From: an uncultured Ruminococcus sp.
GTDB taxonomy: Bacteria > Bacillota > Clostridia > Oscillospirales > Acutalibacteraceae
Length of the DNA stretch: 64,000 bases
Assembly: GCA_902802795.1 (NCBI GenBank)
Contig: CADCNI010000009.1
Coordinates: forward strand, 1-64,000
Direction of reading: 5' to 3'
The notes under the pieces: generated by a model
What the model was told of the DNA's origin: nothing
Databases searched by the model: none
The model's input: the letters and a program-made list of their open reading frames with translations, nothing else
In this document: one piece after another, positions 1 through 64,000 of the stretch
Position numbering within the stretch: position 1 is the stretch's first letter
How the letters are laid out: every line of letters begins with the position of its first letter
Made by a program: the position numbers and the translations under genes

Positions 1-99
1 CGGAGGACGACGGTGGGCTAGCGCCCACCTAGGACGACAACGCAGCCATGTGCTCACCAGCGCGCCGAACTTGTCTTTTTGTTTGTTTGGATTGCTATA
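1..99 (-). mobile_element. MITE-like element, copy 1 (cut by window edge)
   Basis: One end of a small non-coding element that recurs at 4789, 28644 and 36296. The terminal inverted repeat TTTGGATTGCTATA ends at position 99, and the GC-rich core palindrome (GGTGGGC..GCGCCCACC) lies at 12-28. It matches the half of the 28644 copy that begins TATAGCAATCCAAACAAAC, in opposite orientation. The flanking TA suggests TA target duplication as for IS630/Tc1-type MITEs (inference). It interrupts the LRR gene that ends at this edge. The window starting inside a repeat may also reflect an assembly break. Confidence 0.85.
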
Positions 100-1053
100 G
101 AAGTAAATCGTTTGCAGACTGCTGCATCCGTACAGAAGACCGTTGTTGATGACGGTGACAGCGGAGGGAATGTTGACGGATTTCAGGGAAGTGCATCTGT
201 TAAAGGCGAATCTGCCGATGTAGGAAACCGAATCCGGCAGTTTGAGACTTTGCAGGGAGGTGCAATTCTGAAAGGCCATGGGACCGATTTCTCTCAGCCC
301 GCTTGTGGGCAGTGTCACGGTTTTCAGCGCGGCGCACCCGGAAAAAGCCTCTGTCGGAATAGATTCCACTCCGCTTGGCAGGGTAATGTTCTGTATGGCG
401 GTTTTTTCAAACGTGCCGTATCCGATAAAATTGACGGACGACGGCAGATTGACGGTATTGAGTTTGTTGCAGTCCGAAAACGCGTGATTGCCTACCCTTT
501 GCATACCGGCGGGAAGAACGACGGTGGTAAGGTTCGTGTTGCCGGCGAAGGCGTAGTCGGCGATGGTTGTGGAGCCGCTGCGGACCGTGACGGCGGAAGC
601 GCTCGGTACCGCCACCACGGTGCTTGATTTATACAGCACGCCGTTTTTATAGTTGAAAAAGGCGTTGTGATTGGTGTCTATATCCGTGAGCTTGGGACAA
701 TACGAAAAAACACCGTTTCCCATGGTAAGCAGCGCTGTGGGAATATTGATGCTTTTCAGGGAAGAACATCCGTGAAACGCGTTGTATTTGATTTCAGTGA
801 CGGTATTAGGAAGTTTGACGCTGGTGATTTTGGTGTTGTCGGCAAAGACCCCCGCGTTGATGACCTTGACGGTGGAGGGAAGGACGATGTTCCCTTCGCA
901 GCCGCTCACGGAAGTCAGTACGCCGTCGCTGTTGACGTTATACGTCGGGGCCGCGCTGACCGTCCGGAAGGTCACGCCCGCCATCGGCGCGGCGATCAGC
1001 AGCAGCGCCGCCACAGCGACCAGCGCCACCATTTTTTTCGGATACCTGTACAC
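1..1053 (-). pseudogene. BspA-like LRR secreted protein, N-terminal part, interrupted by MITE
   Basis: The open frame runs from a GTG at 1053 to the window edge. GTG is chosen because GAGG (1063-1066) lies 9 nt upstream; an ATG at 1032 is in frame. The product starts with a basic stretch and a hydrophobic signal segment (ALVAVAALLLIAAPMAGV), then LRR_5-type repeats of about 23 residues with the pattern F-x-x-C-x-x-L-x-x-(V/I)-x-(L/I)-P. BspA-like proteins are secreted or surface-attached and bind host or matrix ligands in some species. Host-type sequence stops at residue ~318 (TIYF); from codon 97-99 on, the frame is MITE sequence, still open but not LRR-like. The gene is therefore probably truncated or fused. 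What lies beyond the edge is unknown. Confidence 0.75.
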
Positions 1054-1111
1054 ATAAGGATACCTCACTTTCAAAGATTTATCTTATTTGGAAAAAGATG
1101 CTTCCATCGAC

Positions 1112-1140
1112 ATTATAGCAATTCGCCGCCCTGTTGTCAA
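1112..1140 (-). promoter_or_regulatory. Promoter of LRR gene 1
   Basis: On the minus strand TTGACA (1135-1140), a 17-bp spacer ending GAATTGC, and TATAAT (1112-1117), a perfect sigma-A consensus. The arrangement is nearly identical to that at 4037-4065 upstream of the second LRR gene. Confidence 0.8.
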
Positions 1141-1249
1141 TGGATTCTGCTTGTCAATAAAATAACAAAGCAGGCGTACACGGCCCCTTTTTCGGAGGGA
1201 ACCGCGTGCGCCTGTCGGGTTGCTATGGGAATGTTATTTTATGGGAAAA

Positions 1250-2995
1250 TCAGCCGTTGACCGTCACATAAAATCCGGTGGATTTGCCGCCGTAGGTGAC
1301 GACCACCTTCTGGCTGCCGGGTTTGTCCATGCGCAGCGGGGAATAGGTGAACCCCCGCGTGATTTCCGCGTAGGACGCGTCGGTAAAGGTTACTTTCAGC
1401 CGCATGCCCGCCGAGGCGAAGCTGTCGCCCACGGTGTAGGTGCGCTTGGCGGGCAGATTTTTGAGAACGACCGAGGACGTGACCAGGTCGTTGGGAGAGG
1501 ATGCTTTATATTGAAAATACAGGTTGGGGTCGGAAGTGAAGAGCGATTGGCCGCTCACCTTTTCATTCCAGAGCGACTGCGTGCCGACATAGTAAACGTC
1601 GCGCAGGGCGCCGGCATTCTGGAAAACATTCTTGCCGAAAGAGACCGACTGACGGTTGAAAAATACGGCGGTCAGCGCGGTGCATCCGGCAAAGGCCTTT
1701 TCTTCAAAGCCCTCGGCGCTTGCGGGGAACGTGATCGTTTTGATGCCTTTGCAGTTTTCAAAGGAAGACTTTCCTACCCCGTACAAATTGCCGATATTCA
1801 GCCAATTGGTGAGCGAGGTGCAGCCGTAAAAGGCATAATCCCCCACGTCGGTCGTGGTGTTGCCGAAGTTGACCGTTTTCAGCGAGGTGCAGCCGTAGCA
1901 CATGCCTTTCGGCACGACGGGGCAGGAGAACGGAATCGTCAGAGAGGTAATGGAAGTATCCATGCGGAACGCGTACTGGCCGATGGACGTGATATAGGAC
2001 GGCAGCGACATGGAACGAATCGCGCCGCATTCGGCAAAGGCATATTCTCCGACAGTTTTGAGGGTATTGGGCAGCCGCACCGTGACCAGCTTGGTACAGC
2101 CCCGCAGCGCTTCATTGCCGATGGAGGAAAGCTGCGTGGAGGACGCGTTGAAGGAGGTAAGCGCCGCGCAGTTTCTGAATGCGTCCTTGCCCACGGAAGT
2201 AAGCTTGGAGGGAAGATAGATATAGGTCATGGCGCTGCATCCGTAAAAGGCATAGTCGCCGATCGAAGTGACGCTTGACGGGAGCGAAAGACCTTTGAGT
2301 GAAGTGCAGCAGTAGAACGCATACGTTCCCACGGAGGTGGGCGAGCCGGAAACCGTCGCGGACGACAGCGCGCGGCAGTTGTAAAACGCGTGATTGCCAA
2401 TGGACGATATCTTCGGCAGGGAGATGCTTTCCAGCGACGTGCAGTTGCGGAACATGCCGACCGGCACGGACGTCAGCGCGCTGCATGTTCCCACCGTTTT
2501 GAGATTCTGGCAGTTGTAAAACGTGTAGGGCTGGATTACTTCGATGTAAGAGGGCAGCGTCATGTTGGATGCGAGCTTGGAACAGCCGTAAAACGCCGAT
2601 TTGCCGATGCGCCGCATATTGGTGGTCATATTGAGGAAGGTCAGCGCGGAGCAGTCCTTGAAAGCCGCCTCGCCTATCTCGTAGGCATTGGATTTCAGCC
2701 TGACGGTCTCCAGAGCGGTGCAGCCAGAGAATGTTTCTTTGTGAACGATAACGCAGCCGCTGTTGCTGAGATCTATCGAAAGGAGCGACGCGCAGTTTTT
2801 AAACGCCCTATCCCCCAGGCTGTTTACCTGGGAGGCGGGAGAAAAGCTGCTCAATTTGACGCAGTCCTCAAACGCGCCCTCCCATACGCTCACCTTATTG
2901 CCCGATGACGGGAGTTTCACGGTGGTCAGCGCCGTGAAGCCCTTGAATCCGTCCTTATAAATGGCGGTGATGGAAGTTTTGCTCAGATCAGCCCC
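1250..2995 (-). pseudogene. BspA-like LRR protein, 3' part beyond a premature stop
   Basis: The frame continues without shift from the gene at 2996-3982 after a single in-frame TAA (2996-2998). Reading through gives about 910 residues in total. This part has many further LRR_5 repeats (for example AFYGCTSLTNW). It ends in a domain of about 80 residues with the bacterial Ig-like Big_3 pattern (LPAKRTYTVGDSFASAGMRL, then a YGGKS-type strand), a common C-terminal module of LRR_5 surface proteins. The first in-frame ATG is at 2920 and has no evident ribosome binding site. The segment is most likely untranslated unless the stop is suppressed or is a sequence error. The strong repeat conservation suggests a recent mutation. 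Confidence 0.8.
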
Positions 2996-3982
2996 TTACA
3001 GCGACGTGCAGCCGTCAAAAGTGTAATAACCCAGCATTCTGACGGAAGAAGGGAAATTGATCGACCGGAGGGAAGTACACCGCTGAAACGCGCCGCTGCC
3101 GATGGACGTGCAACTGTCGGGAACCGTGATGCTCTCGATGGCAGGGCAGTCCACAAACATATAATCTCCGATTTCTTTGAGGTTAGCGGACAGCTTGACC
3201 GTTTTGAGACGGGTGCATTTTTCAAACACATGCTCGCCGATATCGGTGACGGAGTCTGCCATGGTCACATTGGTGAGCGCCGTGCAGTCCGAAAACGCGT
3301 AGTTGTCGATCTTGGTGACGTGTCCGGGAATGACAAGCTGCTTGAGGGAGGTGCAGTCTTCAAACGCGCCAACGGGAATGGCGGTAAATGTTCCCGCCAG
3401 CAGTACGCCCGTGACATTGGTTTGGGCAAAGCATCTGTCTCCCAGCGTTTTGACGGACGAAGGCAGCGTCAGGGAGGTCAGACCGCTTCTGTAAAAGGCT
3501 TCTCTGCCGATGGTTTTGAGAGAGGTGGATAATTTGACATAGGTGAGCGCCTCGCATCCGCGGAAGGCTTCATTGCCGATCGAGGTCACCCCGTTGGCCA
3601 TCGTCAGCGTGCTCAGCTTTTCGCAGCGCGCAAACGCGCCGGCGCCGATGGTTTTGACGGAGGCTGTCATGTAGGCGCTTTGCAGCGACGTGCAGCCGTA
3701 AAACGCGCTCACGCCGACCGCCGTCACCGAACCCGGTATATCGACCGAGACGAGATGGGTGTTCTCATAAAACGCGCTCGTGCCGATGGTCTTCACCGTG
3801 GAGGGAATTTTGACGCTGGCGGCGATGCCGTTGTACTTGGTCAGCGTGCCGTTTGCGTCGATTTCAAAGTCACTCGCGGCGTTGACCTGTTGAAACGGTG
3901 CGCCGACCAGCGGCGCCGCCAGCAGCGCCAGCGCCAGCAGCACGACCAGCGCCGACAGTTTCTTGCCGATAGGGGAACTCAT
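2996..3982 (-). CDS. BspA-like LRR secreted protein, 5' part ending at premature stop (328 aa)
   Basis: The start ATG at 3982 is preceded by GAGG at about 8 nt and encodes a signal peptide (MSSPIGKKLSALVVLLALAL, cleavage likely near QVNA). The rest is LRR_5 repeats. It stops inside a repeat right after GCTSL, where the family continues with a polar residue, so the stop most simply comes from AAA/AAG to TAA. The piece lacks the C-terminal Ig-like domain encoded downstream at about 1250-1500. It is a paralogue of the LRR gene at 1-1053 and has the same kind of promoter. Confidence 0.8.
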   Translation of the reverse strand: MSSPIGKKLSALVVLLALALLAAPLVGAPFQQVNAASDFEIDANGTLTKYNGIAASVKIPSTVKTIGTSAFYENTHLVSVDIPGSVTAVGVSAFYGCTSLQSAYMTASVKTIGAGAFARCEKLSTLTMANGVTSIGNEAFRGCEALTYVKLSTSLKTIGREAFYRSGLTSLTLPSSVKTLGDRCFAQTNVTGVLLAGTFTAIPVGAFEDCTSLKQLVIPGHVTKIDNYAFSDCTALTNVTMADSVTDIGEHVFEKCTRLKTVKLSANLKEIGDYMFVDCPAIESITVPDSCTSIGSGAFQRCTSLRSINFPSSVRMLGYYTFDGCTSL

Positions 3983-4036
3983 AAAAACAACCTCGCTTTC
4001 TTGATATCAGGAACGGTAAAAGAGGCTTTCATCCCT

Positions 4037-4065
4037 ATTATAGCAATTCACTGTCCGGTTGTCAA
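4037..4065 (-). promoter_or_regulatory. Promoter of LRR gene 2
   Basis: TTGACA (4060-4065), 17 bp, TATAAT (4037-4042) on the minus strand. The spacer end GAATTGC is shared with the promoter at 1112-1140, so the two surface-protein genes are probably expressed alike. Confidence 0.8.
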
Positions 4066-4116
4066 CGAAGGACGCTTTTGAAAAAATTCATCTTCCTGAT
4101 TTCCTTGGGAATCAAG

Positions 4117-4146
4117 TTGACAGTACCGATGGGTGTGTGATATACT
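4117..4146 (+). promoter_or_regulatory. Promoter of RnfA-like gene
   Basis: TTGACA (4117-4122), 18-bp spacer, TATACT (4141-4146). It covers the upstream ATG at 4133, which therefore cannot be the translation start, and points to the TTG at 4178. Confidence 0.75.
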
Positions 4147-4177
4147 ATATTTAGTGAAGAAAGGCAGGGGACAGGCC

Positions 4178-4753
4178 TTGGGATATATCGGAGAATTTTT
4201 GTCATATATACTCATTGCGGTGTTCGGGCAGAATATCGTGATGGGCAAGGCGGTCGGCGTGGGCGAAATTGTCACTGCGTCGCGGGAGAAATCCTTTTTG
4301 TGGCGGCTGGCAGCGGTGACGGGCGTGTTTTCGTCGATAGGCGTGATGGCGATGTGGCTGTTGTCGCGGTTTGTGGGCAATTTCAAAACCTATCTGATTT
4401 TTGCGCTTCTGCATACGCTGCTCTGCGCGGTGCTGTATTTCTGGAGCGACAGGATTTTGCTGAAGCTCAGCCCCGAAGCGCATGACGTGTGGAGCGGCAT
4501 TCTGCCGCACGCCATGATCAACAGCATTGTGATCGGCGCACCGATTTCGGCGCTGTCCTCCACCATTCCCCATTGGTACGCGGCGCTGGGCTACGGATTG
4601 GGCGTGGGGCCGGGACTTATGCTGGCGGTGCTGCTGTTGCGCAACGGCATGGATCTGCTCGACAATCCTGCCGTGCCGCAGGCCTTCCGGGGTATGCCGA
4701 TATTGCTGATTTACATCGGCATCCTCTCGCTGGGATTTTGTGCATTTTTGTAA
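4178..4753 (+). CDS. RnfA/NqrD-like integral membrane protein, solitary
   Basis: About 191 residues with roughly six hydrophobic segments, matching the size and spacing of the RnfA/RnfE/NqrD/NqrE family. In intact Rnf or Nqr complexes these proteins are membrane subunits of an ion-pumping ferredoxin:NAD or NADH:quinone oxidoreductase. Family-like stretches are the first helix (FLSYILIAVFGQNIVMGKAVGVG) and the half-repeat PHAMINSIVIGAPISALSST. TTG at 4178 is chosen because GGCAGGGG sits 7 nt upstream and the promoter overlaps the earlier ATG. No other Rnf gene is nearby, so a role in a full complex cannot be assumed. Assignment is by overall resemblance only. Confidence 0.55.
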   Translation: MGYIGEFLSYILIAVFGQNIVMGKAVGVGEIVTASREKSFLWRLAAVTGVFSSIGVMAMWLLSRFVGNFKTYLIFALLHTLLCAVLYFWSDRILLKLSPEAHDVWSGILPHAMINSIVIGAPISALSSTIPHWYAALGYGLGVGPGLMLAVLLLRNGMDLLDNPAVPQAFRGMPILLIYIGILSLGFCAFL

Positions 4754-4788
4754 TATCTTTTATATATTATACAAATCGGAATTTCAAC

Positions 4789-4890
4789 TATAGCAATCCA
4801 AATAATCAGGGAGACAAAAGGAGGCGATGATGGTGAGTGCAGGGCAAGGCGGAGGACGACGGTGGGCTGGCGCCCACCTAGGACAAATCA
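4789..4890 (+). mobile_element. MITE-like element, copy 2 (right end decayed)
   Basis: It begins with TATAGCAATCCAAATAATCA, carries the AAGGAGGCGATGATGGTGAG stretch and the core palindrome GGTGGGCTGGCGCCCACC, then diverges after CCTAGGA with only a degraded right end (AATCAATCCAA). The left half matches the 36296 copy almost base for base. It lies between the RnfA-like gene and prmA. Confidence 0.85.
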
Positions 4891-4927
4891 ATCCAATATT
4901 TTTATGATGTAAGGACGGTAATGACAC

Positions 4928-5899
4928 ATGCAGTGGATAGAAACCCATATTTACACCACCACCGAGGGCATCGAGCCGCTTTGCGGCCGCCTCTATGCGG
5001 TGGGTCTGAACGGTGTGCAGATCCAGGATGCAGCGGATTTTAACGATTTTATTGAAAATGAAACACAATATTGGGATTATATTGACGAATCGCTCGAAGC
5101 GCTCAAGACCTGTGAAACCTGCGTGACGGTGTATCTGACTGACGACGCGGACGGGCGGGAACTGCTTTCTCACATTCGCGGCACCGTGGCGGAACTCAAG
5201 GCGCTCGACAGCGAGGGAGCATTCGGTCGGCTGGAAATCGAACTCAGCGGCATCAACGAGGAAGATTGGGCGAACAACTGGAAGAAATATTACAAACCGT
5301 TTACTTTAGGAGAGAAATTACTCATTAAGCCGGAATGGGAAGAACTCAGACCGGAGGACTGCGAGGGACGCGTCGTGCTGAGCATGAATCCGGGGCATCT
5401 GTTTGGCACGGGAACGCATCATTCGACGCAGCTCTGCATGGTGGAGCTGGAAAAATATGTCAAGCCGGGGGATAAAGTGCTGGATCTCGGCTGCGGCAGC
5501 GGTATTTTGTCCATCCTCTCGCTGCTGCTCGGCGCGGAGAATGCGACGGCGGTGGATATCGACCCGGCGGCTCCCGCGACGGCGATGGAAAATCTCAGCA
5601 TGAACGCGCTTTCTCCCGACCGTTACCGCGTGCTGGTGGGCAATGTCATTGACGATGAAGCGCTGCGGCAGGAAATCGGCGGTGGGTATGACGTGGTGGT
5701 GGCGAATATCGTGGCGGACGTGATTATCGCCATGAGCAGGGCGGCATACGGACAGGCCAGAGATGGCGGGATTTTCATCACATCCGGCATTATCGGACCG
5801 AGGGGAGAGGAAGTCAAAGCGGCCATTGAGGCGGCAGGCTTCCACATTCTTGCCGTACATGAGCAGAGCGACTGGCTGTGTATCACGGCGCGAAAATGA
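4928..5899 (+). CDS. prmA: Ribosomal protein L11 methyltransferase
   Basis: A 323-residue class I SAM-dependent methyltransferase; PrmA trimethylates lysines and the N-terminus of ribosomal protein L11. The N-terminal third is the substrate-binding domain (MQWIETHIYTTTEGIEPLCG). The catalytic domain shows the PrmA signature NPGHLFGTGTHHSTQLCM, the SAM-binding loop LDLGCGSGILSI, an acidic strand end (AVDID) and the NIVADVI motif. Length is typical of the family. GGAC upstream at about 10 nt is a modest ribosome binding site. It stands alone between a MITE and heptamer repeats. Confidence 0.93.
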   Translation: MQWIETHIYTTTEGIEPLCGRLYAVGLNGVQIQDAADFNDFIENETQYWDYIDESLEALKTCETCVTVYLTDDADGRELLSHIRGTVAELKALDSEGAFGRLEIELSGINEEDWANNWKKYYKPFTLGEKLLIKPEWEELRPEDCEGRVVLSMNPGHLFGTGTHHSTQLCMVELEKYVKPGDKVLDLGCGSGILSILSLLLGAENATAVDIDPAAPATAMENLSMNALSPDRYRVLVGNVIDDEALRQEIGGGYDVVVANIVADVIIAMSRAAYGQARDGGIFITSGIIGPRGEEVKAAIEAAGFHILAVHEQSDWLCITARK

Positions 5900-5913
5900 G
5901 AAGTTAGAGGAGT

Positions 5914-6049
5914 GTGAAATGTGAAGTTATGTACTAAATGAGCATGACTGTTAAAATGCATTATTCAAATTGGCAACTATGAACATTATAGTCTTAAAAT
6001 GTGCAGCTCGTTCTAATGAAATTTCACATTTCACATTTCACACTTCACA
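5914..6049. repeat. Inverted pair of heptamer arrays after prmA
   Basis: Two GTGAAAT/GTGAAGT-type heptamers at 5914-5927 are followed about 95 bp later by four reverse-complement heptamers (TTTCACA x3, CTTCACA) at 6022-6049. Together they could fold as a hairpin. The sequence between is AT-rich and shows no gene. Confidence 0.8.
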
Positions 6050-6100
6050 TTAAAATAAATTCTCAATTTTATAAAATATTAAACCAAACAGTTGTTCGAT

Positions 6101-6119
6101 TGACATTTGGTGAATGTCA
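6101..6119 (+). promoter_or_regulatory. Operator-like palindrome before the XRE gene
   Basis: TGACATT-TGGTG-AATGTCA, a perfect 7-bp inverted repeat with a 5-bp centre. It ends over a weak -35 region (TGTCAT, 6115-6120), 18 bp before TATAAT (6139-6144). This position fits self-repression by the XRE protein encoded next (inference). Confidence 0.6.
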
Positions 6120-6177
6120 TAAATTTCCCGATACCCGTTATAATGATAATAGGAATAATGCGTTAAGGGGGGTTTAT

Positions 6178-6462
6178 ATGTTCAACAACAGGTCCTCGGA
6201 CGGACGAAACAACGTGTGCGGCAAAAATATTGCCGCGCTGCGCAAGCAGTAGGGAATTTCCCAGCGGGAATTGGCCGGGCGGCTGCAACTGATGGGTTAC
6301 GACATGGACAAAAATGCCGTTCAGCGGATTGAGTCGGGACAGCGATTTGTTACCGATATTGAGGTGGAAGCATTTGCGAAGGTGTTCGGCGTCAGTCTGC
6401 CCATGTTGTTCCGGGAGGATATTTCCCCGGAAAATCTTTTCGGAGAAAATGATACCGAGTAA
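6178..6462 (+). pseudogene. XRE-family HTH regulator broken by one in-frame TAG
   Basis: The start ATG at 6178 follows AAGGGGGG. The frame reads NIAALRKQ, then TAG (6250-6252), then GISQRELAGRLQLMGYDMDK and a typical XRE helix-turn-helix ending in FGVSLPMLF, to a natural stop at 6462 (about 94 residues if read through). The premature stop falls where relatives usually have Lys (RKQKGISQ), consistent with AAG to TAG. The DNA-binding helices lie after the stop, so the 24-residue first piece would be inactive. Re-initiation at the ATG at 6271 or later would lose the first helix. An operator-like palindrome precedes the gene. Confidence 0.8.
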
Positions 6463-6540
6463 TGACCCGATGTTGCTTTTGTCTTTTCATGCTGTTATTG
6501 TCATTTTGAAAATGATTCTTTAAAAAACTGAACAAAAGAA

Positions 6541-6581
6541 AAGCCGCACTGCCTGCAAAAATTGGTTGACAGTGCGGCTTT
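6541..6581. terminator. Bidirectional terminator hairpin
   Basis: AAGCCGCACTG and CAGTGCGGCTT form an 11-bp stem. Read on the minus strand it is followed by a T-rich run, serving the Nudix gene; on the plus strand it follows the XRE gene. Confidence 0.7.
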
Positions 6582-6678
6582 GCGCATATATAATTGAATT
6601 ACGCTGTTTTTTATTCAAATAACCGATGGATGATCTGACGAAAAAATTGTCAGAACAAATGATCGGTGATCTTCTGTT

Positions 6679-7416
6679 TTAAAACAGATGCTCGGTGATC
6701 CAGGATTTGGCCTGTGAGAGAACCTTTTTATCGTTGTTGAAGCGGAAGGTTTTTACGGCGAGACTGTAATCCGCCCAGATGAACCGTTCGATTTCAGATG
6801 GCTGAATGACCACATCTTCTTCGGGCATTTCCGCTAAAAAGAAGATGACTTGTTTGGTGATCTTACCCTTAGGGTGATATTCGCTGATAGTGCGGAACCC
6901 GTCTTTGAGATGGACGCTGAGTCCGGTTTCCTCTTTGACCTCGCGCACGGCGGTCTGGCGTTCGTTCTCGTGGACCTCCATATGCCCCTTGGGAAAGCCC
7001 CAGTTGTTGCCCTTGCGGTTTTTGATCAGCAGATACTCGACATTGCCGCTGTGACGGCGAAAGATGACCGCGCCGCAGGACTTTTCATACAGGCAGGTGA
7101 TGCGCGCCGAGGAAAGATCGAGCGAGCCGCCCAGCACTTCACGAATGACAGGAGCATAAAGAATGGCAGCTTCACCGCAGCATATGTAGTAAATCTTACC
7201 GTGCAGTTCGGTGACAGCCATCACCTTGACGCGGACGACGGGATGCGTGAGGGGAGCGTCGGGACTGAAAACCAGAATGTTGCGCAGGGTGTGTGCGTCG
7301 CAAGTTCTGTCGTCGTCGGTAGCAATGCCGGTATGAACGACGTAATGTCTGCCGTCATAGCAGCCGTGATATGACTTGTCAAAATTAATTTTCACATTGA
7401 TAATATTGCCAAGCAA
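6679..7416 (-). CDS. Nudix hydrolase with an N-terminal extra domain
   Basis: 245 residues. The C-terminal half (from about residue 110) is a Nudix domain with a perfect Nudix box: Gly144, Glu150 and REVKEETGL at 158-166. The flanking GNNWGFPKGHMEVHE and the Glu-rich tail resemble the Ap4A hydrolase/MutT-like branch, so a nucleoside diphosphate-linked substrate is likely. Residues 1-105 form a separate domain of the sort MLGNIINVKINFDKSYHGCY. It weakly recalls the start of Clostridia pyrophosphatase-like proteins, but the resemblance is only a guess. TTG at 7416 is chosen because GGAGG lies 7 nt upstream and no in-frame ATG is near. The upstream minus-strand sequence has TTGTAA, 16 bp, TAAAAT. 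Confidence 0.8.
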   Translation of the reverse strand: MLGNIINVKINFDKSYHGCYDGRHYVVHTGIATDDDRTCDAHTLRNILVFSPDAPLTHPVVRVKVMAVTELHGKIYYICCGEAAILYAPVIREVLGGSLDLSSARITCLYEKSCGAVIFRRHSGNVEYLLIKNRKGNNWGFPKGHMEVHENERQTAVREVKEETGLSVHLKDGFRTISEYHPKGKITKQVIFFLAEMPEEDVVIQPSEIERFIWADYSLAVKTFRFNNDKKVLSQAKSWITEHLF

Positions 7417-7585
7417 AACATGACCTCCGTTCTATGTATTCGTTATATTCGCAATAATTCTATTTTACTACATTTAACGGAAATTACAATATGGCTTTTG
7501 TATATTTTTTAATTATTTCTCAATTTGTTTTTTATTTTTCCGTTTTTCGGGAAATATAATAGATTTATCAGGAGGAATTTTCACT

Positions 7586-8413
7586 ATGTTACAGGTTTCT
7601 TGGAGTGCGCTTATGGCATTGCTGCTGCTGCTCGTCATATGTTTTGTGCTGCCGCTGGGATTGTTCGGCGCGTTGTTCAAACTGGCGGACGGCAGATGGA
7701 AGACATGCGGCATCGGAGCGGGTGCGTATTTTGTAGGCGGTTTTGTGGCGGATGTGCTGTTGCTGACCGGCATTCGGGCTGTAACCGACATGAATCAGAA
7801 TATGCCGGTCTATATGCTCTATTCGCTGCTGCTTTCCCCTGCCATTTTCATGGCGGTCAATTATTTTGCCATGAAGAAGCTGGGCAAGGATGAACTGAAC
7901 AACACGGGAGATGCGCTGATGTATTCCGTGGGATATGCGGGGCTGCAAAATATGGTCACGACGGGATTTGTCGCGGCGATGTATTTTGTAACGCTCTGGA
8001 GCATCAAGTCGAACGGCGGCAGTTATGTGGTGGTGAGCGAATCGGATTATGTCAGCTACAGTAATCTGGTGAGCGCGTCCAATCTGATTACCGACAGCAT
8101 TTACGCACAGATGCAGGAGCTTTGTTCCCGTCCCGCGACTTATTTCCTGTCGCTTTGCATGGACAGGCTGTGGGTGATTGTGGTATATGCCGCGCTGCTG
8201 CTGGTGGTATGGCTGGCGGTCAAAAAGACCAACAAACTGCCGCTGCTGGGCATTGCCTTTGTCATGCGCCTGTTGATCGGACTGCCGACTATTTTCAGTG
8301 ATTTCCATGTGTTTTCCAGTTCATGGATGGCTACGGCAATGGTTGTGGTAATCTCGGTTGTCGTGTGGGTGGCGGCGGTTTTCTGCTGGAAGCTCTTTAT
8401 TGATGAAGATTAA
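7586..8413 (+). CDS. YhfC-like multipass membrane protein
   Basis: 275 residues with about seven to eight hydrophobic helices. The opening (LLLVICFVLPLGLFGALFKL, then GAYFVGGFVADVLLL) and helix spacing recall the YhfC family, some members of which are classed as putative intramembrane metalloproteases. The Glu/His-rich helix expected for a protease is not seen: the corresponding stretch reads MYSVGYAGLQNMVTTGF. If it belongs to the family it is probably not catalytic. AGGAGG lies before the ATG and TATAAT at 7555-7560. The gene is monocistronic and ends at a heptamer array. Confidence 0.5.
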   Translation: MLQVSWSALMALLLLLVICFVLPLGLFGALFKLADGRWKTCGIGAGAYFVGGFVADVLLLTGIRAVTDMNQNMPVYMLYSLLLSPAIFMAVNYFAMKKLGKDELNNTGDALMYSVGYAGLQNMVTTGFVAAMYFVTLWSIKSNGGSYVVVSESDYVSYSNLVSASNLITDSIYAQMQELCSRPATYFLSLCMDRLWVIVVYAALLLVVWLAVKKTNKLPLLGIAFVMRLLIGLPTIFSDFHVFSSSWMATAMVVVISVVVWVAAVFCWKLFIDED

Positions 8414-8415
8414 TT

Positions 8416-8450
8416 TAATGCATAATGCGTAATGCGTAATGCGTAATGCA
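8416..8450 (+). repeat. Heptamer array, five units
   Basis: TAATGCA, three TAATGCG, TAATGCA in perfect 7-bp register, starting right after the stop codon of the YhfC-like gene. Confidence 0.95.
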
Positions 8451-8495
8451 TACGGTAGGAAAAACTGCTTCGGGAAAGCCGAGGAGGGATAAGAC

Positions 8496-10094
8496 ATGAA
8501 AATCCACCGTTATTTTTCCGACAGGCTGGATGAAATGCTGCGAAACGGCAGAGCGCTTGTGGGCAGAACGGCGTCACCGCAGGGAGGCGAGCAGACCCTT
8601 TATGATACGCTGAACAACGGATGGGTGTTCTGTGTGTTCGCGGAAGAGTCCGACGCCGCCAAGTGCCGCGCCGCCCGATATCTGGCGGAAGTGCTGCGTG
8701 ACGCGGATTTCGACAAGGTCTGCCGACTGGATCGGGAAATGCGCGACCGCACCTCCATCGAGTGGTCTTTCAACTGGAAAGAATGGCCCATCGACAGCTT
8801 TTTCACTCCGGATATGACCGAGGAAGAAAAGAGCGCCGTGTTGATTTTCGCGAGCTTCCACCCGAACGGCTATCTTCGTGAGCGGGCGGTCAAACGCTTT
8901 GCTTCCCGGCAAGGCACGCTGCCCTATATCGCGCTGCGTCTGGGCGATTGGGCGGAACCTGTGCGCCGCGCGGCACAGGAGGCCTTTGGCCAAAGGCTGC
9001 CCGCGTGCGACGACAGGGAACTGCTGGCGGCCTACCCCTTTCTGACAAAACTGCGGCGGAGCGAGCGGGGCTGCTATCAGGAAGTGGAGCCGCTTCTCAT
9101 GGAAAACCTCCGCACGGTGTACGGCAGAGGGTCCCTGCTCCGGGGCTTCACGGAGGGAACGCTGCCGGCGCGGAAACAGTGTCTTACCATGATGATGCAA
9201 ATGCGGCCGACGGACATGGGACTGCTGCTGTGCTACTATGACAATGAAAAAGACCCCTTTTTGCGCCGCGAGATCGTGGACTATCTCTTTGGCAGCGCCC
9301 AGCCGGCGCAGGTTTGGGAGATGGCCAACCGATTTTTGAATGACCCGTTTCCCAAAAACCGGGCGCACGCGCTGCGGAGTTATTATGAGAGGGACAGGCT
9401 GCGCGCCGCAGATTACGCGCGGGACAGGCTTTTGGATAAAAATTCCCTCGTTCGCACGACGGCGCAGGACATCCTGCGGGAAGTCAGGCCCGATTTTGAT
9501 CTGCGCGGCATGTATATAAACGCCCTGCAAGAAAACCCCCGCGTCGCCATCGCGGGCATAGGGGAGACAGGCAGCGCGGCGGACTGCTTCCTGATCGGGC
9601 CGTATCTGCAAAGCGGCGTTTCGGGAGAGGTGAGGGCGGCAGCGGCGGCGCTCATGCGGCTGCAACCTCAACTTTACGGCGGAGCGGTGACAGAACTGCT
9701 GCTGTCGGAGGATGCCGCTGTTGTCAAGGCAGTTGTCAGAGTGCTCACGCGGTACGACGGACTTGACTTTGACCGTGTGTGTGAAATCGCCTGCGCCGTG
9801 TCCGATGAAAAGGCGCAGTACCGCATCACGCGGCTGCTTTGCGGCGCGATGAAATGGCCGCGTGTTATCTGGCTGCTGCGTGTCCGGCTGCACACGCACA
9901 ACGAGAAAGTGCTGGCGCTGACCGAAAGAGAAATTTTTTCCGTTCTATCCGGCTATAACCGTTTCTTTTATGTTCGCCCGATGGCAAGCCAGATCGCGCA
10001 GATGCAGGAGCTGTGTGAGGTTTTGTCGGAACAGGACGACGGCAGCGGGCAGAATCAGCGAATCGCGGCATGGGTGGCGCATTTGGCAAAATAA
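8496..10094 (+). CDS. HEAT-like repeat protein (532 aa)
   Basis: A soluble, highly charged helical protein without a signal peptide. From about residue 100 to the end it shows repeated helix pairs of the HEAT/armadillo kind, for example RERAVKRFASRQGTLPYIAL and EPVRRAAQEAFGQRL, and later DAAVVKAVVRVLTRY. Such solenoids usually bind proteins; no catalytic motif is visible. The ribosome binding site GAGGAGGG is strong. The gene stands alone and is followed by the terminators of the 5S gene, which reads toward it. Function is not known. Confidence 0.6.
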   Translation: MKIHRYFSDRLDEMLRNGRALVGRTASPQGGEQTLYDTLNNGWVFCVFAEESDAAKCRAARYLAEVLRDADFDKVCRLDREMRDRTSIEWSFNWKEWPIDSFFTPDMTEEEKSAVLIFASFHPNGYLRERAVKRFASRQGTLPYIALRLGDWAEPVRRAAQEAFGQRLPACDDRELLAAYPFLTKLRRSERGCYQEVEPLLMENLRTVYGRGSLLRGFTEGTLPARKQCLTMMMQMRPTDMGLLLCYYDNEKDPFLRREIVDYLFGSAQPAQVWEMANRFLNDPFPKNRAHALRSYYERDRLRAADYARDRLLDKNSLVRTTAQDILREVRPDFDLRGMYINALQENPRVAIAGIGETGSAADCFLIGPYLQSGVSGEVRAAAAALMRLQPQLYGGAVTELLLSEDAAVVKAVVRVLTRYDGLDFDRVCEIACAVSDEKAQYRITRLLCGAMKWPRVIWLLRVRLHTHNEKVLALTEREIFSVLSGYNRFFYVRPMASQIAQMQELCEVLSEQDDGSGQNQRIAAWVAHLAK

Positions 10095-10115
10095 AACAAA
10101 TAAAAACAGCCAAAA

Positions 10116-10149
10116 AGCGGGGAGGTTCTGACTTGAGAACCTCCCCGCT
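10116..10149 (-). terminator. Second terminator behind 5S rRNA
   Basis: A 14-bp perfect stem (AGCGGGGAGGTTCT / AGAACCTCCCCGCT) followed on the minus strand by TTTTT and a T-rich tract. It backs up the terminator at 10173-10200 and faces the end of the HEAT-like gene. Confidence 0.85.
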
Positions 10150-10172
10150 CCATCAAAAGGAGAAATAAAAAA

Positions 10173-10200
10173 GCCAACCGCTCTATTGAGCAAGGCTGGC
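10173..10200 (-). terminator. First terminator of 5S rRNA
   Basis: GCCAGCC..GGTTGGC stem directly behind the 5S 3' end, followed on the minus strand by TTTTTT. This is a standard intrinsic terminator. Confidence 0.9.
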
Positions 10201-10207
10201 TTGCGAT

Positions 10208-10323
<116 letters not shown>

Positions 10324-10367
10324 TATTCTGTTTTGTCGCTTTCGGTGTTTCCCTTGGCGACTTCAAT

Positions 10368-10396
10368 ATGATATCACAGGCAATCCGATTTGTCAA
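10368..10396 (-). promoter_or_regulatory. Promoter of the 5S rRNA gene
   Basis: TTGACA (10391-10396), 17 bp, TATCAT (10368-10373) on the minus strand, with a start expected near 10361. Confidence 0.85.
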
Positions 10397-10511
10397 GTGT
10401 TTTTTTCATTTTTTTTTCAGAAATTTTTTTATTCGTTGTTATTGCGGGTTTTTTACAAAGTCCGACGAATTTCCGGCGGGGGATTTATGAGCGGAAATAC
10501 GCGCATAGAGG

Positions 10512-10540
10512 TTGACGGAGGACTTTTTTGGATATATAAT
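10512..10540 (+). promoter_or_regulatory. Promoter of L,D-transpeptidase gene
   Basis: TTGACG (10512-10517), 17 bp, TATAAT (10535-10540). Transcription would start near 10547, about 40 nt before the ATG at 10587. Confidence 0.8.
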
Positions 10541-10586
10541 GAAAAAGTGAAAGTCAATTTATATAGGAATGAGAGGGAAAAACAAC

Positions 10587-11618
10587 ATGAAAAAAATGAC
10601 GGCGAATTATATTGTCATCCTGTTTTCGGCACTGATGATGATGACTCTTCTGGTGCAGCACGTCATCCGCCAGCATCAAGCGGCGTCTGTGGTTTCGGAT
10701 CATGCGTTCACGCAGGAAGACGAAGCGGAACCGGTGTCCCCTGATCAGATAACTGACAAAGACCTGATGCGGCAAATCACATCCCGTGAGGGAGAAACCG
10801 AGGACGGCAGCGGCAATGGTGATGTGTCCGGCACCGTGGGAAATATGACGACTGCGACCACCACCGTGACCAAGAAGAGCGTGACCAAGACAACTACCGC
10901 TGTTGCAGGCGATGCGGATGAAAACGGTTCGTACATTATCCGTCAGGATTACAAATCACCCTATTATATTGTGGTTTACACCGGGAGCCAGTCGGTTGCC
11001 GTTTACGGCAAGGATTCCTCCGGCGAATATACCCGTCTGGTAAAGGCTTTCATCTGCTCCACCGGCCGCAAGGATTCCAGTCCGACGCGGAAGGGTATGT
11101 ACAAAATCCGCGCCAAATACAGATGGCGGCTGCTTGTGGGGCATGTCTACGGTCAGTATAACAGCAGTATCAGTTCCAGTTATCTGTTCCATTCGATTCC
11201 CTATTATGGTCAGAACGCTTCCACGCTGGAAAACGAGGAGTACGACAAGCTCGGTTCTCCCGCCTCCAAGGGCTGCATCCGCATGTGCGTGCGGGACTGC
11301 AAGTGGATTTACGACAACTGCCCCATTGGTACGCAGGTGCATGTGGTCTGGGCGTCGGGTCCTCGGGGCGACAGTGTGCCGCAGCGCAATCGGGATGTCA
11401 GATACAGCGGTTGGGATCCTTCCGACAGATGGTCCAAGGACAATCCGTATTTTGCCGAAGGAGCGGCCGACACGTCTTCCGCAGTGACTTCTGCCACTAC
11501 TGTGACGGAGACTTCTGCTACCACCACGACGGTAACGACCACTGCTGCCACCGAGACGCCTACAGAAACCACCGCGCCTCCTGAAACGGATACTTCCGAA
11601 ACAGGAAACGCGGCATAA
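10587..11618 (+). CDS. YkuD-type L,D-transpeptidase, membrane-anchored
   Basis: About 343 residues. An N-terminal signal anchor (ANYIVILFSALMMMTLLV) is followed by an acidic and Thr-rich linker (TTATTTVTKKSVTKTTTAV). The YkuD domain then shows SIPYYGQ, the His of the LFHSIPY segment and the catalytic SKGCIRMCVRDCKWIYD motif, with the nucleophile Cys in SKGC. These enzymes make 3-3 crosslinks in peptidoglycan or attach proteins to it. The C-terminal 45 residues are almost all Thr, Ser, Ala, Glu and Pro, like a wall-spanning linker. ATG at 10587 is preferred over 10569 because GAGAGGG lies 9 nt before it. Confidence 0.9.
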   Translation: MKKMTANYIVILFSALMMMTLLVQHVIRQHQAASVVSDHAFTQEDEAEPVSPDQITDKDLMRQITSREGETEDGSGNGDVSGTVGNMTTATTTVTKKSVTKTTTAVAGDADENGSYIIRQDYKSPYYIVVYTGSQSVAVYGKDSSGEYTRLVKAFICSTGRKDSSPTRKGMYKIRAKYRWRLLVGHVYGQYNSSISSSYLFHSIPYYGQNASTLENEEYDKLGSPASKGCIRMCVRDCKWIYDNCPIGTQVHVVWASGPRGDSVPQRNRDVRYSGWDPSDRWSKDNPYFAEGAADTSSAVTSATTVTETSATTTTVTTTAATETPTETTAPPETDTSETGNAA

Positions 11619-11796
11619 GGGCGGACAGTTATACGCAATAACGACTTAGCGTGCCGCCTCGGACTTCACAAAAACCATATATGAAAATTTTTGCTCGTCC
11701 TCGGCTGGCAGCTAATACCGTTATTGAGTATAAGAAAAAAATGGAAAAAATGTCAAAAATGTCTTGATTTTTACAAAAAAATTCATAGATTTGCTC

Positions 11797-11825
11797 TTTA
11801 CAATTTTGAAAGCAAAGCATATAAT
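11797..11825 (+). promoter_or_regulatory. Promoter of the Thr-rich protein gene
   Basis: TTTACA (11797-11802), 17 bp, TATAAT (11820-11825). It leaves a leader of about 125 nt. Confidence 0.75.
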
Positions 11826-11831
11826 AATATA

Positions 11832-11957
11832 TGCTGAAATGGAGTAGTAGCCAGTAGACCCTCTGTTGGAATGTTCCGCAGGCGGATAGGCCGGCTACGG
11901 TGTGCCTTGGCGATTGTGATGATAATGTGACATCGAGATAAGAAGGGAGGGACTGCG
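11832..11957 (+). promoter_or_regulatory. Structured 5' leader of unknown class
   Basis: The GC-rich leader has a closing helix GTAGCC..GGCTAC around a compact core (CCCTCTGTTGGAATGTTCCG followed by CAGGCGG). It lies between an AT-rich promoter and the ribosome binding site AAGGGAGGGA. It matches no riboswitch class I could recall (glycine, SAM, c-di-GMP, c-di-AMP, cobalamin and yybP-ykoY were considered). It could be a cis-regulatory RNA; there is no terminator hairpin before the start codon. The preceding 11619-11796 holds only AT-rich sequence. Confidence 0.4.
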
Positions 11958-12941
11958 TTGGACAAATCTGTTGCTCAGAAATTCATGATTGTCATGTCTA
12001 TGTTTTTGGCGGTGTTTGCCACTGTATTTGTCTGCGGAAATATTGTCAACGGCAGCGTTTCGTCCGACAGCTATCGGCAGCCCATTCCCAAAACACATTA
12101 TGAGATTTCTTACAGCGACACTTCTATCAGTGAAGGTTATGACGAGGTGGCCGTCAGCGTTTCGGATTACCGTCAGGCGTCTGAGTCTGCCACTCATTTT
12201 GAAGGCAACGTCACGGTGGTGGAGTTTCTTGACGACGATGAGGACGAAGCCACTTCCGAAACCGTTGACGTGATAGAGGAAGATGTGGATGAAATGTTCC
12301 TCTATATGACCACCGTTACCACGACAGGATTGGTCACGGAGCAGTACACCACTACCACCACGGCCCTGCGAACCACCCAGAAGAAGACCGCCGGAACGAA
12401 CAGGACCACAAGAACGACGACAAAACGTGCCGCTCATACCGCGGCAACCACGGCTGCCAGAACCGTCAAAAAGACAACCACGGCAGCCAAAACCGTCAGA
12501 ACGACGGCAAAGACCACTTCAAAAGCCACTTCAAAAGCCACGACGACAAAGGTGACTTCGGTTAAGCCCACGTCAGCAGTGACCACTCCGTCTATGACAA
12601 AGGCGTCGGTTGCGAGTACATCTCCGACCAGACCGTCTACGTCAAAAGCGGTGATCTCGACAAGCAAGCCGTCATCACAGGCAACCGTACAAACCACAAC
12701 GCGCACATCCACGTCGGTGACGTCCAAGCCCACCGAAGTGCCGTCTCATTCCACGACGACGCAGGCGCCCGCTCCGACCACGACCAAAGCTACCACTGCG
12801 GCGCCGGTACATACCACTGCCAAACCCACTACGGTGCAGACCCATGCGCCCGCCACCACGATGGTTCCGCCTCCTGTGCAGACGGCGGAAGCCGTTTCAT
12901 CGGTCAGAACGGCTGGTGAAACGTCGGGGACGAACGAGTAA
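11958..12941 (+). CDS. Thr-rich surface protein with N-terminal anchor (327 aa)
   Basis: It starts at TTG (11958) with AAGGGAGGGA about 6 nt upstream. Residues 6-30 form a signal or membrane anchor (KFMIVMSMFLAVFATVFVC). An acidic stretch follows to about residue 120, including the VEFLDDDEDEA stretch. The rest is about 200 residues of Thr, Ser, Lys, Ala and Pro of mucin-like low complexity (TTTTTALRTTQKKTAG and similar). Such tracts span or bind the wall and may be glycosylated. No catalytic domain is seen. Its composition matches the tail of the L,D-transpeptidase just upstream. The function is unknown. Confidence 0.65.
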   Translation: MDKSVAQKFMIVMSMFLAVFATVFVCGNIVNGSVSSDSYRQPIPKTHYEISYSDTSISEGYDEVAVSVSDYRQASESATHFEGNVTVVEFLDDDEDEATSETVDVIEEDVDEMFLYMTTVTTTGLVTEQYTTTTTALRTTQKKTAGTNRTTRTTTKRAAHTAATTAARTVKKTTTAAKTVRTTAKTTSKATSKATTTKVTSVKPTSAVTTPSMTKASVASTSPTRPSTSKAVISTSKPSSQATVQTTTRTSTSVTSKPTEVPSHSTTTQAPAPTTTKATTAAPVHTTAKPTTVQTHAPATTMVPPPVQTAEAVSSVRTAGETSGTNE

Positions 12942-12988
12942 TCGGCAGATAACGGGTAATCGGCAGATACAAAATAGGTTTATTAAGA

Positions 12989-13026
12989 AAAACGGCTGTT
13001 TTCCTTATGGAAAGCAGCCGTTTTTT
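12989..13026 (+). terminator. Terminator after the Thr-rich protein gene
   Basis: AACGGCTG..CAGCCGTT stem with the inner pair TTTCC/GGAAA, then TTTTTT. Confidence 0.9.
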
Positions 13027-13043
13027 GCAAGTGATGAAGAGAT

Positions 13044-13443
13044 AAATGAAAATTTAGTGGGGAGTGGGGAGTGGAAAGTGGGAAGTGGGGAGAAAAAGAA
13101 AAAAAGAAGAAAAGCGAAGCGTAACTAGCGAGCGTATGCGAGCGTGGGAGTCCAGGGGGGTAGGCCCTCCTGGCGGGTCAAGGGCAGAGCCCTTGCGGGA
13201 GAGTGAGGGCAGGGCCCTCACAAGCGCCGCAAACGGCGCGAGCAAGACGCGCTTGGATTTGCAGCGGGGTTGGGCGAATACAAGGAGTTTACCTATCCGT
13301 ATTCGCCCAACTGCCTTCTTGATCGCGGCTCGTTCCGCTCGGTCGGCTAAAGCCTCCCTTGTGTGGCGCTGCCCCACTCCCCGCAATTTTTTCTTTTTCT
13401 CTCCCCACTCCCCACTTCCCACTCCCCGCTAAATTCTCATTTA
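13044..13443. repeat. Long palindromic repeat element, copy 1
   Basis: About 400 bp between two convergent genes. The ends are AAATGAAAATTTAG and CTAAATTCTCATTT, each next to heptamer runs of GGGGAGT type (13059-13093) or the reverse (13402-13430). Inside are a GC-rich arm (GCGAGCGTATGCGAGCG) and a central hairpin with arms of the type GTTGGGCGAATAC / GTATTCGCCCAAC. Much of the right arm has been lost. It is open in several frames, but there is no ribosome binding site or homology to suggest a gene. Confidence 0.85.
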
Positions 13444-13447
13444 CCGT

Positions 13448-14311
13448 TTAAATTTCAGAAGATGGCGCCTGCATGGAGGCTCCCAGTGATCCCCCGGGCG
13501 CGTATTGACGGCAGAGCGCCTCAATTTTGCCGCTCTGCGAGAGCTTCACATATTTCTCCGCAATCAGCGCGCAAAGATCCGCGTCCTCGGCGCGTGTCGC
13601 AATGACAAGCGAGTGTTCCGCGAGAGGCGTGTCAATCCATTGGAACGCGCCGTCATTCTGCGCGGCGGCGTACAACGCCTGCGGTTCGTCCACAACCGCA
13701 CAGTGAACCTCCCCCGAAGTGAGCGCGTCAGTCAACTGCGTCATTGTATCGTAGATTTTGATTTCTTTGAGACTGCCTTCCATCACAGAAGCGTTGTGAA
13801 GCTCGGCCTGCGCATCCGAACCGCTGACCACCGCCATAGTTTTGCCCCGCACGTCAGCGAGCCGCGTGATGTCGCTTTCCGCAGGGGTCATGACGACCTG
13901 CCGGTAATAAATGCCGGTTTCAACCGTCCGCACGGAGGATACGTTTTCCTTGGCGGGAGAAGGCACATTCCAGAGGCAGTCCACGCTGCCGTTCAGCAGC
14001 GACGTGTAGGCTTCCTCCGAGGACAGCCGCACGAAAGAAATGTCGGTATCTATCCACTGCGCGATTTCGGCCGCAGATTCAACGGTAATGCCGCTGCTGC
14101 CGCTGTCGCCGGCTATCACAAAGGGCGCGTCCTCGGACGGAGCACAGGAGCTATAGCCGACCTTTAGTCCGCCGTTCTGCCGGATGCGGCGAATGACAGG
14201 ATCGGTGCCGCAGGAGGTGCAGGTTATCATCAGGACGGCCGCCAGCAGCAGCGTCCAAATCTGACGGCTTCGGGAAATGGAGGCGCATACGGTTGTGGTT
14301 TTCATGGTCAT
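13448..14311 (-). CDS. Family 3 extracellular solute-binding lipoprotein
   Basis: About 287 residues. The signal segment LLLAAVLMITCTSCG ends in cysteines, so lipid anchoring is likely although the lipobox is weak. The mature part follows the SBP_bac_3 fold: GGLKVGYSS, a first lobe with NGSVDCLWNVPSP, a hinge RGKTMAVVSGSDAQAEL and a second lobe with SGEVHCAVVDEPQAL. Family members bind amino acids for ABC uptake; the ligand here is not evident and no permease or ATPase is adjacent. ATG at 14311 is chosen for the AAGGAG just upstream. It lies 33 nt behind the Rrf2 regulator gene on the same strand and is probably cotranscribed. Confidence 0.85.
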   Translation of the reverse strand: MTMKTTTVCASISRSRQIWTLLLAAVLMITCTSCGTDPVIRRIRQNGGLKVGYSSCAPSEDAPFVIAGDSGSSGITVESAAEIAQWIDTDISFVRLSSEEAYTSLLNGSVDCLWNVPSPAKENVSSVRTVETGIYYRQVVMTPAESDITRLADVRGKTMAVVSGSDAQAELHNASVMEGSLKEIKIYDTMTQLTDALTSGEVHCAVVDEPQALYAAAQNDGAFQWIDTPLAEHSLVIATRAEDADLCALIAEKYVKLSQSGKIEALCRQYAPGGSLGASMQAPSSEI

Positions 14312-14343
14312 ATCACTCCTTGTCCGTGTGGCTTTGCGAAAAA

Positions 14344-14781
14344 TCAAATAATATAATCGTTGGAATAACTCTCACGCTGTCGGTCAAGGATATCCTGGAG
14401 CGTGATGCTGTCGAGATATTCCGAGATGACCTTATTCAGACCTTCCCACACAAAAAGCGTGGCACATTGGTCGGCACGTTCGCAGGTATTGGGGGACTGC
14501 GCAAGGCAGGTCACGGGGGTCAGGCTGCCCTCAGTGAGACGGAGAATCATGCCGACGGTGTAAAAATCGGGGGACTGGGTGAGCCGATAGCCGCCCTGAA
14601 ATCCCCGGTTGGTCTGGAGAATTTCGGGGGTGTTGAGCATGGGGATGATCTGTTCGAGGTATTTTTTGGAGATGTTTTGCCGTTCGGCTACGTCCTTCAG
14701 GGCAATGAATCCGTTGCCGCGATGTTCCGCCAAGTCAAGCATCAGTCGGAGGGCATATCGCCCTTTGGTGGATATTTTCAT
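14344..14781 (-). CDS. Rrf2-family transcription regulator
   Basis: 145 residues with the full Rrf2 pattern: MKISTKGRYALRLMLDLAEH, the wing KKYLEQIIPMLN and RGFQGGYRL. Three Cys in the C-terminal part (CLAQSPNTCERADQC) sit where IscR-type proteins bind an iron-sulfur cluster. CymR-type members lack a cluster and control cysteine metabolism. The downstream solute-binding protein gene would fit control of cystine or another sulfur compound's uptake, but that is inference. AAAGGAGAG precedes the ATG. Confidence 0.9.
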   Translation of the reverse strand: MKISTKGRYALRLMLDLAEHRGNGFIALKDVAERQNISKKYLEQIIPMLNTPEILQTNRGFQGGYRLTQSPDFYTVGMILRLTEGSLTPVTCLAQSPNTCERADQCATLFVWEGLNKVISEYLDSITLQDILDRQRESYSNDYII

Positions 14782-14823
14782 GTAGTATCTCTCCTTTTGT
14801 GATGGATTGTTTTCTTATCTACT

Positions 14824-14852
14824 ATCATACCACATTTCCTCGATGCTTTCAA
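14824..14852 (-). promoter_or_regulatory. Promoter of the rrf2-SBP operon
   Basis: TTGAAA (14847-14852), 17 bp, TATGAT (14824-14829) on the minus strand. Confidence 0.7.
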
Positions 14853-14873
14853 GGAGAAAAAGAGAAGTTCGGA

Positions 14874-14996
14874 TTGATTATTGCGGGAAGATGTGCTATA
14901 ATTACGTAGTAAAGGTGGATTCGATAGTTACAGTTTTGTAATTTTATTGAAAAACAGCAAAATATTATTGACAAGCACTGATAAAAGGTGTATGCT
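14874..14996 (+). promoter_or_regulatory. Two tandem promoters before the 15026 gene
   Basis: P1 is TTGATT (14874-14879), 17 bp, TATAAT (14897-14902). P2 is TTGACA (14968-14973), 17 bp, TATGCT (14991-14996). P1 diverges from the rrf2 promoter. Confidence 0.65.
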
Positions 14997-15025
14997 GAAA
15001 TTAAACGGAGGTTCAGTAAGAGATT

Positions 15026-15838
15026 ATGAGCAATTATTTTGAAGCGGTGACAGGAAAGTTTATGGAAAATCTCAGCGCGTTCCGGGTGGTATCGACCGAC
15101 AGCGAAGGCGGGCATGAAAGCGTGGTGCTGACCGACGGTTCCGTCAATGCCAAGATCGTCTATTCGCCCGACGTCAAGCGGTTTTTCCTTTTCAAAGGTG
15201 TTGCGGACTGTGCCGACGACGGTTTTGAACAGATGCAGAGCTTCTTTTTTGAGCCGTCGGGCGACGAGGGCGCCGATTTGCGTGACGCCGCGTCGGTAGC
15301 CAATGAATTTTCTGAGACTTTCGCGGGTGTGGATGCAATGGCGCCCAATATCCCGGCGGCTTCCCGCAAGCTGAGCAAGAAGGAACGGGAGAGCGACGAG
15401 AATTCCGCCGTCTACTTTGCCAACCGCATTCCCGCCGTGCTGCCCGAATGCCGTGAACCGCTGCTCCAGCACAAGGCGCATTATGGCATGTTGCTGCCCA
15501 ACAAGTTCTGCGATGAAGTTGTCAACGCGGCAGTGGTAAAAATGCTTGACGACAAAACCCGCAAAAAGAACGCGGAAGAATTCTTCGCGCTTCTTGATAA
15601 AATGTATGCGACAGGCGATATGGACGTCAAGAGCATCATCACCATGACCATTCTCAACCGCATCACGGGAGAGGAACGTATCGAATATGTGGAAGGTCTT
15701 CTTTCGGACGGTACCAGAAAGGCGTGGAAATCGGCGCGTCGCTTTATCGGCAAAAAGGTCAAGCCCGAAAAGGAGAGCAAATATCAGCAGTTTTCTCAGA
15801 AATACCGTTCCCAGCTTATGGACAACGTCGATCAATAA
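15026..15838 (+). CDS. Hypothetical soluble protein (270 aa)
   Basis: Not recognised. It has no signal peptide or membrane segment. It begins MSNYFEAVTGKFMENLSAFR, with a beta-rich first part to about residue 80. The remainder is helical, with charged stretches (SRKLSKKERESDEN and ARRFIGKKVKPEKESKYQQF). GGAGG lies 14 nt before the ATG, longer than usual, but no closer start exists. The gene has two promoters and is followed by a membrane-protein gene 88 bp later. Confidence 0.6.
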   Translation: MSNYFEAVTGKFMENLSAFRVVSTDSEGGHESVVLTDGSVNAKIVYSPDVKRFFLFKGVADCADDGFEQMQSFFFEPSGDEGADLRDAASVANEFSETFAGVDAMAPNIPAASRKLSKKERESDENSAVYFANRIPAVLPECREPLLQHKAHYGMLLPNKFCDEVVNAAVVKMLDDKTRKKNAEEFFALLDKMYATGDMDVKSIITMTILNRITGEERIEYVEGLLSDGTRKAWKSARRFIGKKVKPEKESKYQQFSQKYRSQLMDNVDQ

Positions 15839-15926
15839 TTCTTCACATAAAGAGGCGCGATTGTTCATAGGGCTTAATACGGTAAAACAGCCTTTCACCT
15901 GAACTTCACAGAAGGGAGCTATTGCC

Positions 15927-17738
15927 ATGAACAACAATGTCAACGGTTATCCAACCAACGGGGGGAATGATCCCCGGATTCCTTCCTACCCGAATCAGCC
16001 CAACGCACAGGGCGCGCAGCCGCCGGTTTATACGCAGCAGCAGCCTGTTTACCAGCAGCCGCCCGTCTATCAGCCGCCCAACTATTACGCGCAGTATGCC
16101 CCGGTTGTGCAGCAGGGCGTTTCCGGCGGCGGTTATGTCATGCAAAAGCCGGATTACGCGGTGGCGGCGGAAAATACGCTTGGGTCGATGAATATCGGAC
16201 TTCTGACCGTGTTCTCCATCCTTTTCGGGTGGTTCTGCGCACGTTCGGTGTGGATCGGGCAGACAGGCATCGGCATGACAGTGATGGGGGCGGCGTTTTA
16301 TCTGATTTACCTGCCTTTCATTATGTTCAGACAAAAGAAGAAGGTGTCGCTTGGGGCGGCGCTGCTCTTCCTGCCGCAGATTGTGCTTCTGGGGTCGTTT
16401 GCGGTGTGGTCGAATCCTTTGCCGAAAGCCATCGGCCTGCTGCTTTCGCTCGCCATTGCCATGGTGCAGACCACTTTGATCGCGGGCTGCACGGCGGGCA
16501 AGCCTTTCTCCTATGAACTGCTGGCCGACGCCTGTTCCACCTTTATCGCCTATCCGTTTATGAATCTGGTGACCACTTTCAAAACGGTGCTGGGGCTGAA
16601 TAAGGACAAATCCGCCAAAAAAGGCGGCACGGGTTCCAAAATCGGTCTGGGTCTGGTGCTGCTGCTTCTGATTATTCTGTTTGCCCACGCGGACAGTATG
16701 TTTGCCATGTGGATTGACAGGATTGTCAAGGTGCTCAATATTAACCTGTGGCGCGTTCTTCTCGACGTGATTCTCATCATGATTACCATGCTGTATGTCA
16801 TGCCGCTGGTGGTTACGCTGCGCAGCGGCTATCATAAGGAATATGAGCATAAAGATTACAACCGCCCGATTGACGCGATTATCATCACTACGGTGCTGTT
16901 TGCCGCGAGTGTGGTGTATCTGGTCTTTGTCGCGGTGCAGTTCCGCTATCTTTTCATCGGCGTGCCGAAGGAACTGACCTACGCGGAATACTGCCGCAGA
17001 GGATTCGGTGAACTGGTGTTTGTCATCGTGCTGACAACCGCTGTGATCATTACCGTGTGTCTGCTCACCAAGCAGAACGAAAGCGGGCGCCTGCCGGCTT
17101 ACACCAAAGCCGCGCTGCTGCTCATTTCCGCCTGCGACTGCGTGATGATCGTTTCGGCCGCCCGCCGTGTGGTGATTTACGTGGACGGCTACGGCATGAC
17201 CGTGGCGCGTTTCAATGCCGCAGTGCTGATTCTCCTGATGGCGGCCTGTGTGGTGATTACCGCGCTCAAGATTCTCTTTGAAAAGCTGAAAGTCTCCGCG
17301 ATGGCGGGAGCGGTTCTGGTTGTAGTGCTGACCGGCTATGCCTGCTTCAATATGGACGGTTTTATCGCGCAGTACAACGTCAACCGTTATCTCAATCACC
17401 CCACAGAGAAGAAAATCGACATGAATTATCTCACTTATGACCTGTCAACGGGCGCCATTCCCGCACTTGAACAGCTTATGGAGGAAGCCCCCGACAGCAA
17501 AGTGAGACTACACGCCAAATATGCCATTGCGATGATTGCGGATAACAATGACCTTTTCGTAGGCGATGAATATCACATCGGCCGCTGGTCATGGGACCGT
17601 CAGCGTGCGGTAGATATTCTCGAAGCGCACAACATCACCGAAAAGACGGTGGACGAATACTATCGGTCGGATAGATATTACTACGACTATGACGATGAAG
17701 ATGATTACGAGGAAGAAGATACCGTATCGCAGCTGTAA
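15927..17738 (+). CDS. DUF4173/DUF4153-type multipass membrane protein
   Basis: 603 residues. The first 75 are a Pro/Gln/Tyr-rich cytosolic tail (PPVYTQQQPVYQQPPVYQPP). About eleven hydrophobic helices follow. The stretch YAEYCRRGFGELVFVIVLTT matches the conserved core of the DUF4173 family. After the last helix comes a C-terminal domain (DMNYLTYDLSTGAIPALEQL) with helical repeats, and an acidic Tyr/Asp tail (YYYDYDDEDDYEEED). The family's function is unknown. GAAGGGAG precedes the ATG and a strong terminator follows. Confidence 0.75.
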   Translation: MNNNVNGYPTNGGNDPRIPSYPNQPNAQGAQPPVYTQQQPVYQQPPVYQPPNYYAQYAPVVQQGVSGGGYVMQKPDYAVAAENTLGSMNIGLLTVFSILFGWFCARSVWIGQTGIGMTVMGAAFYLIYLPFIMFRQKKKVSLGAALLFLPQIVLLGSFAVWSNPLPKAIGLLLSLAIAMVQTTLIAGCTAGKPFSYELLADACSTFIAYPFMNLVTTFKTVLGLNKDKSAKKGGTGSKIGLGLVLLLLIILFAHADSMFAMWIDRIVKVLNINLWRVLLDVILIMITMLYVMPLVVTLRSGYHKEYEHKDYNRPIDAIIITTVLFAASVVYLVFVAVQFRYLFIGVPKELTYAEYCRRGFGELVFVIVLTTAVIITVCLLTKQNESGRLPAYTKAALLLISACDCVMIVSAARRVVIYVDGYGMTVARFNAAVLILLMAACVVITALKILFEKLKVSAMAGAVLVVVLTGYACFNMDGFIAQYNVNRYLNHPTEKKIDMNYLTYDLSTGAIPALEQLMEEAPDSKVRLHAKYAIAMIADNNDLFVGDEYHIGRWSWDRQRAVDILEAHNITEKTVDEYYRSDRYYYDYDDEDDYEEEDTVSQL

Positions 17739-17767
17739 TATTAGCCGTTAGCCAAATAAAAATATCC

Positions 17768-17813
17768 AAACGCCCGAATGTCTCCGAAATCGGCAGACGT
17801 TCGGGCGTTTTTT
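17768..17813 (+). terminator. Terminator after the DUF4173-type gene
   Basis: CGCCCGAATGTCT and AGACGTTCGGGCG pair with one mismatch, followed by TTTTTT. Confidence 0.9.
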
Positions 17814-17925
17814 GAGCTTTGTGACTGATATTACAATTAGTAATATATTAAAATAAATTTAATCATTGGAATTTTTTTACTGTTCTCAATTCAATTGCAG
17901 CCAAAGCCGCAGCATATGAAAAAAC

Positions 17926-18840
17926 TTATGCCGGCAGTACAAAGGTATAGCCCTGCGACTGGGCGCTGTCGATAAAGTCGCCCAGAATGGCGGCGTTGGT
18001 GGAGGAAACGGCGTGCAGCAGGTAGATCGCGCCGGGATGCAGACGGTCATTGAGCTTTTGGAGCGAAGCGGTCTTGTCGCCCTGTGAATTGGGATCCCAG
18101 TCTTTGTAGGCGAAGCTCCAGAGATAGGTCTGGTAGCCCATTTCGGAGGCGAGCGCAAGGGTCTGCTCAGAAAATTCTCCCTTCGGCGGGCGCATGACGT
18201 GCATTTCATATTGGAAATGTTCCTTGACATAATCGTGCAGCTCCTGCAATTCCCCGCGGCTGACGTCGAGCGTCTTTTCCGGCATGGAATAGTGCTTCCA
18301 TGTGTGGTTGCCGACGGTGTGACCCTCGTCGATCATGCGCTGCACCAGATCGCCTTCCCGCTGGGCATAGTCGCCTGTGATAAAGAACACGGCTTTGACG
18401 TTTTTCTCTTTGAGCGTGTCGAGAATTGCGGCGGAATAGCCGTTTTCGTAGCCCTCGTCGAAGGTCAGGCAAAGCGTTTTCCGGTCGTCATCGTTTATCA
18501 GAAAGCGCCCGCCCAGCGCGCCGTATTGCTTTTGGGCTTCCACCGCGTCATGGGGACGGTTGAGGTCATCATAATTGGTGCCCTGACCCCAGCAAACCTT
18601 TTTCCCGCTGAGCGAGGCGATGTCGGGAAGCGCCGCGCGTGTGGACTGTGTGGCGCGGGTGGTCTGTGAAGCGGCCGAAGAGGTTGAGGAAACCGAGGAA
18701 GTCGTTTTTCCGGTCTGTGTGTCGGTCTTTTTCTTTGTTCGCGCGGCGGCGGAGGCGTAGAAGATCGAGCTGACCGCAAAGACGGCCGACAGCGCCACCA
18801 CGCAGACCGCCGACAGCATGACTGTCTTTTTTTGGGGCAT
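17926..18840 (-). CDS. pdaA: Delta-lactam-type polysaccharide deacetylase (PdaA-like)
   Basis: 304 residues. A signal anchor at 8-30 and a Ser/Thr linker to about 70 precede a family 4 carbohydrate esterase domain. The first motif is TFDEGYENGY (126-135) rather than TFDDG, which is the mark of PdaA. PdaA removes acetyl groups from N-acetylmuramate to make the muramic delta-lactam of spore cortex. The second motif is GNHTWKH (His179), then MRPPKGEFSEQTL and the late YLLHAVSSTN. The gene implies a sporulating or formerly sporulating lineage. A solo end of the long palindromic repeat lies just upstream. Confidence 0.88.
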   Translation of the reverse strand: MPQKKTVMLSAVCVVALSAVFAVSSIFYASAAARTKKKTDTQTGKTTSSVSSTSSAASQTTRATQSTRAALPDIASLSGKKVCWGQGTNYDDLNRPHDAVEAQKQYGALGGRFLINDDDRKTLCLTFDEGYENGYSAAILDTLKEKNVKAVFFITGDYAQREGDLVQRMIDEGHTVGNHTWKHYSMPEKTLDVSRGELQELHDYVKEHFQYEMHVMRPPKGEFSEQTLALASEMGYQTYLWSFAYKDWDPNSQGDKTASLQKLNDRLHPGAIYLLHAVSSTNAAILGDFIDSAQSQGYTFVLPA

Positions 18841-18868
18841 TTTAAATCATCCTTTCTATTCTTTTTTG

Positions 18869-18918
18869 GCCGATTGTGAAATTTGAAAATGGCGTAAATA
18901 GGGGGTAAGCCTGTTTTG
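18869..18918 (-). repeat. Solo end of the long palindromic repeat
   Basis: This stretch (GCCGATTGTGAAATTTGAAA at its start) aligns with the left end of copy 3 at 39364-39413 over about 50 bp. It is not followed by the element body. It sits directly before the PdaA gene. Confidence 0.6.
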
Positions 18919-18922
18919 TAAG

Positions 18923-18958
18923 AAAAAAGCATAGCATAGCGCAGCGCTGTGCTTTTTT
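18923..18958. terminator. Bidirectional hairpin between hflX and pdaA
   Basis: AAAAAAGCATAGC and GCTGTGCTTTTTT form a stem with A and T runs on both sides. A further inverted repeat CGGCTGT/ACAGCCG lies at about 18989-19026. The rest of 18841-19162 holds no gene. Confidence 0.55.
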
Positions 18959-19062
18959 CTTTTTTGCTTTACAATCGCCTGATTTTATTTTTTCGGCTGT
19001 GCTGTTGATACAAAAACGACAGCCGTTATTATGTTTCCCCGACGAGCCGCTGCCACACAAAA

Positions 19063-19106
19063 AAACGCCTGCCTTATTTTGATGAAAAGAATAAGACAGG
19101 CGTTTT
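19063..19106 (-). terminator. Terminator of hflX
   Basis: AACGCCTGCCTTATT pairs with AATAAGACAGGCGTT with one mismatch. On the minus strand it is followed by seven T. Confidence 0.85.
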
Positions 19107-19162
19107 GATTGCAAAATATTCGAATAAAAAATTCCAAAATGTAATAATCTTATAAAAAATTA

Positions 19163-20407
19163 CTAATCTATCATAGCAGCGTATCGCTTGATTTTTTCGG
19201 CGGTCACGGTGTCAATGAGGCAGTCTATGACAAGACCCTGATCGGTGTATTCCTCCGAAAAAACGGTGCCGTTTTCGCGGATGAGGGTGGACTGTCCGAT
19301 TTCCCTGAAGCCAAAGAGCAGTTTTGCGCGGATTTTTTTGACGGGGAGCGCCTCTTCGATCGCGGCGAGAAGCGCCGGAAAGCCCTCTCCGTTTCTGGCG
19401 CTGATTTTCACGCCGTCCACGCCGAGAATGCTGTCGGGGTCGGCTGCGTCGATTTTATTGAGCACGGTGAGGATCGGCTTGTCGGTTGCGCCGAGCTGAT
19501 GCAGCAGGTCAGTGGTAATGCGCAGATGGTCGCGGAATACGGGGGAGGAGCAGTCGCACACATTGAGAATCACATCCGCCTGCACCGCTTCTTCCAGCGT
19601 GGATTTGAAAGCTTCGATCAGATGATGGGGCAGACGACGGATGAAGCCGACCGTATCCACCAGCATGACGCTGCTGCCCGACGGCAGTTCGAGCGCGCGG
19701 GCGGTGGGGTCGAGCGTGGCAAAGAGCATATCCTCCGACAGCACGCCCGCGTCGGTGAGCGCGTTGAGCAGGGTGGATTTGCCGGCGTTGGTGTAGCCGA
19801 CGATAGCGACCGTCACCACGCCGTCGCGCTTGCGGCGTTCGCGGTGTCTTCCGCGCTGTCTGGCCACCTCGTCCAGCTTTTCTTTGAGCGAATCAATGCG
19901 TCTGTGAATATGGCGGCGGTCGGTTTCCAGCTTGGTTTCGCCGGGGCCGCGTGTGCCGATGCCGCCGCCGAGACGGCTCATGGCGACGCCCTTGCCGGTG
20001 AGGCGGGGGAGCATATAGCGCAACTGCGCCAGTTCCACCTGCAATTTGCCCTCATTGGAACGGGCGCGTCCGGCAAAAATGTCGAGAATCAGCATCGTAC
20101 GGTCGATGGTGCGCACATCGGTGGCGTCCTCGATGTTGCGAAGCTGGATGGGGGAGAGTTCGCGGTCAAAGATAATGAGGGTCACATCGTTGTTCTCACA
20201 GAATTCCTTCATCTCCTGCAAGAAGCCGGAACCCACGCAGGTGGCAGGGTCGGGGGAGGGGCGCTTCTGGCAGATAACGCCCGCGACCTGAGCGCCGGCG
20301 GTGCGGGCCAGTTCCCGAAGCTCCGCGAGGGATTCCCCGGTGTCGCTCTCGCCCAGATCCACACCCGCGAGCAGGGCGACGGTCTGCTCTTGTTTTGTTT
20401 CGTGCAT
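19163..20407 (-). CDS. hflX: GTPase HflX
   Basis: 414 residues. The N-terminal HflX domain (FDRELSPIQLRNIEDATDVR and the linker SRLGGGIGTRGPGETKLETD) is followed by a coiled coil. The G domain shows G1 GYTNAGKS (204-211), G3 DTVGFIRRLP and G4 NKID. HflX binds the 50S subunit and splits or rescues stalled ribosomes, for example after heat or antibiotics. GAGGAG precedes the ATG. Copy 2 of the long palindromic repeat lies immediately upstream, so the promoter is inside or beyond that element. Confidence 0.93.
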   Translation of the reverse strand: MHETKQEQTVALLAGVDLGESDTGESLAELRELARTAGAQVAGVICQKRPSPDPATCVGSGFLQEMKEFCENNDVTLIIFDRELSPIQLRNIEDATDVRTIDRTMLILDIFAGRARSNEGKLQVELAQLRYMLPRLTGKGVAMSRLGGGIGTRGPGETKLETDRRHIHRRIDSLKEKLDEVARQRGRHRERRKRDGVVTVAIVGYTNAGKSTLLNALTDAGVLSEDMLFATLDPTARALELPSGSSVMLVDTVGFIRRLPHHLIEAFKSTLEEAVQADVILNVCDCSSPVFRDHLRITTDLLHQLGATDKPILTVLNKIDAADPDSILGVDGVKISARNGEGFPALLAAIEEALPVKKIRAKLLFGFREIGQSTLIRENGTVFSEEYTDQGLVIDCLIDTVTAEKIKRYAAMID

Positions 20408-20432
20408 AAATCAAACTCCTCGTATATAAAGA

Positions 20433-20929
20433 GGCGATTGTAAAGGCAAATGAAAATTTAGTGGAGAGTGGGAAGTGGGGAGTGGAGAGAAAAAAGAAGA
20501 AAAAGCGAAGCGTAACTAGCGAGCGTATGCGAGCGCGGGAGTCCAGGGGGACTGGTCCTCCTCGCGGGTGCAGGGCAGCGCCCTGCTGGGGAGTGGGGCA
20601 AAGCCCCACGAGTGAGGCGAAGCCGAACGAGCAGAACGAGCCTCGATCAAGAAGGCAGTTGGGCGAATACGGATAGGCAAACTCCCTGTATTCGCCCAGC
20701 CCCGTCTTAGGTCTTGGCGCGTGTTGCTCGCGCCGTTTGCGGCGCTTGTGGGGCTTTGCCCCACTCCCTGTTAGCTTCGCTGACGTGCGCTGTCCTTGAC
20801 CCGCTAGGGAGCCTTGCCCGAGATGACGCTTGTCGTCATCGGCTGGACTCCCACGCTCGCATACGCTCGCTAGTTGCGCTTCGCTTTTTCTTCTTTTTTT
20901 CTTTTTCTCCCCACTAAATTCTCATTTAA
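20433..20929. repeat. Long palindromic repeat element, copy 2
   Basis: It starts GGCGATTGTAAAG, then AAATGAAAATTTAGTGGAGA with heptamers (GGAGAGT, GGGAAGT, GGGGAGT). Left arm, inner hairpin (GGGCGAATACGG..CTGTATTCGCCCA) and right arm (GACTCCCACGCTCGCATACG) follow, ending in ACTAAATTCTCATTTAAA. It abuts the stop codon of the zinc-ribbon protein gene at 20931. Confidence 0.88.
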
Positions 20930-20930
20930 A

Positions 20931-22106
20931 CTAATCGCGGCAATAGTCGTCCATCTTGTTAATCATAAAGAACGCGCCGAAGATGGAGCCGAGAATCGAA
21001 AAGACGCTGTTGATCAGGAAGAAAGTGAGCTGTTCGCTGAATACATAGCTAAGCGCCTGTCCAAAAGTCCGTGTATCGTTGACATAGGAAAATACCATAG
21101 CAATGAACATAGTGACAAAGGAAACGACAATGCTCACGCCGATGGAGATACCCATGCCCATTCCCTTTGATCTGCGTCCGTGCAGGAAGGTGTAAAAGAT
21201 CACCGCCAGCATGCCCGCCGGGAAGCAGAGCGCCGCCATATGGAAATCAGCAATCAGCGCAATGAGGATATAGGGAATGACGCCTATGCATGCGCCAAGA
21301 AGCGCTCCCAGAAAGCCCATGCCGACGCTGCCGCCGATCTGGGTGGCGGAAGAATCCTGATCGTCGTCGTTTTCCATGATATCGCGGTAATCGTCTCCGC
21401 TGTCGTCAAAAGAGATCGGCGCGTTGTCCGCGTTGTCATAGCCTTGGTCATTGTAGGTGCCGCCGTAGGGATCGGAAAAAGAATTGTTATTGCCGTAATG
21501 AGGCTGCATACCGGCATATTCGTCATAGGACTCGTCATATTTGCTGCTGTCGGGAACGAGAGGCGCATACTGTTTGGCGTAGGGATCATCCTGTGAAACC
21601 ATCGGCTGGGGAGCAGTGGCAAAGGGCGCAACCGGCGACACAGGAGCGGACGCGTGACGCGTCTGCTTGTTTTGCGCGCTGCAATCCGCACAGAGGGGCT
21701 GTACCATATTGTTGAGGAACGAACGCTTGGTAGCCCTGGCTCCGCATTTCACACAGATATTGGGCACACGGAAGCCGCAGTTGCGCGCCTGTGCAGCGGT
21801 GAATGCCAGCACCTGATCCAATGTGGCATTGGCAATATTACCGTTGCTTTCGTCAAAGAACACGGCAAGGTAGTTTTCCACATCGCCCACCTGTCCCTCG
21901 GCAAGCTGTCCGCCCGCGGAAGCCAGCGCGTTTTCAAAATCGTCAAATGCCGCGTTGTCGGAGGCCGACAGCATGAAGATAAAGAGCTTGCCTCCGTCCT
22001 CCTCACTGACCGCGAAGCCGCAGCCCTGAAAAACGCCATATACCACATCGCCTTCCGTGCGATAATTGTTGGCGGTCTGCCATGAAGAAAGCTGATGACT
22101 CATCAT
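20931..22106 (-). CDS. Zinc-ribbon membrane protein (391 aa)
   Basis: Three parts are visible. Residues 1-110 form a soluble domain (GDVVYGVFQGCGFAVSEEDG and so on). At about 115-145 there is a C-x2-C..C-x2-C zinc ribbon (CVKCGARATKRSFLN, then CADCSAQ). A long disordered Pro/Asp/Tyr-rich stretch follows, then four hydrophobic helices at the C-terminus. The family is not recognised. It belongs in style with the zinc-ribbon membrane proteins at 44937-46876. The start may be either ATG of the pair at 22106/22103. A promoter lies at 22156-22184. Confidence 0.65.
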   Translation of the reverse strand: MMSHQLSSWQTANNYRTEGDVVYGVFQGCGFAVSEEDGGKLFIFMLSASDNAAFDDFENALASAGGQLAEGQVGDVENYLAVFFDESNGNIANATLDQVLAFTAAQARNCGFRVPNICVKCGARATKRSFLNNMVQPLCADCSAQNKQTRHASAPVSPVAPFATAPQPMVSQDDPYAKQYAPLVPDSSKYDESYDEYAGMQPHYGNNNSFSDPYGGTYNDQGYDNADNAPISFDDSGDDYRDIMENDDDQDSSATQIGGSVGMGFLGALLGACIGVIPYILIALIADFHMAALCFPAGMLAVIFYTFLHGRRSKGMGMGISIGVSIVVSFVTMFIAMVFSYVNDTRTFGQALSYVFSEQLTFFLINSVFSILGSIFGAFFMINKMDDYCRD

Positions 22107-22155
22107 ATTGATAATCCACGTCCTTTACGGTAAGAGAAATCATAGTGCAAAGAAT

Positions 22156-22184
22156 ATTTTACTACATTTTTTTGCAATCGTCAA
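22156..22184 (-). promoter_or_regulatory. Promoter of the 391-aa zinc-ribbon protein gene
   Basis: TTGACG (22179-22184), 17 bp, TAAAAT (22156-22161) on the minus strand. Confidence 0.7.
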
Positions 22185-22313
22185 CACCCAATTGACCGAT
22201 TGGAGCGGCCGGAAAAAGAATTAATAGTTTGTTTTATTTTTGACGGCAGCGGGCGGATGGAATGTGGCATAAAATTCTGTTCAAAAATCGTCGAATTTGA
22301 CATAAAAAAATTA

Positions 22314-22342
22314 TTGAAATAAGATAAGAAATGTGTTATATT
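22314..22342 (+). promoter_or_regulatory. Promoter of the PAP2 gene
   Basis: TTGAAA (22314-22319), 17 bp, TATATT (22337-22342). An overlapping alternative is TTGACA (22297-22302), 17 bp, TAAGAT (22320-22325). Confidence 0.65.
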
Positions 22343-22391
22343 AATATGAGAAAAGTTTTACAATTCCTAACTTTTGGAGGGGTTTATTGTT

Positions 22392-23018
22392 ATGCAAAGT
22401 ATCTTGCTTTATCTCGCGGATCAGATTTCATCGTTTGATCACAGCGTTCTGGTTGCCATCAACCACAGTATGCGCACTCCCCTGATGGACAGCATTATGC
22501 CGTGGATTACCAAACTGGGCGACGGCGGCGTGTTCTGGATTGCGCTCGCGCTGGTATTGCTGATTCCCAAAAAGACCCGCCGGACAGGCGCCGCCATGGC
22601 GGTGGCCATGCTGCTGGGTCTGATCATCGGCAACGGTCTGATTAAAAATCTTGTGATGCGTACCCGTCCCTTTGACCTTGAGCATCCCATTGTTACCAGA
22701 GCCAATTTGCTGATTTCCCCTCCCAGTGACTATTCATTCCCCTCGGGACATACGCTGGCGAGCTTTGAAGCGGCAACCGCGCTGTTTAAGGATCATACGG
22801 TCTACGGCTTTTTAGCCTTTGTGCTGGCGATTCTGATCGCGTTTTCGCGGCTGTATTTGCAGGTACACTATCCCAGCGATGTGCTTGGCGGAGCGATTCT
22901 CGGATTTTTACTGGGTCTGCTGGGCAGCAGCATTGTCAAAAGCGTAGCGGACAGAATGGAAGCCAGAAAGGAAAAAAAGCAGTCGCTGGCCGCCAACGTG
23001 ACCCCGAAAAAGTCCTGA
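22392..23018 (+). CDS. PAP2-family membrane phosphatase
   Basis: About 208 residues and five to six membrane helices. All three phosphatase motifs are present: KNLVMRTRP, the PSGH of YSFPSGHTLASFEA, and SRLYLQVHYPSDV. PAP2 enzymes remove phosphate from lipids such as undecaprenyl pyrophosphate or phosphatidate on the outer face of the membrane; which one applies here is not determined. ATG at 22392 is chosen because GGAGGGG lies 9 nt upstream. The C-terminus is a short basic tail (RKEKKQSLAANVTPKKS). Confidence 0.9.
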   Translation: MQSILLYLADQISSFDHSVLVAINHSMRTPLMDSIMPWITKLGDGGVFWIALALVLLIPKKTRRTGAAMAVAMLLGLIIGNGLIKNLVMRTRPFDLEHPIVTRANLLISPPSDYSFPSGHTLASFEAATALFKDHTVYGFLAFVLAILIAFSRLYLQVHYPSDVLGGAILGFLLGLLGSSIVKSVADRMEARKEKKQSLAANVTPKKS

Positions 23019-23097
23019 CGCACAGGGCAGGATCAGCCAGGGGCCGGCTTTGTGACCCTTTTATCGTTTGATCGCGCAGTGCATTCGGAAAGTGTCA

Positions 23098-23170
23098 GAG
23101 ATATCAGTGATATCGGTGATATCGGGATATCGAGATATCGGGATATCGGGATATCGGGATATCGGTGATA
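23098..23170 (+). repeat. GATATCGG short tandem repeat array
   Basis: Eight units of mostly 8 bp (GATATCGG, with 9-bp variants at the left) between the PAP2 gene and the HD-GYP gene, ending about 20 bp before the latter's ribosome binding site. A weaker 9-bp version of the same word is at 36419-36453. Confidence 0.9.
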
Positions 23171-23202
23171 GGAGATCAACAGCAAAGAAAGGTGAATGAG
23201 AA

Positions 23203-24462
23203 ATGGCTAAAATCAGATTTGGCGTGGAGGAGGATGTGCAGTTGTCTGCACGTTCCAGCAGAGTAAAAAGGCAGCTTCACAATATAGGTCTTGGCATCAG
23301 CATCGTCATGGTGATTACTACGCTGGTGCTGCTGGGCAATGCCGCTTACAAGGCTTTTCTTGCCAACGGCGATTTTGTCAGTGGCACCGTCGATTACAAG
23401 ACGATGAGCAACATCAACCAGATTATCGCTTCTGTACTTCTTATGCTGGTCACATCTATGTCGGCGCTTGTTTTTTACCGTCTTTACAAGGCAAAGTCTC
23501 CGTTTTCGCGCGGCAATATTGTGATCCTCCGCGTGGTGGCGCTCATTTTGATGCTGCTTTCCATTTTGCCCATTGCTGTGCAGTTGCTGGTGGCGAGTTT
23601 TTATAATCTCAATATCGGCATTTCCATCAACTTCATTTACATTTTTATCGGCGTCATCTTTTATTGCATTTCTTACATGTTCGAGCAGGGCAATATCATC
23701 CAGAGCACCAACACGGAATCCGTGTCGCTTCGCGAAGATCTGCTCCTCAGCTATGCCGAAATGGCCGAAGCCAAGTCGGGACAGACAGGACAGCATGTCA
23801 AGCGCATTTCGGAATACACCCGCATTCTCGCCAAGAATTACGGCATGTCCGATGAGGAAGTGGAACGGCTCCGTCTGGCGGCCATGTTCCATAATATCGG
23901 AAAGGTCATGATTCCGATTGAAATTCTCGACAAGGAAAGCACGCTTTCCAACGAGGATTTCGCCATCATGAAAACCCATGTCGTTGCCGGTGAACAGCTT
24001 CTGCACAACGCTACGGATCCTATCTTGCAGGAAGCGCGCAAAATGGCGATGGATCATCACGAAAACTGGAACGGTCACGGCTACCTCGGCAAGCAGGGAG
24101 AGGAAATCAGCCTTCCCGCACGTATTGTGGCGGTGGCGGATATGTTTGACGCGCTCATCAGTTCCCGCAGCTATAAGACGGGCTGGGAACCCAACAAGGT
24201 TTATTCCACCATCATCGACGAAAGCGGTAAGAAACTGGATCCCAATGTTGTCAAAGTGTTTATCACCAGCTACAGAGAGATGCTGAAGATTTACAACACC
24301 TACAACAAGACCGGTTCCAGAGAGCACGAACTTGCCAAGGAAACAGAGGAAGGCTATGACAAGATTCTCGGCGAATTCAGGAAAAAGCCTGACGAAGCCG
24401 AGGTGGAAAAGATCGAAAAGAATTATCAGGATGTCGAGCTTGACCTGCGCAGACTCATTTAA
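23203..24462 (+). CDS. HD-GYP-like membrane protein with altered active site
   Basis: 419 residues. Helices at about 28-50, 72-94, 108-133 and 138-160 anchor the protein; a cytosolic domain follows from about 180. That domain has the HD-GYP layout: GQHVKRISEYTRILA, AAMFHNIGKVMIP, HHENWNGHGY and LPARIVAVADMFDAL. The metal-binding HD pair of HDIGK is HN here (His230, Asn231), and GYP is GYL. HD-GYP enzymes break down cyclic di-GMP; this one may be inactive or altered. AAAGGTG precedes the ATG. Confidence 0.82.
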   Translation: MAKIRFGVEEDVQLSARSSRVKRQLHNIGLGISIVMVITTLVLLGNAAYKAFLANGDFVSGTVDYKTMSNINQIIASVLLMLVTSMSALVFYRLYKAKSPFSRGNIVILRVVALILMLLSILPIAVQLLVASFYNLNIGISINFIYIFIGVIFYCISYMFEQGNIIQSTNTESVSLREDLLLSYAEMAEAKSGQTGQHVKRISEYTRILAKNYGMSDEEVERLRLAAMFHNIGKVMIPIEILDKESTLSNEDFAIMKTHVVAGEQLLHNATDPILQEARKMAMDHHENWNGHGYLGKQGEEISLPARIVAVADMFDALISSRSYKTGWEPNKVYSTIIDESGKKLDPNVVKVFITSYREMLKIYNTYNKTGSREHELAKETEEGYDKILGEFRKKPDEAEVEKIEKNYQDVELDLRRLI

Positions 24463-24464
24463 AC

Positions 24465-24513
24465 GTGAAATGTGAAGTGTGAAATGTGAAGTGTGAAATG
24501 TGAAATGTGAAGC
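24465..24513 (+). repeat. Heptamer array, seven units
   Basis: GTGAAAT and GTGAAGT alternate for seven 7-bp units, beginning three bases after the HD-GYP stop codon. A reverse-complement remnant (ACTTCACACTTCACACT) at about 24651-24667 lies across the terminator, next to CAAGTGCGAAGCGCTTC. Confidence 0.95.
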
Positions 24514-24560
24514 GTGGTACCGCACTTTGCATATGCATGATAAAAAACAATAAATAAAAA

Positions 24561-24612
24561 TCAAACAGCCGAAAGATTTTTGAACACTGGTTCTCATCTT
24601 TCGGCTGTTTGA
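24561..24612. terminator. Bidirectional terminator between convergent genes
   Basis: A perfect 17-bp stem (TCAAACAGCCGAAAGAT / ATCTTTCGGCTGTTTGA) with T-rich flanks in both directions. Confidence 0.9.
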
Positions 24613-24668
24613 TTTATCGTTTTATTTTCCAAGTGCGAAGCGCTTCTTTCACTTCACACTTCACACTG

Positions 24669-26489
24669 TTAAAAATAATTCATCGGGTTGTTGGCGACGT
24701 TGTTTTTGCGTATCTCAAAGTGAAGATGGGGTCCGGTGGAATGACCGGAGTTGCCGACCTTGCCAATCGCCTGCCCCTTGGCGACCACCTGACCGCTCTT
24801 GACGCTGACCGCGCTGAGATGGGCGTAGCAGGTGGAATAGCTGTTGCCGTGGGTGATAATGATGTGCAGGCCGTATCCGCCGGCGGAGTTTTTGACGGTG
24901 ACGGTGCCGGAATCGGCCGCTACGACCGTACGACCGTAGATGCCGGAGGTAGAGATGTCAATGCCGCGGTGCAGACGGCCCCAGCGATAGCCATAGGGTG
25001 AGGAAATGGAGCGCACGCCGGGAACCGGCCATGTAAAGGAACCGGTGCCGACCTTGCTGCCTTTTTTGGTGCCGACGACATATACCGCGTCCACAGGCGC
25101 CTTGACAACGGTGGAGGAAAGTACCTCGCACGATACCTGCACGCCGTTGACTTCCGTGATTTGCTGCATCACCTCGCGCACACCGTTTTGCCCCTTGGTG
25201 ACGCATTTGGAATAAGAAGTGTACTGTTTATTGTCCTTGACGGTTTTTTTGGAGAAGGGAATGGATTCCTGCACCGTGACGGTACGCACATTCTGCACCG
25301 ACAGCACAGGCAGTTCCTTTTCCAGCAGCACCGAGGTGCCGGCTTCGGGCGTGTCGGTGAGAGACTTGTTCAGTTCCATCAGGCGATCGTAGGACATATT
25401 GGCGACGTTGGCAATGGACTGCGCCGTATCGCCGTCGTTCACGGTGTAAAACTGGGTTTCGGTGCGTTTGGTAGAGATAGTTTTGGCAAAATCCTGCGAA
25501 GAAACGATCTTATCCGACGCAAAAAGCCCGCTGATAATCTCCGTCTGACCGGTAAAGGAAACCGATTCCCCCGGCGTACCGGTTTTGTACTGGTCAAGGA
25601 AGGTCTGCATGATAAACTGGATGTCTCCGTAGCTTTTGGCGGCGGCGCAAAGCTCACCGTCTATGTAAAGGCCGTAGGCATTGTCCACGTTCTGACTGTC
25701 CGCCAGAATAGCTTCGCAAAGCGTCTCCGCACTCATATTCATGCTCTTGCTGACGGTGGCCACCGTGTAGCTGGGCGTGAAGGTGGAGCGATAATCTTCG
25801 CTGCTGCTGAGCATGCGCTGCCGCAGCAGGAAAAGCGCGTCGTTATAGACGCTTTCATCCTCGATGTAGCCGAGCACCTTGCCGTTGCAGGTGACTTCCA
25901 GCGAATGGGTAGAAGTGGCAATGGAAAGGGTCACGCCCGCCAGCAGACCAACGCACAGGATAGGCAGCAGAATATTGAATACGCCTGCGACAAATCCCTT
26001 GTGCAGCGCAAAGATCTGCCGGACGGAACGGGATTCCGTGCGGTCGGCCGCTTTGGAACCGGAGAAAACGTCCCGCAATTCGGAACAAATAACGCCGAAT
26101 TCACGGGCAGCGCCGACAACGGGCTGCGCCATGCTTCTTTTGACAAAAGAGATCACGGCGCTTCCTGCGGGGCGGAAAAACTTTCTCACCCTGCGGTGGA
26201 AATTGTAGGTCTTAAACTGCACCTTCAGACCGATGTAGCAGAGGATTCTGTAAATCCGCTGGAAGAAATTGTATTTTTTGTGATTCTGTTTTATATTTTC
26301 TGCGGCCGCTTCTTTTTTGGCGGCTTTTGTATTTTTTGTTTGCGTCTGCCGGACATTCTGCCCCTTTTCCTTATCCTTCATAGCAGGCATGGCCTTTTGG
26401 GTATGTTTTGTTTTTTGAATGGCAGTCGCCTTGGCCGCAACGGTCTTTCTTTGTTTTTTTCCTTTTGCCTTTTTGCGATGATGGCTCAT
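24669..26489 (-). CDS. Membrane-anchored M23 peptidase with LysM and G5 domains
   Basis: 606 residues. A very basic N-terminus (MSHHRKKAKGKKQRKT and more) reaches about residue 120; one membrane helix lies near 175-200 (FNILLPILCVGLLAGVTLSI). A LysM domain (FYTVNDGDTAQSIANVANMS) follows, then a G5-like domain (TVQESIPFSKKTVKDN). The C-terminal M23 domain has HRGIDIS, GNSGHSTGPHLHFEI and a final NPMNYF. M23 enzymes cut peptide bridges of peptidoglycan. The zinc ligands are present (His of HRGID with its Asp, and HLHF). AAAGGAG lies 11 nt before the ATG. The long basic tail is unusual. Confidence 0.9.
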   Translation of the reverse strand: MSHHRKKAKGKKQRKTVAAKATAIQKTKHTQKAMPAMKDKEKGQNVRQTQTKNTKAAKKEAAAENIKQNHKKYNFFQRIYRILCYIGLKVQFKTYNFHRRVRKFFRPAGSAVISFVKRSMAQPVVGAAREFGVICSELRDVFSGSKAADRTESRSVRQIFALHKGFVAGVFNILLPILCVGLLAGVTLSIATSTHSLEVTCNGKVLGYIEDESVYNDALFLLRQRMLSSSEDYRSTFTPSYTVATVSKSMNMSAETLCEAILADSQNVDNAYGLYIDGELCAAAKSYGDIQFIMQTFLDQYKTGTPGESVSFTGQTEIISGLFASDKIVSSQDFAKTISTKRTETQFYTVNDGDTAQSIANVANMSYDRLMELNKSLTDTPEAGTSVLLEKELPVLSVQNVRTVTVQESIPFSKKTVKDNKQYTSYSKCVTKGQNGVREVMQQITEVNGVQVSCEVLSSTVVKAPVDAVYVVGTKKGSKVGTGSFTWPVPGVRSISSPYGYRWGRLHRGIDISTSGIYGRTVVAADSGTVTVKNSAGGYGLHIIITHGNSYSTCYAHLSAVSVKSGQVVAKGQAIGKVGNSGHSTGPHLHFEIRKNNVANNPMNYF

Positions 26490-26555
26490 ACGGTATCACG
26501 CTCCTTTTACGGTGTGATGAAGAATGACGTTCGGAAATAGTTACAATACCGTTAT

Positions 26556-26583
26556 ATTATACTACAATTTTGTCATAATTCAA
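26556..26583 (-). promoter_or_regulatory. Promoter of the M23 peptidase gene
   Basis: TTGAAT (26578-26583), 16 bp, TATAAT (26556-26561) on the minus strand. Confidence 0.55.
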
Positions 26584-26663
26584 CCCCGAACCGCCATTTT
26601 CTGCGTTCTCCGCATAAATCATGGAGGTTCGGGGCCACAATAAAGTCAATATGCACAAAAAGC

Positions 26664-26712
26664 GGTTAGCAATTAGCCGTTAGCGGTTTCACACTTCGCA
26701 TTTCACATTTCA
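26664..26712. repeat. Heptamer array overlapping the end of a gene
   Basis: Seven 7-bp units: GGTTAGC, AATTAGC, CGTTAGC, GGTTTCA, CACTTCG, CATTTCA, CATTTCA. They encode the last residues of the PLC-like protein on the minus strand. Confidence 0.85.
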
Positions 26713-27667
26713 TACGTTTGCCGCTGAAATTGAGGCCGCGGGTAAAGAGGGCAAAATTGGCGCTGCCCTTGTGGGCGACTTCGTCGGCAAAGAGGGAGAT
26801 GAGTTCGAGCGATTCTGTCTCGGCCAGATCGGTCAGCTCGTAAAAATCCATGTTGGAGCGTTCGGAACGGTCGTCGGGATGGAACCACACACTGCCCAGC
26901 ATATTGCCATAATCAAAGCTCATATCCGCCGTGCGGGGATGGAATTTGCCCGTGAGAGTGCCGCGGCGGACCCGATGGAGAGCAGGCGGGAGAAGCGCTT
27001 GGACGGCTTCGGCGGTTTCGGCGGCGGAGCGTTTGAGGGCGTGCGGGTCATCCAGCAGGGAGGTGTGGAACCGGAAATCGGAGGCAATGGTCATAGCCGT
27101 TTTGTGTGGTGTATGTACGCCGCAAACGTCACAGAGCAGCAGAGAATAAAACACGGCCAGGCTGCTGTCGATCCCCTCGCAGGAAGGCAAACAGTCGGTC
27201 AGGCGCATTTCGGGCAGAAGCCGGCCGGTATCGTGACGGAGCAGCATGATATCCAGGCTGTTTTCGATATCGGCGTGGTAGTTGTAATCGCAGCCTCGTT
27301 CGTCGGTTTTTTCAAGCAGCATGCAGTTGTAGTAGACCAGCGGATGCACGCGTCTGTCAAAGCAATAATGGCAGCAGAACCCGAGCGCATAGGCATAGAT
27401 GACGTCAAAATCCGCTCGTGTACGGACATAGCGGCAGATTTTGGCAAGTGACAGCAGCAGAGCGGTGGGATCTCCGTTATGAAGAATGCCGCCGTATTTT
27501 CGCAGGCTGCCCGTCTGCCATGGCATAACGCGATGCAAAAACAACGCGTCGGGTCCCTGACAGCCCCAAAGAAACGCATCCCGGTTGAGATCGGGAAACC
27601 GCTGCAAAAAATCTTCGTTGTTTAAAATCCGCTGCCCCAGCAGCCAATGACTTACAATACCCGGCAA
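26666..27667 (-). CDS. Zinc-dependent phospholipase C-like protein
   Basis: 333 residues of the family around bacterial zinc-dependent phospholipase C. It starts with the metal-binding SHWLLGQRIL segment and has FLWGCQGPDALFLHRVMPWQ, LGFCCHYCFDRRVHPLVYYN and HADIENSLDIMLL, which carry the His and Asp ligands. No secretion signal is seen, so a cytosolic role rather than a toxin is likely. TTG at 27667 is used because AGGGGG lies 8 nt upstream. The last 15 or so residues (MKCEMRSVKPLTANC) are encoded by a heptamer array and are not family sequence. Confidence 0.75.
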   Translation of the reverse strand: MPGIVSHWLLGQRILNNEDFLQRFPDLNRDAFLWGCQGPDALFLHRVMPWQTGSLRKYGGILHNGDPTALLLSLAKICRYVRTRADFDVIYAYALGFCCHYCFDRRVHPLVYYNCMLLEKTDERGCDYNYHADIENSLDIMLLRHDTGRLLPEMRLTDCLPSCEGIDSSLAVFYSLLLCDVCGVHTPHKTAMTIASDFRFHTSLLDDPHALKRSAAETAEAVQALLPPALHRVRRGTLTGKFHPRTADMSFDYGNMLGSVWFHPDDRSERSNMDFYELTDLAETESLELISLFADEVAHKGSANFALFTRGLNFSGKRMKCEMRSVKPLTANC

Positions 27668-27710
27668 GAGAAAACCCCCTTCAAAAGATCAAGGTGAAAA
27701 AACTTAAGGA

Positions 27711-27754
27711 AAAAGGCACAAGGCGGACGACAATGAAGCCGCCCGCCTTGTGTC
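27711..27754 (-). terminator. Terminator-like hairpin
   Basis: GACACAAGGCGGGC..TCCGCCTTGTGCC with TTTTT on the minus strand. It would end a minus-strand transcript from the 27755-28034 interval or from the lipoprotein gene at 28035. Confidence 0.7.
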
Positions 27755-28034
27755 AGAAAAGAGTATCAAAAAAGGGATAGGAGTAGGTGTAGTCACACTC
27801 AAATCATAACGGACCAATCAAAACCGACTAACAAGAACCACATATTGGGTTCGTCCGACCTCCGTTACTGATATCTAGTATATATGGACTTTATGAACAC
27901 ACGATTAACATATCAATAATGTTTTGTGAATTAAAAGACGGCTTTTCAACCTTTATTTACTTTTTGAAAAAAAACTAGAGATATTGCCAAATATGGATGA
28001 TATTGCTAAAATGCGCATGCAGGAGCAGATGTGA
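27755..28034 (-). other. Gene-free interval, possible small RNA or leader
   Basis: No convincing gene. On the minus strand there are short complementary segments (GAACC..GGTTC within GGTCGGACGAACCCAATATG) ahead of the terminator at 27711-27754. A 14-codon frame at 27799-27843 (MWFLLVGFDWSVMI) has GGAGG 15 nt upstream, too far to be convincing. TATACT occurs near 27877 without a good -35. Confidence 0.25.
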
Positions 28035-28628
28035 TCACTGACCGATCAATGCATATACGGCGGCGGTGGAAGTACGAATTTCGGAAATCATGCCGTCGAT
28101 GGTGTGCGTTTTGCTGATCATCCATTTGTTGGCCACTTTGCTCATCGGAATTTCGACAGAAATCCGGATGGTGTCGGTTTTTTGGGCGTAGGTTTTGATG
28201 GATGCGGCCAGAAATTCGGTAGGCGTGTGTTCCGTACTTTGCTCGATCTGCTGCATGGCGTCGGTGAGTGCGTCGGTGCAGATCGCTTCAAAATCCTGAG
28301 GCCGCACGATAGTGACCTGTGCGATGGCGGCATTGCCGTCGATGCTGATATTTTCGATCTGCCATTCAATTCTGGCCGCCAATACCTTGCATGAGGCATT
28401 GACTGCCTTGCTGTCGCCATAGCTTTCAATGGCGGAAAGACTGTTTTGGTTCATGGTTTTGATGTCATATTCGCACAGCGCTGTCAGATATTGTGTGATC
28501 ATTTCGTCCGTCATGGTTTTGTCGTCGGACGGGTTATCCCCGCATGATACGACAGTCATCAGCAGCAAGAGCATAACCGACAGCAACACGCAGGTTGACC
28601 GACGGCCGTTTTTTTTCATTGAACGCAT
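28035..28628 (-). CDS. Putative lipoprotein (197 aa)
   Basis: A signal peptide ends in a good lipobox (LLLMTVVSCGD), so the protein is probably lipid-anchored on the cell surface. The mature part begins with a helical stretch (DEMITQYLTALCEYDIKTMN) and continues as an alternating fold that recalls NTF2-like or DUF5105-type lipoproteins (SVEIPMSKVANKWMISKTHT). This is resemblance only. ATG at 28628 is chosen because AGGAGG lies 6 nt upstream; a longer frame reaching into the MITE is an accident. A MITE sits directly before the ribosome binding site, so the element may carry or separate the promoter. Confidence 0.7.
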   Translation of the reverse strand: MRSMKKNGRRSTCVLLSVMLLLLMTVVSCGDNPSDDKTMTDEMITQYLTALCEYDIKTMNQNSLSAIESYGDSKAVNASCKVLAARIEWQIENISIDGNAAIAQVTIVRPQDFEAICTDALTDAMQQIEQSTEHTPTEFLAASIKTYAQKTDTIRISVEIPMSKVANKWMISKTHTIDGMISEIRTSTAAVYALIGQ

Positions 28629-28643
28629 AGGCGGCCTCCTTTT

Positions 28644-28805
28644 TATAGCAATCCAAACAAACAAAAAGACAAGTTCGGCGCGCTGGTGAGCACATGGCTG
28701 CGTTGTCGTCCTAGGTGGGCGCCAGCCCACCGTCGTCCCCTCCGCCTTGCCCTGCACTCACCATCATCGCCTCCTTTTGTCTCCCTGATTATTTGGATTG
28801 CTATA
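28644..28805 (-). mobile_element. MITE-like element, copy 3 (full length, 162 bp)
   Basis: It has complete ends TATAGCAATCCAAA and TTTGGATTGCTATA. Between them are the two unlike halves and the central palindrome GGTGGGCGCCAGCCCACC. It is the only copy showing both halves in full. It encodes no protein of its own, and mobilisation in trans by an IS630-like transposase is suggested by the TA flanks (inference). Confidence 0.9.
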
Positions 28806-28933
28806 GTGTGAAATGTGAAGTGTGAAATTATACGGTGATTGCTTGCGTCTATTTCAGCGCGAAGCGCTCCTTCATTATTCTCTATTCGTTATTCACCATT
28901 CTCTATTCTCTTAGCGCAGCTCCGCTGCGCGCT
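28806..28933. repeat. Heptamer arrays between MITE and carboxypeptidase gene
   Basis: GTGAAAT/GTGAAGT/GTGAAAT (about 28808-28828) follows the MITE. Six heptamers of CTCTATT type (CATTATT, CTCTATT, CGTTATT, CACCATT, CTCTATT, CTCTTAG) at 28873-28914 follow AGCGCGAAGCGCTCC. The same GCGCGAAGCGCTTCC plus TCTAT-type heptamers occur at 49740-49797. Confidence 0.85.
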
Positions 28934-30370
28934 TCATCGGTAGCGTCTTCGGGTGGCTTTGCGGCGGGAGACGTTGCGCTTCAGACTGTTCATTTTCTGC
29001 TTGCGGGAGTAGGAGTAGCCGATGTAAGCCACCACGCCGAGAATAGCGAGAACCAGGAAGATTTTGAACAGGGTGGAGGAAAAAAGGCTGTTGACCGAGT
29101 CCAGAATATAGAGCAGGGTGCTGCGCTCCACCGATTCATTGGCGACGAGGGCGATCTCACCGATATATTCGCCGTCGTAATAAAGTGTCGCCTTGCCCAG
29201 CTTGTCGCCTTTGCGCACGGGGGCGCGCACCACGTCGTTGGTGCGCTCGATCTTGCGGATAACGCTGGTGGATTCCACGCCCTTGGGCAGAATGGTGCTG
29301 AAATTATCCTGCGGCACCGTCACAATGCTGTCCTTGTTCCACGCGAGCTTGAGGGGGATTTCTTCGATAGGCTCGTTGGTGTTGTAGATCTGGGCGATAT
29401 AGAGATTGTTGAACGCCCACTCGAAGAGGTTTTTCGCGTCCACAAAGGCGAGGTTCTTGTCCTTGGCAGTGGGCGCGCCGTCGTCAAGCAGCACGCAGAT
29501 ATAGCGATAGGTGGAGCCGTTGACGGTCTTTTTGGCATAAGCGGCAAAGCAGTGTCCCGATTTGATGAGGTAGCCTGTCTTGACGCCTTCGCAGTATTGG
29601 TAGAAATAATCGGTGCCGTCCGCGCCCTTTTCGCCTTCGCGGATGAGCAGGTTGGTGGAAACGACCCATTTGACGTTATCGTCCTTGTTGGTAGCCTTGA
29701 TACCGTAAGAATGGGGGGTGTAGGCTATATCGGCCAGTTCCGGAATGTTCATCAGATGGTTGGCGATGAGCGCCATGTCGTGCGCGGTGGAGTAATGGTT
29801 TTCAAAGTCGGTGGTCAGACCGGAGGCGCATTTGAATTTGGTATTGGTGCAGCCGATTTCCTGCGCGCGGTCATTCATAAACTGAATGAATTCCTCATTG
29901 GTGTCGCTGCCGTAATACTGCTTGCTTATGTAGTAGCCGATGGCTTCGGCGGCGCAGTTTTCCGACGCGACCAGCGCTTCATAGATCAGATCTCTGAGGG
30001 TGAAGCGCTCGTTGACCTTGATGTTGGTCCATACGCCGGTGGCGCCTTCCTTGTTGTAATTGACAAAGCGGACGGCGCGCGAGTCCACCACCACCATTTC
30101 GTCCAGCGAATCGGCGCGCTCATAGGCGATGATGCAGGTCATCATCTTGGTGAGCGACGCGGGCAGCTTTTTCTTGTCAGGGTCCTTTTCATAAACGACG
30201 GTGCCGGTGTCCATGTTCATCATGTAGACCGTGTCGCAGTGCGGCTCATACTCCGATTTAAAGGCGGCGTGTACCTGTGCGGGAGTGGCCAGCGTCGAAA
30301 ACGACAGGAATGACACAAGCAGTACAGCGGTCAGCGCTGCCAGCCTTTTTTTCATCTTGCAAAATTTCAT
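28934..30370 (-). CDS. D-alanyl-D-alanine carboxypeptidase (S11, DacF/PBP5-like)
   Basis: About 478 residues. A signal peptide (KKRLAALTAVLLVSFLSFST) precedes the S11 penicillin-binding domain with SLTK (nucleophile Ser), SEN (VASENCAAEA) and KTG (EGVKTGYLIKSGH). It trims the terminal D-Ala from peptidoglycan stem peptides. A second, beta-rich domain follows; the C-terminus has a membrane helix (FKIFLVLAILGVVAYIGYSY) and a basic tail (SRRKATRRRYR). ATG at 30370 is preferred because GGAAGGAG lies upstream. Earlier ATGs at 30397 and 30424 are close to or before the TATAAT box at about 30412-30417 and so are unlikely. Confidence 0.9.
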   Translation of the reverse strand: MKFCKMKKRLAALTAVLLVSFLSFSTLATPAQVHAAFKSEYEPHCDTVYMMNMDTGTVVYEKDPDKKKLPASLTKMMTCIIAYERADSLDEMVVVDSRAVRFVNYNKEGATGVWTNIKVNERFTLRDLIYEALVASENCAAEAIGYYISKQYYGSDTNEEFIQFMNDRAQEIGCTNTKFKCASGLTTDFENHYSTAHDMALIANHLMNIPELADIAYTPHSYGIKATNKDDNVKWVVSTNLLIREGEKGADGTDYFYQYCEGVKTGYLIKSGHCFAAYAKKTVNGSTYRYICVLLDDGAPTAKDKNLAFVDAKNLFEWAFNNLYIAQIYNTNEPIEEIPLKLAWNKDSIVTVPQDNFSTILPKGVESTSVIRKIERTNDVVRAPVRKGDKLGKATLYYDGEYIGEIALVANESVERSTLLYILDSVNSLFSSTLFKIFLVLAILGVVAYIGYSYSRKQKMNSLKRNVSRRKATRRRYR

Positions 30371-30504
30371 CTTTGTGTCAAAGACTCCTTCCTTCATGGG
30401 TGATCTTCCGTTATTATAGCACATCTTTTTGCAGAAGGAAAGTGATTGAAAAGTAAATTATAAGTAAATATACAATTAAATATCAAAAAAAACTGTTTTT
30501 CAAG

Positions 30505-30533
30505 TTGTTTTCAGCAGGATTATGTTGTATAAT
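30505..30533 (+). promoter_or_regulatory. Promoter of the phosphoesterase gene
   Basis: TTGTTT (30505-30510), 17 bp, TATAAT (30528-30533). Confidence 0.65.
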
Positions 30534-30576
30534 AAATAGGCTTGAATACATTTCTCTGCAAAGGCGGGTGCCGGAT

Positions 30577-31338
30577 TTGATCTATGTGACGGGCGATATG
30601 CACGGAAGCGTATCGCGTTTTGAAGAAAAAGCCTTTGACAAACTGCGCAGCGGCGATATTTTAATCATATGCGGCGATTTCGGTTTTATCTGGAACGGCG
30701 ACGGGCAGGAGGAAAAAATACTCCAGTTTATGGGGCGGCAGAAATATAAAATTCTCTTTATCGACGGCTGCCACGAAAATTTCGACAAGCTCTACAGCTA
30801 CCCGGAGGATATCTGGTGCGGCGGTAAAATCCACCGTATCAATGACAATCTCTTTCACCTCTGTCGGGGACAGGTTTTCCAGATCGAGGGCAACTCCGTC
30901 TTTACGATGGGTGGCGGCTACAGTGTGGACGCGGAAATCCGCGCCAGCCGCGGCATGCGCTGGTGGGAGGAGGAAATGCCCACCAAGCGGGAGATGGAGA
31001 ATGCGGCGACCGTGTTGTATGAGCATTCCCTCAAGGTGGATTATATTATCACCCACGAATGCCCCACCAAGGTAAAGGATCTTCTTTCTAAAGATTACAA
31101 CAACGTAAACGCTCTCACCTCGTTTTTTGATGATCTCTGCGAACGTGTGACCTATAAACATTGGTTTTTCGGCTCGATGCACAAGGATAGGCACATTTCC
31201 TCCAAGCACACGGCGGTCTATCTGGAAGTAGTACCGTTGCAGGTGCCGGACAGCACCTTCTCCGAACCGCTCAACCGCTATTTCCGGCGCAGACGGGGCG
31301 AGACGGCGCAGCGGGCTGACGAGACGGATTTTGAATGA
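30577..31338 (+). CDS. Calcineurin-like metallophosphoesterase
   Basis: About 253 residues. TTG at 30577 is chosen for AAGGCGGG 8 nt upstream and because the promoter covers earlier in-frame starts; the protein then begins MIYVTGDMHG. Metal-site motifs: GDMHG, CGDFGFIWNG, a GCHEN-type motif (DGCHENFD, in place of GNHE), THECP and FGSMHKDRH. The substrate is unknown. The last 20 residues are basic and look like a loose tail. The stop overlaps an ATG, and the next gene starts 20 nt later, so they are probably cotranscribed. Confidence 0.85.
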   Translation: MIYVTGDMHGSVSRFEEKAFDKLRSGDILIICGDFGFIWNGDGQEEKILQFMGRQKYKILFIDGCHENFDKLYSYPEDIWCGGKIHRINDNLFHLCRGQVFQIEGNSVFTMGGGYSVDAEIRASRGMRWWEEEMPTKREMENAATVLYEHSLKVDYIITHECPTKVKDLLSKDYNNVNALTSFFDDLCERVTYKHWFFGSMHKDRHISSKHTAVYLEVVPLQVPDSTFSEPLNRYFRRRRGETAQRADETDFE

Positions 31339-31358
31339 AAGGTAAAGGTGGTATTATC

Positions 31359-31910
31359 ATGAGAAAACAAGACAACAATTCCACGGTAGTGATTGCGGTG
31401 CTTTGCGCCGTGATTATCGTGATCTTCTCAATTGTGGCGGTCATGCTGGGCAAATCCCATTCGGGCGGCGGTACGAATGTCATGACCAAAGGCAGCGACC
31501 CTCTGCCGGAGGGCAGCGACGGAACATGGTGGGTTCCGGCGGATTCCCATGTGCTCCAGTCGCCCCGCAACGCCGATTTGTCGGAGGACGCGGCGCTGGC
31601 GGACGAACTCGACTTCGGCGTGGTGATGGATTACACCACCTATAGGACCAACCGCGTGGGAGAGGTCAGCAGTCCTCTCTATAAGGTAAAGGAAAACTGC
31701 GGCGCCAAATCCATGGACAAAGTGGGCATGCAGAGCGACGGCATTATGGACGAATACAGCGACGGCGCTTCGGTGACGCAGATTGAGGTCTATGACACGC
31801 AGGGCAAGCAGCTTTGTGACACGGTGTTCATCGTGGACGGACAATATTTAGTCTACTACGGCACCGGCAATTTCGTTTTTGAGGCGGTCAAGATGGAGGC
31901 CGTGGGCTGA
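31359..31910 (+). CDS. Hypothetical membrane-anchored protein (183 aa)
   Basis: Not recognised. One N-terminal helix (STVVIAVLCAVIIVIFSIVA) is followed by an extracytoplasmic part of about 145 residues. That part is beta-rich, with a repeated D/Y/T pattern (DFGVVMDYTTYRTNRVGEVS) and a final VDGQYLVYYGTGNFVFEAVK. ATG at 31359 has AAGGTGG 7 nt upstream and is preferred to 31335. It is probably in an operon with the phosphoesterase gene. Confidence 0.6.
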   Translation: MRKQDNNSTVVIAVLCAVIIVIFSIVAVMLGKSHSGGGTNVMTKGSDPLPEGSDGTWWVPADSHVLQSPRNADLSEDAALADELDFGVVMDYTTYRTNRVGEVSSPLYKVKENCGAKSMDKVGMQSDGIMDEYSDGASVTQIEVYDTQGKQLCDTVFIVDGQYLVYYGTGNFVFEAVKMEAVG

Positions 31911-31957
31911 TTTTTTTACCGTCAGTTAAAACACATTATATAAAAGGAGTTAATCAA

Positions 31958-32989
31958 ATGCCTGTCAAGGATATTGTACTGGGGCTTTCGAGCGCGAACG
32001 GCCCTTCCGGCGCGGAGGGCTCCGCGGCGAGACTTGCTATGGAACTGCTTTCGGATTTTACCCCGGCGGTGCGCGATTCGCTGGGCAACGTCACAGCGGA
32101 ACTGGGAGATCTCAATTCTCCCAACCACATATTGATTGACGCTCACATCGACGAGATCGGTCTGGTCGTCACGGATATTGATGACGACGGATTTTTGCAC
32201 ATTGCCCCCTGCGGCGGCGTTGACCGACGTGTACTCATGGGAAGCGAGGTCGTTGTCATGAGCAAGAGCAAGATCAGCGGCATCGTCTGCTGCCGTCCGC
32301 CTCACCTGACCGCTTCGGAGGACACCTCCAAGGTACCCGCTTTCAAGGACATGGCGGTGGATATCGGCTACCGTGCCGACAAAGCGCGGGAACTGGTGCC
32401 GATTGGCACGCGCGTTGCTATGAGAAGCCGTCCCGCTTCGCTGCTGGGCAGCCGTGTCTCCGGCAAGGCGCTGGACAACCGCGCGGGAGCGGCGGCGATC
32501 ATCCGCACGGTGGAGCTGCTCGAACCCAAATGCGCCCGTCTGGACTGCCATGTGACCGCACTTCTCTCTACCCGTGAGGAAGTGGGCCATTTGGCGGCGG
32601 GCTGTGCCGCCTTTACCTCCGCGCCGACACAGGCCGTTGTGGTGGATATGGGCTTCGGTACTTATCCGGGCTGCCCCGACGAAAACTGCGGCAAGCTGGG
32701 CGAAGGCCCGATGATCGGATTTTCTCCCGTGCTCAGCCGCGCCATCACCAAAAAGCTGGTGGCGGTGGCCGACGAGAACCACATCAAATGGCAGTATGAC
32801 GTGTGCGGCGGCAGAACCGGCACCAACGCCGACGATATCGCGGTGACGGCGGGCGGCATTCCCTGCGGACTGATCTCCATTCCCGAGAGAAACATGCATA
32901 CGCCCGTGGAGGTCGCGGACTGCAACGACGTGGAGCAGACCGCGCAATTGCTCGCCGCCTACATCAAGAGCGGCGGTATTTATCAATAA
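31958..32989 (+). CDS. M42-family metallo-aminopeptidase, first paralogue
   Basis: 343 residues. It has all the expected metal and catalytic positions of the M42 family: DAHIDEIG (His63, Asp65), KALDNRAG (Asp173), TREEVG (Glu207-Glu208), VVVDMG (Asp230) and MHTPVE (His314). M42 enzymes form large tetrahedral particles in the cytosol and trim N-terminal residues from peptides. AAAGGAG precedes the ATG. The second paralogue follows 26 bp later, so the pair is one transcript. Confidence 0.92.
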   Translation: MPVKDIVLGLSSANGPSGAEGSAARLAMELLSDFTPAVRDSLGNVTAELGDLNSPNHILIDAHIDEIGLVVTDIDDDGFLHIAPCGGVDRRVLMGSEVVVMSKSKISGIVCCRPPHLTASEDTSKVPAFKDMAVDIGYRADKARELVPIGTRVAMRSRPASLLGSRVSGKALDNRAGAAAIIRTVELLEPKCARLDCHVTALLSTREEVGHLAAGCAAFTSAPTQAVVVDMGFGTYPGCPDENCGKLGEGPMIGFSPVLSRAITKKLVAVADENHIKWQYDVCGGRTGTNADDIAVTAGGIPCGLISIPERNMHTPVEVADCNDVEQTAQLLAAYIKSGGIYQ

Positions 32990-33015
32990 TTCGGGGAAGG
33001 AGAACGTGAGAGATT

Positions 33016-34044
33016 ATGCTGCGTGATACATTGGCAAAGCTGTCGGAACTGCACGGCATATCGGGTGCCGAAGACGACGTGAGAAATTACATTCTGAAAG
33101 AAATCAAGCCCTACTGCACTTCGGTGGAGGTAAACAGTACGGGTTCGGTTATCGCCTACAAGAAGGGCAAAAACAATCCCGAAAGCAAGCTCATGCTCTG
33201 CGCCCATATGGACGAGGTGGGCATGATCGTCACCGATGTGGGAGAGAACGGACTGCTGAAATTCGCCACGGTGGGCGGCATTGACGCGCGCGTGCTGTGC
33301 GGCACGCCTGTGCTGGTGGGCGAGGAAAAGCGACCCGGCGTGATCGGCGCGAAACCGATTCATCTGCTGGAGGGCGACGAGGTTTCCTCCGCTCCCAAGA
33401 TGGAGGTCTTGTACATCGATATCGGCGCGCTCACCAAGGACGAGGCACTCGAAAAGGTCTGCCCCGGCGAGGATGTGGTGTTCGATACCCGTTTCGGAGA
33501 ATTCGGGGACGGCCTGCTCAAAGGCAAGGCGCTCGACGACAGAGCGGGCTGCGCTGTCCTGATGGAGATCATCAAGCGCGATCTCGAATGCGACCTGTAT
33601 TTTGTCTTTTCCACCATGGAGGAGGTCGGACTGAGAGGCGCGAAGTGCGCGGCTTTCAGCGTGGCGCCGGATATGGCGATTGTGGTGGAATCCACCACGG
33701 CGGCGGATATCCCCAACGTGGACGAATGCAGCAAGGTCTGCAAGGTCGGAGAAGGCGCGGTCATTTCCTTCATGGACAGAGCGACCATTTACGACAGAGG
33801 CCTTTTCAAGATGGTGCAGCGCACGGCGAATGAGCGCGGCATCAAGTGGCAGTATAAAAAAGGCGTGACGGGCGGTAATGATTCGGGAACGATTCATAAC
33901 AGTCGCGGCGGCGTGAGAACGGCGGCGATTTCGCTGCCCTGCCGTTATCTGCATTCGCCGTGCAGCGTGATTGCGGAGAGCGATCTCAACGCGGTTTGCG
34001 AACTGGTTTACGCGCTGGCGGAAAAAGCCGCCATGTCGAAGTAA
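33016..34044 (+). CDS. M42-family metallo-aminopeptidase, second paralogue
   Basis: 342 residues. Positions match the first copy: CAHMDEVG (His64, Asp66), KALDDRAG (Asp174), MEEVG (Glu202-Glu203), YLHSP (His313). At the fourth position it has VVESTTAADIPN (Glu225) where the neighbour has VVVDMG, which should alter metal binding or specificity. Tandem M42 pairs may co-assemble into mixed particles (inference). The gene runs straight on from the first paralogue. Confidence 0.9.
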   Translation: MLRDTLAKLSELHGISGAEDDVRNYILKEIKPYCTSVEVNSTGSVIAYKKGKNNPESKLMLCAHMDEVGMIVTDVGENGLLKFATVGGIDARVLCGTPVLVGEEKRPGVIGAKPIHLLEGDEVSSAPKMEVLYIDIGALTKDEALEKVCPGEDVVFDTRFGEFGDGLLKGKALDDRAGCAVLMEIIKRDLECDLYFVFSTMEEVGLRGAKCAAFSVAPDMAIVVESTTAADIPNVDECSKVCKVGEGAVISFMDRATIYDRGLFKMVQRTANERGIKWQYKKGVTGGNDSGTIHNSRGGVRTAAISLPCRYLHSPCSVIAESDLNAVCELVYALAEKAAMSK

Positions 34045-34045
34045 G

Positions 34046-34130
34046 AGTGGTCAGTGGTTAGTGATTAGTGGTCAAAGTGGGGAGTGGGAATTGTGAACAT
34101 TATTCACTGTCCACTGATCACTGTTCACTG
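34046..34130 (+). repeat. Heptamer array with inverted second half
   Basis: AGTGGTC, AGTGGTT, AGTGATT, AGTGGTC, then a GGGGAGT-type unit, then reverse-complement-like units (CTGTCCA, CTGATCA, CTGTTCA, CTG). It could fold as a hairpin. It starts at the stop of the second M42 gene. Confidence 0.85.
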
Positions 34131-34152
34131 AAAAAAGGGAGGGAAAGCTTGG

Positions 34153-34908
34153 ATGTCCGACTGCCGATTAATTCTGCTCGATCTTGACGGTACGCTGCTT
34201 GACAGCCGCAAGACCATCTCTTCCCGTAATCTGGCGGCGCTGCAAAAGTGCCGCGCAAAGGGTATTGGCATAGGGGTGGCGACGGCGCGCGGCGAAGCGA
34301 CCGCCGCGCGCTTTACCGCGCAGATCGAGCCGGATGTGCTGATCGCCTACAGCGGCGCACTGGTGCGGCGCGGCGGCGACATTATCTATCAATGTCCTTT
34401 CACGCGGGAAGAATCCGCCGCGCTGGTAGGCGCGGGCGTGGCCGCCGGTCGCGGCATGACAGTGGACTGTGTTCACACAACTTATGCCAACCGCGTGATT
34501 TCTTTCTTTAACGAACCGGGCATGACCTACACCGATTTCGCGGATTTCGACGAGTGTGCCTTTAAAATCTGCATTGAGGGCACCGACAGGGAGTTTGCCG
34601 AGAAAACCGCCGCGCTGATCGAGGATTGCTCGTGGCTCGCCTTTTCGGACTGTAACTGGTTCAAATTTTCCAAAAGCAACGTCTCCAAGGGCAGTGTTAT
34701 CCCTTATATCGAGCAGGCGATGGGCATTACCAAGGACGAAATCGTGGCGTTTGGCGACGACTATGTGGATGTGGAAATGCTTGCGCAATGCGGCGTGGGT
34801 GTGGCGATGGGGAATGCCGTGGACGGAGTGCGGCAGTATGCCGATATCGTGATCGGTGACAACGACAGCGACGCCATCGCGGATTACATTGAAAACAATC
34901 TATTGTAA
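34153..34908 (+). CDS. Cof-type HAD hydrolase
   Basis: 251 residues of the Cof/YidA branch of the HAD superfamily. Motif I is LLDLDGTLLDS, motif II VATARGE, motif III the Lys of SNVSKGSVI and motif IV AFGDDYVDVEML; the C2B cap lies between II and III. Such enzymes remove phosphate from sugar phosphates or flavin precursors in the cytosol; the substrate is not known. AGGGAGGGA lies upstream. Confidence 0.9.
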   Translation: MSDCRLILLDLDGTLLDSRKTISSRNLAALQKCRAKGIGIGVATARGEATAARFTAQIEPDVLIAYSGALVRRGGDIIYQCPFTREESAALVGAGVAAGRGMTVDCVHTTYANRVISFFNEPGMTYTDFADFDECAFKICIEGTDREFAEKTAALIEDCSWLAFSDCNWFKFSKSNVSKGSVIPYIEQAMGITKDEIVAFGDDYVDVEMLAQCGVGVAMGNAVDGVRQYADIVIGDNDSDAIADYIENNLL

Positions 34909-34979
34909 TATTTGCAATATTCTATACAAATCGGAATAGCAATCATTGGTATGATTCCAACAGAAAGCAGGCGTATGTG

Positions 34980-35708
34980 ATGATTAAACTGTTAGAGCAG
35001 GATACCGTAGAAGCCGCAAAGAACTACTGTGAGGGCGACCCTTTCGGATGCCGCATTCTGGCGGCGCTGCTGGCTTACGGCATAGACAAGCCTTTCGCGC
35101 AGTTCTGGGCGCAGTATGACGATAGCGGCAGCATAACCGCCGTTTTCAGCCGCCTTGACACCGCCATGACGGTCTGCGCCAAGGGAGATTATGATACCGA
35201 GGAAGCGGACAGCTTCGTGCAGGCGAATATGGGCTACATGGGCGCGCTTCGTCCGGCTCGTCAGGGGGAAAGCGCCAACGGTCTGGTGATGCGGCTGACC
35301 GAGAACAAGATCGCCGAAAGCACTGCCGACGTGGAGATGAACCCCGAAATTTCGGATGTGTACGCCGTGATGGAGGAATGCGCCGGCACCGGATTTGAGG
35401 TGCCGCCGTTTGAGGATTTCTACAGCGACATGATCTACCGCCGAAAGGCCAAGACGGTGACGACCGCCATTGTCCGTGCGGAGGGTCTGCCCGCCGCCTG
35501 CGGCGCGATGCATCTTTCGGGGCATACCGCCCTGCTCACCATCTGTGCCTGCGTGCCGGAACACCGCCGCCAAGGATACACCCGCAAGGTGGTCAACGCG
35601 CTGCTGGAGCGCAATCCCGACTGTGACATCTATCTGATGTGCATGCCCGCGCTGCACGATTTTTACCGGCAGTTCGGATTTGTGACCATCGGCGGATTTG
35701 TTTATTGA
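34980..35708 (+). CDS. GNAT-family acetyltransferase
   Basis: About 242 residues. The C-terminal 100 show the GNAT fold with the acetyl-CoA loop in ICACVPEHRRQGYTRKVV (the R-x2-G-x-G/A site is RRQGYT) and FYRQFGFVTIGGFVY at the end. The N-terminal half is a second, divergent domain (EQDTVEAAKNYCEGDPFGCR). The acceptor is unknown. ATG at 34980 follows AGCAGG. The stretch before it (ATACAAATCGGAATAGCAATC) resembles the flank of the MITE at 4770-4795. Confidence 0.8.
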   Translation: MIKLLEQDTVEAAKNYCEGDPFGCRILAALLAYGIDKPFAQFWAQYDDSGSITAVFSRLDTAMTVCAKGDYDTEEADSFVQANMGYMGALRPARQGESANGLVMRLTENKIAESTADVEMNPEISDVYAVMEECAGTGFEVPPFEDFYSDMIYRRKAKTVTTAIVRAEGLPAACGAMHLSGHTALLTICACVPEHRRQGYTRKVVNALLERNPDCDIYLMCMPALHDFYRQFGFVTIGGFVY

Positions 35709-35718
35709 GGAGCCAACC

Positions 35719-36300
35719 ATGACACGACTCGACCGCCAATTTGATTTCCTGCTGGAGATCGACAAGGAAAAAGCCGTTACCCGGCAGAATTATATCCCCT
35801 CCGGCAACCGACACGAAACCGACAGCGACCACGCGTGGCATCTGGCCGTGATGACGCTGCTGCTGGGGGAATATTCCAATCAGCCTATTGACCTGCTGCG
35901 TACCCTTGCCATGGTGCTGATTCACGACTTGGTGGAGATCGACGCGGGGGACACCTTCGCCTATGACGAGAAGGCCGCCGTGGGACAGCATGAACGCGAA
36001 TCGGCCGCCGCCGACAGAATCTTCGGCCTGTTGCCGGAGGATCAGGCGGCCAAGCTGCGGGGCATCTGGGAGGAATTTGAGGCGCGTGAAACGCCGGAAG
36101 CCAAATTTGCCCGCACGATGGACCGGATACAGCCTATCCTGCTCAATGACGCGACTGACGGCCGCGCATGGAGGGAACACGGCGTTCATCTGCGGCAGGT
36201 GCTCGCACGCAATGCCGATACGGGCGAAGGTTCCGAGGCGTTGTGGAACTATGCGCGCGAGCGATATGTCCTGCCTAACGCGGAAAAGGGCAATTTATAG
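35719..36300 (+). CDS. HD-domain hydrolase, YfbR/5'-nucleotidase-like
   Basis: About 193 residues of the HD family that includes E. coli YfbR. Motifs are RHETDSDHAWHLAVM, LIHDLVEIDAGD (the HD pair) and ARTMDRIQPILLND. Members remove phosphate from deoxynucleoside monophosphates. ATG at 35719 has GAGGAG 7 nt upstream and lies 10 bp behind the GNAT gene. The stop codon TAG (36298-36300) is part of the terminal repeat of a MITE, so the original C-terminus may have been longer. Confidence 0.85.
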   Translation: MTRLDRQFDFLLEIDKEKAVTRQNYIPSGNRHETDSDHAWHLAVMTLLLGEYSNQPIDLLRTLAMVLIHDLVEIDAGDTFAYDEKAAVGQHERESAAADRIFGLLPEDQAAKLRGIWEEFEARETPEAKFARTMDRIQPILLNDATDGRAWREHGVHLRQVLARNADTGEGSEALWNYARERYVLPNAEKGNL

Positions 36301-36402
36301 CAATCCAAATAATCAGGGAGACAAAAGGAGGCGATGATGGTGAGTGCAGGGCAAGGCGGAGGACGACGGTGGGCTGGCGCCCACCTAGGTTGGATTGCTA
36401 TA
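36296..36402 (+). mobile_element. MITE-like element, copy 4 (short form, 107 bp)
   Basis: Ends TATAGCAATCCAAA and TTGGATTGCTATA. The left half and core palindrome are complete, but the right half is deleted from CCTAGG to the terminal repeat. It provides the stop codon of the HD gene. Confidence 0.9.
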
Positions 36403-36418
36403 ATCAGAGACGTCAGAG

Positions 36419-36453
36419 ATATAAGGGATATCGAGGATATCGGGGATGACAAG
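36419..36453 (+). repeat. GATATCGAG 9-bp tandem repeat
   Basis: GATATAAGG, GATATCGAG, GATATCGGG and GATGACAAG, about four units just after the MITE. The word is close to that at 23098-23170. Confidence 0.75.
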
Positions 36454-36483
36454 GATAATTCCTGAAAAAATTCTGTGTATGAT

Positions 36484-36512
36484 TTGATTTTTGTGTGATG
36501 TTATGGTATAAT
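36484..36512 (+). promoter_or_regulatory. Promoter of the 660-aa protein gene
   Basis: TTGATT (36484-36489), 17 bp, TATAAT (36507-36512). Confidence 0.7.
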
Positions 36513-36570
36513 ACTATATCTTCATGATGTGTCAGGACGAAAAAACGTCAAACGGGAAAGGAGGACTTTG

Positions 36571-38553
36571 ATGAAGGAATATCTGGACAGAAAAAGAATG
36601 GGGATTTCACAGATTTTTTCGGAAATTCATCCGATTTTTGCGCCTAACAGCGATTTGAATGAGGAAGAGACAGTGCGCCTGCTGTGTGAACAGCCGCGCC
36701 GCACCCGCCACAAAATCGCGGTCAGAATCAACGAGGGCATTCGCCGCCTGACGGAAGACAACACAGTGAATGTGGACGAATATCTGAACGGCGATATCAA
36801 AGAACTGTCGGACTATCCCGTGGGCGCTGACGGGATGGATCGCCTGCTGCCTTTTATGAAATGGCTGACGGAGAACCACCGCCTCAATTCGCTTGCCATC
36901 GACAGGAGCCAGTATGCCCTCAATGACGCCGCCAATCATATGGATCACGCGACGGGCGAATTTTTGCGCTCCTGTTCCGTGAATATGATGTGGCACAATG
37001 TGACATTCTCCCAAGAGGGGGACAACGGCTTTCTGATGAGCTTTCAGGAACGCTTCTGGGGCAAAGCGGGGATTTTCTTCCCCGATGTGGAAACCCGGTT
37101 TATCGGCGCGTTTCCTCTGGTGGGTATGCTTTTCAGCGTGGAAGCGGAGCATAGCAACGGCGGATTTGAATTTACCTTTATCGTCAATGTGGAATTCGGC
37201 ACAGACGATATGCAGCGCCGCGCCTTGCAGGACAGAAACTGGGTGCGGCTGAGCTTCCGTTGCGGCAAGCCGGAAATCAGGCTGGACGCGTTTGATTACG
37301 GCCGCTGCCTGAAAGATTTCGGCAAACGCGGTCACGGCTTCATCGACGAATGGTGTACCGAGATTCTCAGCAAGGAGACGACGCTGGGCAGCGCGTCGAT
37401 GTCCGCCAAGGAAAGCGAATTGCTGCCGCTGGCTAAGATTCTGCGCATTTCCTATCAGCTCGCAGATCTGGAAAACGGCAACAGCGAGGAGCGTTCGGAG
37501 GCGGAGGACGGCGATCTTTCCCATAAAGTGCTGGAAACGCTGGGCAACCGCTACCGCTTTCATGAATTTGAGCTTCTGTTGAAGGACGCGGGGCAAGAGG
37601 AACTGTATCTTCCGCTCAAAGAGGCGATGGAGGCGTGGGAGGCGGACGATTTCGGAGACACCAGCATGAACGTCTGGAAATTCGCGCGGCTGCTCCGCCA
37701 GAAGGAACGGGCGGATGAAGTGCGCGTGCTTTATCGAAATATTGTGGAGCGCATGTGCGAATGTACGGCGGAATTTGAGGGCAAGAGCCGTTTGTACGGC
37801 ACCTACGCCGAAGCGGAGGAAAAAATGCGCGCTATCATCGAACCGCACTTGCAGGAACTGGGCTTTACAGGCAGCTATCCGCACTACCGACGCAGGCGGG
37901 GCAGACGGGGCGAATACATCAGCGTTCTCACTTCCAACGTCAACAAGCGCACCGTGAACGGCGTGATGACCTATTTCTTTTCGATTTCCTCGGCGGCGGT
38001 GAGGCTGGAAAAGCGCGGCAAGCGCAAGGAGGCTTCCTGGTTTGCGGGGGGTATTCCCTTTGAGGAAACTACGGCGGAGGACTGCCGCAGCGTGTTCCGC
38101 AAGGGCTGTCGCTACGCCGAACTCGGCGGCGTGTTTGACGGAGAAAGCGCCGAAATCAATATTGATATTTTTGAAGGTGTGGCGGACGAAGCCCTCGCGA
38201 CAGACACCGCTCATATCCTCAATCGGTTTGCGGATGTGGCGGCGGACGCTTTCAAGGGAAAGAAAATGCCTCGCTGGTATCGCAAAAAGCGCCGTCATTC
38301 GCCTGTGAAGTACAAGCCGGAGACGACGCTGAACGGGACAATTACGCGCTATATGCCGATCGGGGTCTACCTGTCGGTGCTGCTGATGGCAGCCTATATT
38401 CTTTGCGGTCGCTTCTTCACCGTCACCGATTATGTGCCGCAGCTCACGGGGGCTGTGGCGGTGATAGCCGCGCTGCTTGCGGGACTGGTCTTTACACTGG
38501 TTTGTTCGGTGGGCAGGATAGTCAGACTCAGACGGCAGATCTGGCGGTATTGA
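36571..38553 (+). CDS. Large hypothetical protein with two C-terminal membrane helices
   Basis: About 660 residues; not recognised. Residues 1-270 form a soluble region (GISQIFSEIHPIFAPNSDLN near the start). Helical segments follow to about 430 and a mixed domain to about 590, including RRRRGRRGEYISVLTSNVNK. Two hydrophobic helices (PIGVYLSVLLMAAYILCG and TGAVAVIAALLAGLVFTLVC) end the protein, so the bulk probably faces the cytosol as a tail-anchored protein. ATG at 36571 is chosen for AAAGGAGG 7 nt upstream. It has its own promoter. Confidence 0.6.
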   Translation: MKEYLDRKRMGISQIFSEIHPIFAPNSDLNEEETVRLLCEQPRRTRHKIAVRINEGIRRLTEDNTVNVDEYLNGDIKELSDYPVGADGMDRLLPFMKWLTENHRLNSLAIDRSQYALNDAANHMDHATGEFLRSCSVNMMWHNVTFSQEGDNGFLMSFQERFWGKAGIFFPDVETRFIGAFPLVGMLFSVEAEHSNGGFEFTFIVNVEFGTDDMQRRALQDRNWVRLSFRCGKPEIRLDAFDYGRCLKDFGKRGHGFIDEWCTEILSKETTLGSASMSAKESELLPLAKILRISYQLADLENGNSEERSEAEDGDLSHKVLETLGNRYRFHEFELLLKDAGQEELYLPLKEAMEAWEADDFGDTSMNVWKFARLLRQKERADEVRVLYRNIVERMCECTAEFEGKSRLYGTYAEAEEKMRAIIEPHLQELGFTGSYPHYRRRRGRRGEYISVLTSNVNKRTVNGVMTYFFSISSAAVRLEKRGKRKEASWFAGGIPFEETTAEDCRSVFRKGCRYAELGGVFDGESAEINIDIFEGVADEALATDTAHILNRFADVAADAFKGKKMPRWYRKKRRHSPVKYKPETTLNGTITRYMPIGVYLSVLLMAAYILCGRFFTVTDYVPQLTGAVAVIAALLAGLVFTLVCSVGRIVRLRRQIWRY

Positions 38554-38566
38554 CGGAGTAACCGCA

Positions 38567-38887
38567 CTACATTAAGATGTAAAGCAGGGCAAAGAGCAGG
38601 CGCTCGTCCGCCTGTTCCCGCATGAGCAGCAGCAGAATCATGATGACCAGCGCCCGTTCGGAATCCTCCTCGGACAGTTCCAGTCCGGGCAGGATGGTGT
38701 TTTTGGGCGGGGACGGGGTGAGTTCCGTGCCGCCGGGTATGTTGTCCGGATCTTCTTCTTCGGGCGTTTCGATAAAGACGGGAGGCGGGTCGCTGTTTTC
38801 CACCGCGATCCGCGCCCGTTTCTGCATTTCCATGACGCGCAGGGCCGCGTCACGCTGCATTTGTGCAAAGCTGTCAAATTGCTGCAT
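38567..38887 (-). CDS. Small hypothetical protein (106 aa)
   Basis: Not recognised. An N-terminal amphipathic helix (DSFAQMQRDAALRVMEMQKR) is followed by a Pro/Glu-rich middle (PPPVFIETPEEEDPDN) and a hydrophobic C-terminal helix pair (RALVIMILLLLMREQADERL). GAGGTGA lies 5 nt before the ATG. It is last of three small minus-strand genes (with 38939-39331 and 39914-40159) that probably belong together. Confidence 0.5.
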   Translation of the reverse strand: MQQFDSFAQMQRDAALRVMEMQKRARIAVENSDPPPVFIETPEEEDPDNIPGGTELTPSPPKNTILPGLELSEEDSERALVIMILLLLMREQADERLLFALLYILM

Positions 38888-38938
38888 AGTGTCACCTCAT
38901 GGTATCGTGGTATCGTGGTGCGCAAAACAGATGGAAAA

Positions 38939-39331
38939 TTACGACTGCTGCTGTTGCTGCTTCAGCAGAGGGATGACGCGCATAATGGCCACGATCTTGT
39001 CGGCTTCTTCGGCGCGTTTGAGCCGGGTGCCGGTGAGATAGGGTCTGAGCGCGTGCAGGAGCCGCGTCATGTCGTCTTCCTCACCCAGTTTGCCGATGAG
39101 CGGGGAGAGTTTGCCGAGAGCGGCGATCATGCCCGCGCCGATGTCGTCGCTGTTTTCCGTTTTGGGCGCGGCGGCATGATGCTGCGGGGACGTTTCGACG
39201 GATTCATCGGTCTGACCGTTCAGACCGAGCTGGTCGCCGCCCAGACCGAGCTGGCGCGCCGTTTCACGGAGCTTTGCCACCGCGTCGGGGTCGCTGAGAA
39301 CCGACCCGAGAAGGTCGCTGATGTTATCCAT
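38939..39331 (-). CDS. Small helical hypothetical protein (130 aa)
   Basis: Not recognised. It begins MDNISDLLGSVLSDPDAVAK, has a polar centre, and ends in a helical region (ALRPYLTGTRLKRAEEADKI) and a Gln run (LLKQQQQQS). GGAGG lies upstream. The opening resembles in style that of the 81-aa protein at 39914-40159 (short helices with D-P-x-A-V-A-K-L against N-P-K-V-A-D-A-L). The long palindromic repeat copy 3 separates the two. Confidence 0.5.
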   Translation of the reverse strand: MDNISDLLGSVLSDPDAVAKLRETARQLGLGGDQLGLNGQTDESVETSPQHHAAAPKTENSDDIGAGMIAALGKLSPLIGKLGEEDDMTRLLHALRPYLTGTRLKRAEEADKIVAIMRVIPLLKQQQQQS

Positions 39332-39363
39332 AGTATTTGCCTCCTTTTTGTGGCAGTTTTTTA

Positions 39364-39900
39364 GCCGATTGTAAAAGTTGAAAAACGGCGGAAATACGGG
39401 GTTTTGCTTATTTTTGAAGCTACGTTTTCTCCGCTAAATGAGAAGTTAGTGGAGAAAAAAGAAAAAGAAGAAAAGCGAAGCGCAACTAGCGAGCGAATGC
39501 GAGCGTGGGAGTCCAGCCGATGACGACAAGCGTCATCTCGGACTAGTTCCTCCTGGCAGGGGCCTGGGGGCGGCGCCACCAGCGGGGAGTGGGGCAGCGC
39601 CCCACAAGCGCCGCAAACGGCGCGAGCAAGACGCGCCAAGACCCAGGACGAAGCTAGGGCGAATACAGGGAGTTTGCCTATCCGCATTCGCCCAATTGCG
39701 ATTTAAATCTAAGCTCGTTCTGCTCGTTCGGCTTCGCCTCACTCGTGGGGCTTTGCCCCACTCCCCACAAGGGCGCTGCCCTTGACCCGCCAGGAGGGCC
39801 TACCCCCCTGGACTCCCACGCTCGCATTCGCTCGCTAGTTGCGCTTCGCTTTTTCTTTTTTGTTATTCTGCTAAATTCTTATTTACTTTTACAATCGCCT
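39364..39900. repeat. Long palindromic repeat element, copy 3 (full ends)
   Basis: The most complete copy, about 537 bp. Terminal inverted repeats are GCCGATTGTAAAAG and CTTTTACAATCGCC. The arms (GCGAAGCGCAACTAGCGAGC on the left, GCTCGCTAGTTGCGCTTCGC on the right) are exact complements over 20 bp and continue complementary in blocks. The centre is the GGGCGAATACAGG..ATTCGCCC hairpin. It lies inside the row of three small minus-strand genes. Heptamers CGTTAGC/GGTTAGC follow it at 39904-39917. Confidence 0.9.
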
Positions 39901-39913
39901 CCGCCGTTAGCGG

Positions 39914-40159
39914 TTAGCTTTTCAGTTTTTTGAGAAGCTCTTGCGCCTGTGACGTGGCGAGAATCTGATTGGCCGCGTCCTTGTCGCTGAGAATCGCGTT
40001 GATTTTGGCGATATCGCTGTCGGTCAGATGCCGGAGGGCGTCCGCCACTTTCGGATTGAGAGAGGCGACTTTCTGGAGCCGATCAGCCGCGCCGGGTTTT
40101 GCCCCGGCCTTGCTGAGCAGGTCGTTGATTTTTTGCTGATTGGAATGCATGGCGCTCAT
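39914..40159 (-). CDS. Small helical hypothetical protein (81 aa)
   Basis: Not recognised. All-helical by composition: INDLLSKAGAKPGAADRLQK, VADALRHLTDSDIAKINAIL, then DAANQILATSQAQELLKKLK. AAGGCAG precedes the ATG. It is the first of three small genes on this strand, interrupted by the palindromic repeat. Confidence 0.5.
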   Translation of the reverse strand: MSAMHSNQQKINDLLSKAGAKPGAADRLQKVASLNPKVADALRHLTDSDIAKINAILSDKDAANQILATSQAQELLKKLKS

Positions 40160-40288
40160 ACAATATCACTGCCTTTATATATGGATGATTCAAAAAACAC
40201 AGGGCGCAGCGTATTTTGCGCCTCTGCTGACATTATATGAATGAATGACGCGATTGTTGCGTATTTTTTTGAGAAGAGGGGGATTCTT

Positions 40289-40771
40289 ATGAAAATACTG
40301 GTGATGTCCGACAGTCACGGGAGACGCGACCTTGTGAAAAGATGCATCGAAAAGCATTCTGACGTCGGCATTGTGCTGCATCTGGGAGATACCGTGGTTG
40401 ACATTATGGATATGGATCGCATTTTTCCCGACAAGCAGATCGTGTATGTCAGGGGCAACTGCGACTATCCGCGAAAAGAACCGCTGAGTGCCTGCGTGGA
40501 GGCCGAAGGAACCAGAATTTTCCTGACGCACGGTCATGCGCATGCGGTAAAATACGGTCTTAACGTGCTGATGAGCGAAGCGCGCAAAAACGGAGCGCAG
40601 ATCGCGCTTTACGGTCACACCCATGTGCCTTACAATCAATACCATGACGGCCTGTATGTGATGAACCCCGGTTCGCTTGCCCTTCCGCGCGACAGCAGCA
40701 GGGCGAGCTATGGGCTGATTGAAATCTGTCCGCAGGGGATTATGACCAACATTGTGGAGCTTCGCCAGTGA
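40289..40771 (+). CDS. YfcE/MJ0936-type metallophosphodiesterase
   Basis: About 160 residues, a full-length member of the family. Motifs: MSDSHGRRD, HLGDTVVD, VRGNCDYP, LTHGHAH and YGHTHVPYN, which supply the two-metal site. Such cytosolic enzymes hydrolyse phosphodiesters; the natural substrate is unclear. ATG at 40289 has AGAGGGGG just upstream; the longer frame from 40241 lacks a ribosome binding site. Confidence 0.92.
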   Translation: MKILVMSDSHGRRDLVKRCIEKHSDVGIVLHLGDTVVDIMDMDRIFPDKQIVYVRGNCDYPRKEPLSACVEAEGTRIFLTHGHAHAVKYGLNVLMSEARKNGAQIALYGHTHVPYNQYHDGLYVMNPGSLALPRDSSRASYGLIEICPQGIMTNIVELRQ

Positions 40772-40899
40772 TTTTATAGTAGGCAGAGAAGAGGGCTAAC
40801 AAAGGAAATGGGGAGAACCGACGGGATGTTTCCTAAAAACAGACGTAAAATTTGTTCAAAATAACAACATATTTCTCTCGAAAAAATATTAACTTTTTA

Positions 40900-40928
40900 T
40901 TTACATTTTCGATAAAAAGATTTATAAT
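40900..40928 (+). promoter_or_regulatory. Promoter of the 513-aa protein gene
   Basis: TTTACA (40900-40905), 17 bp, TATAAT (40923-40928). Transcription should start near 40935, which favours the TTG start at 40960. Confidence 0.75.
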
Positions 40929-40959
40929 AAAGATTACAATGGTAAAGGAGGGGTATGAA

Positions 40960-42501
40960 TTGAGAAGATATCAGCTGAGCAGCGTCGAGCATATTCATAT
41001 GATGCGGCATGTGCCGAGAATCTACGATATGTCCCATACCCACATTATACACAAGGGCGTCAACAAACATGTGGATGTTGTCCTCAGATGTTCACCCAAA
41101 AATTGGAAGAAAAAGAAAGTATCGGTCTGTGTCGTCAGAGGCGAAAAGAAAAATGATGCGGTGGATATCAGGGCCAACGCGAAAAAGGGGTATGTCGCTG
41201 TCCGAAAAGCACCCCGCAGCGAGCGTTTTGAGGCTGACCGCAAGACTGCCGCGCAGGCGTATGAGACAAAATACGGCGCGCCGTCGGCTGCCAATGATGC
41301 GCTGATTCACGATATGAAAAATCAGCTTTCGTCGATGGCGCAGCGCAGCGCCGCTTACATCGACCGACAGCTTCAGCCGAAGCCCGCGCCGCCCCGTGTG
41401 CAGGAGCAGACCGCTTCCGCGCCTCTGTCCGCAACACCTCCGGCCCCATCCGCGTCTTCGATATCATCGGCATCTTCGGCGTCTGAAACACATGAGGCGC
41501 ACGAGAACAAAGAAGCGTCGCAAAAGACAGTTCCCCTGATCAGTGAGGAAACATCTGCCATTCTGCAAAAGGGCGGTTATCGGCTGCCAAAATCTATGGT
41601 GCGGGATAATCCCTATGCCTCCAATTATGCCGCGCAGACGTCGTCGGAAGAATTCCATGACCTGATGAAGTCGCTGGAAAAATCCCTTGACGAAGCGTGC
41701 AGCAAATATGTTACCGAACCTGCGGAAGCGCCTGTCGCGCAGACAGACAGCAGCCCTGACACGTCGGGTTACGGTCGGCAGAGCGATTTCAGCGTGAGTG
41801 TCAACGGCCGGCAGGAAATCAATGCAGAGACGGCTCCCCTGCAGCAAGACCCTCCCGCGCAGGAGCGCTTTGAGCCGGCGCTGACCTTTTCGGACGGCGG
41901 TGAGCATTACATTCCGGAGGATGAACTGTTTGACCGTGAACTCAATCGCTCCGACGATGACTTCCCTCTGCCGGAAGTCAAAAAAGCGGAAGAACCGTTT
42001 GACCCCGCGGTGTATTTTGATGACGAACAACAGACGGAGCCTTTGCCTGCCGTGCCGCAGGAGGACGAAGTGTTTAACCCCGCTCGCTTTTTCGATGACG
42101 AGCCGTCTGAGGCGTCTTTCCCGGTGCAGCAGTCCGAAGAAGAAGAGGAGAATTTTGTCCCCATGCCGGACTTCCCGGATGAAGAAGAACAGGAAGCTCC
42201 TTTGACCATCTTCCCGGATGAGGAAGAAGAAATGCCGCCTCCCACTTTTTTCCCGGAAGAAGAGCAGGAAGGTTATAGCCCTGCGCCTGTTTCTCCCGAC
42301 AGAAACGAATATTATGCAGACGAGGGCCAGATGCCGGTGAATCATCGTGAGAGCGAAACGCTGCTGAGCCGTACGGGAGACCAGATTAAAAAGGTCATCG
42401 GCATTATCCGCGGCAGCGCGACCAATTTGATGCATGGCAAGGAAGCTGACGTGATGAACAACGAAAATGTGGAGATCAACTATTCCGATCAGAATTACTA
42501 A
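40960..42501 (+). CDS. Acidic, Pro-rich hypothetical protein (513 aa)
   Basis: Not recognised. TTG at 40960 is chosen because AAAGGAGGGG ends 6 nt upstream. The first 80 residues are basic and possibly folded (RRYQLSSVEHIHMMRHVPRI, then SPKNWKKKKVSVCVVRG). A Pro/Ala/Ser-rich stretch follows (TASAPLSATPPAPSASSISS). Then comes a long acidic disordered part with repeated blocks of the form F-x-D-E/D-E-x-x (FNPARFFDDEPSE, FVPMPDFPDEEEQE, FFPEEEQEG). No signal peptide or membrane helix. It may be a cytosolic scaffold (guess). Confidence 0.55.
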   Translation: MRRYQLSSVEHIHMMRHVPRIYDMSHTHIIHKGVNKHVDVVLRCSPKNWKKKKVSVCVVRGEKKNDAVDIRANAKKGYVAVRKAPRSERFEADRKTAAQAYETKYGAPSAANDALIHDMKNQLSSMAQRSAAYIDRQLQPKPAPPRVQEQTASAPLSATPPAPSASSISSASSASETHEAHENKEASQKTVPLISEETSAILQKGGYRLPKSMVRDNPYASNYAAQTSSEEFHDLMKSLEKSLDEACSKYVTEPAEAPVAQTDSSPDTSGYGRQSDFSVSVNGRQEINAETAPLQQDPPAQERFEPALTFSDGGEHYIPEDELFDRELNRSDDDFPLPEVKKAEEPFDPAVYFDDEQQTEPLPAVPQEDEVFNPARFFDDEPSEASFPVQQSEEEEENFVPMPDFPDEEEQEAPLTIFPDEEEEMPPPTFFPEEEQEGYSPAPVSPDRNEYYADEGQMPVNHRESETLLSRTGDQIKKVIGIIRGSATNLMHGKEADVMNNENVEINYSDQNY

Positions 42502-42558
42502 TACTACTCTTGGAGACCAGTATCAGCGCTTATGGTGAGATTCTGCCCCCACAAAATA

Positions 42559-42597
42559 CAAATCCGCCTTGAAGAGCTTCTCGGCGGATTTTGTTTT
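42559..42597 (+). terminator. Terminator after the acidic protein gene
   Basis: AAATCCGCC..GGCGGATTT stem, then TTGTTTT. Confidence 0.85.
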
Positions 42598-42681
42598 CTG
42601 TCATTCCGCCATCTATAAAACGGAACCCATGCAGAAAATGAAAAATCATTTTTGATATAGGCAGAAAGGCGGTGAGATGTT

Positions 42682-44316
42682 TTGGCTTATGAAAATAAAT
42701 CCGACCAAAATGACGAGTATCCTTTTGTTGACACGCTCGACAAGATGGCCAAGTTTGCCCACAAGGACAAAACGGATAAACCGGACAACCCCAGTCTGAC
42801 AGAAAAAAACAGCCGACAGGCGGATGCTCACGCAACCGCCGATCATGAATCCTATAGACAGTATGCACAGAACTATCCTGCCGTCGATCGTCAGAGGGGA
42901 GAGCGTCTACAGGCAGGAAGCGACCGCCGGAAGGGCGATCGTTTTGCGGCAGGAAGCAACCGTCGGAGAGACGAGCGTTTTGCGGCAGAGAGCGAGCCTC
43001 GAAAGGGCGAGCGTTTTGTGGCAGGGAGCGACCGCCGGAGGGACGAGCTTTTTGCGGCAGAGAGCAACCGTCGGAGGGACGAGCGTTTTGCGGCAGGGAG
43101 CGACCGTCGGAGGGACGAGCGTTTTGCGGCAGGAAGCGACCGCCGGAGGGACGAGCGTCTACAGTCAGGAAGCGACCCTCGAAAGGGCGATCGTTTTGCG
43201 GCAGGAAGCGATCGCCGGAGGGACGAGCGTTTTGCGGCAGAGAGCAACCGTCGGAGGGACGAGCGTTTTGCGGCAGAGAGCGACCGTCGGAAGGAGGAGC
43301 GTTTTGCGGCAGAGAGCGACCGCCGGAGGGACGAGCGTTTTGCGGCAGGGAGCGACCGCCGGAGGGACGAGCGTTTTGCGGCAGAGAGCAACCGTCGGAA
43401 GGAGGAGCGTTTTGCGGCAGAAAGCGACCCTCGAAAGGACGATCGTTTTGCGGCAGGAAGCGACCGCCGAGCGGACATTCCCTCCAAAAGCACCCGTAAT
43501 CAAACCTTTGCCGCCGGAATCGCGGCGGCTGAGAGAACAGAAAAACGCAAGGAAAAAGAAACAACCCCCAAGCGGCTTGTGGCGCTGCTGTGTCTGCCGA
43601 TTGTGGCGGTGGTGGTTGTGATAGGCCTGTGGGCGGTGATAGGGCGCCGTTCGCGGAACCAAGGCGTACTGCCGAACGGCAAAAGCGTCAAATATGCCGC
43701 AGTTTCCCCTTCGGACGGTAAAAACGGCGCTGAGAAGGAGACGGCCGTGACCAAAGCGCCGCCGGAATCCGACAAAAGCATGGTGCGTGTGAGGGATTAT
43801 GCCCCTGATATGCGCGTTGATCTGAAATATGCGGGCAAGCGGAATTTTACGGGCAAGCGGATTTATGATTTTGAGGACGCGTATCTGCGTTACGGCACCG
43901 TTAAAAAACTCATTAAGGCGCAAAAGACGCTCAAGGAATACGGTATGGGGCTGATCATCTGGGACGCCTACCGTCCGCACGCGGCGCAGAAGAAGCTGTG
44001 GGAGGTCTGTCCCAATCCCCTTTATGTCAAGGATCCGGACAAGGGCTATTCCGACCACACACGGGGAAGCGCGGTGGACGTCACGCTGGTGGACTCCGAC
44101 GGTACCGAATTGCTCATGCCGACGGGTTTTGATAATTTCACCAAACTGGCTGACCGTGATTACAGCGATATCGACAACGATTTTGCCCGTGACAATGTGA
44201 AACTGCTGGAAAAGACCATGAAGGCCGCAGGATTTCAAGCCTATTTCGAGGAATGGTGGCACTACACCGATTCAGACAGTTATGAAATCGAAAAAAATTT
44301 CGTTCCCGAAAAGTAG
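42682..44316 (+). CDS. VanX-like D-Ala-D-Ala dipeptidase with sixteen 12-residue repeats
   Basis: 544 residues. TTG at 42682 follows AAAGGCGGTGAG. Residues 1-73 are polar; residues 74-265 are sixteen 12-residue repeats with consensus ERFAAGSDRRRD, very rich in Arg, Asp and Glu. A membrane helix (LVALLCLPIVAVVVVIGLWA) places the repeats in the cytosol. The C-terminal domain outside is of the M15D D-alanyl-D-alanine dipeptidase type: IWDAYRPHAAQKKLW, SDHTRGSAVDVTL and EEWWHYTD give the zinc ligands and catalytic Glu. The role is most likely peptidoglycan turnover, not vancomycin resistance, since no other van genes are near. The repeat arm is not a usual part of this family. Confidence 0.85.
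   Translation: MAYENKSDQNDEYPFVDTLDKMAKFAHKDKTDKPDNPSLTEKNSRQADAHATADHESYRQYAQNYPAVDRQRGERLQAGSDRRKGDRFAAGSNRRRDERFAAESEPRKGERFVAGSDRRRDELFAAESNRRRDERFAAGSDRRRDERFAAGSDRRRDERLQSGSDPRKGDRFAAGSDRRRDERFAAESNRRRDERFAAESDRRKEERFAAESDRRRDERFAAGSDRRRDERFAAESNRRKEERFAAESDPRKDDRFAAGSDRRADIPSKSTRNQTFAAGIAAAERTEKRKEKETTPKRLVALLCLPIVAVVVVIGLWAVIGRRSRNQGVLPNGKSVKYAAVSPSDGKNGAEKETAVTKAPPESDKSMVRVRDYAPDMRVDLKYAGKRNFTGKRIYDFEDAYLRYGTVKKLIKAQKTLKEYGMGLIIWDAYRPHAAQKKLWEVCPNPLYVKDPDKGYSDHTRGSAVDVTLVDSDGTELLMPTGFDNFTKLADRDYSDIDNDFARDNVKLLEKTMKAAGFQAYFEEWWHYTDSDSYEIEKNFVPEK
42901..43476 (+). repeat. Sixteen 36-bp in-frame tandem repeats
   Basis: Units of GA(C/G)CGT.. type, each coding for 12 residues, with point differences at Gly/Glu, Asp/Asn and Arg/Lys positions. 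There are no spacers, so this is a protein repeat, not CRISPR. Several other frames also remain open across the tract because the unit length is a multiple of three. Confidence 0.95.
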
Positions 44317-44331
44317 TACGAGGTGTTTTTT

Positions 44332-44805
44332 TTGGCTCTTATCAATTATGATTTGTATGATGTTTACGCGCTGATTCAGTTTTTCCGCTTGAATCCGGAA
44401 CGTGCGGATTATATTCCCGCATTGCAGGCGGTGACGGCGTATCTGGCGGAGCCGTCAGGCAGCGGCAGCGATTACAACGGCGTGAGGAACGTGCTGCGGC
44501 CCTATGTTGACCCGCAGGAAAAGATGTTCGCGTGGGTGTTCGTTGAAAATGTATATACAGGCGGCGTGAGGCTTCTCAAAAATCCCGCCTACCGCCCCAT
44601 GCTTTGCGCGGCGCTGCGGGAAATCGAGGACGCGCTGGCCGACAGCGACGGGCGAACCTATGAAGCGGCGTATGCCTGTCACAATCTGCCGCTGCTCATG
44701 GCGGAGGATACGCTGACCAAAAAGGCGGCGCTGTCCTTCACTGAGCACTACCGAAAGACATACAACAGCGATTTTTTTTGTGTGGAGTGCAAAATTTTAA
44801 AGTAA
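44332..44805 (+). CDS. Hypothetical soluble protein (157 aa)
   Basis: Not recognised. TTG at 44332 has GAGGTG 6 nt upstream; the GTG at 44323 overlaps that ribosome binding site. Helical, Tyr- and Leu-rich (LINYDLYDVYALIQFFRLNP), without signal or membrane helix. It follows the dipeptidase gene by 15 bp and is probably cotranscribed with it. Confidence 0.6.
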   Translation: MALINYDLYDVYALIQFFRLNPERADYIPALQAVTAYLAEPSGSGSDYNGVRNVLRPYVDPQEKMFAWVFVENVYTGGVRLLKNPAYRPMLCAALREIEDALADSDGRTYEAAYACHNLPLLMAEDTLTKKAALSFTEHYRKTYNSDFFCVECKILK

Positions 44806-44854
44806 AAATTTGAAAAAAATTCTGTTGATTTTACATAATATCCCGCGGAAACGG

Positions 44855-44883
44855 TTGACCTTTTTAATGATTTGTGTCATAAT
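44855..44883 (+). promoter_or_regulatory. Promoter of the zinc-ribbon gene cluster
   Basis: TTGACC (44855-44860), 17 bp, CATAAT (44878-44883). Confidence 0.65.
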
Positions 44884-44936
44884 AGTTTGGGGATATGTTG
44901 GATGAATCAGAAGATTGATAATTTGGAGGCGTTTAT

Positions 44937-45773
44937 ATGGCATATTGTTCCAAATGCGGACGGGAACTGCGTCCCGGACTGAAATTCTGCACCGGGTGCG
45001 GCACGCCGGCCCCTATGGATGACGAGCAGACACAGCAGCAAAGCGATTTTTCCGGATTTTCCGGTCAGGGCGAGTCTGCCCCGGATTTTGGCGACGCGTT
45101 CGCGGACGCGCCGGGTTCGGGCGGCAGTACGGGAAGTGCGGGACAAAATCCGCCGCAGGGGGATCCGGTGGATACCCGTCCTACGGCTCCCACCATCGTG
45201 ATTGCTCCCATTGAAAAGAAGGACGGCAAAAAAATCGCCAAAACGGTGGTCAAAACCGTGATCGGCTGCATCCTGGTGGTAGTGCTGATTATCGGCGGCG
45301 TATGGGCAACCGCGTGGATGATGAGCAATCCCTTCCGTTCGTCGCCTGTGGAGGAAGTGAACAATGAGAAATACACCCGTATGCTAGCGCTGGTGGAGGA
45401 TGTGCGCAACCCGAACTTTGACGAGGTGATCGACGATCTGCTCACCCAGAAGGGCAAGGCGGAAAATTACAGTTTTCTGGAAGAATACACCAATAAATTC
45501 AACGAGATTCTCGGAGAAGAATACACTGACGAAGAAAAACTCTTCTGCGACTGCTGCTATTTTGTATGGTACACGGAATATCAGGCCAAGCGCTACGAGT
45601 GGCTTTCCAAAAACAGCGGTCTGCTCAACGCCCTTTACGTCGGCAAAGCCAACACCTACCGCGGTTATGCCGATACCCTGTATGATATGCTGTGCGAAGC
45701 CGATTCCGTGACCGACATGAACAATATCAAGGCGTATTGCGCCGATCATGAGATCATTTCGGACAATAAATAA
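44937..45773 (+). CDS. Zinc-ribbon membrane protein 1 (278 aa)
   Basis: It opens with a zinc ribbon (CSKCGRELRPGLKFCTGCG), then a disordered Gln/Gly/Pro-rich stretch. One membrane helix follows (VIGCILVVVLIIGGVWATAW) and an outer helical domain of about 150 residues (DVRNPNFDEVIDDLLTQKGK, then CDCCYFVWYTEYQAKRYEWL). The function is unknown. It is the first of three adjacent zinc-ribbon membrane protein genes read in one direction. Confidence 0.7.
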   Translation: MAYCSKCGRELRPGLKFCTGCGTPAPMDDEQTQQQSDFSGFSGQGESAPDFGDAFADAPGSGGSTGSAGQNPPQGDPVDTRPTAPTIVIAPIEKKDGKKIAKTVVKTVIGCILVVVLIIGGVWATAWMMSNPFRSSPVEEVNNEKYTRMLALVEDVRNPNFDEVIDDLLTQKGKAENYSFLEEYTNKFNEILGEEYTDEEKLFCDCCYFVWYTEYQAKRYEWLSKNSGLLNALYVGKANTYRGYADTLYDMLCEADSVTDMNNIKAYCADHEIISDNK

Positions 45774-45823
45774 CAGCGAGGTAATTTATCGAAAATTTTT
45801 ATTCTGAAAGGAGCCATGTAACA

Positions 45824-46282
45824 ATGACTTGTCAATTTTGCGGGGGAGAAATCCCCAACGGATCCGCTTTTTGCACCAAATGCGGCAAACCGGTGGAAAC
45901 CATGGTGTCGGTAGAGGAAAAGAAAGAGGGTATCTCCACATCGCTGCCGGGTGTGGACAGCGCGCCGAAGTCCGCCGCCGTCAAGGAAAAATCCAAGAGT
46001 CTCGTCGCTCCTTTGGTGACGCTGATCGCCGCCATTTCGGGCTGGGTCTACATTTTCTTCTCCAACACCATCGAGGGCGTGAAAGCTTGGTTTACCTCGT
46101 CCGAAGACCTTCAGAACAATCTTTCCCAGAATTACAATTATTATGGCAACAACGGCAGTCAGACCGATATGCTGAGCTATATTGTTCTGTTTGGCATCAT
46201 GGCGCTGTTTACGGTGCTGGCGATTGTAGGCGTTGTCTGGCTGATCAAACGCCTGCTGCGCAAATTCGGCATTAAAAAGTAA
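45824..46282 (+). CDS. Zinc-ribbon membrane protein 2 (152 aa)
   Basis: Zinc ribbon CQFCGGEIPNGSAFCTKCG at residues 3-21, a short charged linker, then one weak and one strong hydrophobic segment (LVTLIAAISGWVYIFFSN and MLSYIVLFGIMALFTVLAIV) around an Asn/Tyr-rich loop. AAAGGAGCC precedes the ATG. Function unknown. Confidence 0.7.
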   Translation: MTCQFCGGEIPNGSAFCTKCGKPVETMVSVEEKKEGISTSLPGVDSAPKSAAVKEKSKSLVAPLVTLIAAISGWVYIFFSNTIEGVKAWFTSSEDLQNNLSQNYNYYGNNGSQTDMLSYIVLFGIMALFTVLAIVGVVWLIKRLLRKFGIKK

Positions 46283-46315
46283 AACAACGAATATCAAGAA
46301 AGAGAGGTAATGACG

Positions 46316-46876
46316 ATGTACTGTTCCCATTGTGGTGCGCAGAACGCCGATACAGACGCATTTTGCGGTAATTGCGGACAGAAGCTGATGAGCAGCGGGA
46401 GTGCAGGGCAGCAGATGCCCCAGGGCAGCGGCGTGAATGACGCGCTTCCGTCTCCCCCTCCGGTGATGGACAGCCGCGCGGAGTTTGCTATGCTGCGTCC
46501 GCCCGAGTCGGAAATGCGTCCGCTCACCAAGGCGGCGTATGACATTCACGATTCCGAGCAGGCTGCTGCGGTCAGCGGTGTGCTGGGCGTGGTGTTTGTG
46601 GGGCTTTGTGTTGGCATGATCGCCAATCTGCTGGCGATTTTTGACAAGATGAACAAGCTCACTCAGTCGCTTCGCACGTCAGGTGAAACCTATCTCAGCC
46701 AGAACATCTACGAGCAGATGGGCGGCAATCACACGATGGGGCTGATGTGGCTGTGTCTGCTGTTTGCGCTGCTGGTGCTGCTTTTCATTCTGGTGGGCAA
46801 ACTCAAGCTGCGCCTTAAGAAGATCAACCGCAAGGAGCGCAAATTCAAGGCGAAGGGCATTTTCCTTGATATTTGA
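46316..46876 (+). CDS. Zinc-ribbon membrane protein 3 (186 aa)
   Basis: It starts MYCSHCGAQNADTDAFCGNC; ATG at 46316 is chosen over 46310 because of the spacing to AGAGAGG. The zinc ribbon is followed by a Pro-rich stretch and two membrane helices (VSGVLGVVFVGLCVGMIANL and GLMWLCLLFALLVLLFILVG) with a basic cytosolic tail (KLKLRLKKINRKERKFK). Function unknown. A terminator follows. Confidence 0.7.
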   Translation: MYCSHCGAQNADTDAFCGNCGQKLMSSGSAGQQMPQGSGVNDALPSPPPVMDSRAEFAMLRPPESEMRPLTKAAYDIHDSEQAAAVSGVLGVVFVGLCVGMIANLLAIFDKMNKLTQSLRTSGETYLSQNIYEQMGGNHTMGLMWLCLLFALLVLLFILVGKLKLRLKKINRKERKFKAKGIFLDI

Positions 46877-46893
46877 TTTTTGATTTATATGAC

Positions 46894-46942
46894 AAATCCC
46901 CTGTTGTTTGGATGGTACGACATCCAAGCAGCAGGGGATTTT
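46894..46942 (+). terminator. Terminator of the zinc-ribbon cluster
   Basis: AAATCCCCTG..CAGGGGATTTT with an inner TTGGATG/CATCCAA pair, then TTCTTT. Confidence 0.85.
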
Positions 46943-46952
46943 CTTTGTAGTA

Positions 46953-47449
46953 GGCGATTGTAAAAGGAAAGATAAATGAAAATTTAGTGGGGAGTGGGAA
47001 GTGGGGAGAAAAAGAAAAAAAGAAGAAAAGCGAAGCGCAATTAGCGAGCGAATGCGAGCGTGGGAGTCCAGGGGGGGAGGCCCTCCTGGCAGGTCAAGGG
47101 CAGCGCATGTCAGCAAAGCTGACAGGGAGTGGGGCAGCGCCACACAAGGGAGGCTTTAGCCGACCGAGCAAGACGCGCTTGGATTTGCAGCGGGGTTGGG
47201 CGAATACGGGGAGGTTACCTATACGAATTCGCCCGACTGCCTTCTCAATCGAGGCTCGTTCCGCTCGTTCGGCTTTGCCTCACTCGTGGGGCTTTGCCCC
47301 ACTCCCCAGCAGGGCGCTGCCCTGCACCCGCGAGGAGGACCAGTCCCCCTCGACTCCCGCGCTCGCATACGCTCGCTAGTTGCGCTTCGCTTTTTCTTCT
47401 TTTTTCTCTCCACTCCCCACTCCCCACTTCCCACTAAATTTTCATTTAC
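46953..47449. repeat. Long palindromic repeat element, copy 4
   Basis: It starts GGCGATTGTAAAAGG, then AAATGAAAATTTAGTGGGGA with heptamers. The inner hairpin is GGGCGAATACGG..CGAATTCGCCC and the right arm ends CACTAAATTTTCATTTAC. The right terminal repeat is missing, and the element runs straight into the DUF6020 gene. Confidence 0.88.
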
Positions 47450-49306
47450 TTTTTCCATCATCTCTTCCGTTGCCGTACTGCGCCGGAAGGCAATCACGGC
47501 TAAAAACGGCAGACAGCAGAAGAGGGAATAGGCGTATCGGAATTCCGAATATACCGGAGTGGCAATGAGCAGGGAAAAAAGAATGGCGATCACAGGCACA
47601 GTCAGAAATACGGTCAGCTTGTCTTTTTTTCGCCAGCCGATATAGGCGGTCAGCAACAGACACCAGGTGTGCAGTCCGATGCTGACAAATGGTTTCAGCC
47701 ACTCGATTTTTTGGAAGTTAGAGGAATAAGTGCGGCAAATGCCGTATAGTGTGTCGGAAGAAATTCTTTTTTTGATTCCCAGGTTATTTTCGCTGACCTG
47801 TATCCACCATAGCGTGTAATCGTACCCGGCGTTCCAATATCCCTTTGTCTGTTCCACCCATGCTTCAAAGTATTGTTTGGGATGGGACAGTCCCAATGTC
47901 ACATACAGTCGGATATATTCCCATTTGTGTGCCGTAAGATATTCCTGATTTCCCTTCGCTCTTACGTTTTCTTTGATGGGGTCGGAAATGTACGCTTTAT
48001 AATCCCGGGGAATCTTTTCTATGTCAGCGACTTTGGCAATCAAATCCTTTTGATTTTCGGTGAGATCGTCACATTGTGCTACCACCCGCGCCATCTGCTG
48101 CGCGGGAATGGACAGGGATTCAATGGTATCCGGCTGCGTGACATCGAGGATTTTCAGGACGGGATGCTTGAGAACCCAGGAAAGAATAAGGATGCTGGCC
48201 AGCAGGATGCAGATTTTGGGATGCTGTTTCCCGTAGAAGCAGGCAAAGACGAGAAAGGTGATGACAAAGGCAAACAACCCGTTGCTTCTGAAAAGACATA
48301 TGCCAAAGGTACTCAGCAATATCAGACCGACAGTCAGATGTCGGCTGCTTCCCACGTTTTCAATCAAGCGAAAGACAGAAACGGTGAAAATCAATACAAA
48401 AGCGCTGAACGGAATATCTTTCCACATGGTAAAGCTGTAAAGGATGTGATAGGGAAGAAGGAGGTAGGCGAGCATTACAACGGTGACAATCTTCATGCTG
48501 ATGTTTAACCGGTACAGCGTGGTGGTGGTGTAGGCAAAGGTGAAGGACATCAGTAGAGTCGAAAAAAAGCTGTAAAGCGCGACTTGCTGGTTAATATTTT
48601 TGAAAAACAGTTTTCCCGTTTCCATACACAAACCAATGACTTCAGTATGATAAAACGGATGATGATTGGAGTAATGACCGGACATGATCTGCTCGATTTG
48701 TTCCATGCTGTCGTGCGTCAATATGCCCGGATAAAAGCATAAAAACAGAATCGAAGAATAAACCGCCGCAAAAAGGCCAAAGGTGACAAGAAAAAGCGAT
48801 GCCGGTTTGGAATCATAATTTCGGGTGGTCCAGACAAAGGGTACGGCTTTCAGCGTGATCCATCTTAGAATGAAATACAGGGTGTACAGTCCGCCCAGAA
48901 AGATGACGATCAGACGGACGGTGCATTCCAAAGCGCCAAACAGACTGATGACAAGAGGACTGGACGCAGCGATTGTCAGATGATTTTCAAATAACGGGTA
49001 ATTGGCGCACATGACGGCAATGGAAAACAAAGCGGCGATCCGGACATTGGGTCTTTCGGAGCGAAAGAAAATTGTTTGCCGGTCGCTGGTGGAAGTAGTG
49101 ACGGCCCGGCGGCAGAAAAGCCCGCCAATGCCGATGATAAGATAAATCACATAATAGGCGTCTGTCTTTGTCAAAAAAAGCAGCCAGCTCAGTATGGTGA
49201 AAATCTGAATGCCGCCGTGTGCGGAGGTGAAGGATTTCCCTAAAAGAAAATGCCGTAGTTTTAAGGAAAGTTGCTCCAAGTGGAGGCGCTGAATGAATTG
49301 TTTCAT
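47219..49306 (-). CDS. DUF6020-type membrane protein with repeat-derived C-terminal tail
   Basis: 695 residues and about thirteen hydrophobic helices. Conserved points are the first outer loop FYPGILTHDSMEQIEQ with YSNHHPFYHT, TMWKDIPFSAFVL, and a final YSEFRYAYSLFCCLPFL. These fit DUF6020, thought to be GT-C-like membrane glycosyltransferases; the function is not established. AGGAG precedes the ATG. Family sequence ends near FRRSTATEEMMEK. The last 76 residues (from position 47449 down) are a translation of palindromic repeat copy 4, basic at first (VERKKKKKR), and replace the natural stop. Confidence 0.75.
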   Translation of the reverse strand: MKQFIQRLHLEQLSLKLRHFLLGKSFTSAHGGIQIFTILSWLLFLTKTDAYYVIYLIIGIGGLFCRRAVTTSTSDRQTIFFRSERPNVRIAALFSIAVMCANYPLFENHLTIAASSPLVISLFGALECTVRLIVIFLGGLYTLYFILRWITLKAVPFVWTTRNYDSKPASLFLVTFGLFAAVYSSILFLCFYPGILTHDSMEQIEQIMSGHYSNHHPFYHTEVIGLCMETGKLFFKNINQQVALYSFFSTLLMSFTFAYTTTTLYRLNISMKIVTVVMLAYLLLPYHILYSFTMWKDIPFSAFVLIFTVSVFRLIENVGSSRHLTVGLILLSTFGICLFRSNGLFAFVITFLVFACFYGKQHPKICILLASILILSWVLKHPVLKILDVTQPDTIESLSIPAQQMARVVAQCDDLTENQKDLIAKVADIEKIPRDYKAYISDPIKENVRAKGNQEYLTAHKWEYIRLYVTLGLSHPKQYFEAWVEQTKGYWNAGYDYTLWWIQVSENNLGIKKRISSDTLYGICRTYSSNFQKIEWLKPFVSIGLHTWCLLLTAYIGWRKKDKLTVFLTVPVIAILFSLLIATPVYSEFRYAYSLFCCLPFLAVIAFRRSTATEEMMEKVNENLVGSGEWGVERKKKKKRSATSERMRARESRGTGPPRGCRAAPCWGVGQSPTSEAKPNERNEPRLRRQSGEFV

Positions 49307-49346
49307 GATGCCAAGCTCCTGAAAGAATGGAATGGTTAGGCTTTTT

Positions 49347-49697
49347 TTATTCTTTGCGTTTGGTCAGGCGGAGCTGGTATCTGCCGTCGCCGCCGATGAA
49401 AGACTGGGTTTCAAAATCGCGCTTCTGTTTTTTGGCGGCCATCTGCACGGTGCCTCGCACGATGTAGCTGATGTTCGCGTCATCCGGCTCGATGCCCGCC
49501 GCGACGAGCAGTTCCGCCGCCGCCAGCGATATGTCCTGTACGTCGATCACGCGGCTGTCGGTGCCGCGGCGTTCCATATCCAGAAAATACGCCGACAGCG
49601 TTTCGCCGTAATACGAGGCAAGGGGCAGGATGGCGGAATGGCAGATGTCGATTTCCTTTTGGTCGGTGTGGTCGTAAAGGTGGTTGATATCTCTCAT
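49347..49697 (-). CDS. Conserved hypothetical protein (116 aa)
   Basis: Small soluble protein starting MRDINHLYDHTDQKEIDICH, with a helical body and a basic end (YQLRLTKRKE). ATG at 49697 has AGGAG 7 nt upstream; the longer frame from 49739 lies in heptamer sequence. Function unknown. It lies behind folE-folP on the same strand but is separated from them by a heptamer array. Confidence 0.6.
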   Translation of the reverse strand: MRDINHLYDHTDQKEIDICHSAILPLASYYGETLSAYFLDMERRGTDSRVIDVQDISLAAAELLVAAGIEPDDANISYIVRGTVQMAAKKQKRDFETQSFIGGDGRYQLRLTKRKE

Positions 49698-49755
49698 GGA
49701 TAGTCTCCTTTGGCTGGTGATTGCCTTTTTATATTCCAAGCGCGAAGCGCTTCCT

Positions 49756-49797
49756 TATCTATTATCTATTATCTATTTTTTATTCTCTATTCTCTTA
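49756..49797. repeat. Heptamer array, six units
   Basis: TATCTAT three times, TTTTTAT, TCTCTAT, TCTCTTA. It is preceded by GCGCGAAGCGCTTCC and ends at the folP stop, exactly as the array at 28873-28914 ends next to the carboxypeptidase stop. Confidence 0.9.
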
Positions 49798-50652
49798 GCG
49801 AGTCTTTTTCCCAGGCGAGCGCATCAACGCGTCCGCTACCTGCGCCGCCTGTACGGCTTCAGGAACGTCATGCACGCGGAGAATGTGTGCGCCGCCGAGG
49901 AGGCAGGCGGTGTGATAGGCAACGGTGCCGCTGACGCGCTGCTCCGCCGGCGGATTGCCGCAGGACATGCCGATCACGCGCTTGCGGGAAGCGGCGGCCA
50001 GCATGGGGTAGCCCTTTATGCACTGCTGCTCGAACGAAGCGGCGATTTGCAGGTTTTGCTCATAGCTTTTGCCGAAGCCCACGCCGGGGTCGAAGCAGAG
50101 ATTCCGCGCGGGAATCCCGTCCGCGACGCAGACGTTGGACATGATGAGGTAGAAGCGGCGCAGCGCCTGACAGACATCCGCGTCCTCTTTGAGCTGGGAA
50201 CTGTGCATGACCACGCAGCCGGTCTGAAACTGCACGGCGACGCAGCGCATGGAATAATGGCGGAACCCGCTCACGTCATTGAGAATCTGAACCCCCATCG
50301 CGGCGGCTTTGCCTGCCACTTCGGGAAAATAGGTGTCCACCGACAGCACCGCATGGAAGTCGCGGCTCCCCGTCAGCTCGGAAAGCACGGGCTGAATGCG
50401 TTGCCATTCCTCGTCGGGAGAGATGGGGGTATGTCCCGGACGGGTAGACTGCCCGCCGATGTCGATGATGTCCGCGCCCTGCGCTGCCATTTCATAGGCG
50501 CGTGCAACGGCGGCGTCCACATGGGCGTACTTTCCCCCGTCGGAGAAAGAGTCGGGGGTGACGTTGAGAATCCCCATGATGTAGGTGCGGTCGAGCGTGA
50601 GCACCTTGCCGCCGCCGATGTGCCATTCCACAATCGGTCTGGGGGCGATCAT
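49795..50652 (-). CDS. folP: Dihydropteroate synthase
   Basis: 285 residues. DHPS joins p-aminobenzoate to the pterin pyrophosphate in folate synthesis and is the sulfonamide target. Motifs: [56 protein letters not shown] and [12 protein letters not shown] at 50652 overlaps the folE stop (ATGA), so the two are translationally coupled. A longer frame upstream is only a shadow of folE. The usual folB/folK genes are not nearby. Confidence 0.95.
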
Positions 50653-51221
50653 CGTTTGCCTCCCGTGAGCAGGGTCATGACCTCGTTGCGCGTTCTGGCA
50701 TCGCTGCGGACGATGCCGCGCAGGGCGCTGGTCTGGGTGCTGCTGCCGGCGGCTCTCGCGCCGCGCATGGTCATGCAGAGGTGTTCCGCCTCGATGACCA
50801 CCGCCACGCCCATCGGGTCGAGATGCTGATAGAGGAAATCCGCGATCTGGGAGGTCAGGCGTTCCTGCACCTGCGGACGGCGCGCAAAACAATCCACGAT
50901 GCGGGCGAATTTGGACAGCCCGATGATCTTGCCGTCCTTGGGAATATAGGCGATGTGGCACTTCCCGATGAAGGGAAGCAGGTGATGTTCGCACATGGAG
51001 TACAGCGGAATGTCGCGCACGATGACCACCTCGCCGTTTTTGTCGTCCTCATTGAAAATTTTCAGATGGCGTTCGGGGTCGTCGTGCAGCCCGCTGAAAA
51101 CCTCTTCGTACATTCTGGCAACGCGTTCGGGGGTTTCGAGAAGTCCCTCGCGCTGTGTATCTTCGCCCACGGCCTCTAAGATTTCCCTGACGGCGTTGAC
51201 GATTCTTTCATGATCTACCAT
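50649..51221 (-). CDS. folE: GTP cyclohydrolase I
   Basis: 190 residues. It converts GTP to dihydroneopterin triphosphate, the first step of pterin and folate synthesis. Zinc and active-site motifs: [40 protein letters not shown] and [20 protein letters not shown] at 51221 has AAAGGAG 8 nt upstream; the longer frame is not real. It is first in the folE-folP unit. Confidence 0.95.
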
Positions 51222-51258
51222 GTGATCGGCTCCTTTGTGTGGATTAATGAATGGTTTT

Positions 51259-51287
51259 ATTGTACCATATGCCGCCGTTTTTTTCAA
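51259..51287 (-). promoter_or_regulatory. Promoter of folE-folP
   Basis: TTGAAA (51282-51287), 17 bp, TACAAT (51259-51264) on the minus strand. Confidence 0.65.
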
Positions 51288-51303
51288 TGGTTTTATGGCA
51301 GAC

Positions 51304-51338
51304 AAAAAAGCCGCCCTGCACAGCGGAGCGGGGCGGCT
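51304..51338 (-). terminator. Terminator of the DegV gene
   Basis: AGCCGCCC..GGGCGGCT stem with TTTTTT on the minus strand, about 190 nt after the DegV stop. The interval 51339-51525 holds nothing recognisable. Confidence 0.8.
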
Positions 51339-51525
51339 GGAAAATGGGTCTTGCATTGGCGTGAAAAATATGGTAATAGACAAGTAAGTAAAAGGAACGG
51401 CGGCGGTTGTTCCGGCATTCCCTTTGGAGAAAGGGCGTGTATGCTCTATGATGGAAACTTGCTGCATATTAGCTGTGGTCATTCTGATCGCGGCGGTGAA
51501 AGATTGAATCCGAGAGATTTTGTTC

Positions 51526-52401
51526 TCAATACTTATCGACAAAAATCATATAAATCGTATTGGGGCCGCCATGGGTGGCAGTGGTGCAGTTGGTGACGCT
51601 CTCGATAATCTCCTCGAACTTGCCGTACTGCTTGAGGCGCTTGTGCATATTGTCGATGAGTTCCTTGTTGTCGCTGGTGTAGCCGATGACCACGCGCTTG
51701 TGGTCGGCGTACCGGGCGGCGAGATCCAGCACATAATCCATATACTGATCCTGCACGCTCCTGACCGAACCGCGGAATTTCTTGGGAGCGGTGATAATGC
51801 CCTTTTCGTCGATATGCATCATGGGGTAGAGCTTGAGAAGGTTCGCGCCGAAGGCGACCAGCATGGAGCAGCGACCGCCCTTGGCGGCGTAATTCATGCC
51901 GCCGAGCAGGAAATTGGTGCGCACATGCGGCACCATTGCAACAATCTGCTCGCTGATTTCCTTGGCTTCCATGCCGCTGTCGCGCAGTTCCGCCGCGCGG
52001 ATGGCCATGAGCGCCTGCGCGCCCGTGAGGGTGTAGGTGTCCACCGAATAGACCGATGTGCCGTATTTTTCCTTGAGTTCCTCCGCCGCGATGAGGGAGT
52101 TGGCATAGGACGAGCTGAACACGGAGTTCATGGCGATATGTACCACGTCGCATCCCTGTTGGGCAAATGGCTCAAAGAATTCGTAATAGTCGTGGGGGGA
52201 GCAGGCCGCCGTCTTGGGAACCTGCTTGTGTTCGTCGAAGAATCGGAAGAGGTCGTGCGGCTGGCACTCGTAAAAATCCTTGTAGCTTTTGTCGCCGAGC
52301 GTGATGTGGAACGGAATCATCGCGTCGATGTGGAATTTTTTGAGATTTTCCGGGCGCAGATCGCTGCCGGTGTCGGTGGTGATGATAACTTTGTTTGCCA
52401 T
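51526..52401 (-). CDS. DegV-family fatty-acid-binding protein
   Basis: About 291 residues. DegV (FakB-like) proteins hold a fatty acid for phosphorylation by FakA; no fakA is near. Motifs: ITTDTGSDL at the start, the ligand loop [52 protein letters not shown] and [12 protein letters not shown] at 52401 follows AAGGAAGG. It is preceded by a 21-bp tandem duplication (52424-52465) in its leader. Confidence 0.9.
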
Positions 52402-52423
52402 GGGAATGACCTTCCTTTTCATT

Positions 52424-52465
52424 ATATATAATACAGTTAATTGGATATATAATACAGTTAATTGG
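52424..52465. repeat. Perfect 21-bp tandem duplication in the degV leader
   Basis: Two exact copies of ATATATAATACAGTTAATTGG lie between the promoter (52488-52516) and the ribosome binding site of the DegV gene. They do not belong to the heptamer class, although 21 is three times seven. Confidence 0.95.
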
Positions 52466-52487
52466 TAGCTCCCTTTTTCTTATTCCT

Positions 52488-52516
52488 ATTATAGCAAATC
52501 GTTTTGACAACTGCAA
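52488..52516 (-). promoter_or_regulatory. Promoter of the DegV gene
   Basis: TTGCAG (52511-52516), 17 bp, TATAAT (52488-52493) on the minus strand. Confidence 0.75.
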
Positions 52517-52566
52517 GACCTTGTAAAAAAAATAGGCCGTCGTCATCCAAAAATTTTCCCGCCATA

Positions 52567-52595
52567 TTGCAGTTACGGAAAAAATATGCTAAAAT
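52567..52595 (+). promoter_or_regulatory. Promoter of the DUF2752 gene
   Basis: TTGCAG (52567-52572), 17 bp, TAAAAT (52590-52595). Confidence 0.65.
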
Positions 52596-52639
52596 GAAAA
52601 TAAAGCTGTGTGAACCGGACGGGAAAGGCGGCGGCGACG

Positions 52640-53020
52640 ATGGAACAGCATTCACAAAAGAACGAGTGGCGGCAGGTCATTCTCTTGCATCTGGCGCTGC
52701 TTCTGGGAACAGCCCTCTGGGTGGCGGTCGCGCTGGGGTTTCGCATCTACTGCCCCATCCGCCATGTCACGGGCATTCCCTGTCCCGGCTGCGGCATGTC
52801 GCGGGCGCTGGTGAGCCTGCTGCGGCTGAACTGGCAGGGATACTGGCACAACAATCCCGCCGCGCTCCCCTGTCTGACGGCGGTGTTCGTCCTCGTCAAC
52901 CGCGAAACCGTCCTGCTGCGGCGGCTGCCGATGTGGCTGAAGGACGGTCTGATCGGCGTGGGGTTCGGTCTGACGCTGCTGACGTATCTCGTGCGGCTGA
53001 TCTGGTTCGACATACCGTGA
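52640..53020 (+). CDS. DUF2752 membrane protein
   Basis: About 126 residues with three membrane segments. The DUF2752 signature PCPGCGMSRALVSLLRLNWQ is followed by GYWHNNPAALPCLTAVF. The Cys pair in PCPGCG is the mark of the family, whose function is unknown. ATG at 52640 is used; GGCGGCGG upstream is a fair ribosome binding site, and GTG at 52610 is possible but close to the transcript start. Confidence 0.85.
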   Translation: MEQHSQKNEWRQVILLHLALLLGTALWVAVALGFRIYCPIRHVTGIPCPGCGMSRALVSLLRLNWQGYWHNNPAALPCLTAVFVLVNRETVLLRRLPMWLKDGLIGVGFGLTLLTYLVRLIWFDIP

Positions 53021-53024
53021 GAAT

Positions 53025-53052
53025 GGGTAATGGGTAATGGGTAATGCGTAAT
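53025..53052 (+). repeat. Heptamer array, four units
   Basis: GGGTAAT three times then GCGTAAT, five bases after the DUF2752 stop codon. The words match the TAATGCG array at 8416-8450. Confidence 0.95.
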
Positions 53053-53097
53053 TATTATAGACGGATAGGATTTGGAAAAGAAAGGAAAGATGTGACA

Positions 53098-53523
53098 ATG
53101 AGTAACCGCGACAGAAGAAGGGATTATGACGAAGAAGAGCGCGAGCAGCTCCGCAAGCAGAAGATCGCGTTGGTTGACCGCTTCTTAGTGCTCAACCAGA
53201 ACGACTTGCCGGAGGATAAGATCACGTTCCTGCGCTCGAATATGCTGCACTGTTCGCTGCACAAGCTGACCGATATGCAGAAACTGACCTGCCGCCGCGT
53301 ACATAATATGGAGTTTATTTCCCTGCTGCTCGGCTGGTCGGGCATCGACCGCATGCTGCTGGGGGATATCGGTCTGGGACTGCTCAAACTCTGCACCTTC
53401 GGCGGCTTCGGGCTGATGATGGTGTACGACTGGGTCATGACGCCTCACAAGACGCGCTATTACAATTATTTGCAGGTCATGAGCGTGATAGATTACGACG
53501 ATTATGAATATGAGGAGTCGTAA
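53098..53523 (+). CDS. TM2-domain protein (141 aa)
   Basis: Charged N-terminus (SNRDRRRDYDEEEREQLRKQ), then a TM2 domain of two helices joined by a short turn (SLLLGWSGIDRMLLGDIGLG, then LKLCTFGGFGLMMVYDWVM) and an acidic end (DYDDYEYEES). TM2 proteins are of unknown function. ATG at 53098 follows a purine-rich AAAGGAAAG. Confidence 0.85.
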   Translation: MSNRDRRRDYDEEEREQLRKQKIALVDRFLVLNQNDLPEDKITFLRSNMLHCSLHKLTDMQKLTCRRVHNMEFISLLLGWSGIDRMLLGDIGLGLLKLCTFGGFGLMMVYDWVMTPHKTRYYNYLQVMSVIDYDDYEYEES

Positions 53524-53600
53524 ATTTTTAGTTGATATAAATACATAAAATTGAATAAAAAAATAACCGAAAATTCTACAGACGAATCCCAAAATATGGC

Positions 53601-53629
53601 TTGCAGTTTATGGGCGGCTTTGGTATAAT
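53601..53629 (+). promoter_or_regulatory. Promoter of the S10-spc operon
   Basis: TTGCAG (53601-53606), 17 bp, TATAAT (53624-53629). No other good promoter is seen before rpsJ. Confidence 0.75.
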
Positions 53630-53635
53630 GATAAG

Positions 53636-54138
53636 GCACGCTGCGGACGTCGGCGTGTGAATATTGCAGCGACTGCACATGAGATATGCGATGAAGTGGG
53701 AGGTTGCGTTCCTTGCTCAGCAAGCGGACGGTTTTTCCATGGAGTATGTCCGATTTTAAACCGGGCGAAAAAGTGTGTGCGGTTGGAACCCATCTTGCCA
53801 AAGCCGCGCGGAATGCTGCCGCGCCGCGAGTGCGTGATACCAAGGCGGAAAAGCGTCCCAATGCGCTTGCCGTCCGGGGGACAACTGTGCCGGCTGATCT
53901 CGCGTCCTGAGATTGGCCAAACGCTTGCTATGAGTTTTCACTGACCCGGAAAGCCCTTAACCCTATCCAAAGTTGACGGCTTCCGGTTTTTTCATGCCCG
54001 TGTATGAAACACCCGGATACGTTGTTGAAACTTACCTGAGGGTTGGTTGTGCAAAACCGCCCGAAATAACGGTCAGGGGATTCAGCGGAAAATCATGAGC
54101 AGCGGCCCGCCGCAAAGAATAACAGGAGGCGATTTTTT
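53636..54138 (+). promoter_or_regulatory. Long leader of the S10 operon with terminator-like hairpin
   Basis: About 500 nt from the predicted start to rpsJ, without a gene supported by ribosome binding site or homology. At 53944-53992 CCCGGAAAGCC pairs with GGCTTCCGG and is followed by TTTTTT, an intrinsic terminator in the middle of the leader. Either it attenuates the operon, or a separate RNA of about 350 nt ends there. S10 operons are controlled by L4 through their leader in some bacteria. This leader matched no RNA family I could name; tmRNA, RNase P and 6S RNA were considered. Confidence 0.5.
53944..53992 (+). terminator. Terminator hairpin inside the S10 leader
   Basis: CCCGGAAAGCC and GGCTTCCGG with a 22-nt loop, then six T. 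It lies 147 nt before rpsJ. Confidence 0.65.
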
Positions 54139-54450
54139 ATGGCAGTCAAGGAAAAAATCAGAATCAGGATCAAGAGCTACGATCACTCTCTCGCCGATCA
54201 GGCAGCACAGAAGATCGTAGACGCAGCCAAGCGCGAGGGCGCACAGGTCTCCGGACCCGTTCCGCTCCCCACCGACAAGGAGATCGTAACGATCCTGCGT
54301 GCGGTTCACAAGTACAAGGACAGCCGTGAGCAGTTCGAGTACAGAACCCACAAACGTCTTATCGACATCCTGAGACCTTCCAACAAAGTGGTGGAGGCTC
54401 TTAAAGGATTGGAGCTCCCTGCGGGCGTTGAAATCGAAATCAAGCTCTAA
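54139..54450 (+). CDS. rpsJ: 30S ribosomal protein S10
   Basis: 103 residues, usual length. [20 protein letters not shown] at the start and [12 protein letters not shown] near the end are diagnostic. It is a head protein of the small subunit and also takes part in antitermination as NusE. First gene of the S10 operon; AGGAGG precedes the ATG. Confidence 0.98.
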
Positions 54451-54549
54451 GGAACCTGATACGGATTTTCAACCAACAGCAGTCGAGGTCAAGTTGTACC
54501 GTGCAATACCCGCGGTTCAACCAATAACCTAACCAGGAGGTAATTAAAC

Positions 54550-55236
54550 ATGCAGAAAGGTATTATCGGCAAAAAGCTCGGCATGACGCAGATCTTTGAC
54601 GAGAAGGGCAATGTGATCCCTGTTACCGTCATCGAAGCGGGTCCCTGTGTTGTCACACAGAAGAAGACAGTCGAGACAGACGGCTACAACGCCGTGCAGC
54701 TTGGTTTCGGTGAGATCAAGCTCAAGTACAGAAAGGGCGCAAAAAGCTCCAGAACCGAAAAGTTCCAGGAGAAGCCCAGCAACATCACGCTGGCTCTCGC
54801 AGGTCACTTCGAGAAGAACGGTGTTGCTCCCAAGAAGGTTCTCAGAGAGTTCCGTTTTGACTCCATCGACGAGCTTAACGTCGGAGACCTCATCAAGGCA
54901 GACAAGTTTGCCGCCGGCGACAAGGTGGACGTGGTAGGCACCAGCAAAGGTAAGGGCTGGGCAGGCGTCATCAAGCGCTGGAACTTCGGCAGACTCAAGG
55001 AGAGCCACGGCACGGGTCCGGTTCACCGTCACGGCGGTTCCATCGGCGCCTGCTCCGATCCTTCCAGAGTTTTCAAGGGTAAGAAGATGTCCGGTCATCT
55101 CGGCAGCGAGAGAGTGACCGTACAGAATCTCACAGTTGTCAAGATTGATGCGGAAAACAACCTGATCGCCATCAAGGGCGCGGTTCCCGGACCCAAGGGC
55201 GGCATTGTTCTCATCAGCGACAGCGTCAAAGCGTAA
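54550..55236 (+). CDS. rplC: 50S ribosomal protein L3
   Basis: 228 residues. [20 protein letters not shown] opens the protein and the conserved tip loop [20 protein letters not shown] is present. L3 starts large-subunit assembly. It is separated from rpsJ by 99 bp with AGGAGG before the ATG. Confidence 0.98.
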
Positions 55237-55253
55237 GGGAGGAGGAATAGATT

Positions 55254-55877
55254 ATGCCTAATATCGCAGTAGTCAACGCGAAAAACGAAAAGGTCGATAC
55301 CATCGAGCTTTCCGATGCCGTATTCGGTATAGAACCCAACGAGACAGCCGTTCACGCTGTTGTCGTCAACTATCTTGCCAACCAGCGCCAGGGCACACAG
55401 AGCACTCTGACCCGCGGCGAGGTCTCCGGCGGCGGCAAAAAGCCGTGGCGCCAGAAGGGTACCGGTCACGCAAGACAGGGCTCCACTCGTTCACCCCAGT
55501 GGAGACACGGCGGTATCGCTCTCGGCCCCAAGCCCAGAAGCTATCGCTACACACTCAACAAGAAGCTCCGCAGACTCGCTATGAAGTCCGCTCTCTCCGC
55601 AAAGGTGGCGGAGGGCGATATGATCGTTCTCGACGCTTTCACCATGAACGAGTACAAGACCAAAGAGGTCGCGGGTCTTCTGAACGCTCTCGGCGCGAAC
55701 CGCAAGGTCCTGCTGGTCATGCCCGAAAAGAACGACATGGTCATCGCCAGCGCGAGAAACATTCCCGGTGTCAAGACCGCTCTTGTCAACACTCTCAATG
55801 TCTATGACATCGTGAACGCCGACAAGTTTGTCGTCGTCAAGGACGCCGTAGCACAGATTGAGGAGGTATACTGCTAA
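55254..55877 (+). CDS. rplD: 50S ribosomal protein L4
   Basis: 207 residues. The exit-tunnel loop GGGKKPWRQKGTGHARQGS and the following RSPQWRHGGIALGPKPR are conserved. L4 represses the S10 operon in some bacteria; whether it does here is open. The stop overlaps the start of rplW. Confidence 0.98.
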   Translation: MPNIAVVNAKNEKVDTIELSDAVFGIEPNETAVHAVVVNYLANQRQGTQSTLTRGEVSGGGKKPWRQKGTGHARQGSTRSPQWRHGGIALGPKPRSYRYTLNKKLRRLAMKSALSAKVAEGDMIVLDAFTMNEYKTKEVAGLLNALGANRKVLLVMPEKNDMVIASARNIPGVKTALVNTLNVYDIVNADKFVVVKDAVAQIEEVYC

Positions 55878-56185
55878 TGAATCCGAAGGACATTATCATC
55901 CGCCCGATTATCACAGAGAAGTCGATGGCAGGTATGCAGGTCGAGGAAGGCGAAAGCATCAAGTACACCTTTGAAGTGGCTAAGAAAGCCAACAAGATCG
56001 AGATCGCCAAAGCGGTGGAAGCCTGCTTCCCCGATGTGAAGGTCATCAAGGTCAATACCATGAACGTCAGAGGACGTCATCGCCGCCAGGGCAGATACGA
56101 GGGCTACACCCCCGCCTGGAAAAAGGCTATCGTAACACTTTCGCCCGATTCCAAGCCCATCGAATTCTTCGAGGGTCTTATCTGA
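55877..56185 (+). CDS. rplW: 50S ribosomal protein L23
   Basis: 102 residues. IIIRPIITEKSMAGMQ at the start and VNTMNVRGRHRRQGRYEGYT are typical. L23 lies at the tunnel exit and docks the signal recognition particle and trigger factor. It overlaps rplD by one base. A spacer of 116 bp with a GGAGGC..GCCTCC hairpin follows before rplB. Confidence 0.98.
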   Translation: MNPKDIIIRPIITEKSMAGMQVEEGESIKYTFEVAKKANKIEIAKAVEACFPDVKVIKVNTMNVRGRHRRQGRYEGYTPAWKKAIVTLSPDSKPIEFFEGLI

Positions 56186-56301
56186 TCGAACTAACAGACG
56201 ACAGGCAATGTATGGAGGCAGATGGCGCCTCCGCTAAGCCTATCGCAGACCACAGGCAGCCACCCGCAGGGTCTGCGGTATTACAAGGAGAGTGACTGAA
56301 A

Positions 56302-57138
56302 TTGGCTATTAAGACATATAAGCCGACCACCAACGGCCGCCGCAACATGTCTGTGACCGATTATTCTTCGCAGCTCGATAAGGTAGCTCCCGAGAGAAGC
56401 CTTCTCGCACCGCTCAAGAAGAATTCCGGCCGCAACAGCTACGGCAGAATCACCGTCCGTCACAGAGGCGGCGGACTTCGCAGAAAGTACAGAATCATCG
56501 ACTTCAAGCGCCAGAAGGCGGGCATGCCCGCTACCGTGCAGTCCATTGAATACGATCCCAACCGTTCGGCATTCATCGCGCTCATTCAGTACGAGGACGG
56601 CACCAAGGCGTACATCACCGCCCCTCACGGTCTCAAGAAGGGCGACACCGTCGTAAGCGGCGCGGGCGCTGACATCAAGCCCGGCAACGCGCTTCCGCTT
56701 TCGGCGATTCCCACCGGTACCTTTATCCACAACATCGAGCTTTACCCCGGCAGAGGCGCACAGCTCGCCCGTGCCGCAGGCATCCAGGCGCAGCTCATGG
56801 CGAAGGAGAACGGCTACGCGCTTCTCAGACTTCCCTCGGGCGAACTCAGAAATGTCTCCGCCGACTGCATGGCGACCGTCGGTCAGGTTTCCAACATTGA
56901 CCACGAGAACGTCAAGATCGGTAAGGCAGGCCGCAAGCGCCTGATGGGCTGGAGACCCACCGTCAGAGGATCCGTCATGAACCCGAACGACCACCCGCAC
57001 GGCGGCGGTGAGGGCAAGAGCCCTGTCGGACGTCCCGGTCCCTGCACACCTTGGGGCAAGCCTGCGCTGGGTTATAAGACCAGACTCACCAAGAAGGCTT
57101 CCGACAAGATGATCGTAAGACGCAGAAACGGCAAGTAA
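56302..57138 (+). CDS. rplB: 50S ribosomal protein L2
   Basis: 278 residues. [20 protein letters not shown] starts the protein; the C-terminal [20 protein letters not shown] with its conserved His is needed for peptidyl transfer and subunit joining. TTG is not used: the ATG at 56302 is the family start in the AIKTYKP context; the ribosome binding site AAGGAGAG lies 16 nt upstream, so a TTG at 56302 should be read if the base call is TTG. Confidence 0.97.
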
Positions 57139-57164
57139 TCGTAGAAAGGAGACTTTGATTAACC

Positions 57165-57440
57165 ATGGGTAGAAGCGTTAAAAAGGGTCCTTTCGTGCAG
57201 CCGGTGCTGCTCAAAAGAATCCAGGAAATGAATGCAAAGAATGAAAAGGTCGTGCTCAAGACTTGGAGCCGTTCCTCCACCATTTTCCCTGATTTCGTAG
57301 GCCATACCATTGCCGTTCACAACGGCAAGAATCATGTTCCGGTATTCATCACCGAGGAAATGGTCGGTCACAAGCTCGGCGAGTTTGTCCCCACCAGAAC
57401 CTTCAAGGGTCATGCCGGCAGCAAGACCAGCAAGAAGTAA
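57165..57440 (+). CDS. rpsS: 30S ribosomal protein S19
   Basis: 91 residues. [20 protein letters not shown] and the [15 protein letters not shown] end are conserved. A head protein that touches the A-site tRNA. AAAGGAG precedes the start. Confidence 0.98.
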
Positions 57441-57464
57441 AGCAGCTGAAAGGAGTGTACAGAA

Positions 57465-57803
57465 ATGGAAGCAAGAGCAGAGCTTAAATACGCTCGCATT
57501 TCTCCCACCAAGGTTCAGATCGTGCTTGACCTTATCAGAAACAAGCCTGTTAAGGAAGCGGAGGCGATTCTGAAGCATACGCCCAAGGCTGCTTGCGAAT
57601 ATCTTGAGAAGCTTCTCAAGTCGGCCGTGGCGAACGCAACCAACAACTTTGAAATGGATGAGGATAAACTCTATATTTCGGAGTGCTACGCAACATCCGG
57701 ACCCATCCTCAAGCGTATGCGTCCCAGAGCACAGGGCAGAGCATACCGCATCGACAAGAAGACAGCACACGTTACCCTTGTGGTAAAGGAAAAGGAAAAC
57801 TGA
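57465..57803 (+). CDS. rplV: 50S ribosomal protein L22
   Basis: 112 residues. [20 protein letters not shown] and the tunnel hairpin [20 protein letters not shown] are present. The hairpin is the region where macrolide resistance changes arise in other bacteria; no unusual residue is evident. Confidence 0.98.
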
Positions 57804-57819
57804 TTGAGGAGGTAAGCAC

Positions 57820-58590
57820 ATGGGTCAGAAAATTCATCCTCACGGCCTCAGAGTAGGCGTGATTAAGGATTGGGATTCCCGCTGGTATGCAGGCAAGAAA
57901 GACTTCGCAGACAATCTCGTCGAAGACTACAACCTCCGTAAGATGCTCAAGGAGCAGCTTAAGGCAGCAGGCGTTCCCAAAATTGAAATCGAACGCGTAT
58001 CCGGCAGGGTCCGCATCCATATCTTCTGCGCGAAGCCGGGCATTGTCATCGGTCAGAAGGGCGCAGAAATCGAAAAGCTCCGCGTGCAGTGCGAGAAGAA
58101 GATCGGCAAGCCCGTTTCCATCAACATCGTTGAGGTCAAGATTCCCGACGCCGACGCCACCCTCGTGGCCGAGAGCATTGCCCAGCAGCTTGAAAAGCGC
58201 GTGAGCTTCCGCCGTGCCATGAAAATGAGCATCAGCAGAGCCATGAGCGCAGGCGTCAAGGGCATCAAGGTCATGCTCTCCGGTCGTGTGGGCGGCGCGG
58301 AAATCGCCAGAACCGAAATGTACAAGGAAGGCACCACGCCTCTCCAGACCATCCGTGCCGACATCGACTACGGTTTTGCCGAGGCACACACCACCTACGG
58401 CATCGTGGGCGTCAAGGTCTGGATCTACAACGGTGAAGTCCTCAAGGATAAGGACGGCACCTACAAGCGTCCCGAACTGCCGCAGCCCAAGAGAAACGAC
58501 CGCGACAGAAGACCCAGAAGAAGAAACGACGGCGAGAGAAGAGCCGACGGCAACAGAAGACCCCAGCGCAGGGAAGGAGGAAATCAATAA
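57820..58590 (+). CDS. rpsC: 30S ribosomal protein S3
   Basis: 256 residues. [20 protein letters not shown], the KH-domain loop [15 protein letters not shown] and the C-terminal [12 protein letters not shown] are typical. The last 35 residues are a longer than usual Arg-rich tail ([20 protein letters not shown]). The stop overlaps the rplP start. Confidence 0.98.
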
Positions 58591-59012
58591 TGCTGCTTCC
58601 TAAGAGAGTAAAGTACCGCAGAGTCCAGAGAGGACGTCTGACGGGTAAAGCATTGAGAGGCAATTTTGTTTCCCACGGTGAGTACGGTCTTCAGTCCCTG
58701 GAGCCGGCATGGATCACCTCCAACCAGATCGAGGCGGCTCGTATCGCCATGACCCGTTACATCAAGAGAGGCGGTCAGGTCTGGATCAAGATTTTCCCCG
58801 ATAAGCCCATCACCGAGAAGCCGGCGGAAACCCGAATGGGTTCCGGTAAAGGTTCGCCCGAATACTGGGTAGCGGTTGTCAAGCCGGGCAGAGTGATGTT
58901 TGAAATCGCAGGCGTGAGCGAGGAAGTCGCGCGCGAGGCTCTCCGTCTTGCCGCCAACAAGCTCCCCGTTCGCTGCAAGTTTGTCAAGAAGGAAGAAGGC
59001 GGTGAGCAGTAA
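58590..59012 (+). CDS. rplP: 50S ribosomal protein L16
   Basis: 140 residues. [20 protein letters not shown] and [20 protein letters not shown] are conserved. L16 organises the A-site side of the peptidyl transferase centre. It overlaps both neighbours by one base, so the three genes are translationally coupled. Confidence 0.98.
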
Positions 59013-59215
59013 TGAAGATTTCTGAAGTAAGAGATATGTCAGTCACTGATCTGAATAAAAAGCTCACCGAACTCAAAGATGAGCTTTTCAACCTGCGTTT
59101 CCAGCACGCAGTCAATCAGTTGGAAGATCCCATGCGCCTTAAGGTCGTCAAGAAGGATATCGCAAGAATCAAGACCGTACTCCGCGAGATCGAACTGAGC
59201 GGAGAGAACGCATAA
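59012..59215 (+). CDS. rpmC: 50S ribosomal protein L29
   Basis: 67 residues, two helices: [20 protein letters not shown] and [17 protein letters not shown]. It sits by the tunnel exit next to L23. Confidence 0.97.
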
Positions 59216-59234
59216 GGAAAGGGAGGAAACGACT

Positions 59235-59492
59235 GTGAGCGAGAGAAATCTTAGAAAAACCAGAGTGGGCAAGGTCGTCAGCGACAAGATGGACAAGACA
59301 ATCGTTGTCGCCGTTGAGGACTCCGTTCCCCACCCGCTTTATAAGAAGATAGTCAAGCGCACCGTGAAGTTTAAGGCTCACGACGAGCAGAACGAGTGCG
59401 GTGTCGGCGATCGTGTTCGCATTATGGAGACCCGTCCTCTCTCTAAGGACAAGAGATGGAGACTGGTTGAAATCATCGAAAAGGCGAAGTAA
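59235..59492 (+). CDS. rpsQ: 30S ribosomal protein S17
   Basis: 85 residues. [20 protein letters not shown] and [20 protein letters not shown] are typical of this OB-fold 16S rRNA-binding protein. It starts with GTG, after GGGAGG. Confidence 0.97.
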
Positions 59493-59522
59493 TTTCAGCC
59501 TTATCAAAGGAGGAAAAGCACT

Positions 59523-59891
59523 GTGATTCAGCAGCAGACTCTTCTGAAGGTGGCCGACAATACGGGTGCAAAGGAACTTATGTGCATCCGCGTGCTTGGC
59601 GGTACCGGCAGAAAATTCGGTAATATCGGTGACGTCATCGTGTGCTCTGTCAAAAAAGCAGCACCCGGCGGCGTGGTAAAGAAGGGCGACGTCGTTAAGG
59701 CGGTTATCGTTCGTTCGGTCAGCGGTCTGCGCCGCGCCGACGGCACCTACATCCGCTTCGACGAGAACGCAGCAGTTATCATCAGGGACGACAAGAATCC
59801 CAGAGGAACCCGTATCTTTGGGCCCATCGCAAGAGAGCTCCGTGACCACGAGTACCTCAAGATTCTCAGCCTCGCTCCCGAAGTACTGTAA
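59523..59891 (+). CDS. rplN: 50S ribosomal protein L14
   Basis: 122 residues. [20 protein letters not shown] and the final [18 protein letters not shown] are diagnostic. It forms an inter-subunit bridge and is the binding site of the silencing factor RsfS. It starts with GTG. Confidence 0.98.
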
Positions 59892-59906
59892 GGAGGGTTG
59901 ACAGTT

Positions 59907-60236
59907 ATGGCAAACAAAACGCACGTCAGAGAAGGCGACACCGTCATGGTGATCAGCGGTGACGACAAGGGCCAGACCGGCAAGGTGCTGGAAGTCAGCC
60001 CGAAAGAAGGCAAAGTCATCGTTGAGGGTCTCAACAAGGTCAAAAAGCATGTCAAGCCCCGCAGAATGGGCGAGAAGGGCGGCATCATCGAGGCCGAAGC
60101 TCCGATGTACGCTTCCAAGGTTCAGATTTACTGCTCCGGCTGCAAAAAGGCTGTCCGCATCAAGCATAAGTTCGTCGAAGACGGCGACAAGACCCGCAAG
60201 GTTCGCGTGTGCGCCAAGTGCGGCAAGACGCTGTAA
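59907..60236 (+). CDS. rplX: 50S ribosomal protein L24
   Basis: About 109 residues. KOW motif HVREGDTVMVISGDDKGQTG, and a C-terminal C-x2-C..C-x2-C pair (YCSGCKKAVRIK and RVCAKCGKTL), a zinc-binding variant seen in many Firmicutes. ATG at 59907 follows AGGAGGG; the TTG at 59898 lies too close to it. Confidence 0.97.
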   Translation: MANKTHVREGDTVMVISGDDKGQTGKVLEVSPKEGKVIVEGLNKVKKHVKPRRMGEKGGIIEAEAPMYASKVQIYCSGCKKAVRIKHKFVEDGDKTRKVRVCAKCGKTL

Positions 60237-60255
60237 GCAAGGAGGTAAGTGAATC

Positions 60256-60795
60256 ATGGCGAGAATGAAAGATTTCTACAAGAGCGAGGTCGCACCCGCT
60301 CTCATGGAAAAGTTCGGATACAAGAGCGTTATGCAGATCCCCAAGCTCGACAAGATCGTGATCAACGTCGGCTGCGGTGAGGCAAAGGACAACTCCAAGG
60401 TCGTTGACGCAATCGTGAAGGACATCGAGACCATCACCGGTCAGCATCCCACGATCTGCCACGCCAAGAAGTCGGTTGCGAATTTCAAGCTCAGAGAAGG
60501 CGTGCCGATCGGCGTCAAGGTCACACTCAGAGGCGAGAGAATGTATGAATTCCTCGACAGACTCTTCAATGTGGCGCTGCCCCGCGTCAGAGACTTCAGA
60601 GGCATCAACGCCAACGCTTTCGACGGCAGAGGCAACTACAACATGGGTCTCAAAGAGCAGCTCATCTTCCCTGAGATCGAGTTCGACAAGATCGACAAGG
60701 TCAGAGGCATGGATATCTGCTTTGTAACAACGGCAACGACAGACGAAGAAGGCAGAGAGCTCCTCAAGCTGATGGGCGCTCCCTTCGCGAAATAA
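60256..60795 (+). CDS. rplE: 50S ribosomal protein L5
   Basis: 179 residues. [20 protein letters not shown] and the [19 protein letters not shown] end are typical. L5 binds 5S rRNA, which in this window is encoded apart at 10208-10323. AAGGAGG precedes the ATG. Confidence 0.98.
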
Positions 60796-60807
60796 GGAGG
60801 TATTATT

Positions 60808-60993
60808 GTGGCAAAGACAGCAATGAAGGTCAAGCAGCAGAGACCTGCGAAGTTCTCCACGAGAGCGTACAACCGCTGCAAGATTTGCGGACGGCCGCAT
60901 GCTTATCTCCGCAAGTACGGCGTTTGCCGTATCTGCTTCAGAGAGCTTGCTCACCAGGGTCAGATCCCCGGCGTCAAAAAGGCAAGCTGGTAA
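60808..60993 (+). CDS. rpsZ: 30S ribosomal protein S14, zinc type
   Basis: 61 residues. C-x2-C..C-x2-C zinc site [20 protein letters not shown] marks the short zinc-binding form of S14. It starts with GTG after AAGGAGG. Confidence 0.98.
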
Positions 60994-61015
60994 TGTCGGA
61001 TTGGAGGTAAAATAA

Positions 61016-61420
61016 ATGCAGATTACTGATACAATCGCGGACCTGCTCACCAGAATTCGCAACGCCAGCACGGCGAAGCACGAAACGGTAGATGTTCCCG
61101 CTTCCAACATGAAGAAGGCGATCGTTCAGATCCTCGTTGACGAAGGCTATGTCAAGAGCTACACCGTCATCGAAGACAAGAACAACACGCAGGGCACCAT
61201 CCGCATCGTTCTGAAGTACGGCGCAGGCAAAACGCCCGCGATCACCGGTCTTAAGAGAGTTTCCAAGCCCGGTCTGAGAGTTTATACAAACGTAGAGGAA
61301 ATGCCCAAGGTTCTCAAAGGACTCGGCATCGCCATCCTGTCTACCTCTAAGGGTATCATGACGGACAAGAAGGCAAGAGTCGAGAATGTCGGCGGCGAAG
61401 TCCTCGCATATATTTGGTAA
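61016..61420 (+). CDS. rpsH: 30S ribosomal protein S8
   Basis: 134 residues. [20 protein letters not shown] and the C-terminal [20 protein letters not shown] are conserved. S8 binds the central domain of 16S rRNA and in some bacteria represses the spc genes. Confidence 0.98.
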
Positions 61421-61435
61421 GGAGGTGGCACGCAG

Positions 61436-61984
61436 ATGTCACGAATTGGCAGAAAGCCGATAGCGATACCGGCCGGCGTAGAAGTCAAGGTTGACGGCAA
61501 CAACGTCACCGTCAAGGGTGCAAAAGGCACGCTCACCAAGAGCTTCCACCCCAACATGGAGATCAAGGTCGAAGGCGCAGAGATCGTCGTCAACCGTCCC
61601 AATGATGAGCAGCTCAACCGCTCGCTCCACGGTCTTACCCGTACACTCGTCGCCAACATGGTCGAAGGCGTCAGCAAGGGTTTCTCGAAGGAGCTTGATG
61701 TCATCGGCGTCGGCTACAGAGTTCAGAAGCAGGGCAAGAACCTGGTTATGAACCTCGGTTTTTCGCATCAGGTCATCATGCCTGAAGTTCCCGGCATTAC
61801 GATCGACTGCCCCACGGCCAACAAGATCGTCATTTCCGGTCCCGACAAGCAGCAGGTCGGCCAGTTTGCAGCCGAAGTAAGAGAAAAGCGTCCGCCTGAG
61901 CCGTATAAGGGCAAGGGTATCAGATACACCGGTGAATATGTCCGCAAGAAGGAAGGCAAGACCGGTAAAGGCAAGAAGAAGTAA
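61436..61984 (+). CDS. rplF: 50S ribosomal protein L6
   Basis: 182 residues. [20 protein letters not shown] at the start, and the end [20 protein letters not shown] is diagnostic. It stands near the factor-binding site. GGAGG lies before the ATG. Confidence 0.98.
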
Positions 61985-62003
61985 GTAAAGGAGTGAATCT
62001 GAA

Positions 62004-62363
62004 ATGGTTAAAAAGGTTGATACCAACAAGGCTAGAATCCGCCGCCACAAGAGAGTGCGCGGTAAAATCTCGGGTACAGCTGAATGCCCCCGTCTCAATG
62101 TATTTCGCTCCGCTGCTAACATCTATGCACAGCTCATTGATGATACCAAGGGCGTAACGCTCTGCTCCGCTTCCACTCTCGACAAGGACTTCGAGGGCAA
62201 CGGCGGCAACAAGGAAGCAGCCCGCAAGGTCGGCGAAAAGATTGCCAAGATCGCTCTCGAAAAGGGCATCGAGGAAGTCGTCTTCGACAGAGGCGGATAC
62301 ATTTATCACGGTCGTGTGCAGGCACTGGCCGACGGCGCCCGCGAGGGTGGACTCAAGTTCTAA
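62004..62363 (+). CDS. rplR: 50S ribosomal protein L18
   Basis: 119 residues. [20 protein letters not shown] and [20 protein letters not shown] are conserved. It binds 5S rRNA together with L5. Confidence 0.98.
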
Positions 62364-62378
62364 GGAGGAGGAGCTGTT

Positions 62379-62879
62379 TTGGCAAGAATTGACGCATCCA
62401 AGATGGAGCTCAACGAATCGGTTGTCGCAATCAACCGCGTTTCAAAGACTGTTAAAGGCGGTCGTATCATGAAATTCGCAGCTCTCGTCGTCGTCGGCGA
62501 CGGAGCAGGCATTATCGGCTTCGGCATCGGCAAAGCCGGCGAAGTGCCGGACGCTATCCGCAAGGGCATTGAGAACGCCAAGAAGAACCTCATCAAGGTT
62601 TCTCTCAAGGGTTCTACCATTCCCCACGAGGTCATCGGCAAGTTCGGCGCAGGCGAAGTGCTTCTCAAGCCCGCCGCCCCCGGTACCGGTGTTATCGCAG
62701 GCGGTCCCGTGCGTGCCGTTCTCGAAGCGGCCGGCGTGAAAGACATCAGAACCAAGGCGCTGCGCTCCAACAATCCCTACAATGTTGTGAGAGCCACCGT
62801 GCAGGGTCTGTCCAGCCTCCGCACCGCGGAGGAGGTCGCTGCCGTCAGAGGCAAGACCGTCAAAGAAATCGTAGGTTAA
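62379..62879 (+). CDS. rpsE: 30S ribosomal protein S5
   Basis: 166 residues. [20 protein letters not shown] and [20 protein letters not shown] are conserved. It acts at the mRNA entry site in helicase function and decoding. The start is TTG after AAGGAGGAGG. Confidence 0.98.
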
Positions 62880-62896
62880 TCGGGAGGTACGCAGTC

Positions 62897-63073
62897 ATGG
62901 CTTATAAAATCACACTTGCGAAGAGCCTCATCGGCTCCAAGAAAGACCAGATCGCAACAGCCCATGCCCTCGGTCTCAAAAAGCCGGGCGACGTCACCGT
63001 GCAGCCCGACAACGCCCAGACAAAGGGCAAGATCAACAAGATCAGCCACCTCGTCGAGGTAACCGAAGCATAA
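62897..63073 (+). CDS. rpmD: 50S ribosomal protein L30
   Basis: 58 residues, beginning [20 protein letters not shown] and followed by [12 protein letters not shown], typical of L30. The ATG at 62897 has GGGAGG about 8 nt upstream. Its place between rpsE and rplO is the usual one. Confidence 0.97.
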
Positions 63074-63093
63074 CGCAAGGAGGTGCGAAGACA

Positions 63094-63534
63094 ATGAAAT
63101 TAAGCAATCTTTCTCCCGCCGAGGGCAGCGTCCGCGACGTCAAGCGCATCGGCAGAGGCCACGGCTCCGGCAACGGCAAGACCGCGGGCAAAGGCCACAA
63201 GGGTCAGAAGGCAAGAGCCGGCCGCGGCATGCGCCCCGGTTTTGAAGGCGGCCAGATGACGCTCCAGAGAAGAATTCCTAAGAGAGGCTTCAACAACATC
63301 TTTGCGACAGAGTACGCTGAGGTGAATGTCGGCAAGCTCAACGTCTTTGAGGACGGCGCTGTCGTTGACGCGAACGCTCTCATCGCGATGGGAATCATCA
63401 AAAAGGAGCTTGACGGCGTTAAGGTTCTCGGAAACGGCGAGCTCACCAAAAATCTCACCGTAAAGGCGGCAGCTTTCAGCGGTACGGCAGCTCAGAAAAT
63501 TGAGGCTGCAGGAGGAAAGGCCGAGGTGATGTAA
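63094..63534 (+). CDS. rplO: 50S ribosomal protein L15
   Basis: 146 residues. [20 protein letters not shown] and the Gly/Lys-rich [20 protein letters not shown], then [17 protein letters not shown], are diagnostic. A late assembly protein of the large subunit. AAGGAGG precedes the ATG. Confidence 0.98.
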
Positions 63535-63536
63535 AA

Positions 63537-64000
63537 GTGATTCAGACCATCAGAAATGCTTTTACAATCCCCGATCTCCGCAGAAAACTCCTCTATACGA
63601 TTCTCATCGTATTCATCTTCCGTATCGGCACAGCAATTCCGGTGCCGTTCATTGACTCCGAGCTTCTCAAATCCGCTATGGCGGGTATCACCGACACCGG
63701 CGACAACGGCAACATCATCAGCTATCTCAATATGCTGTCGGGCCGCGCGTTTGAAAACGCTACCCTCTTTGCGATGGGTATCGGCCCCTACATCACGGCT
63801 CAGATTATCATCCAGCTTCTCACCGTCGCCATCCCTTATCTCGAGAGACTGGCGAAGGAGGGCGGCGAGGGCCGCAAGAAGCTGAACAACATCACCCGTG
63901 CCACCACCGTCGGTCTGGGTATCTTCCAGGGAGCAATGTATTATCTCATGCTCAAGAGCTGGAACGTGGTGAGAACCTACGATACCCAGTGGGTCAACAT
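63537..64000 (+). CDS. secY: Preprotein translocase subunit SecY (partial)
   Basis: The first 154 codons, cut by the window edge. It begins at GTG (63537), three bases after the rplO stop, with GAGGTGA upstream. The start (TIRNAFTIPDLRRKLLYTIL) and the second conserved block (FAMGIGPYITAQIIIQLLTV) are SecY. SecY forms the protein-conducting channel; its place at the end of the spc genes is standard. Confidence 0.97.
   Translation, partial: MIQTIRNAFTIPDLRRKLLYTILIVFIFRIGTAIPVPFIDSELLKSAMAGITDTGDNGNIISYLNMLSGRAFENATLFAMGIGPYITAQIIIQLLTVAIPYLERLAKEGGEGRKKLNNITRATTVGLGIFQGAMYYLMLKSWNVVRTYDTQWVN

What the first reader, a model, noticed from the sequence alone, without database searches (positions are those of the whole stretch)
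5914..53052. Many unrelated 7-bp tandem arrays between genes (STRR-like)
At least ten intergenic arrays keep a strict 7-bp period although the unit differs. Examples: TAATGCG at 8416-8450, GTGAAAT/GTGAAGT at 24465-24513, GGTTAGC..CATTTCA at 26664-26712, CTCTATT at 28873-28914, AGTGGTC at 34046-34130, TATCTAT at 49756-49797, GGGTAAT at 53025-53052, and GGGGAGT at the ends of the long palindromic elements. Most start within a few bases of a stop codon, and several have a reverse-complement partner nearby. An 8-bp word (GATATCGG, 23098-23170) is related. Heptanucleotide STRR repeats are known from heterocystous cyanobacteria; I know of no description in Clostridia. A single mechanism that fixes the period but not the sequence would be new.
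Basis: partly seen in the sequence, partly recalled or inferred. Interest (0 to 1): 0.8.

Follow-up and report, generated by a model that had tools for sequence, protein, structure and literature searches.

The report
Polar heptamer repeat arrays beside genes
A clostridial bacterium carries many short arrays of 7-letter DNA repeats that mostly sit right after gene ends and nearly always face the same way; such arrays are already known from other bacteria, but their fixed length and direction remain unexplained.

Summary
In 862,714 bp of the window's genome there are 49 tandem arrays of period 7, against 0-4 at periods 4-6, 8, 10, 11, 13, 14 and 16 (15, 9 and 7 at the codon-like periods 9, 12, 15); close relative G003 has 49 in 1.30 Mb. 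The units are not unrelated: they sort into seven families, with in-phase mosaics. Nor is the class new: heptamer repeats with this placement are published for Xanthomonas and Nostoc, others for Beggiatoaceae and Geobacter, and a polymerase reason for 7 dates from 2007. Added here: (1) polarity: the defined strand points away from the nearest gene edge in 41 of 45 (own) and 35 of 43 (G003) arrays; within 30 nt of a stop codon 52 of 52; single arrays too (42 of 48). (2) AGTG heptamer arrays of many phyla show it (48 of 63); period-8 arrays do not at stop codons (8 of 17 against 33 of 38). (3) Between relatives, arrays keep their site but change unit number, variant, even family; one enclosed segment is inverted. 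Slippage plus copying between sites is the best explanation; the polarity is unexplained.

The parts
5914..5927 (+). two GTGAART units, partner of 6021-6051
   Evidence: sequence, context
6021..6051 (-). GTGAART array, one of 4 polarity exceptions among 45 own-genome arrays
8416..8449 (+). TAATGCG array, 2 nt after the stop of 7613-8413
13056..13092 (+). AGTGGGG/AGTGGGA array, left end of a palindromic element
13401..13427 (-). AGTGGGG array, right end of the same element
20467..20485 (+). AGTGGGA array, left end of another copy of the palindromic element
24461..24511 (+). GTGAART array, 7 units, 2 nt after the stop of 23203-24462; by eye 4 units in G003, 3 in G017
24512..24649 (.). segment with a terminator-like hairpin (by eye), enclosed by inverted arrays; inverted in G003 relative to G000 and G017
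24650..24667 (-). GTGAART array, 1 nt from the stop of the minus-strand gene 24669-26489; by eye 4-5 units in G003, about 1.5 in G017
26661..26688 (+). GTTAGCN array; by eye 14 units in G003, 7-8 in G017
26687..26712 (-). GTGAART array; at this site G017 has an AGTGGTT-family array (family switch)
28807..28828 (+). GTGAART array next to a TA-inserted MITE-like element
28871..28911 (-). AATAR (CTCTATT) array between GCGAAGCGC and AGCG-rich words (by eye), like the repeat at 49726-49802
34046..34074 (+). AGTGGTC/AGTGGTT/AGTGATT array, directly after the stop at 34044
34104..34131 (-). inverted partner of 34046-34074
46986..47008 (+). AGTGGGG array, left end of a palindromic element
47406..47435 (-). 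AGTGGGG array, right end of the same element
49755..49795 (-). AATAR (TATCTAT) array ending at the stop of the minus-strand gene 49795-50652; by eye same unit number but other variants in G017, contracted in G003
53022..53052 (+). AATGGGT array, 1 nt after the stop at 53020; in G003 same length and phase, other units
23098..23170 (+). 8-mer GATATCGG array, judged NOT a member (local expansion)

Best explanation
These belong to the bacterial class of intergenic heptamer simple-sequence repeats. Inferred mechanism: an array lengthens and shortens by 7-nt units through replication slippage or misaligned recombination. New arrays and new unit variants come by copying from arrays elsewhere in the same genome (recombination or template switching), which keeps the phase and spreads a few unit families over many sites. 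Recombination between inward-facing arrays can flip or delete what lies between them. Selection confines the arrays to non-coding DNA up to the stop codon or the ribosome-binding region. Shown: the period excess, few families per genome, in-phase mosaics, same-site change of number, variant and family, one inverted segment, and a strict polarity at gene ends. Inferred: slippage, copying between sites, recombination as the cause of the inversion, and any reason for the step of 7. Not explained: why the polarity holds for single arrays.
For: Period excess in two genomes and in loci of many phyla: among arrays not selected by the search pattern, p7 = 85 against 10 or fewer at any other period. 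Finding one p7 array predicts more p7 arrays nearby (204 against at most 20 at any other period); p8 and p6 seeds do not behave so (p8 seeds: 33 p8, 26 p7; p6 seeds: 19 p6, 3 p7). The 49 own and 49 G003 arrays all sort into seven families, unlikely if each arose anew from local sequence. Same site: 11 of 17 array-bearing intergenic regions with a G003 ortholog have a detected array there too. By eye, lengths differ by 7, 7, 14 and 161 bp at L669:19292, L662:14123, L660:6142 and L664:11095. Expansion and family switch at 26661, in-place variant change at 53022 and 49755, inversion at 24476-24667 (minus-strand 170 against plus-strand 113 bits).
Against: An automated count found only 3 of 7 in-array gaps of 5 nt or more to be multiples of 7, against 7 of 49 elsewhere, a weak difference; by eye L673:9203 differs by 15 bp. 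Slippage alone predicts neither the polarity (52 of 52 near stops) nor mosaics of many unit variants. No enzyme was identified. The inversion rests on one locus (1 of 17 array-bearing regions; 0 of 188 without a detected own array). Whether a site gained or lost units or inserts could not be told, for lack of an outgroup with alignable intergenic DNA. The family patterns are permissive: one match to a pattern is enough.
Confidence: 0.55

Rival explanations
1. The polarity is a selection filter only: arrays touching a gene end survive if they carry a sense stop codon, and arrays before a start survive if they bring no false starts.
For: 46 of 46 arrays within 15 nt of a stop codon have a stop in the sense strand (15 of 46 on the other strand), against 10 of 20 farther from a 3' edge (Fisher p 9e-7). 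At 5' edges p8 arrays point the same way (14 of 17 within 30 nt; p7 17 of 22).
Against: GTTAGCN arrays have stops on both strands (14 of 14) yet point outward 10 of 10 times near stops. At 53022 and 24465 the array begins after a stop codon that printed array-less relatives have at the same codon, so it did not need to supply one. In other phyla non-seed arrays show no stop enrichment on the outward strand (25 of 58, against 34 of 58 on the other).
Confidence: 0.3
2. The arrays are the ends of mobile elements (MITE- or REP-like), and outward polarity is that of terminal inverted repeats.
For: AGTGGGG arrays flank palindromic elements with many copies. In the own-genome contexts printed the inverted pairs that I looked at face inward. 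An element lies within a GCTAAC array at L048:5744 that is uninterrupted in G003.
Against: Single arrays keep the polarity (42 of 48). The 24465 pair encloses what looks like the genes' own terminator. The transposase family Y1_Tnp is in 1 of 18 genus genomes and not in the other array-rich ones. Some pairs join different families (26661/26687, L046 10137, L046 15560/16373). In G003 the pair L052 6555/6767 faces outward.
Confidence: 0.12
3. The arrays are binding sites for a regulator, as proposed for TAACTGA repeats and the Geobacter heptamers.
For: Fixed position near gene edges and few unit families per genome.
Against: The nearest gene edge is mostly a 3' end (33 of 45 own, 33 of 43 G003). 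Unit variants and number are not conserved between close relatives.
Confidence: 0.08
4. A dedicated or intrinsic polar synthesis process adds 7-nt units to the strand that leaves the gene.
For: Same 7-nt step and outward polarity in loci of many phyla; polarity at stop codons is seen for p7 (33 of 38) and not p8 (8 of 17) (Fisher p 0.005); single arrays obey it.
Against: No candidate enzyme: the only RVT_1 match in the genome is one 635-aa ORF that I take by eye to be of group II intron type. Units are shared between sites, which points to copying. The p8 comparison does not control for stop codons in the units.
Confidence: 0.1

Closest known systems
G-rich heptamer repeats GGGNATC / GGGGA(C/T)T of Xanthomonas and Nostoc (Rehm et al. 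2015, PMC4692102)
   Same: [quoted passage not shown]).
   Different: There one quadruplex-forming G-rich unit dominates; here seven families, and only 3 of 49 own and 1 of 49 G003 arrays have four tracts of GGG, so quadruplex formation cannot be the general reason for the placement.
TAACTGA repeats of marine Beggiatoaceae (MacGregor 2015, PMC4679880)
   Same: Abundant intergenic heptamer arrays, patchy between relatives, indels mostly in 7-nt steps between two Cyanothece strains (seen: abstract, introduction, section 10).
   Different: In the Guaymas strain those lie mostly upstream of starts in forward orientation; here mostly after stops, and in reverse orientation before starts. TAACTGA is not among the 49 unit types tabulated.
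Heptamer elements of Geobacter metallireducens (Gmet_H4, consensus GGACCGG; class 3, MTYCTGA) (PMC2700814)
   Same: Multicopy tandem heptamers, four or five units, class 3 drawn as strand-switching pairs (passages only).
   Different: Gmet_H4 is also found within genes; described there as putative regulatory elements.
STRR sequences of heterocystous cyanobacteria
   Same: Heptanucleotide tandem arrays; AGTGGGG units also found here in cyanobacterial loci.
   Different: The STRR literature is recalled, not read; two library searches found none.

Membership tests
Bacterial intergenic heptamer SSRs (Mrazek 2007 / Rehm 2015 class) | Excess of period 7 over neighbouring periods | tested here: met
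   49 against 0-4 at p4-6, 8, 10, 11, 13, 14, 16 (own); AGTG seeds p7 in 28, p8 in 5, p6 in 6 of 299 phylum genomes
Bacterial intergenic heptamer SSRs (Mrazek 2007 / Rehm 2015 class) | Mostly non-coding | tested here: met
   45 of 49 own, 48 of 49 G003
Bacterial intergenic heptamer SSRs (Mrazek 2007 / Rehm 2015 class) | Near ORF edge, coding strand after stop, non-coding strand before start | tested here: met
Bacterial intergenic heptamer SSRs (Mrazek 2007 / Rehm 2015 class) | Same site, varying length and sequence in relatives | tested here: met
Bacterial intergenic heptamer SSRs (Mrazek 2007 / Rehm 2015 class) | Preference for four units per array | not tested
   no unit-number histogram was made
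Quadruplex-forming G-rich heptamers | At least four G-tracts of 3 or more in the array | tested here: not met
   3 of 49 own and 1 of 49 G003 arrays have four; any GGG tract in 10 of 49 and 2 of 49
TAACTGA repeats | Unit TAACTGA | tested here: not met
   absent, in any rotation or strand, from the 49 unit types
REP elements with RAYT | Y1_Tnp gene in array-bearing genomes | tested here: not met
   only G000 of 18; G003, G005, G014, G016 and G017 have no match
Invertible segments (invertons) | Orientation switching within a strain by a recombinase | not testable with these tools
   one inverted orthologous segment between genomes only; no reads available

The most novel reading that the evidence does not exclude
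Bacteria of most phyla share a polar process with a 7-nt step that lays down tandem units of almost any sequence on the strand running out of a gene into the intergenic DNA; the period and direction are set by an unidentified polymerase or repair activity, and this genus shows it with several unit families at once.
Probability: 0.13. Interest if true: 0.9.

Novelty: new variant of a known kind. Interest (0 to 1): 0.6.

Why it matters
Why bacterial satellites prefer 7 nt has been open since 2007. The data here turn it into a testable problem: a genus with array-rich and array-poor species, a polarity that holds for every family near stop codons and for single arrays, a period-8 control that fails near stop codons, and same-site changes of unit family. 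They also show that quadruplex formation cannot be the general reason for the placement. In practice, a terminator-like segment between inverted arrays is flipped in one case and present or absent in another between close relatives, which may alter the insulation of neighbouring genes.

Tried and rejected
Rejected: chance (0 arrays at every period in the Markov controls); assembly artefact (G003, G017 and loci of many phyla show the same); RAYT/REP; a retroelement source (one RT ORF); stop-codon enrichment as a universal rule; GATATCGG as a member. Small early genus sample (about 384 kb of G003, G006, G007, G014): polarity 3 of 7, against the reading; the larger G003 sample gave 35 of 43. In that early sample G014 and G007 had no p7 array at the threshold and G006 one. 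The first inversion script printed nothing because its condition excluded even the known case; one search replaced it; one search also flagged 39436-39514, an end of a palindromic element, not followed up. The own and G003 sets share orthologous sites, so their counts are not independent. The canonical strand was defined from window units; without the window the own count is 35 of 38. Gene calls are from my own hexamer model or, for other phyla, longest ORFs, which adds noise.
Full report
WHAT IS THERE. Tandem Repeats Finder and an exact-run count both show period-7 arrays at the stated coordinates. The window is G000:C9, in a 2.82-Mb, 99-contig genome; an S10 leader in it matches the Rfam family S10-Clostridia. 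I took 40 further stretches (with the window 862,714 bp, 31 per cent) and 65 stretches (1.30 Mb) of the close relative G003. With one detector for all periods, p7 gives 49 arrays in each genome. Other periods not divisible by 3 give 0-4 (own) and 0-7 (G003, the 7 being p14); the codon-like periods 9, 12 and 15 give 15, 9, 7 (own; 4, 4, 2 non-coding) and 15, 14, 4 (G003; 7, 2, 0 non-coding).

UNITS. By permissive patterns written from window units, the 49 own arrays sort into seven families: GTGAART 16, AGTGRGR 8, AGTGRYY 8, GTTAGCN 6, AATAR 6, TAATKCG 4, TAATGGG 1; the 49 of G003 into four: GTGAART 20, AATAR 16, GTTAGCN 8, TAATKCG 5. Set in the phase that gives most A at position 1 and T at position 3 (so biased by choice), 472 units of both genomes give 49 types, mostly A-R-T/C-N-N-N-N. 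Mixed arrays change family without losing phase (L042 12984, L046 13624, 15560, 16373). 'Unrelated' is therefore too strong for this genome. In loci of other phyla quite different units stand side by side at period 7, so across bacteria the period is more constant than the sequence.

POLARITY. With hexamer-trained gene calls the defined strand points away from the nearest gene edge in 41 of 45 own arrays (of 49; 1 inside an ORF and 3 without a flanking gene dropped) and 35 of 43 G003 arrays (of 49; 6 dropped). Within 30 nt of a stop codon it is 52 of 52 in the two genomes together, in every family. Arrays nearest a 3' edge start a median 2 and 3 nt from the stop. Arrays with an inverted partner in the same intergenic region (34 of 40) and without one (42 of 48) obey alike, so this is not merely the geometry of terminal inverted repeats. 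All 46 arrays within 15 nt of a stop contain a sense stop codon, against 10 of 20 farther off: selection may play a part. But GTTAGCN, with stops on both strands in 14 of 14 arrays, is also 10 of 10 outward near stops. An early small sample of four genus members gave 3 of 7, against the rule. The two genomes share orthologous sites, so the counts are not independent.

OTHER BACTERIA. In their 610 kb, arrays not chosen by the pattern number 85 at p7 against 10 or fewer at any other period. The AGTG strand points outward in 48 of 63 (of 86; 23 dropped), near stops 30 of 35. A second set, 80 loci from viral contigs, gives 58 of 76 (of 109; 33 dropped), near stops 33 of 38. The same procedure with period-8 seeds gives 28 of 44 overall, 8 of 17 near stops and 14 of 17 near starts; period-6 seeds give 9 of 18, with 1 of 2 near stops. 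So the 3' polarity looks special to heptamers (Fisher p 0.005 against p8) and the 5' polarity does not. Of 299 genomes of the phylum, 28 have AGTG arrays of p7, 5 of p8, 6 of p6. Against generality: 58 non-seed arrays of these loci show G over C (112 to 65) on the outward strand but no stop-codon enrichment and no significant purine majority (32 of 58).

RELATIVES. The GTGAAR pattern occurs in 7 of 18 genus genomes (own included; one with a single hit) and in none of 22 others of the family and order. Eight more distant genus members printed for the 53022 site and eight for 24465 show no array there by eye. In G003 and G017 the arrays sit at the same sites but differ: 7/4/3 units at 24465; same length but other units at 53022 in G003; other variants or contraction at 49755; 14 GTTAGC units in G003 and a different right-hand family in G017 at 26661. 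Of 551 intergenic regions, 205 have a G003 ortholog; 17 of these carry a detected array in the own genome, 11 of them in G003 too; 7 of the 188 others have a detected array only in G003, some because the own array is below threshold. Lengths differ by 7, 7, 14 and 161 bp at four sites by eye, by 15 at another; the automated count was weaker (3 of 7 gaps multiples of 7). At L046:7484 the own genome has 20 bp where G003 has 198 bp with two inward arrays around a hairpin-like segment; which is older is unknown. The segment between the inverted arrays at 24465-24667 is inverted in G003; 1 of 17 array-bearing and 0 of 188 other regions scored as inverted.

COMPARISON AND MECHANISM. The layout equals that published for Xanthomonas and Nostoc, where the 5' neighbour is nearer whatever the ORF direction (PMC4692102, sections 13, 14, 16 read), and heptamer families are known from Beggiatoaceae (PMC4679880, abstract and two sections) and Geobacter (PMC2700814, passages). 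So this is a variant of a known class. Added here are several families at once, few of them able to form quadruplexes (four GGG tracts in 3 of 49 own and 1 of 49 G003 arrays); the rule shown for single arrays and in many phyla with a period control; and family switching and inversion. I hold slippage in 7-nt steps plus copying among sites, with selection at gene edges, as most likely (0.55); the 3' polarity is left over and is the reason for the interest score.

Noticed in passing
window 28641-28805, 36296-36389, 4789-4882, 5-102: MITE-like elements; the first two have ends TATAGCAATCC..GGATTGCTATA and precise empty sites with a single TA in G003.
   Followed up: partly
window 13046-13430, 20439-20915, 39436-39880, 46968-47455: About 400-480-bp palindromic elements; a query around one copy gave 104 matches in the genome.
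   Followed up: partly
L046 about 15660-16200: CRISPR-like array (repeat GTCTCACTACACCCC..AGGGGTCTAAAAC, by eye) lying between inward-facing heptamer arrays.
   Followed up: no
L048:5744-6183: Element with ends like CACTATCCACAACTTA and CTCCCTC-rich inside, with a nested TA-MITE, within a heptamer array that is uninterrupted in G003.
   Followed up: partly
window 23098-23170: Octamer GATATCGG array, a local expansion absent from G003 and G017.
   Followed up: yes
window 42682-44316: ORF with a 36-bp coding repeat, about 15 copies.
   Followed up: no
genus-wide, e.g. window 49726-49802: Repeat of form GCGAAGCGC + CTATTCT heptamers + TTAGCGAGCG, matched in most genus genomes in the part of the list shown.
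   Followed up: partly
L662:14123, L673:9203, L047:7334: Genes whose stop codon lies inside or touches the first heptamer units, so the array may shape the protein's last residues.
   Followed up: no
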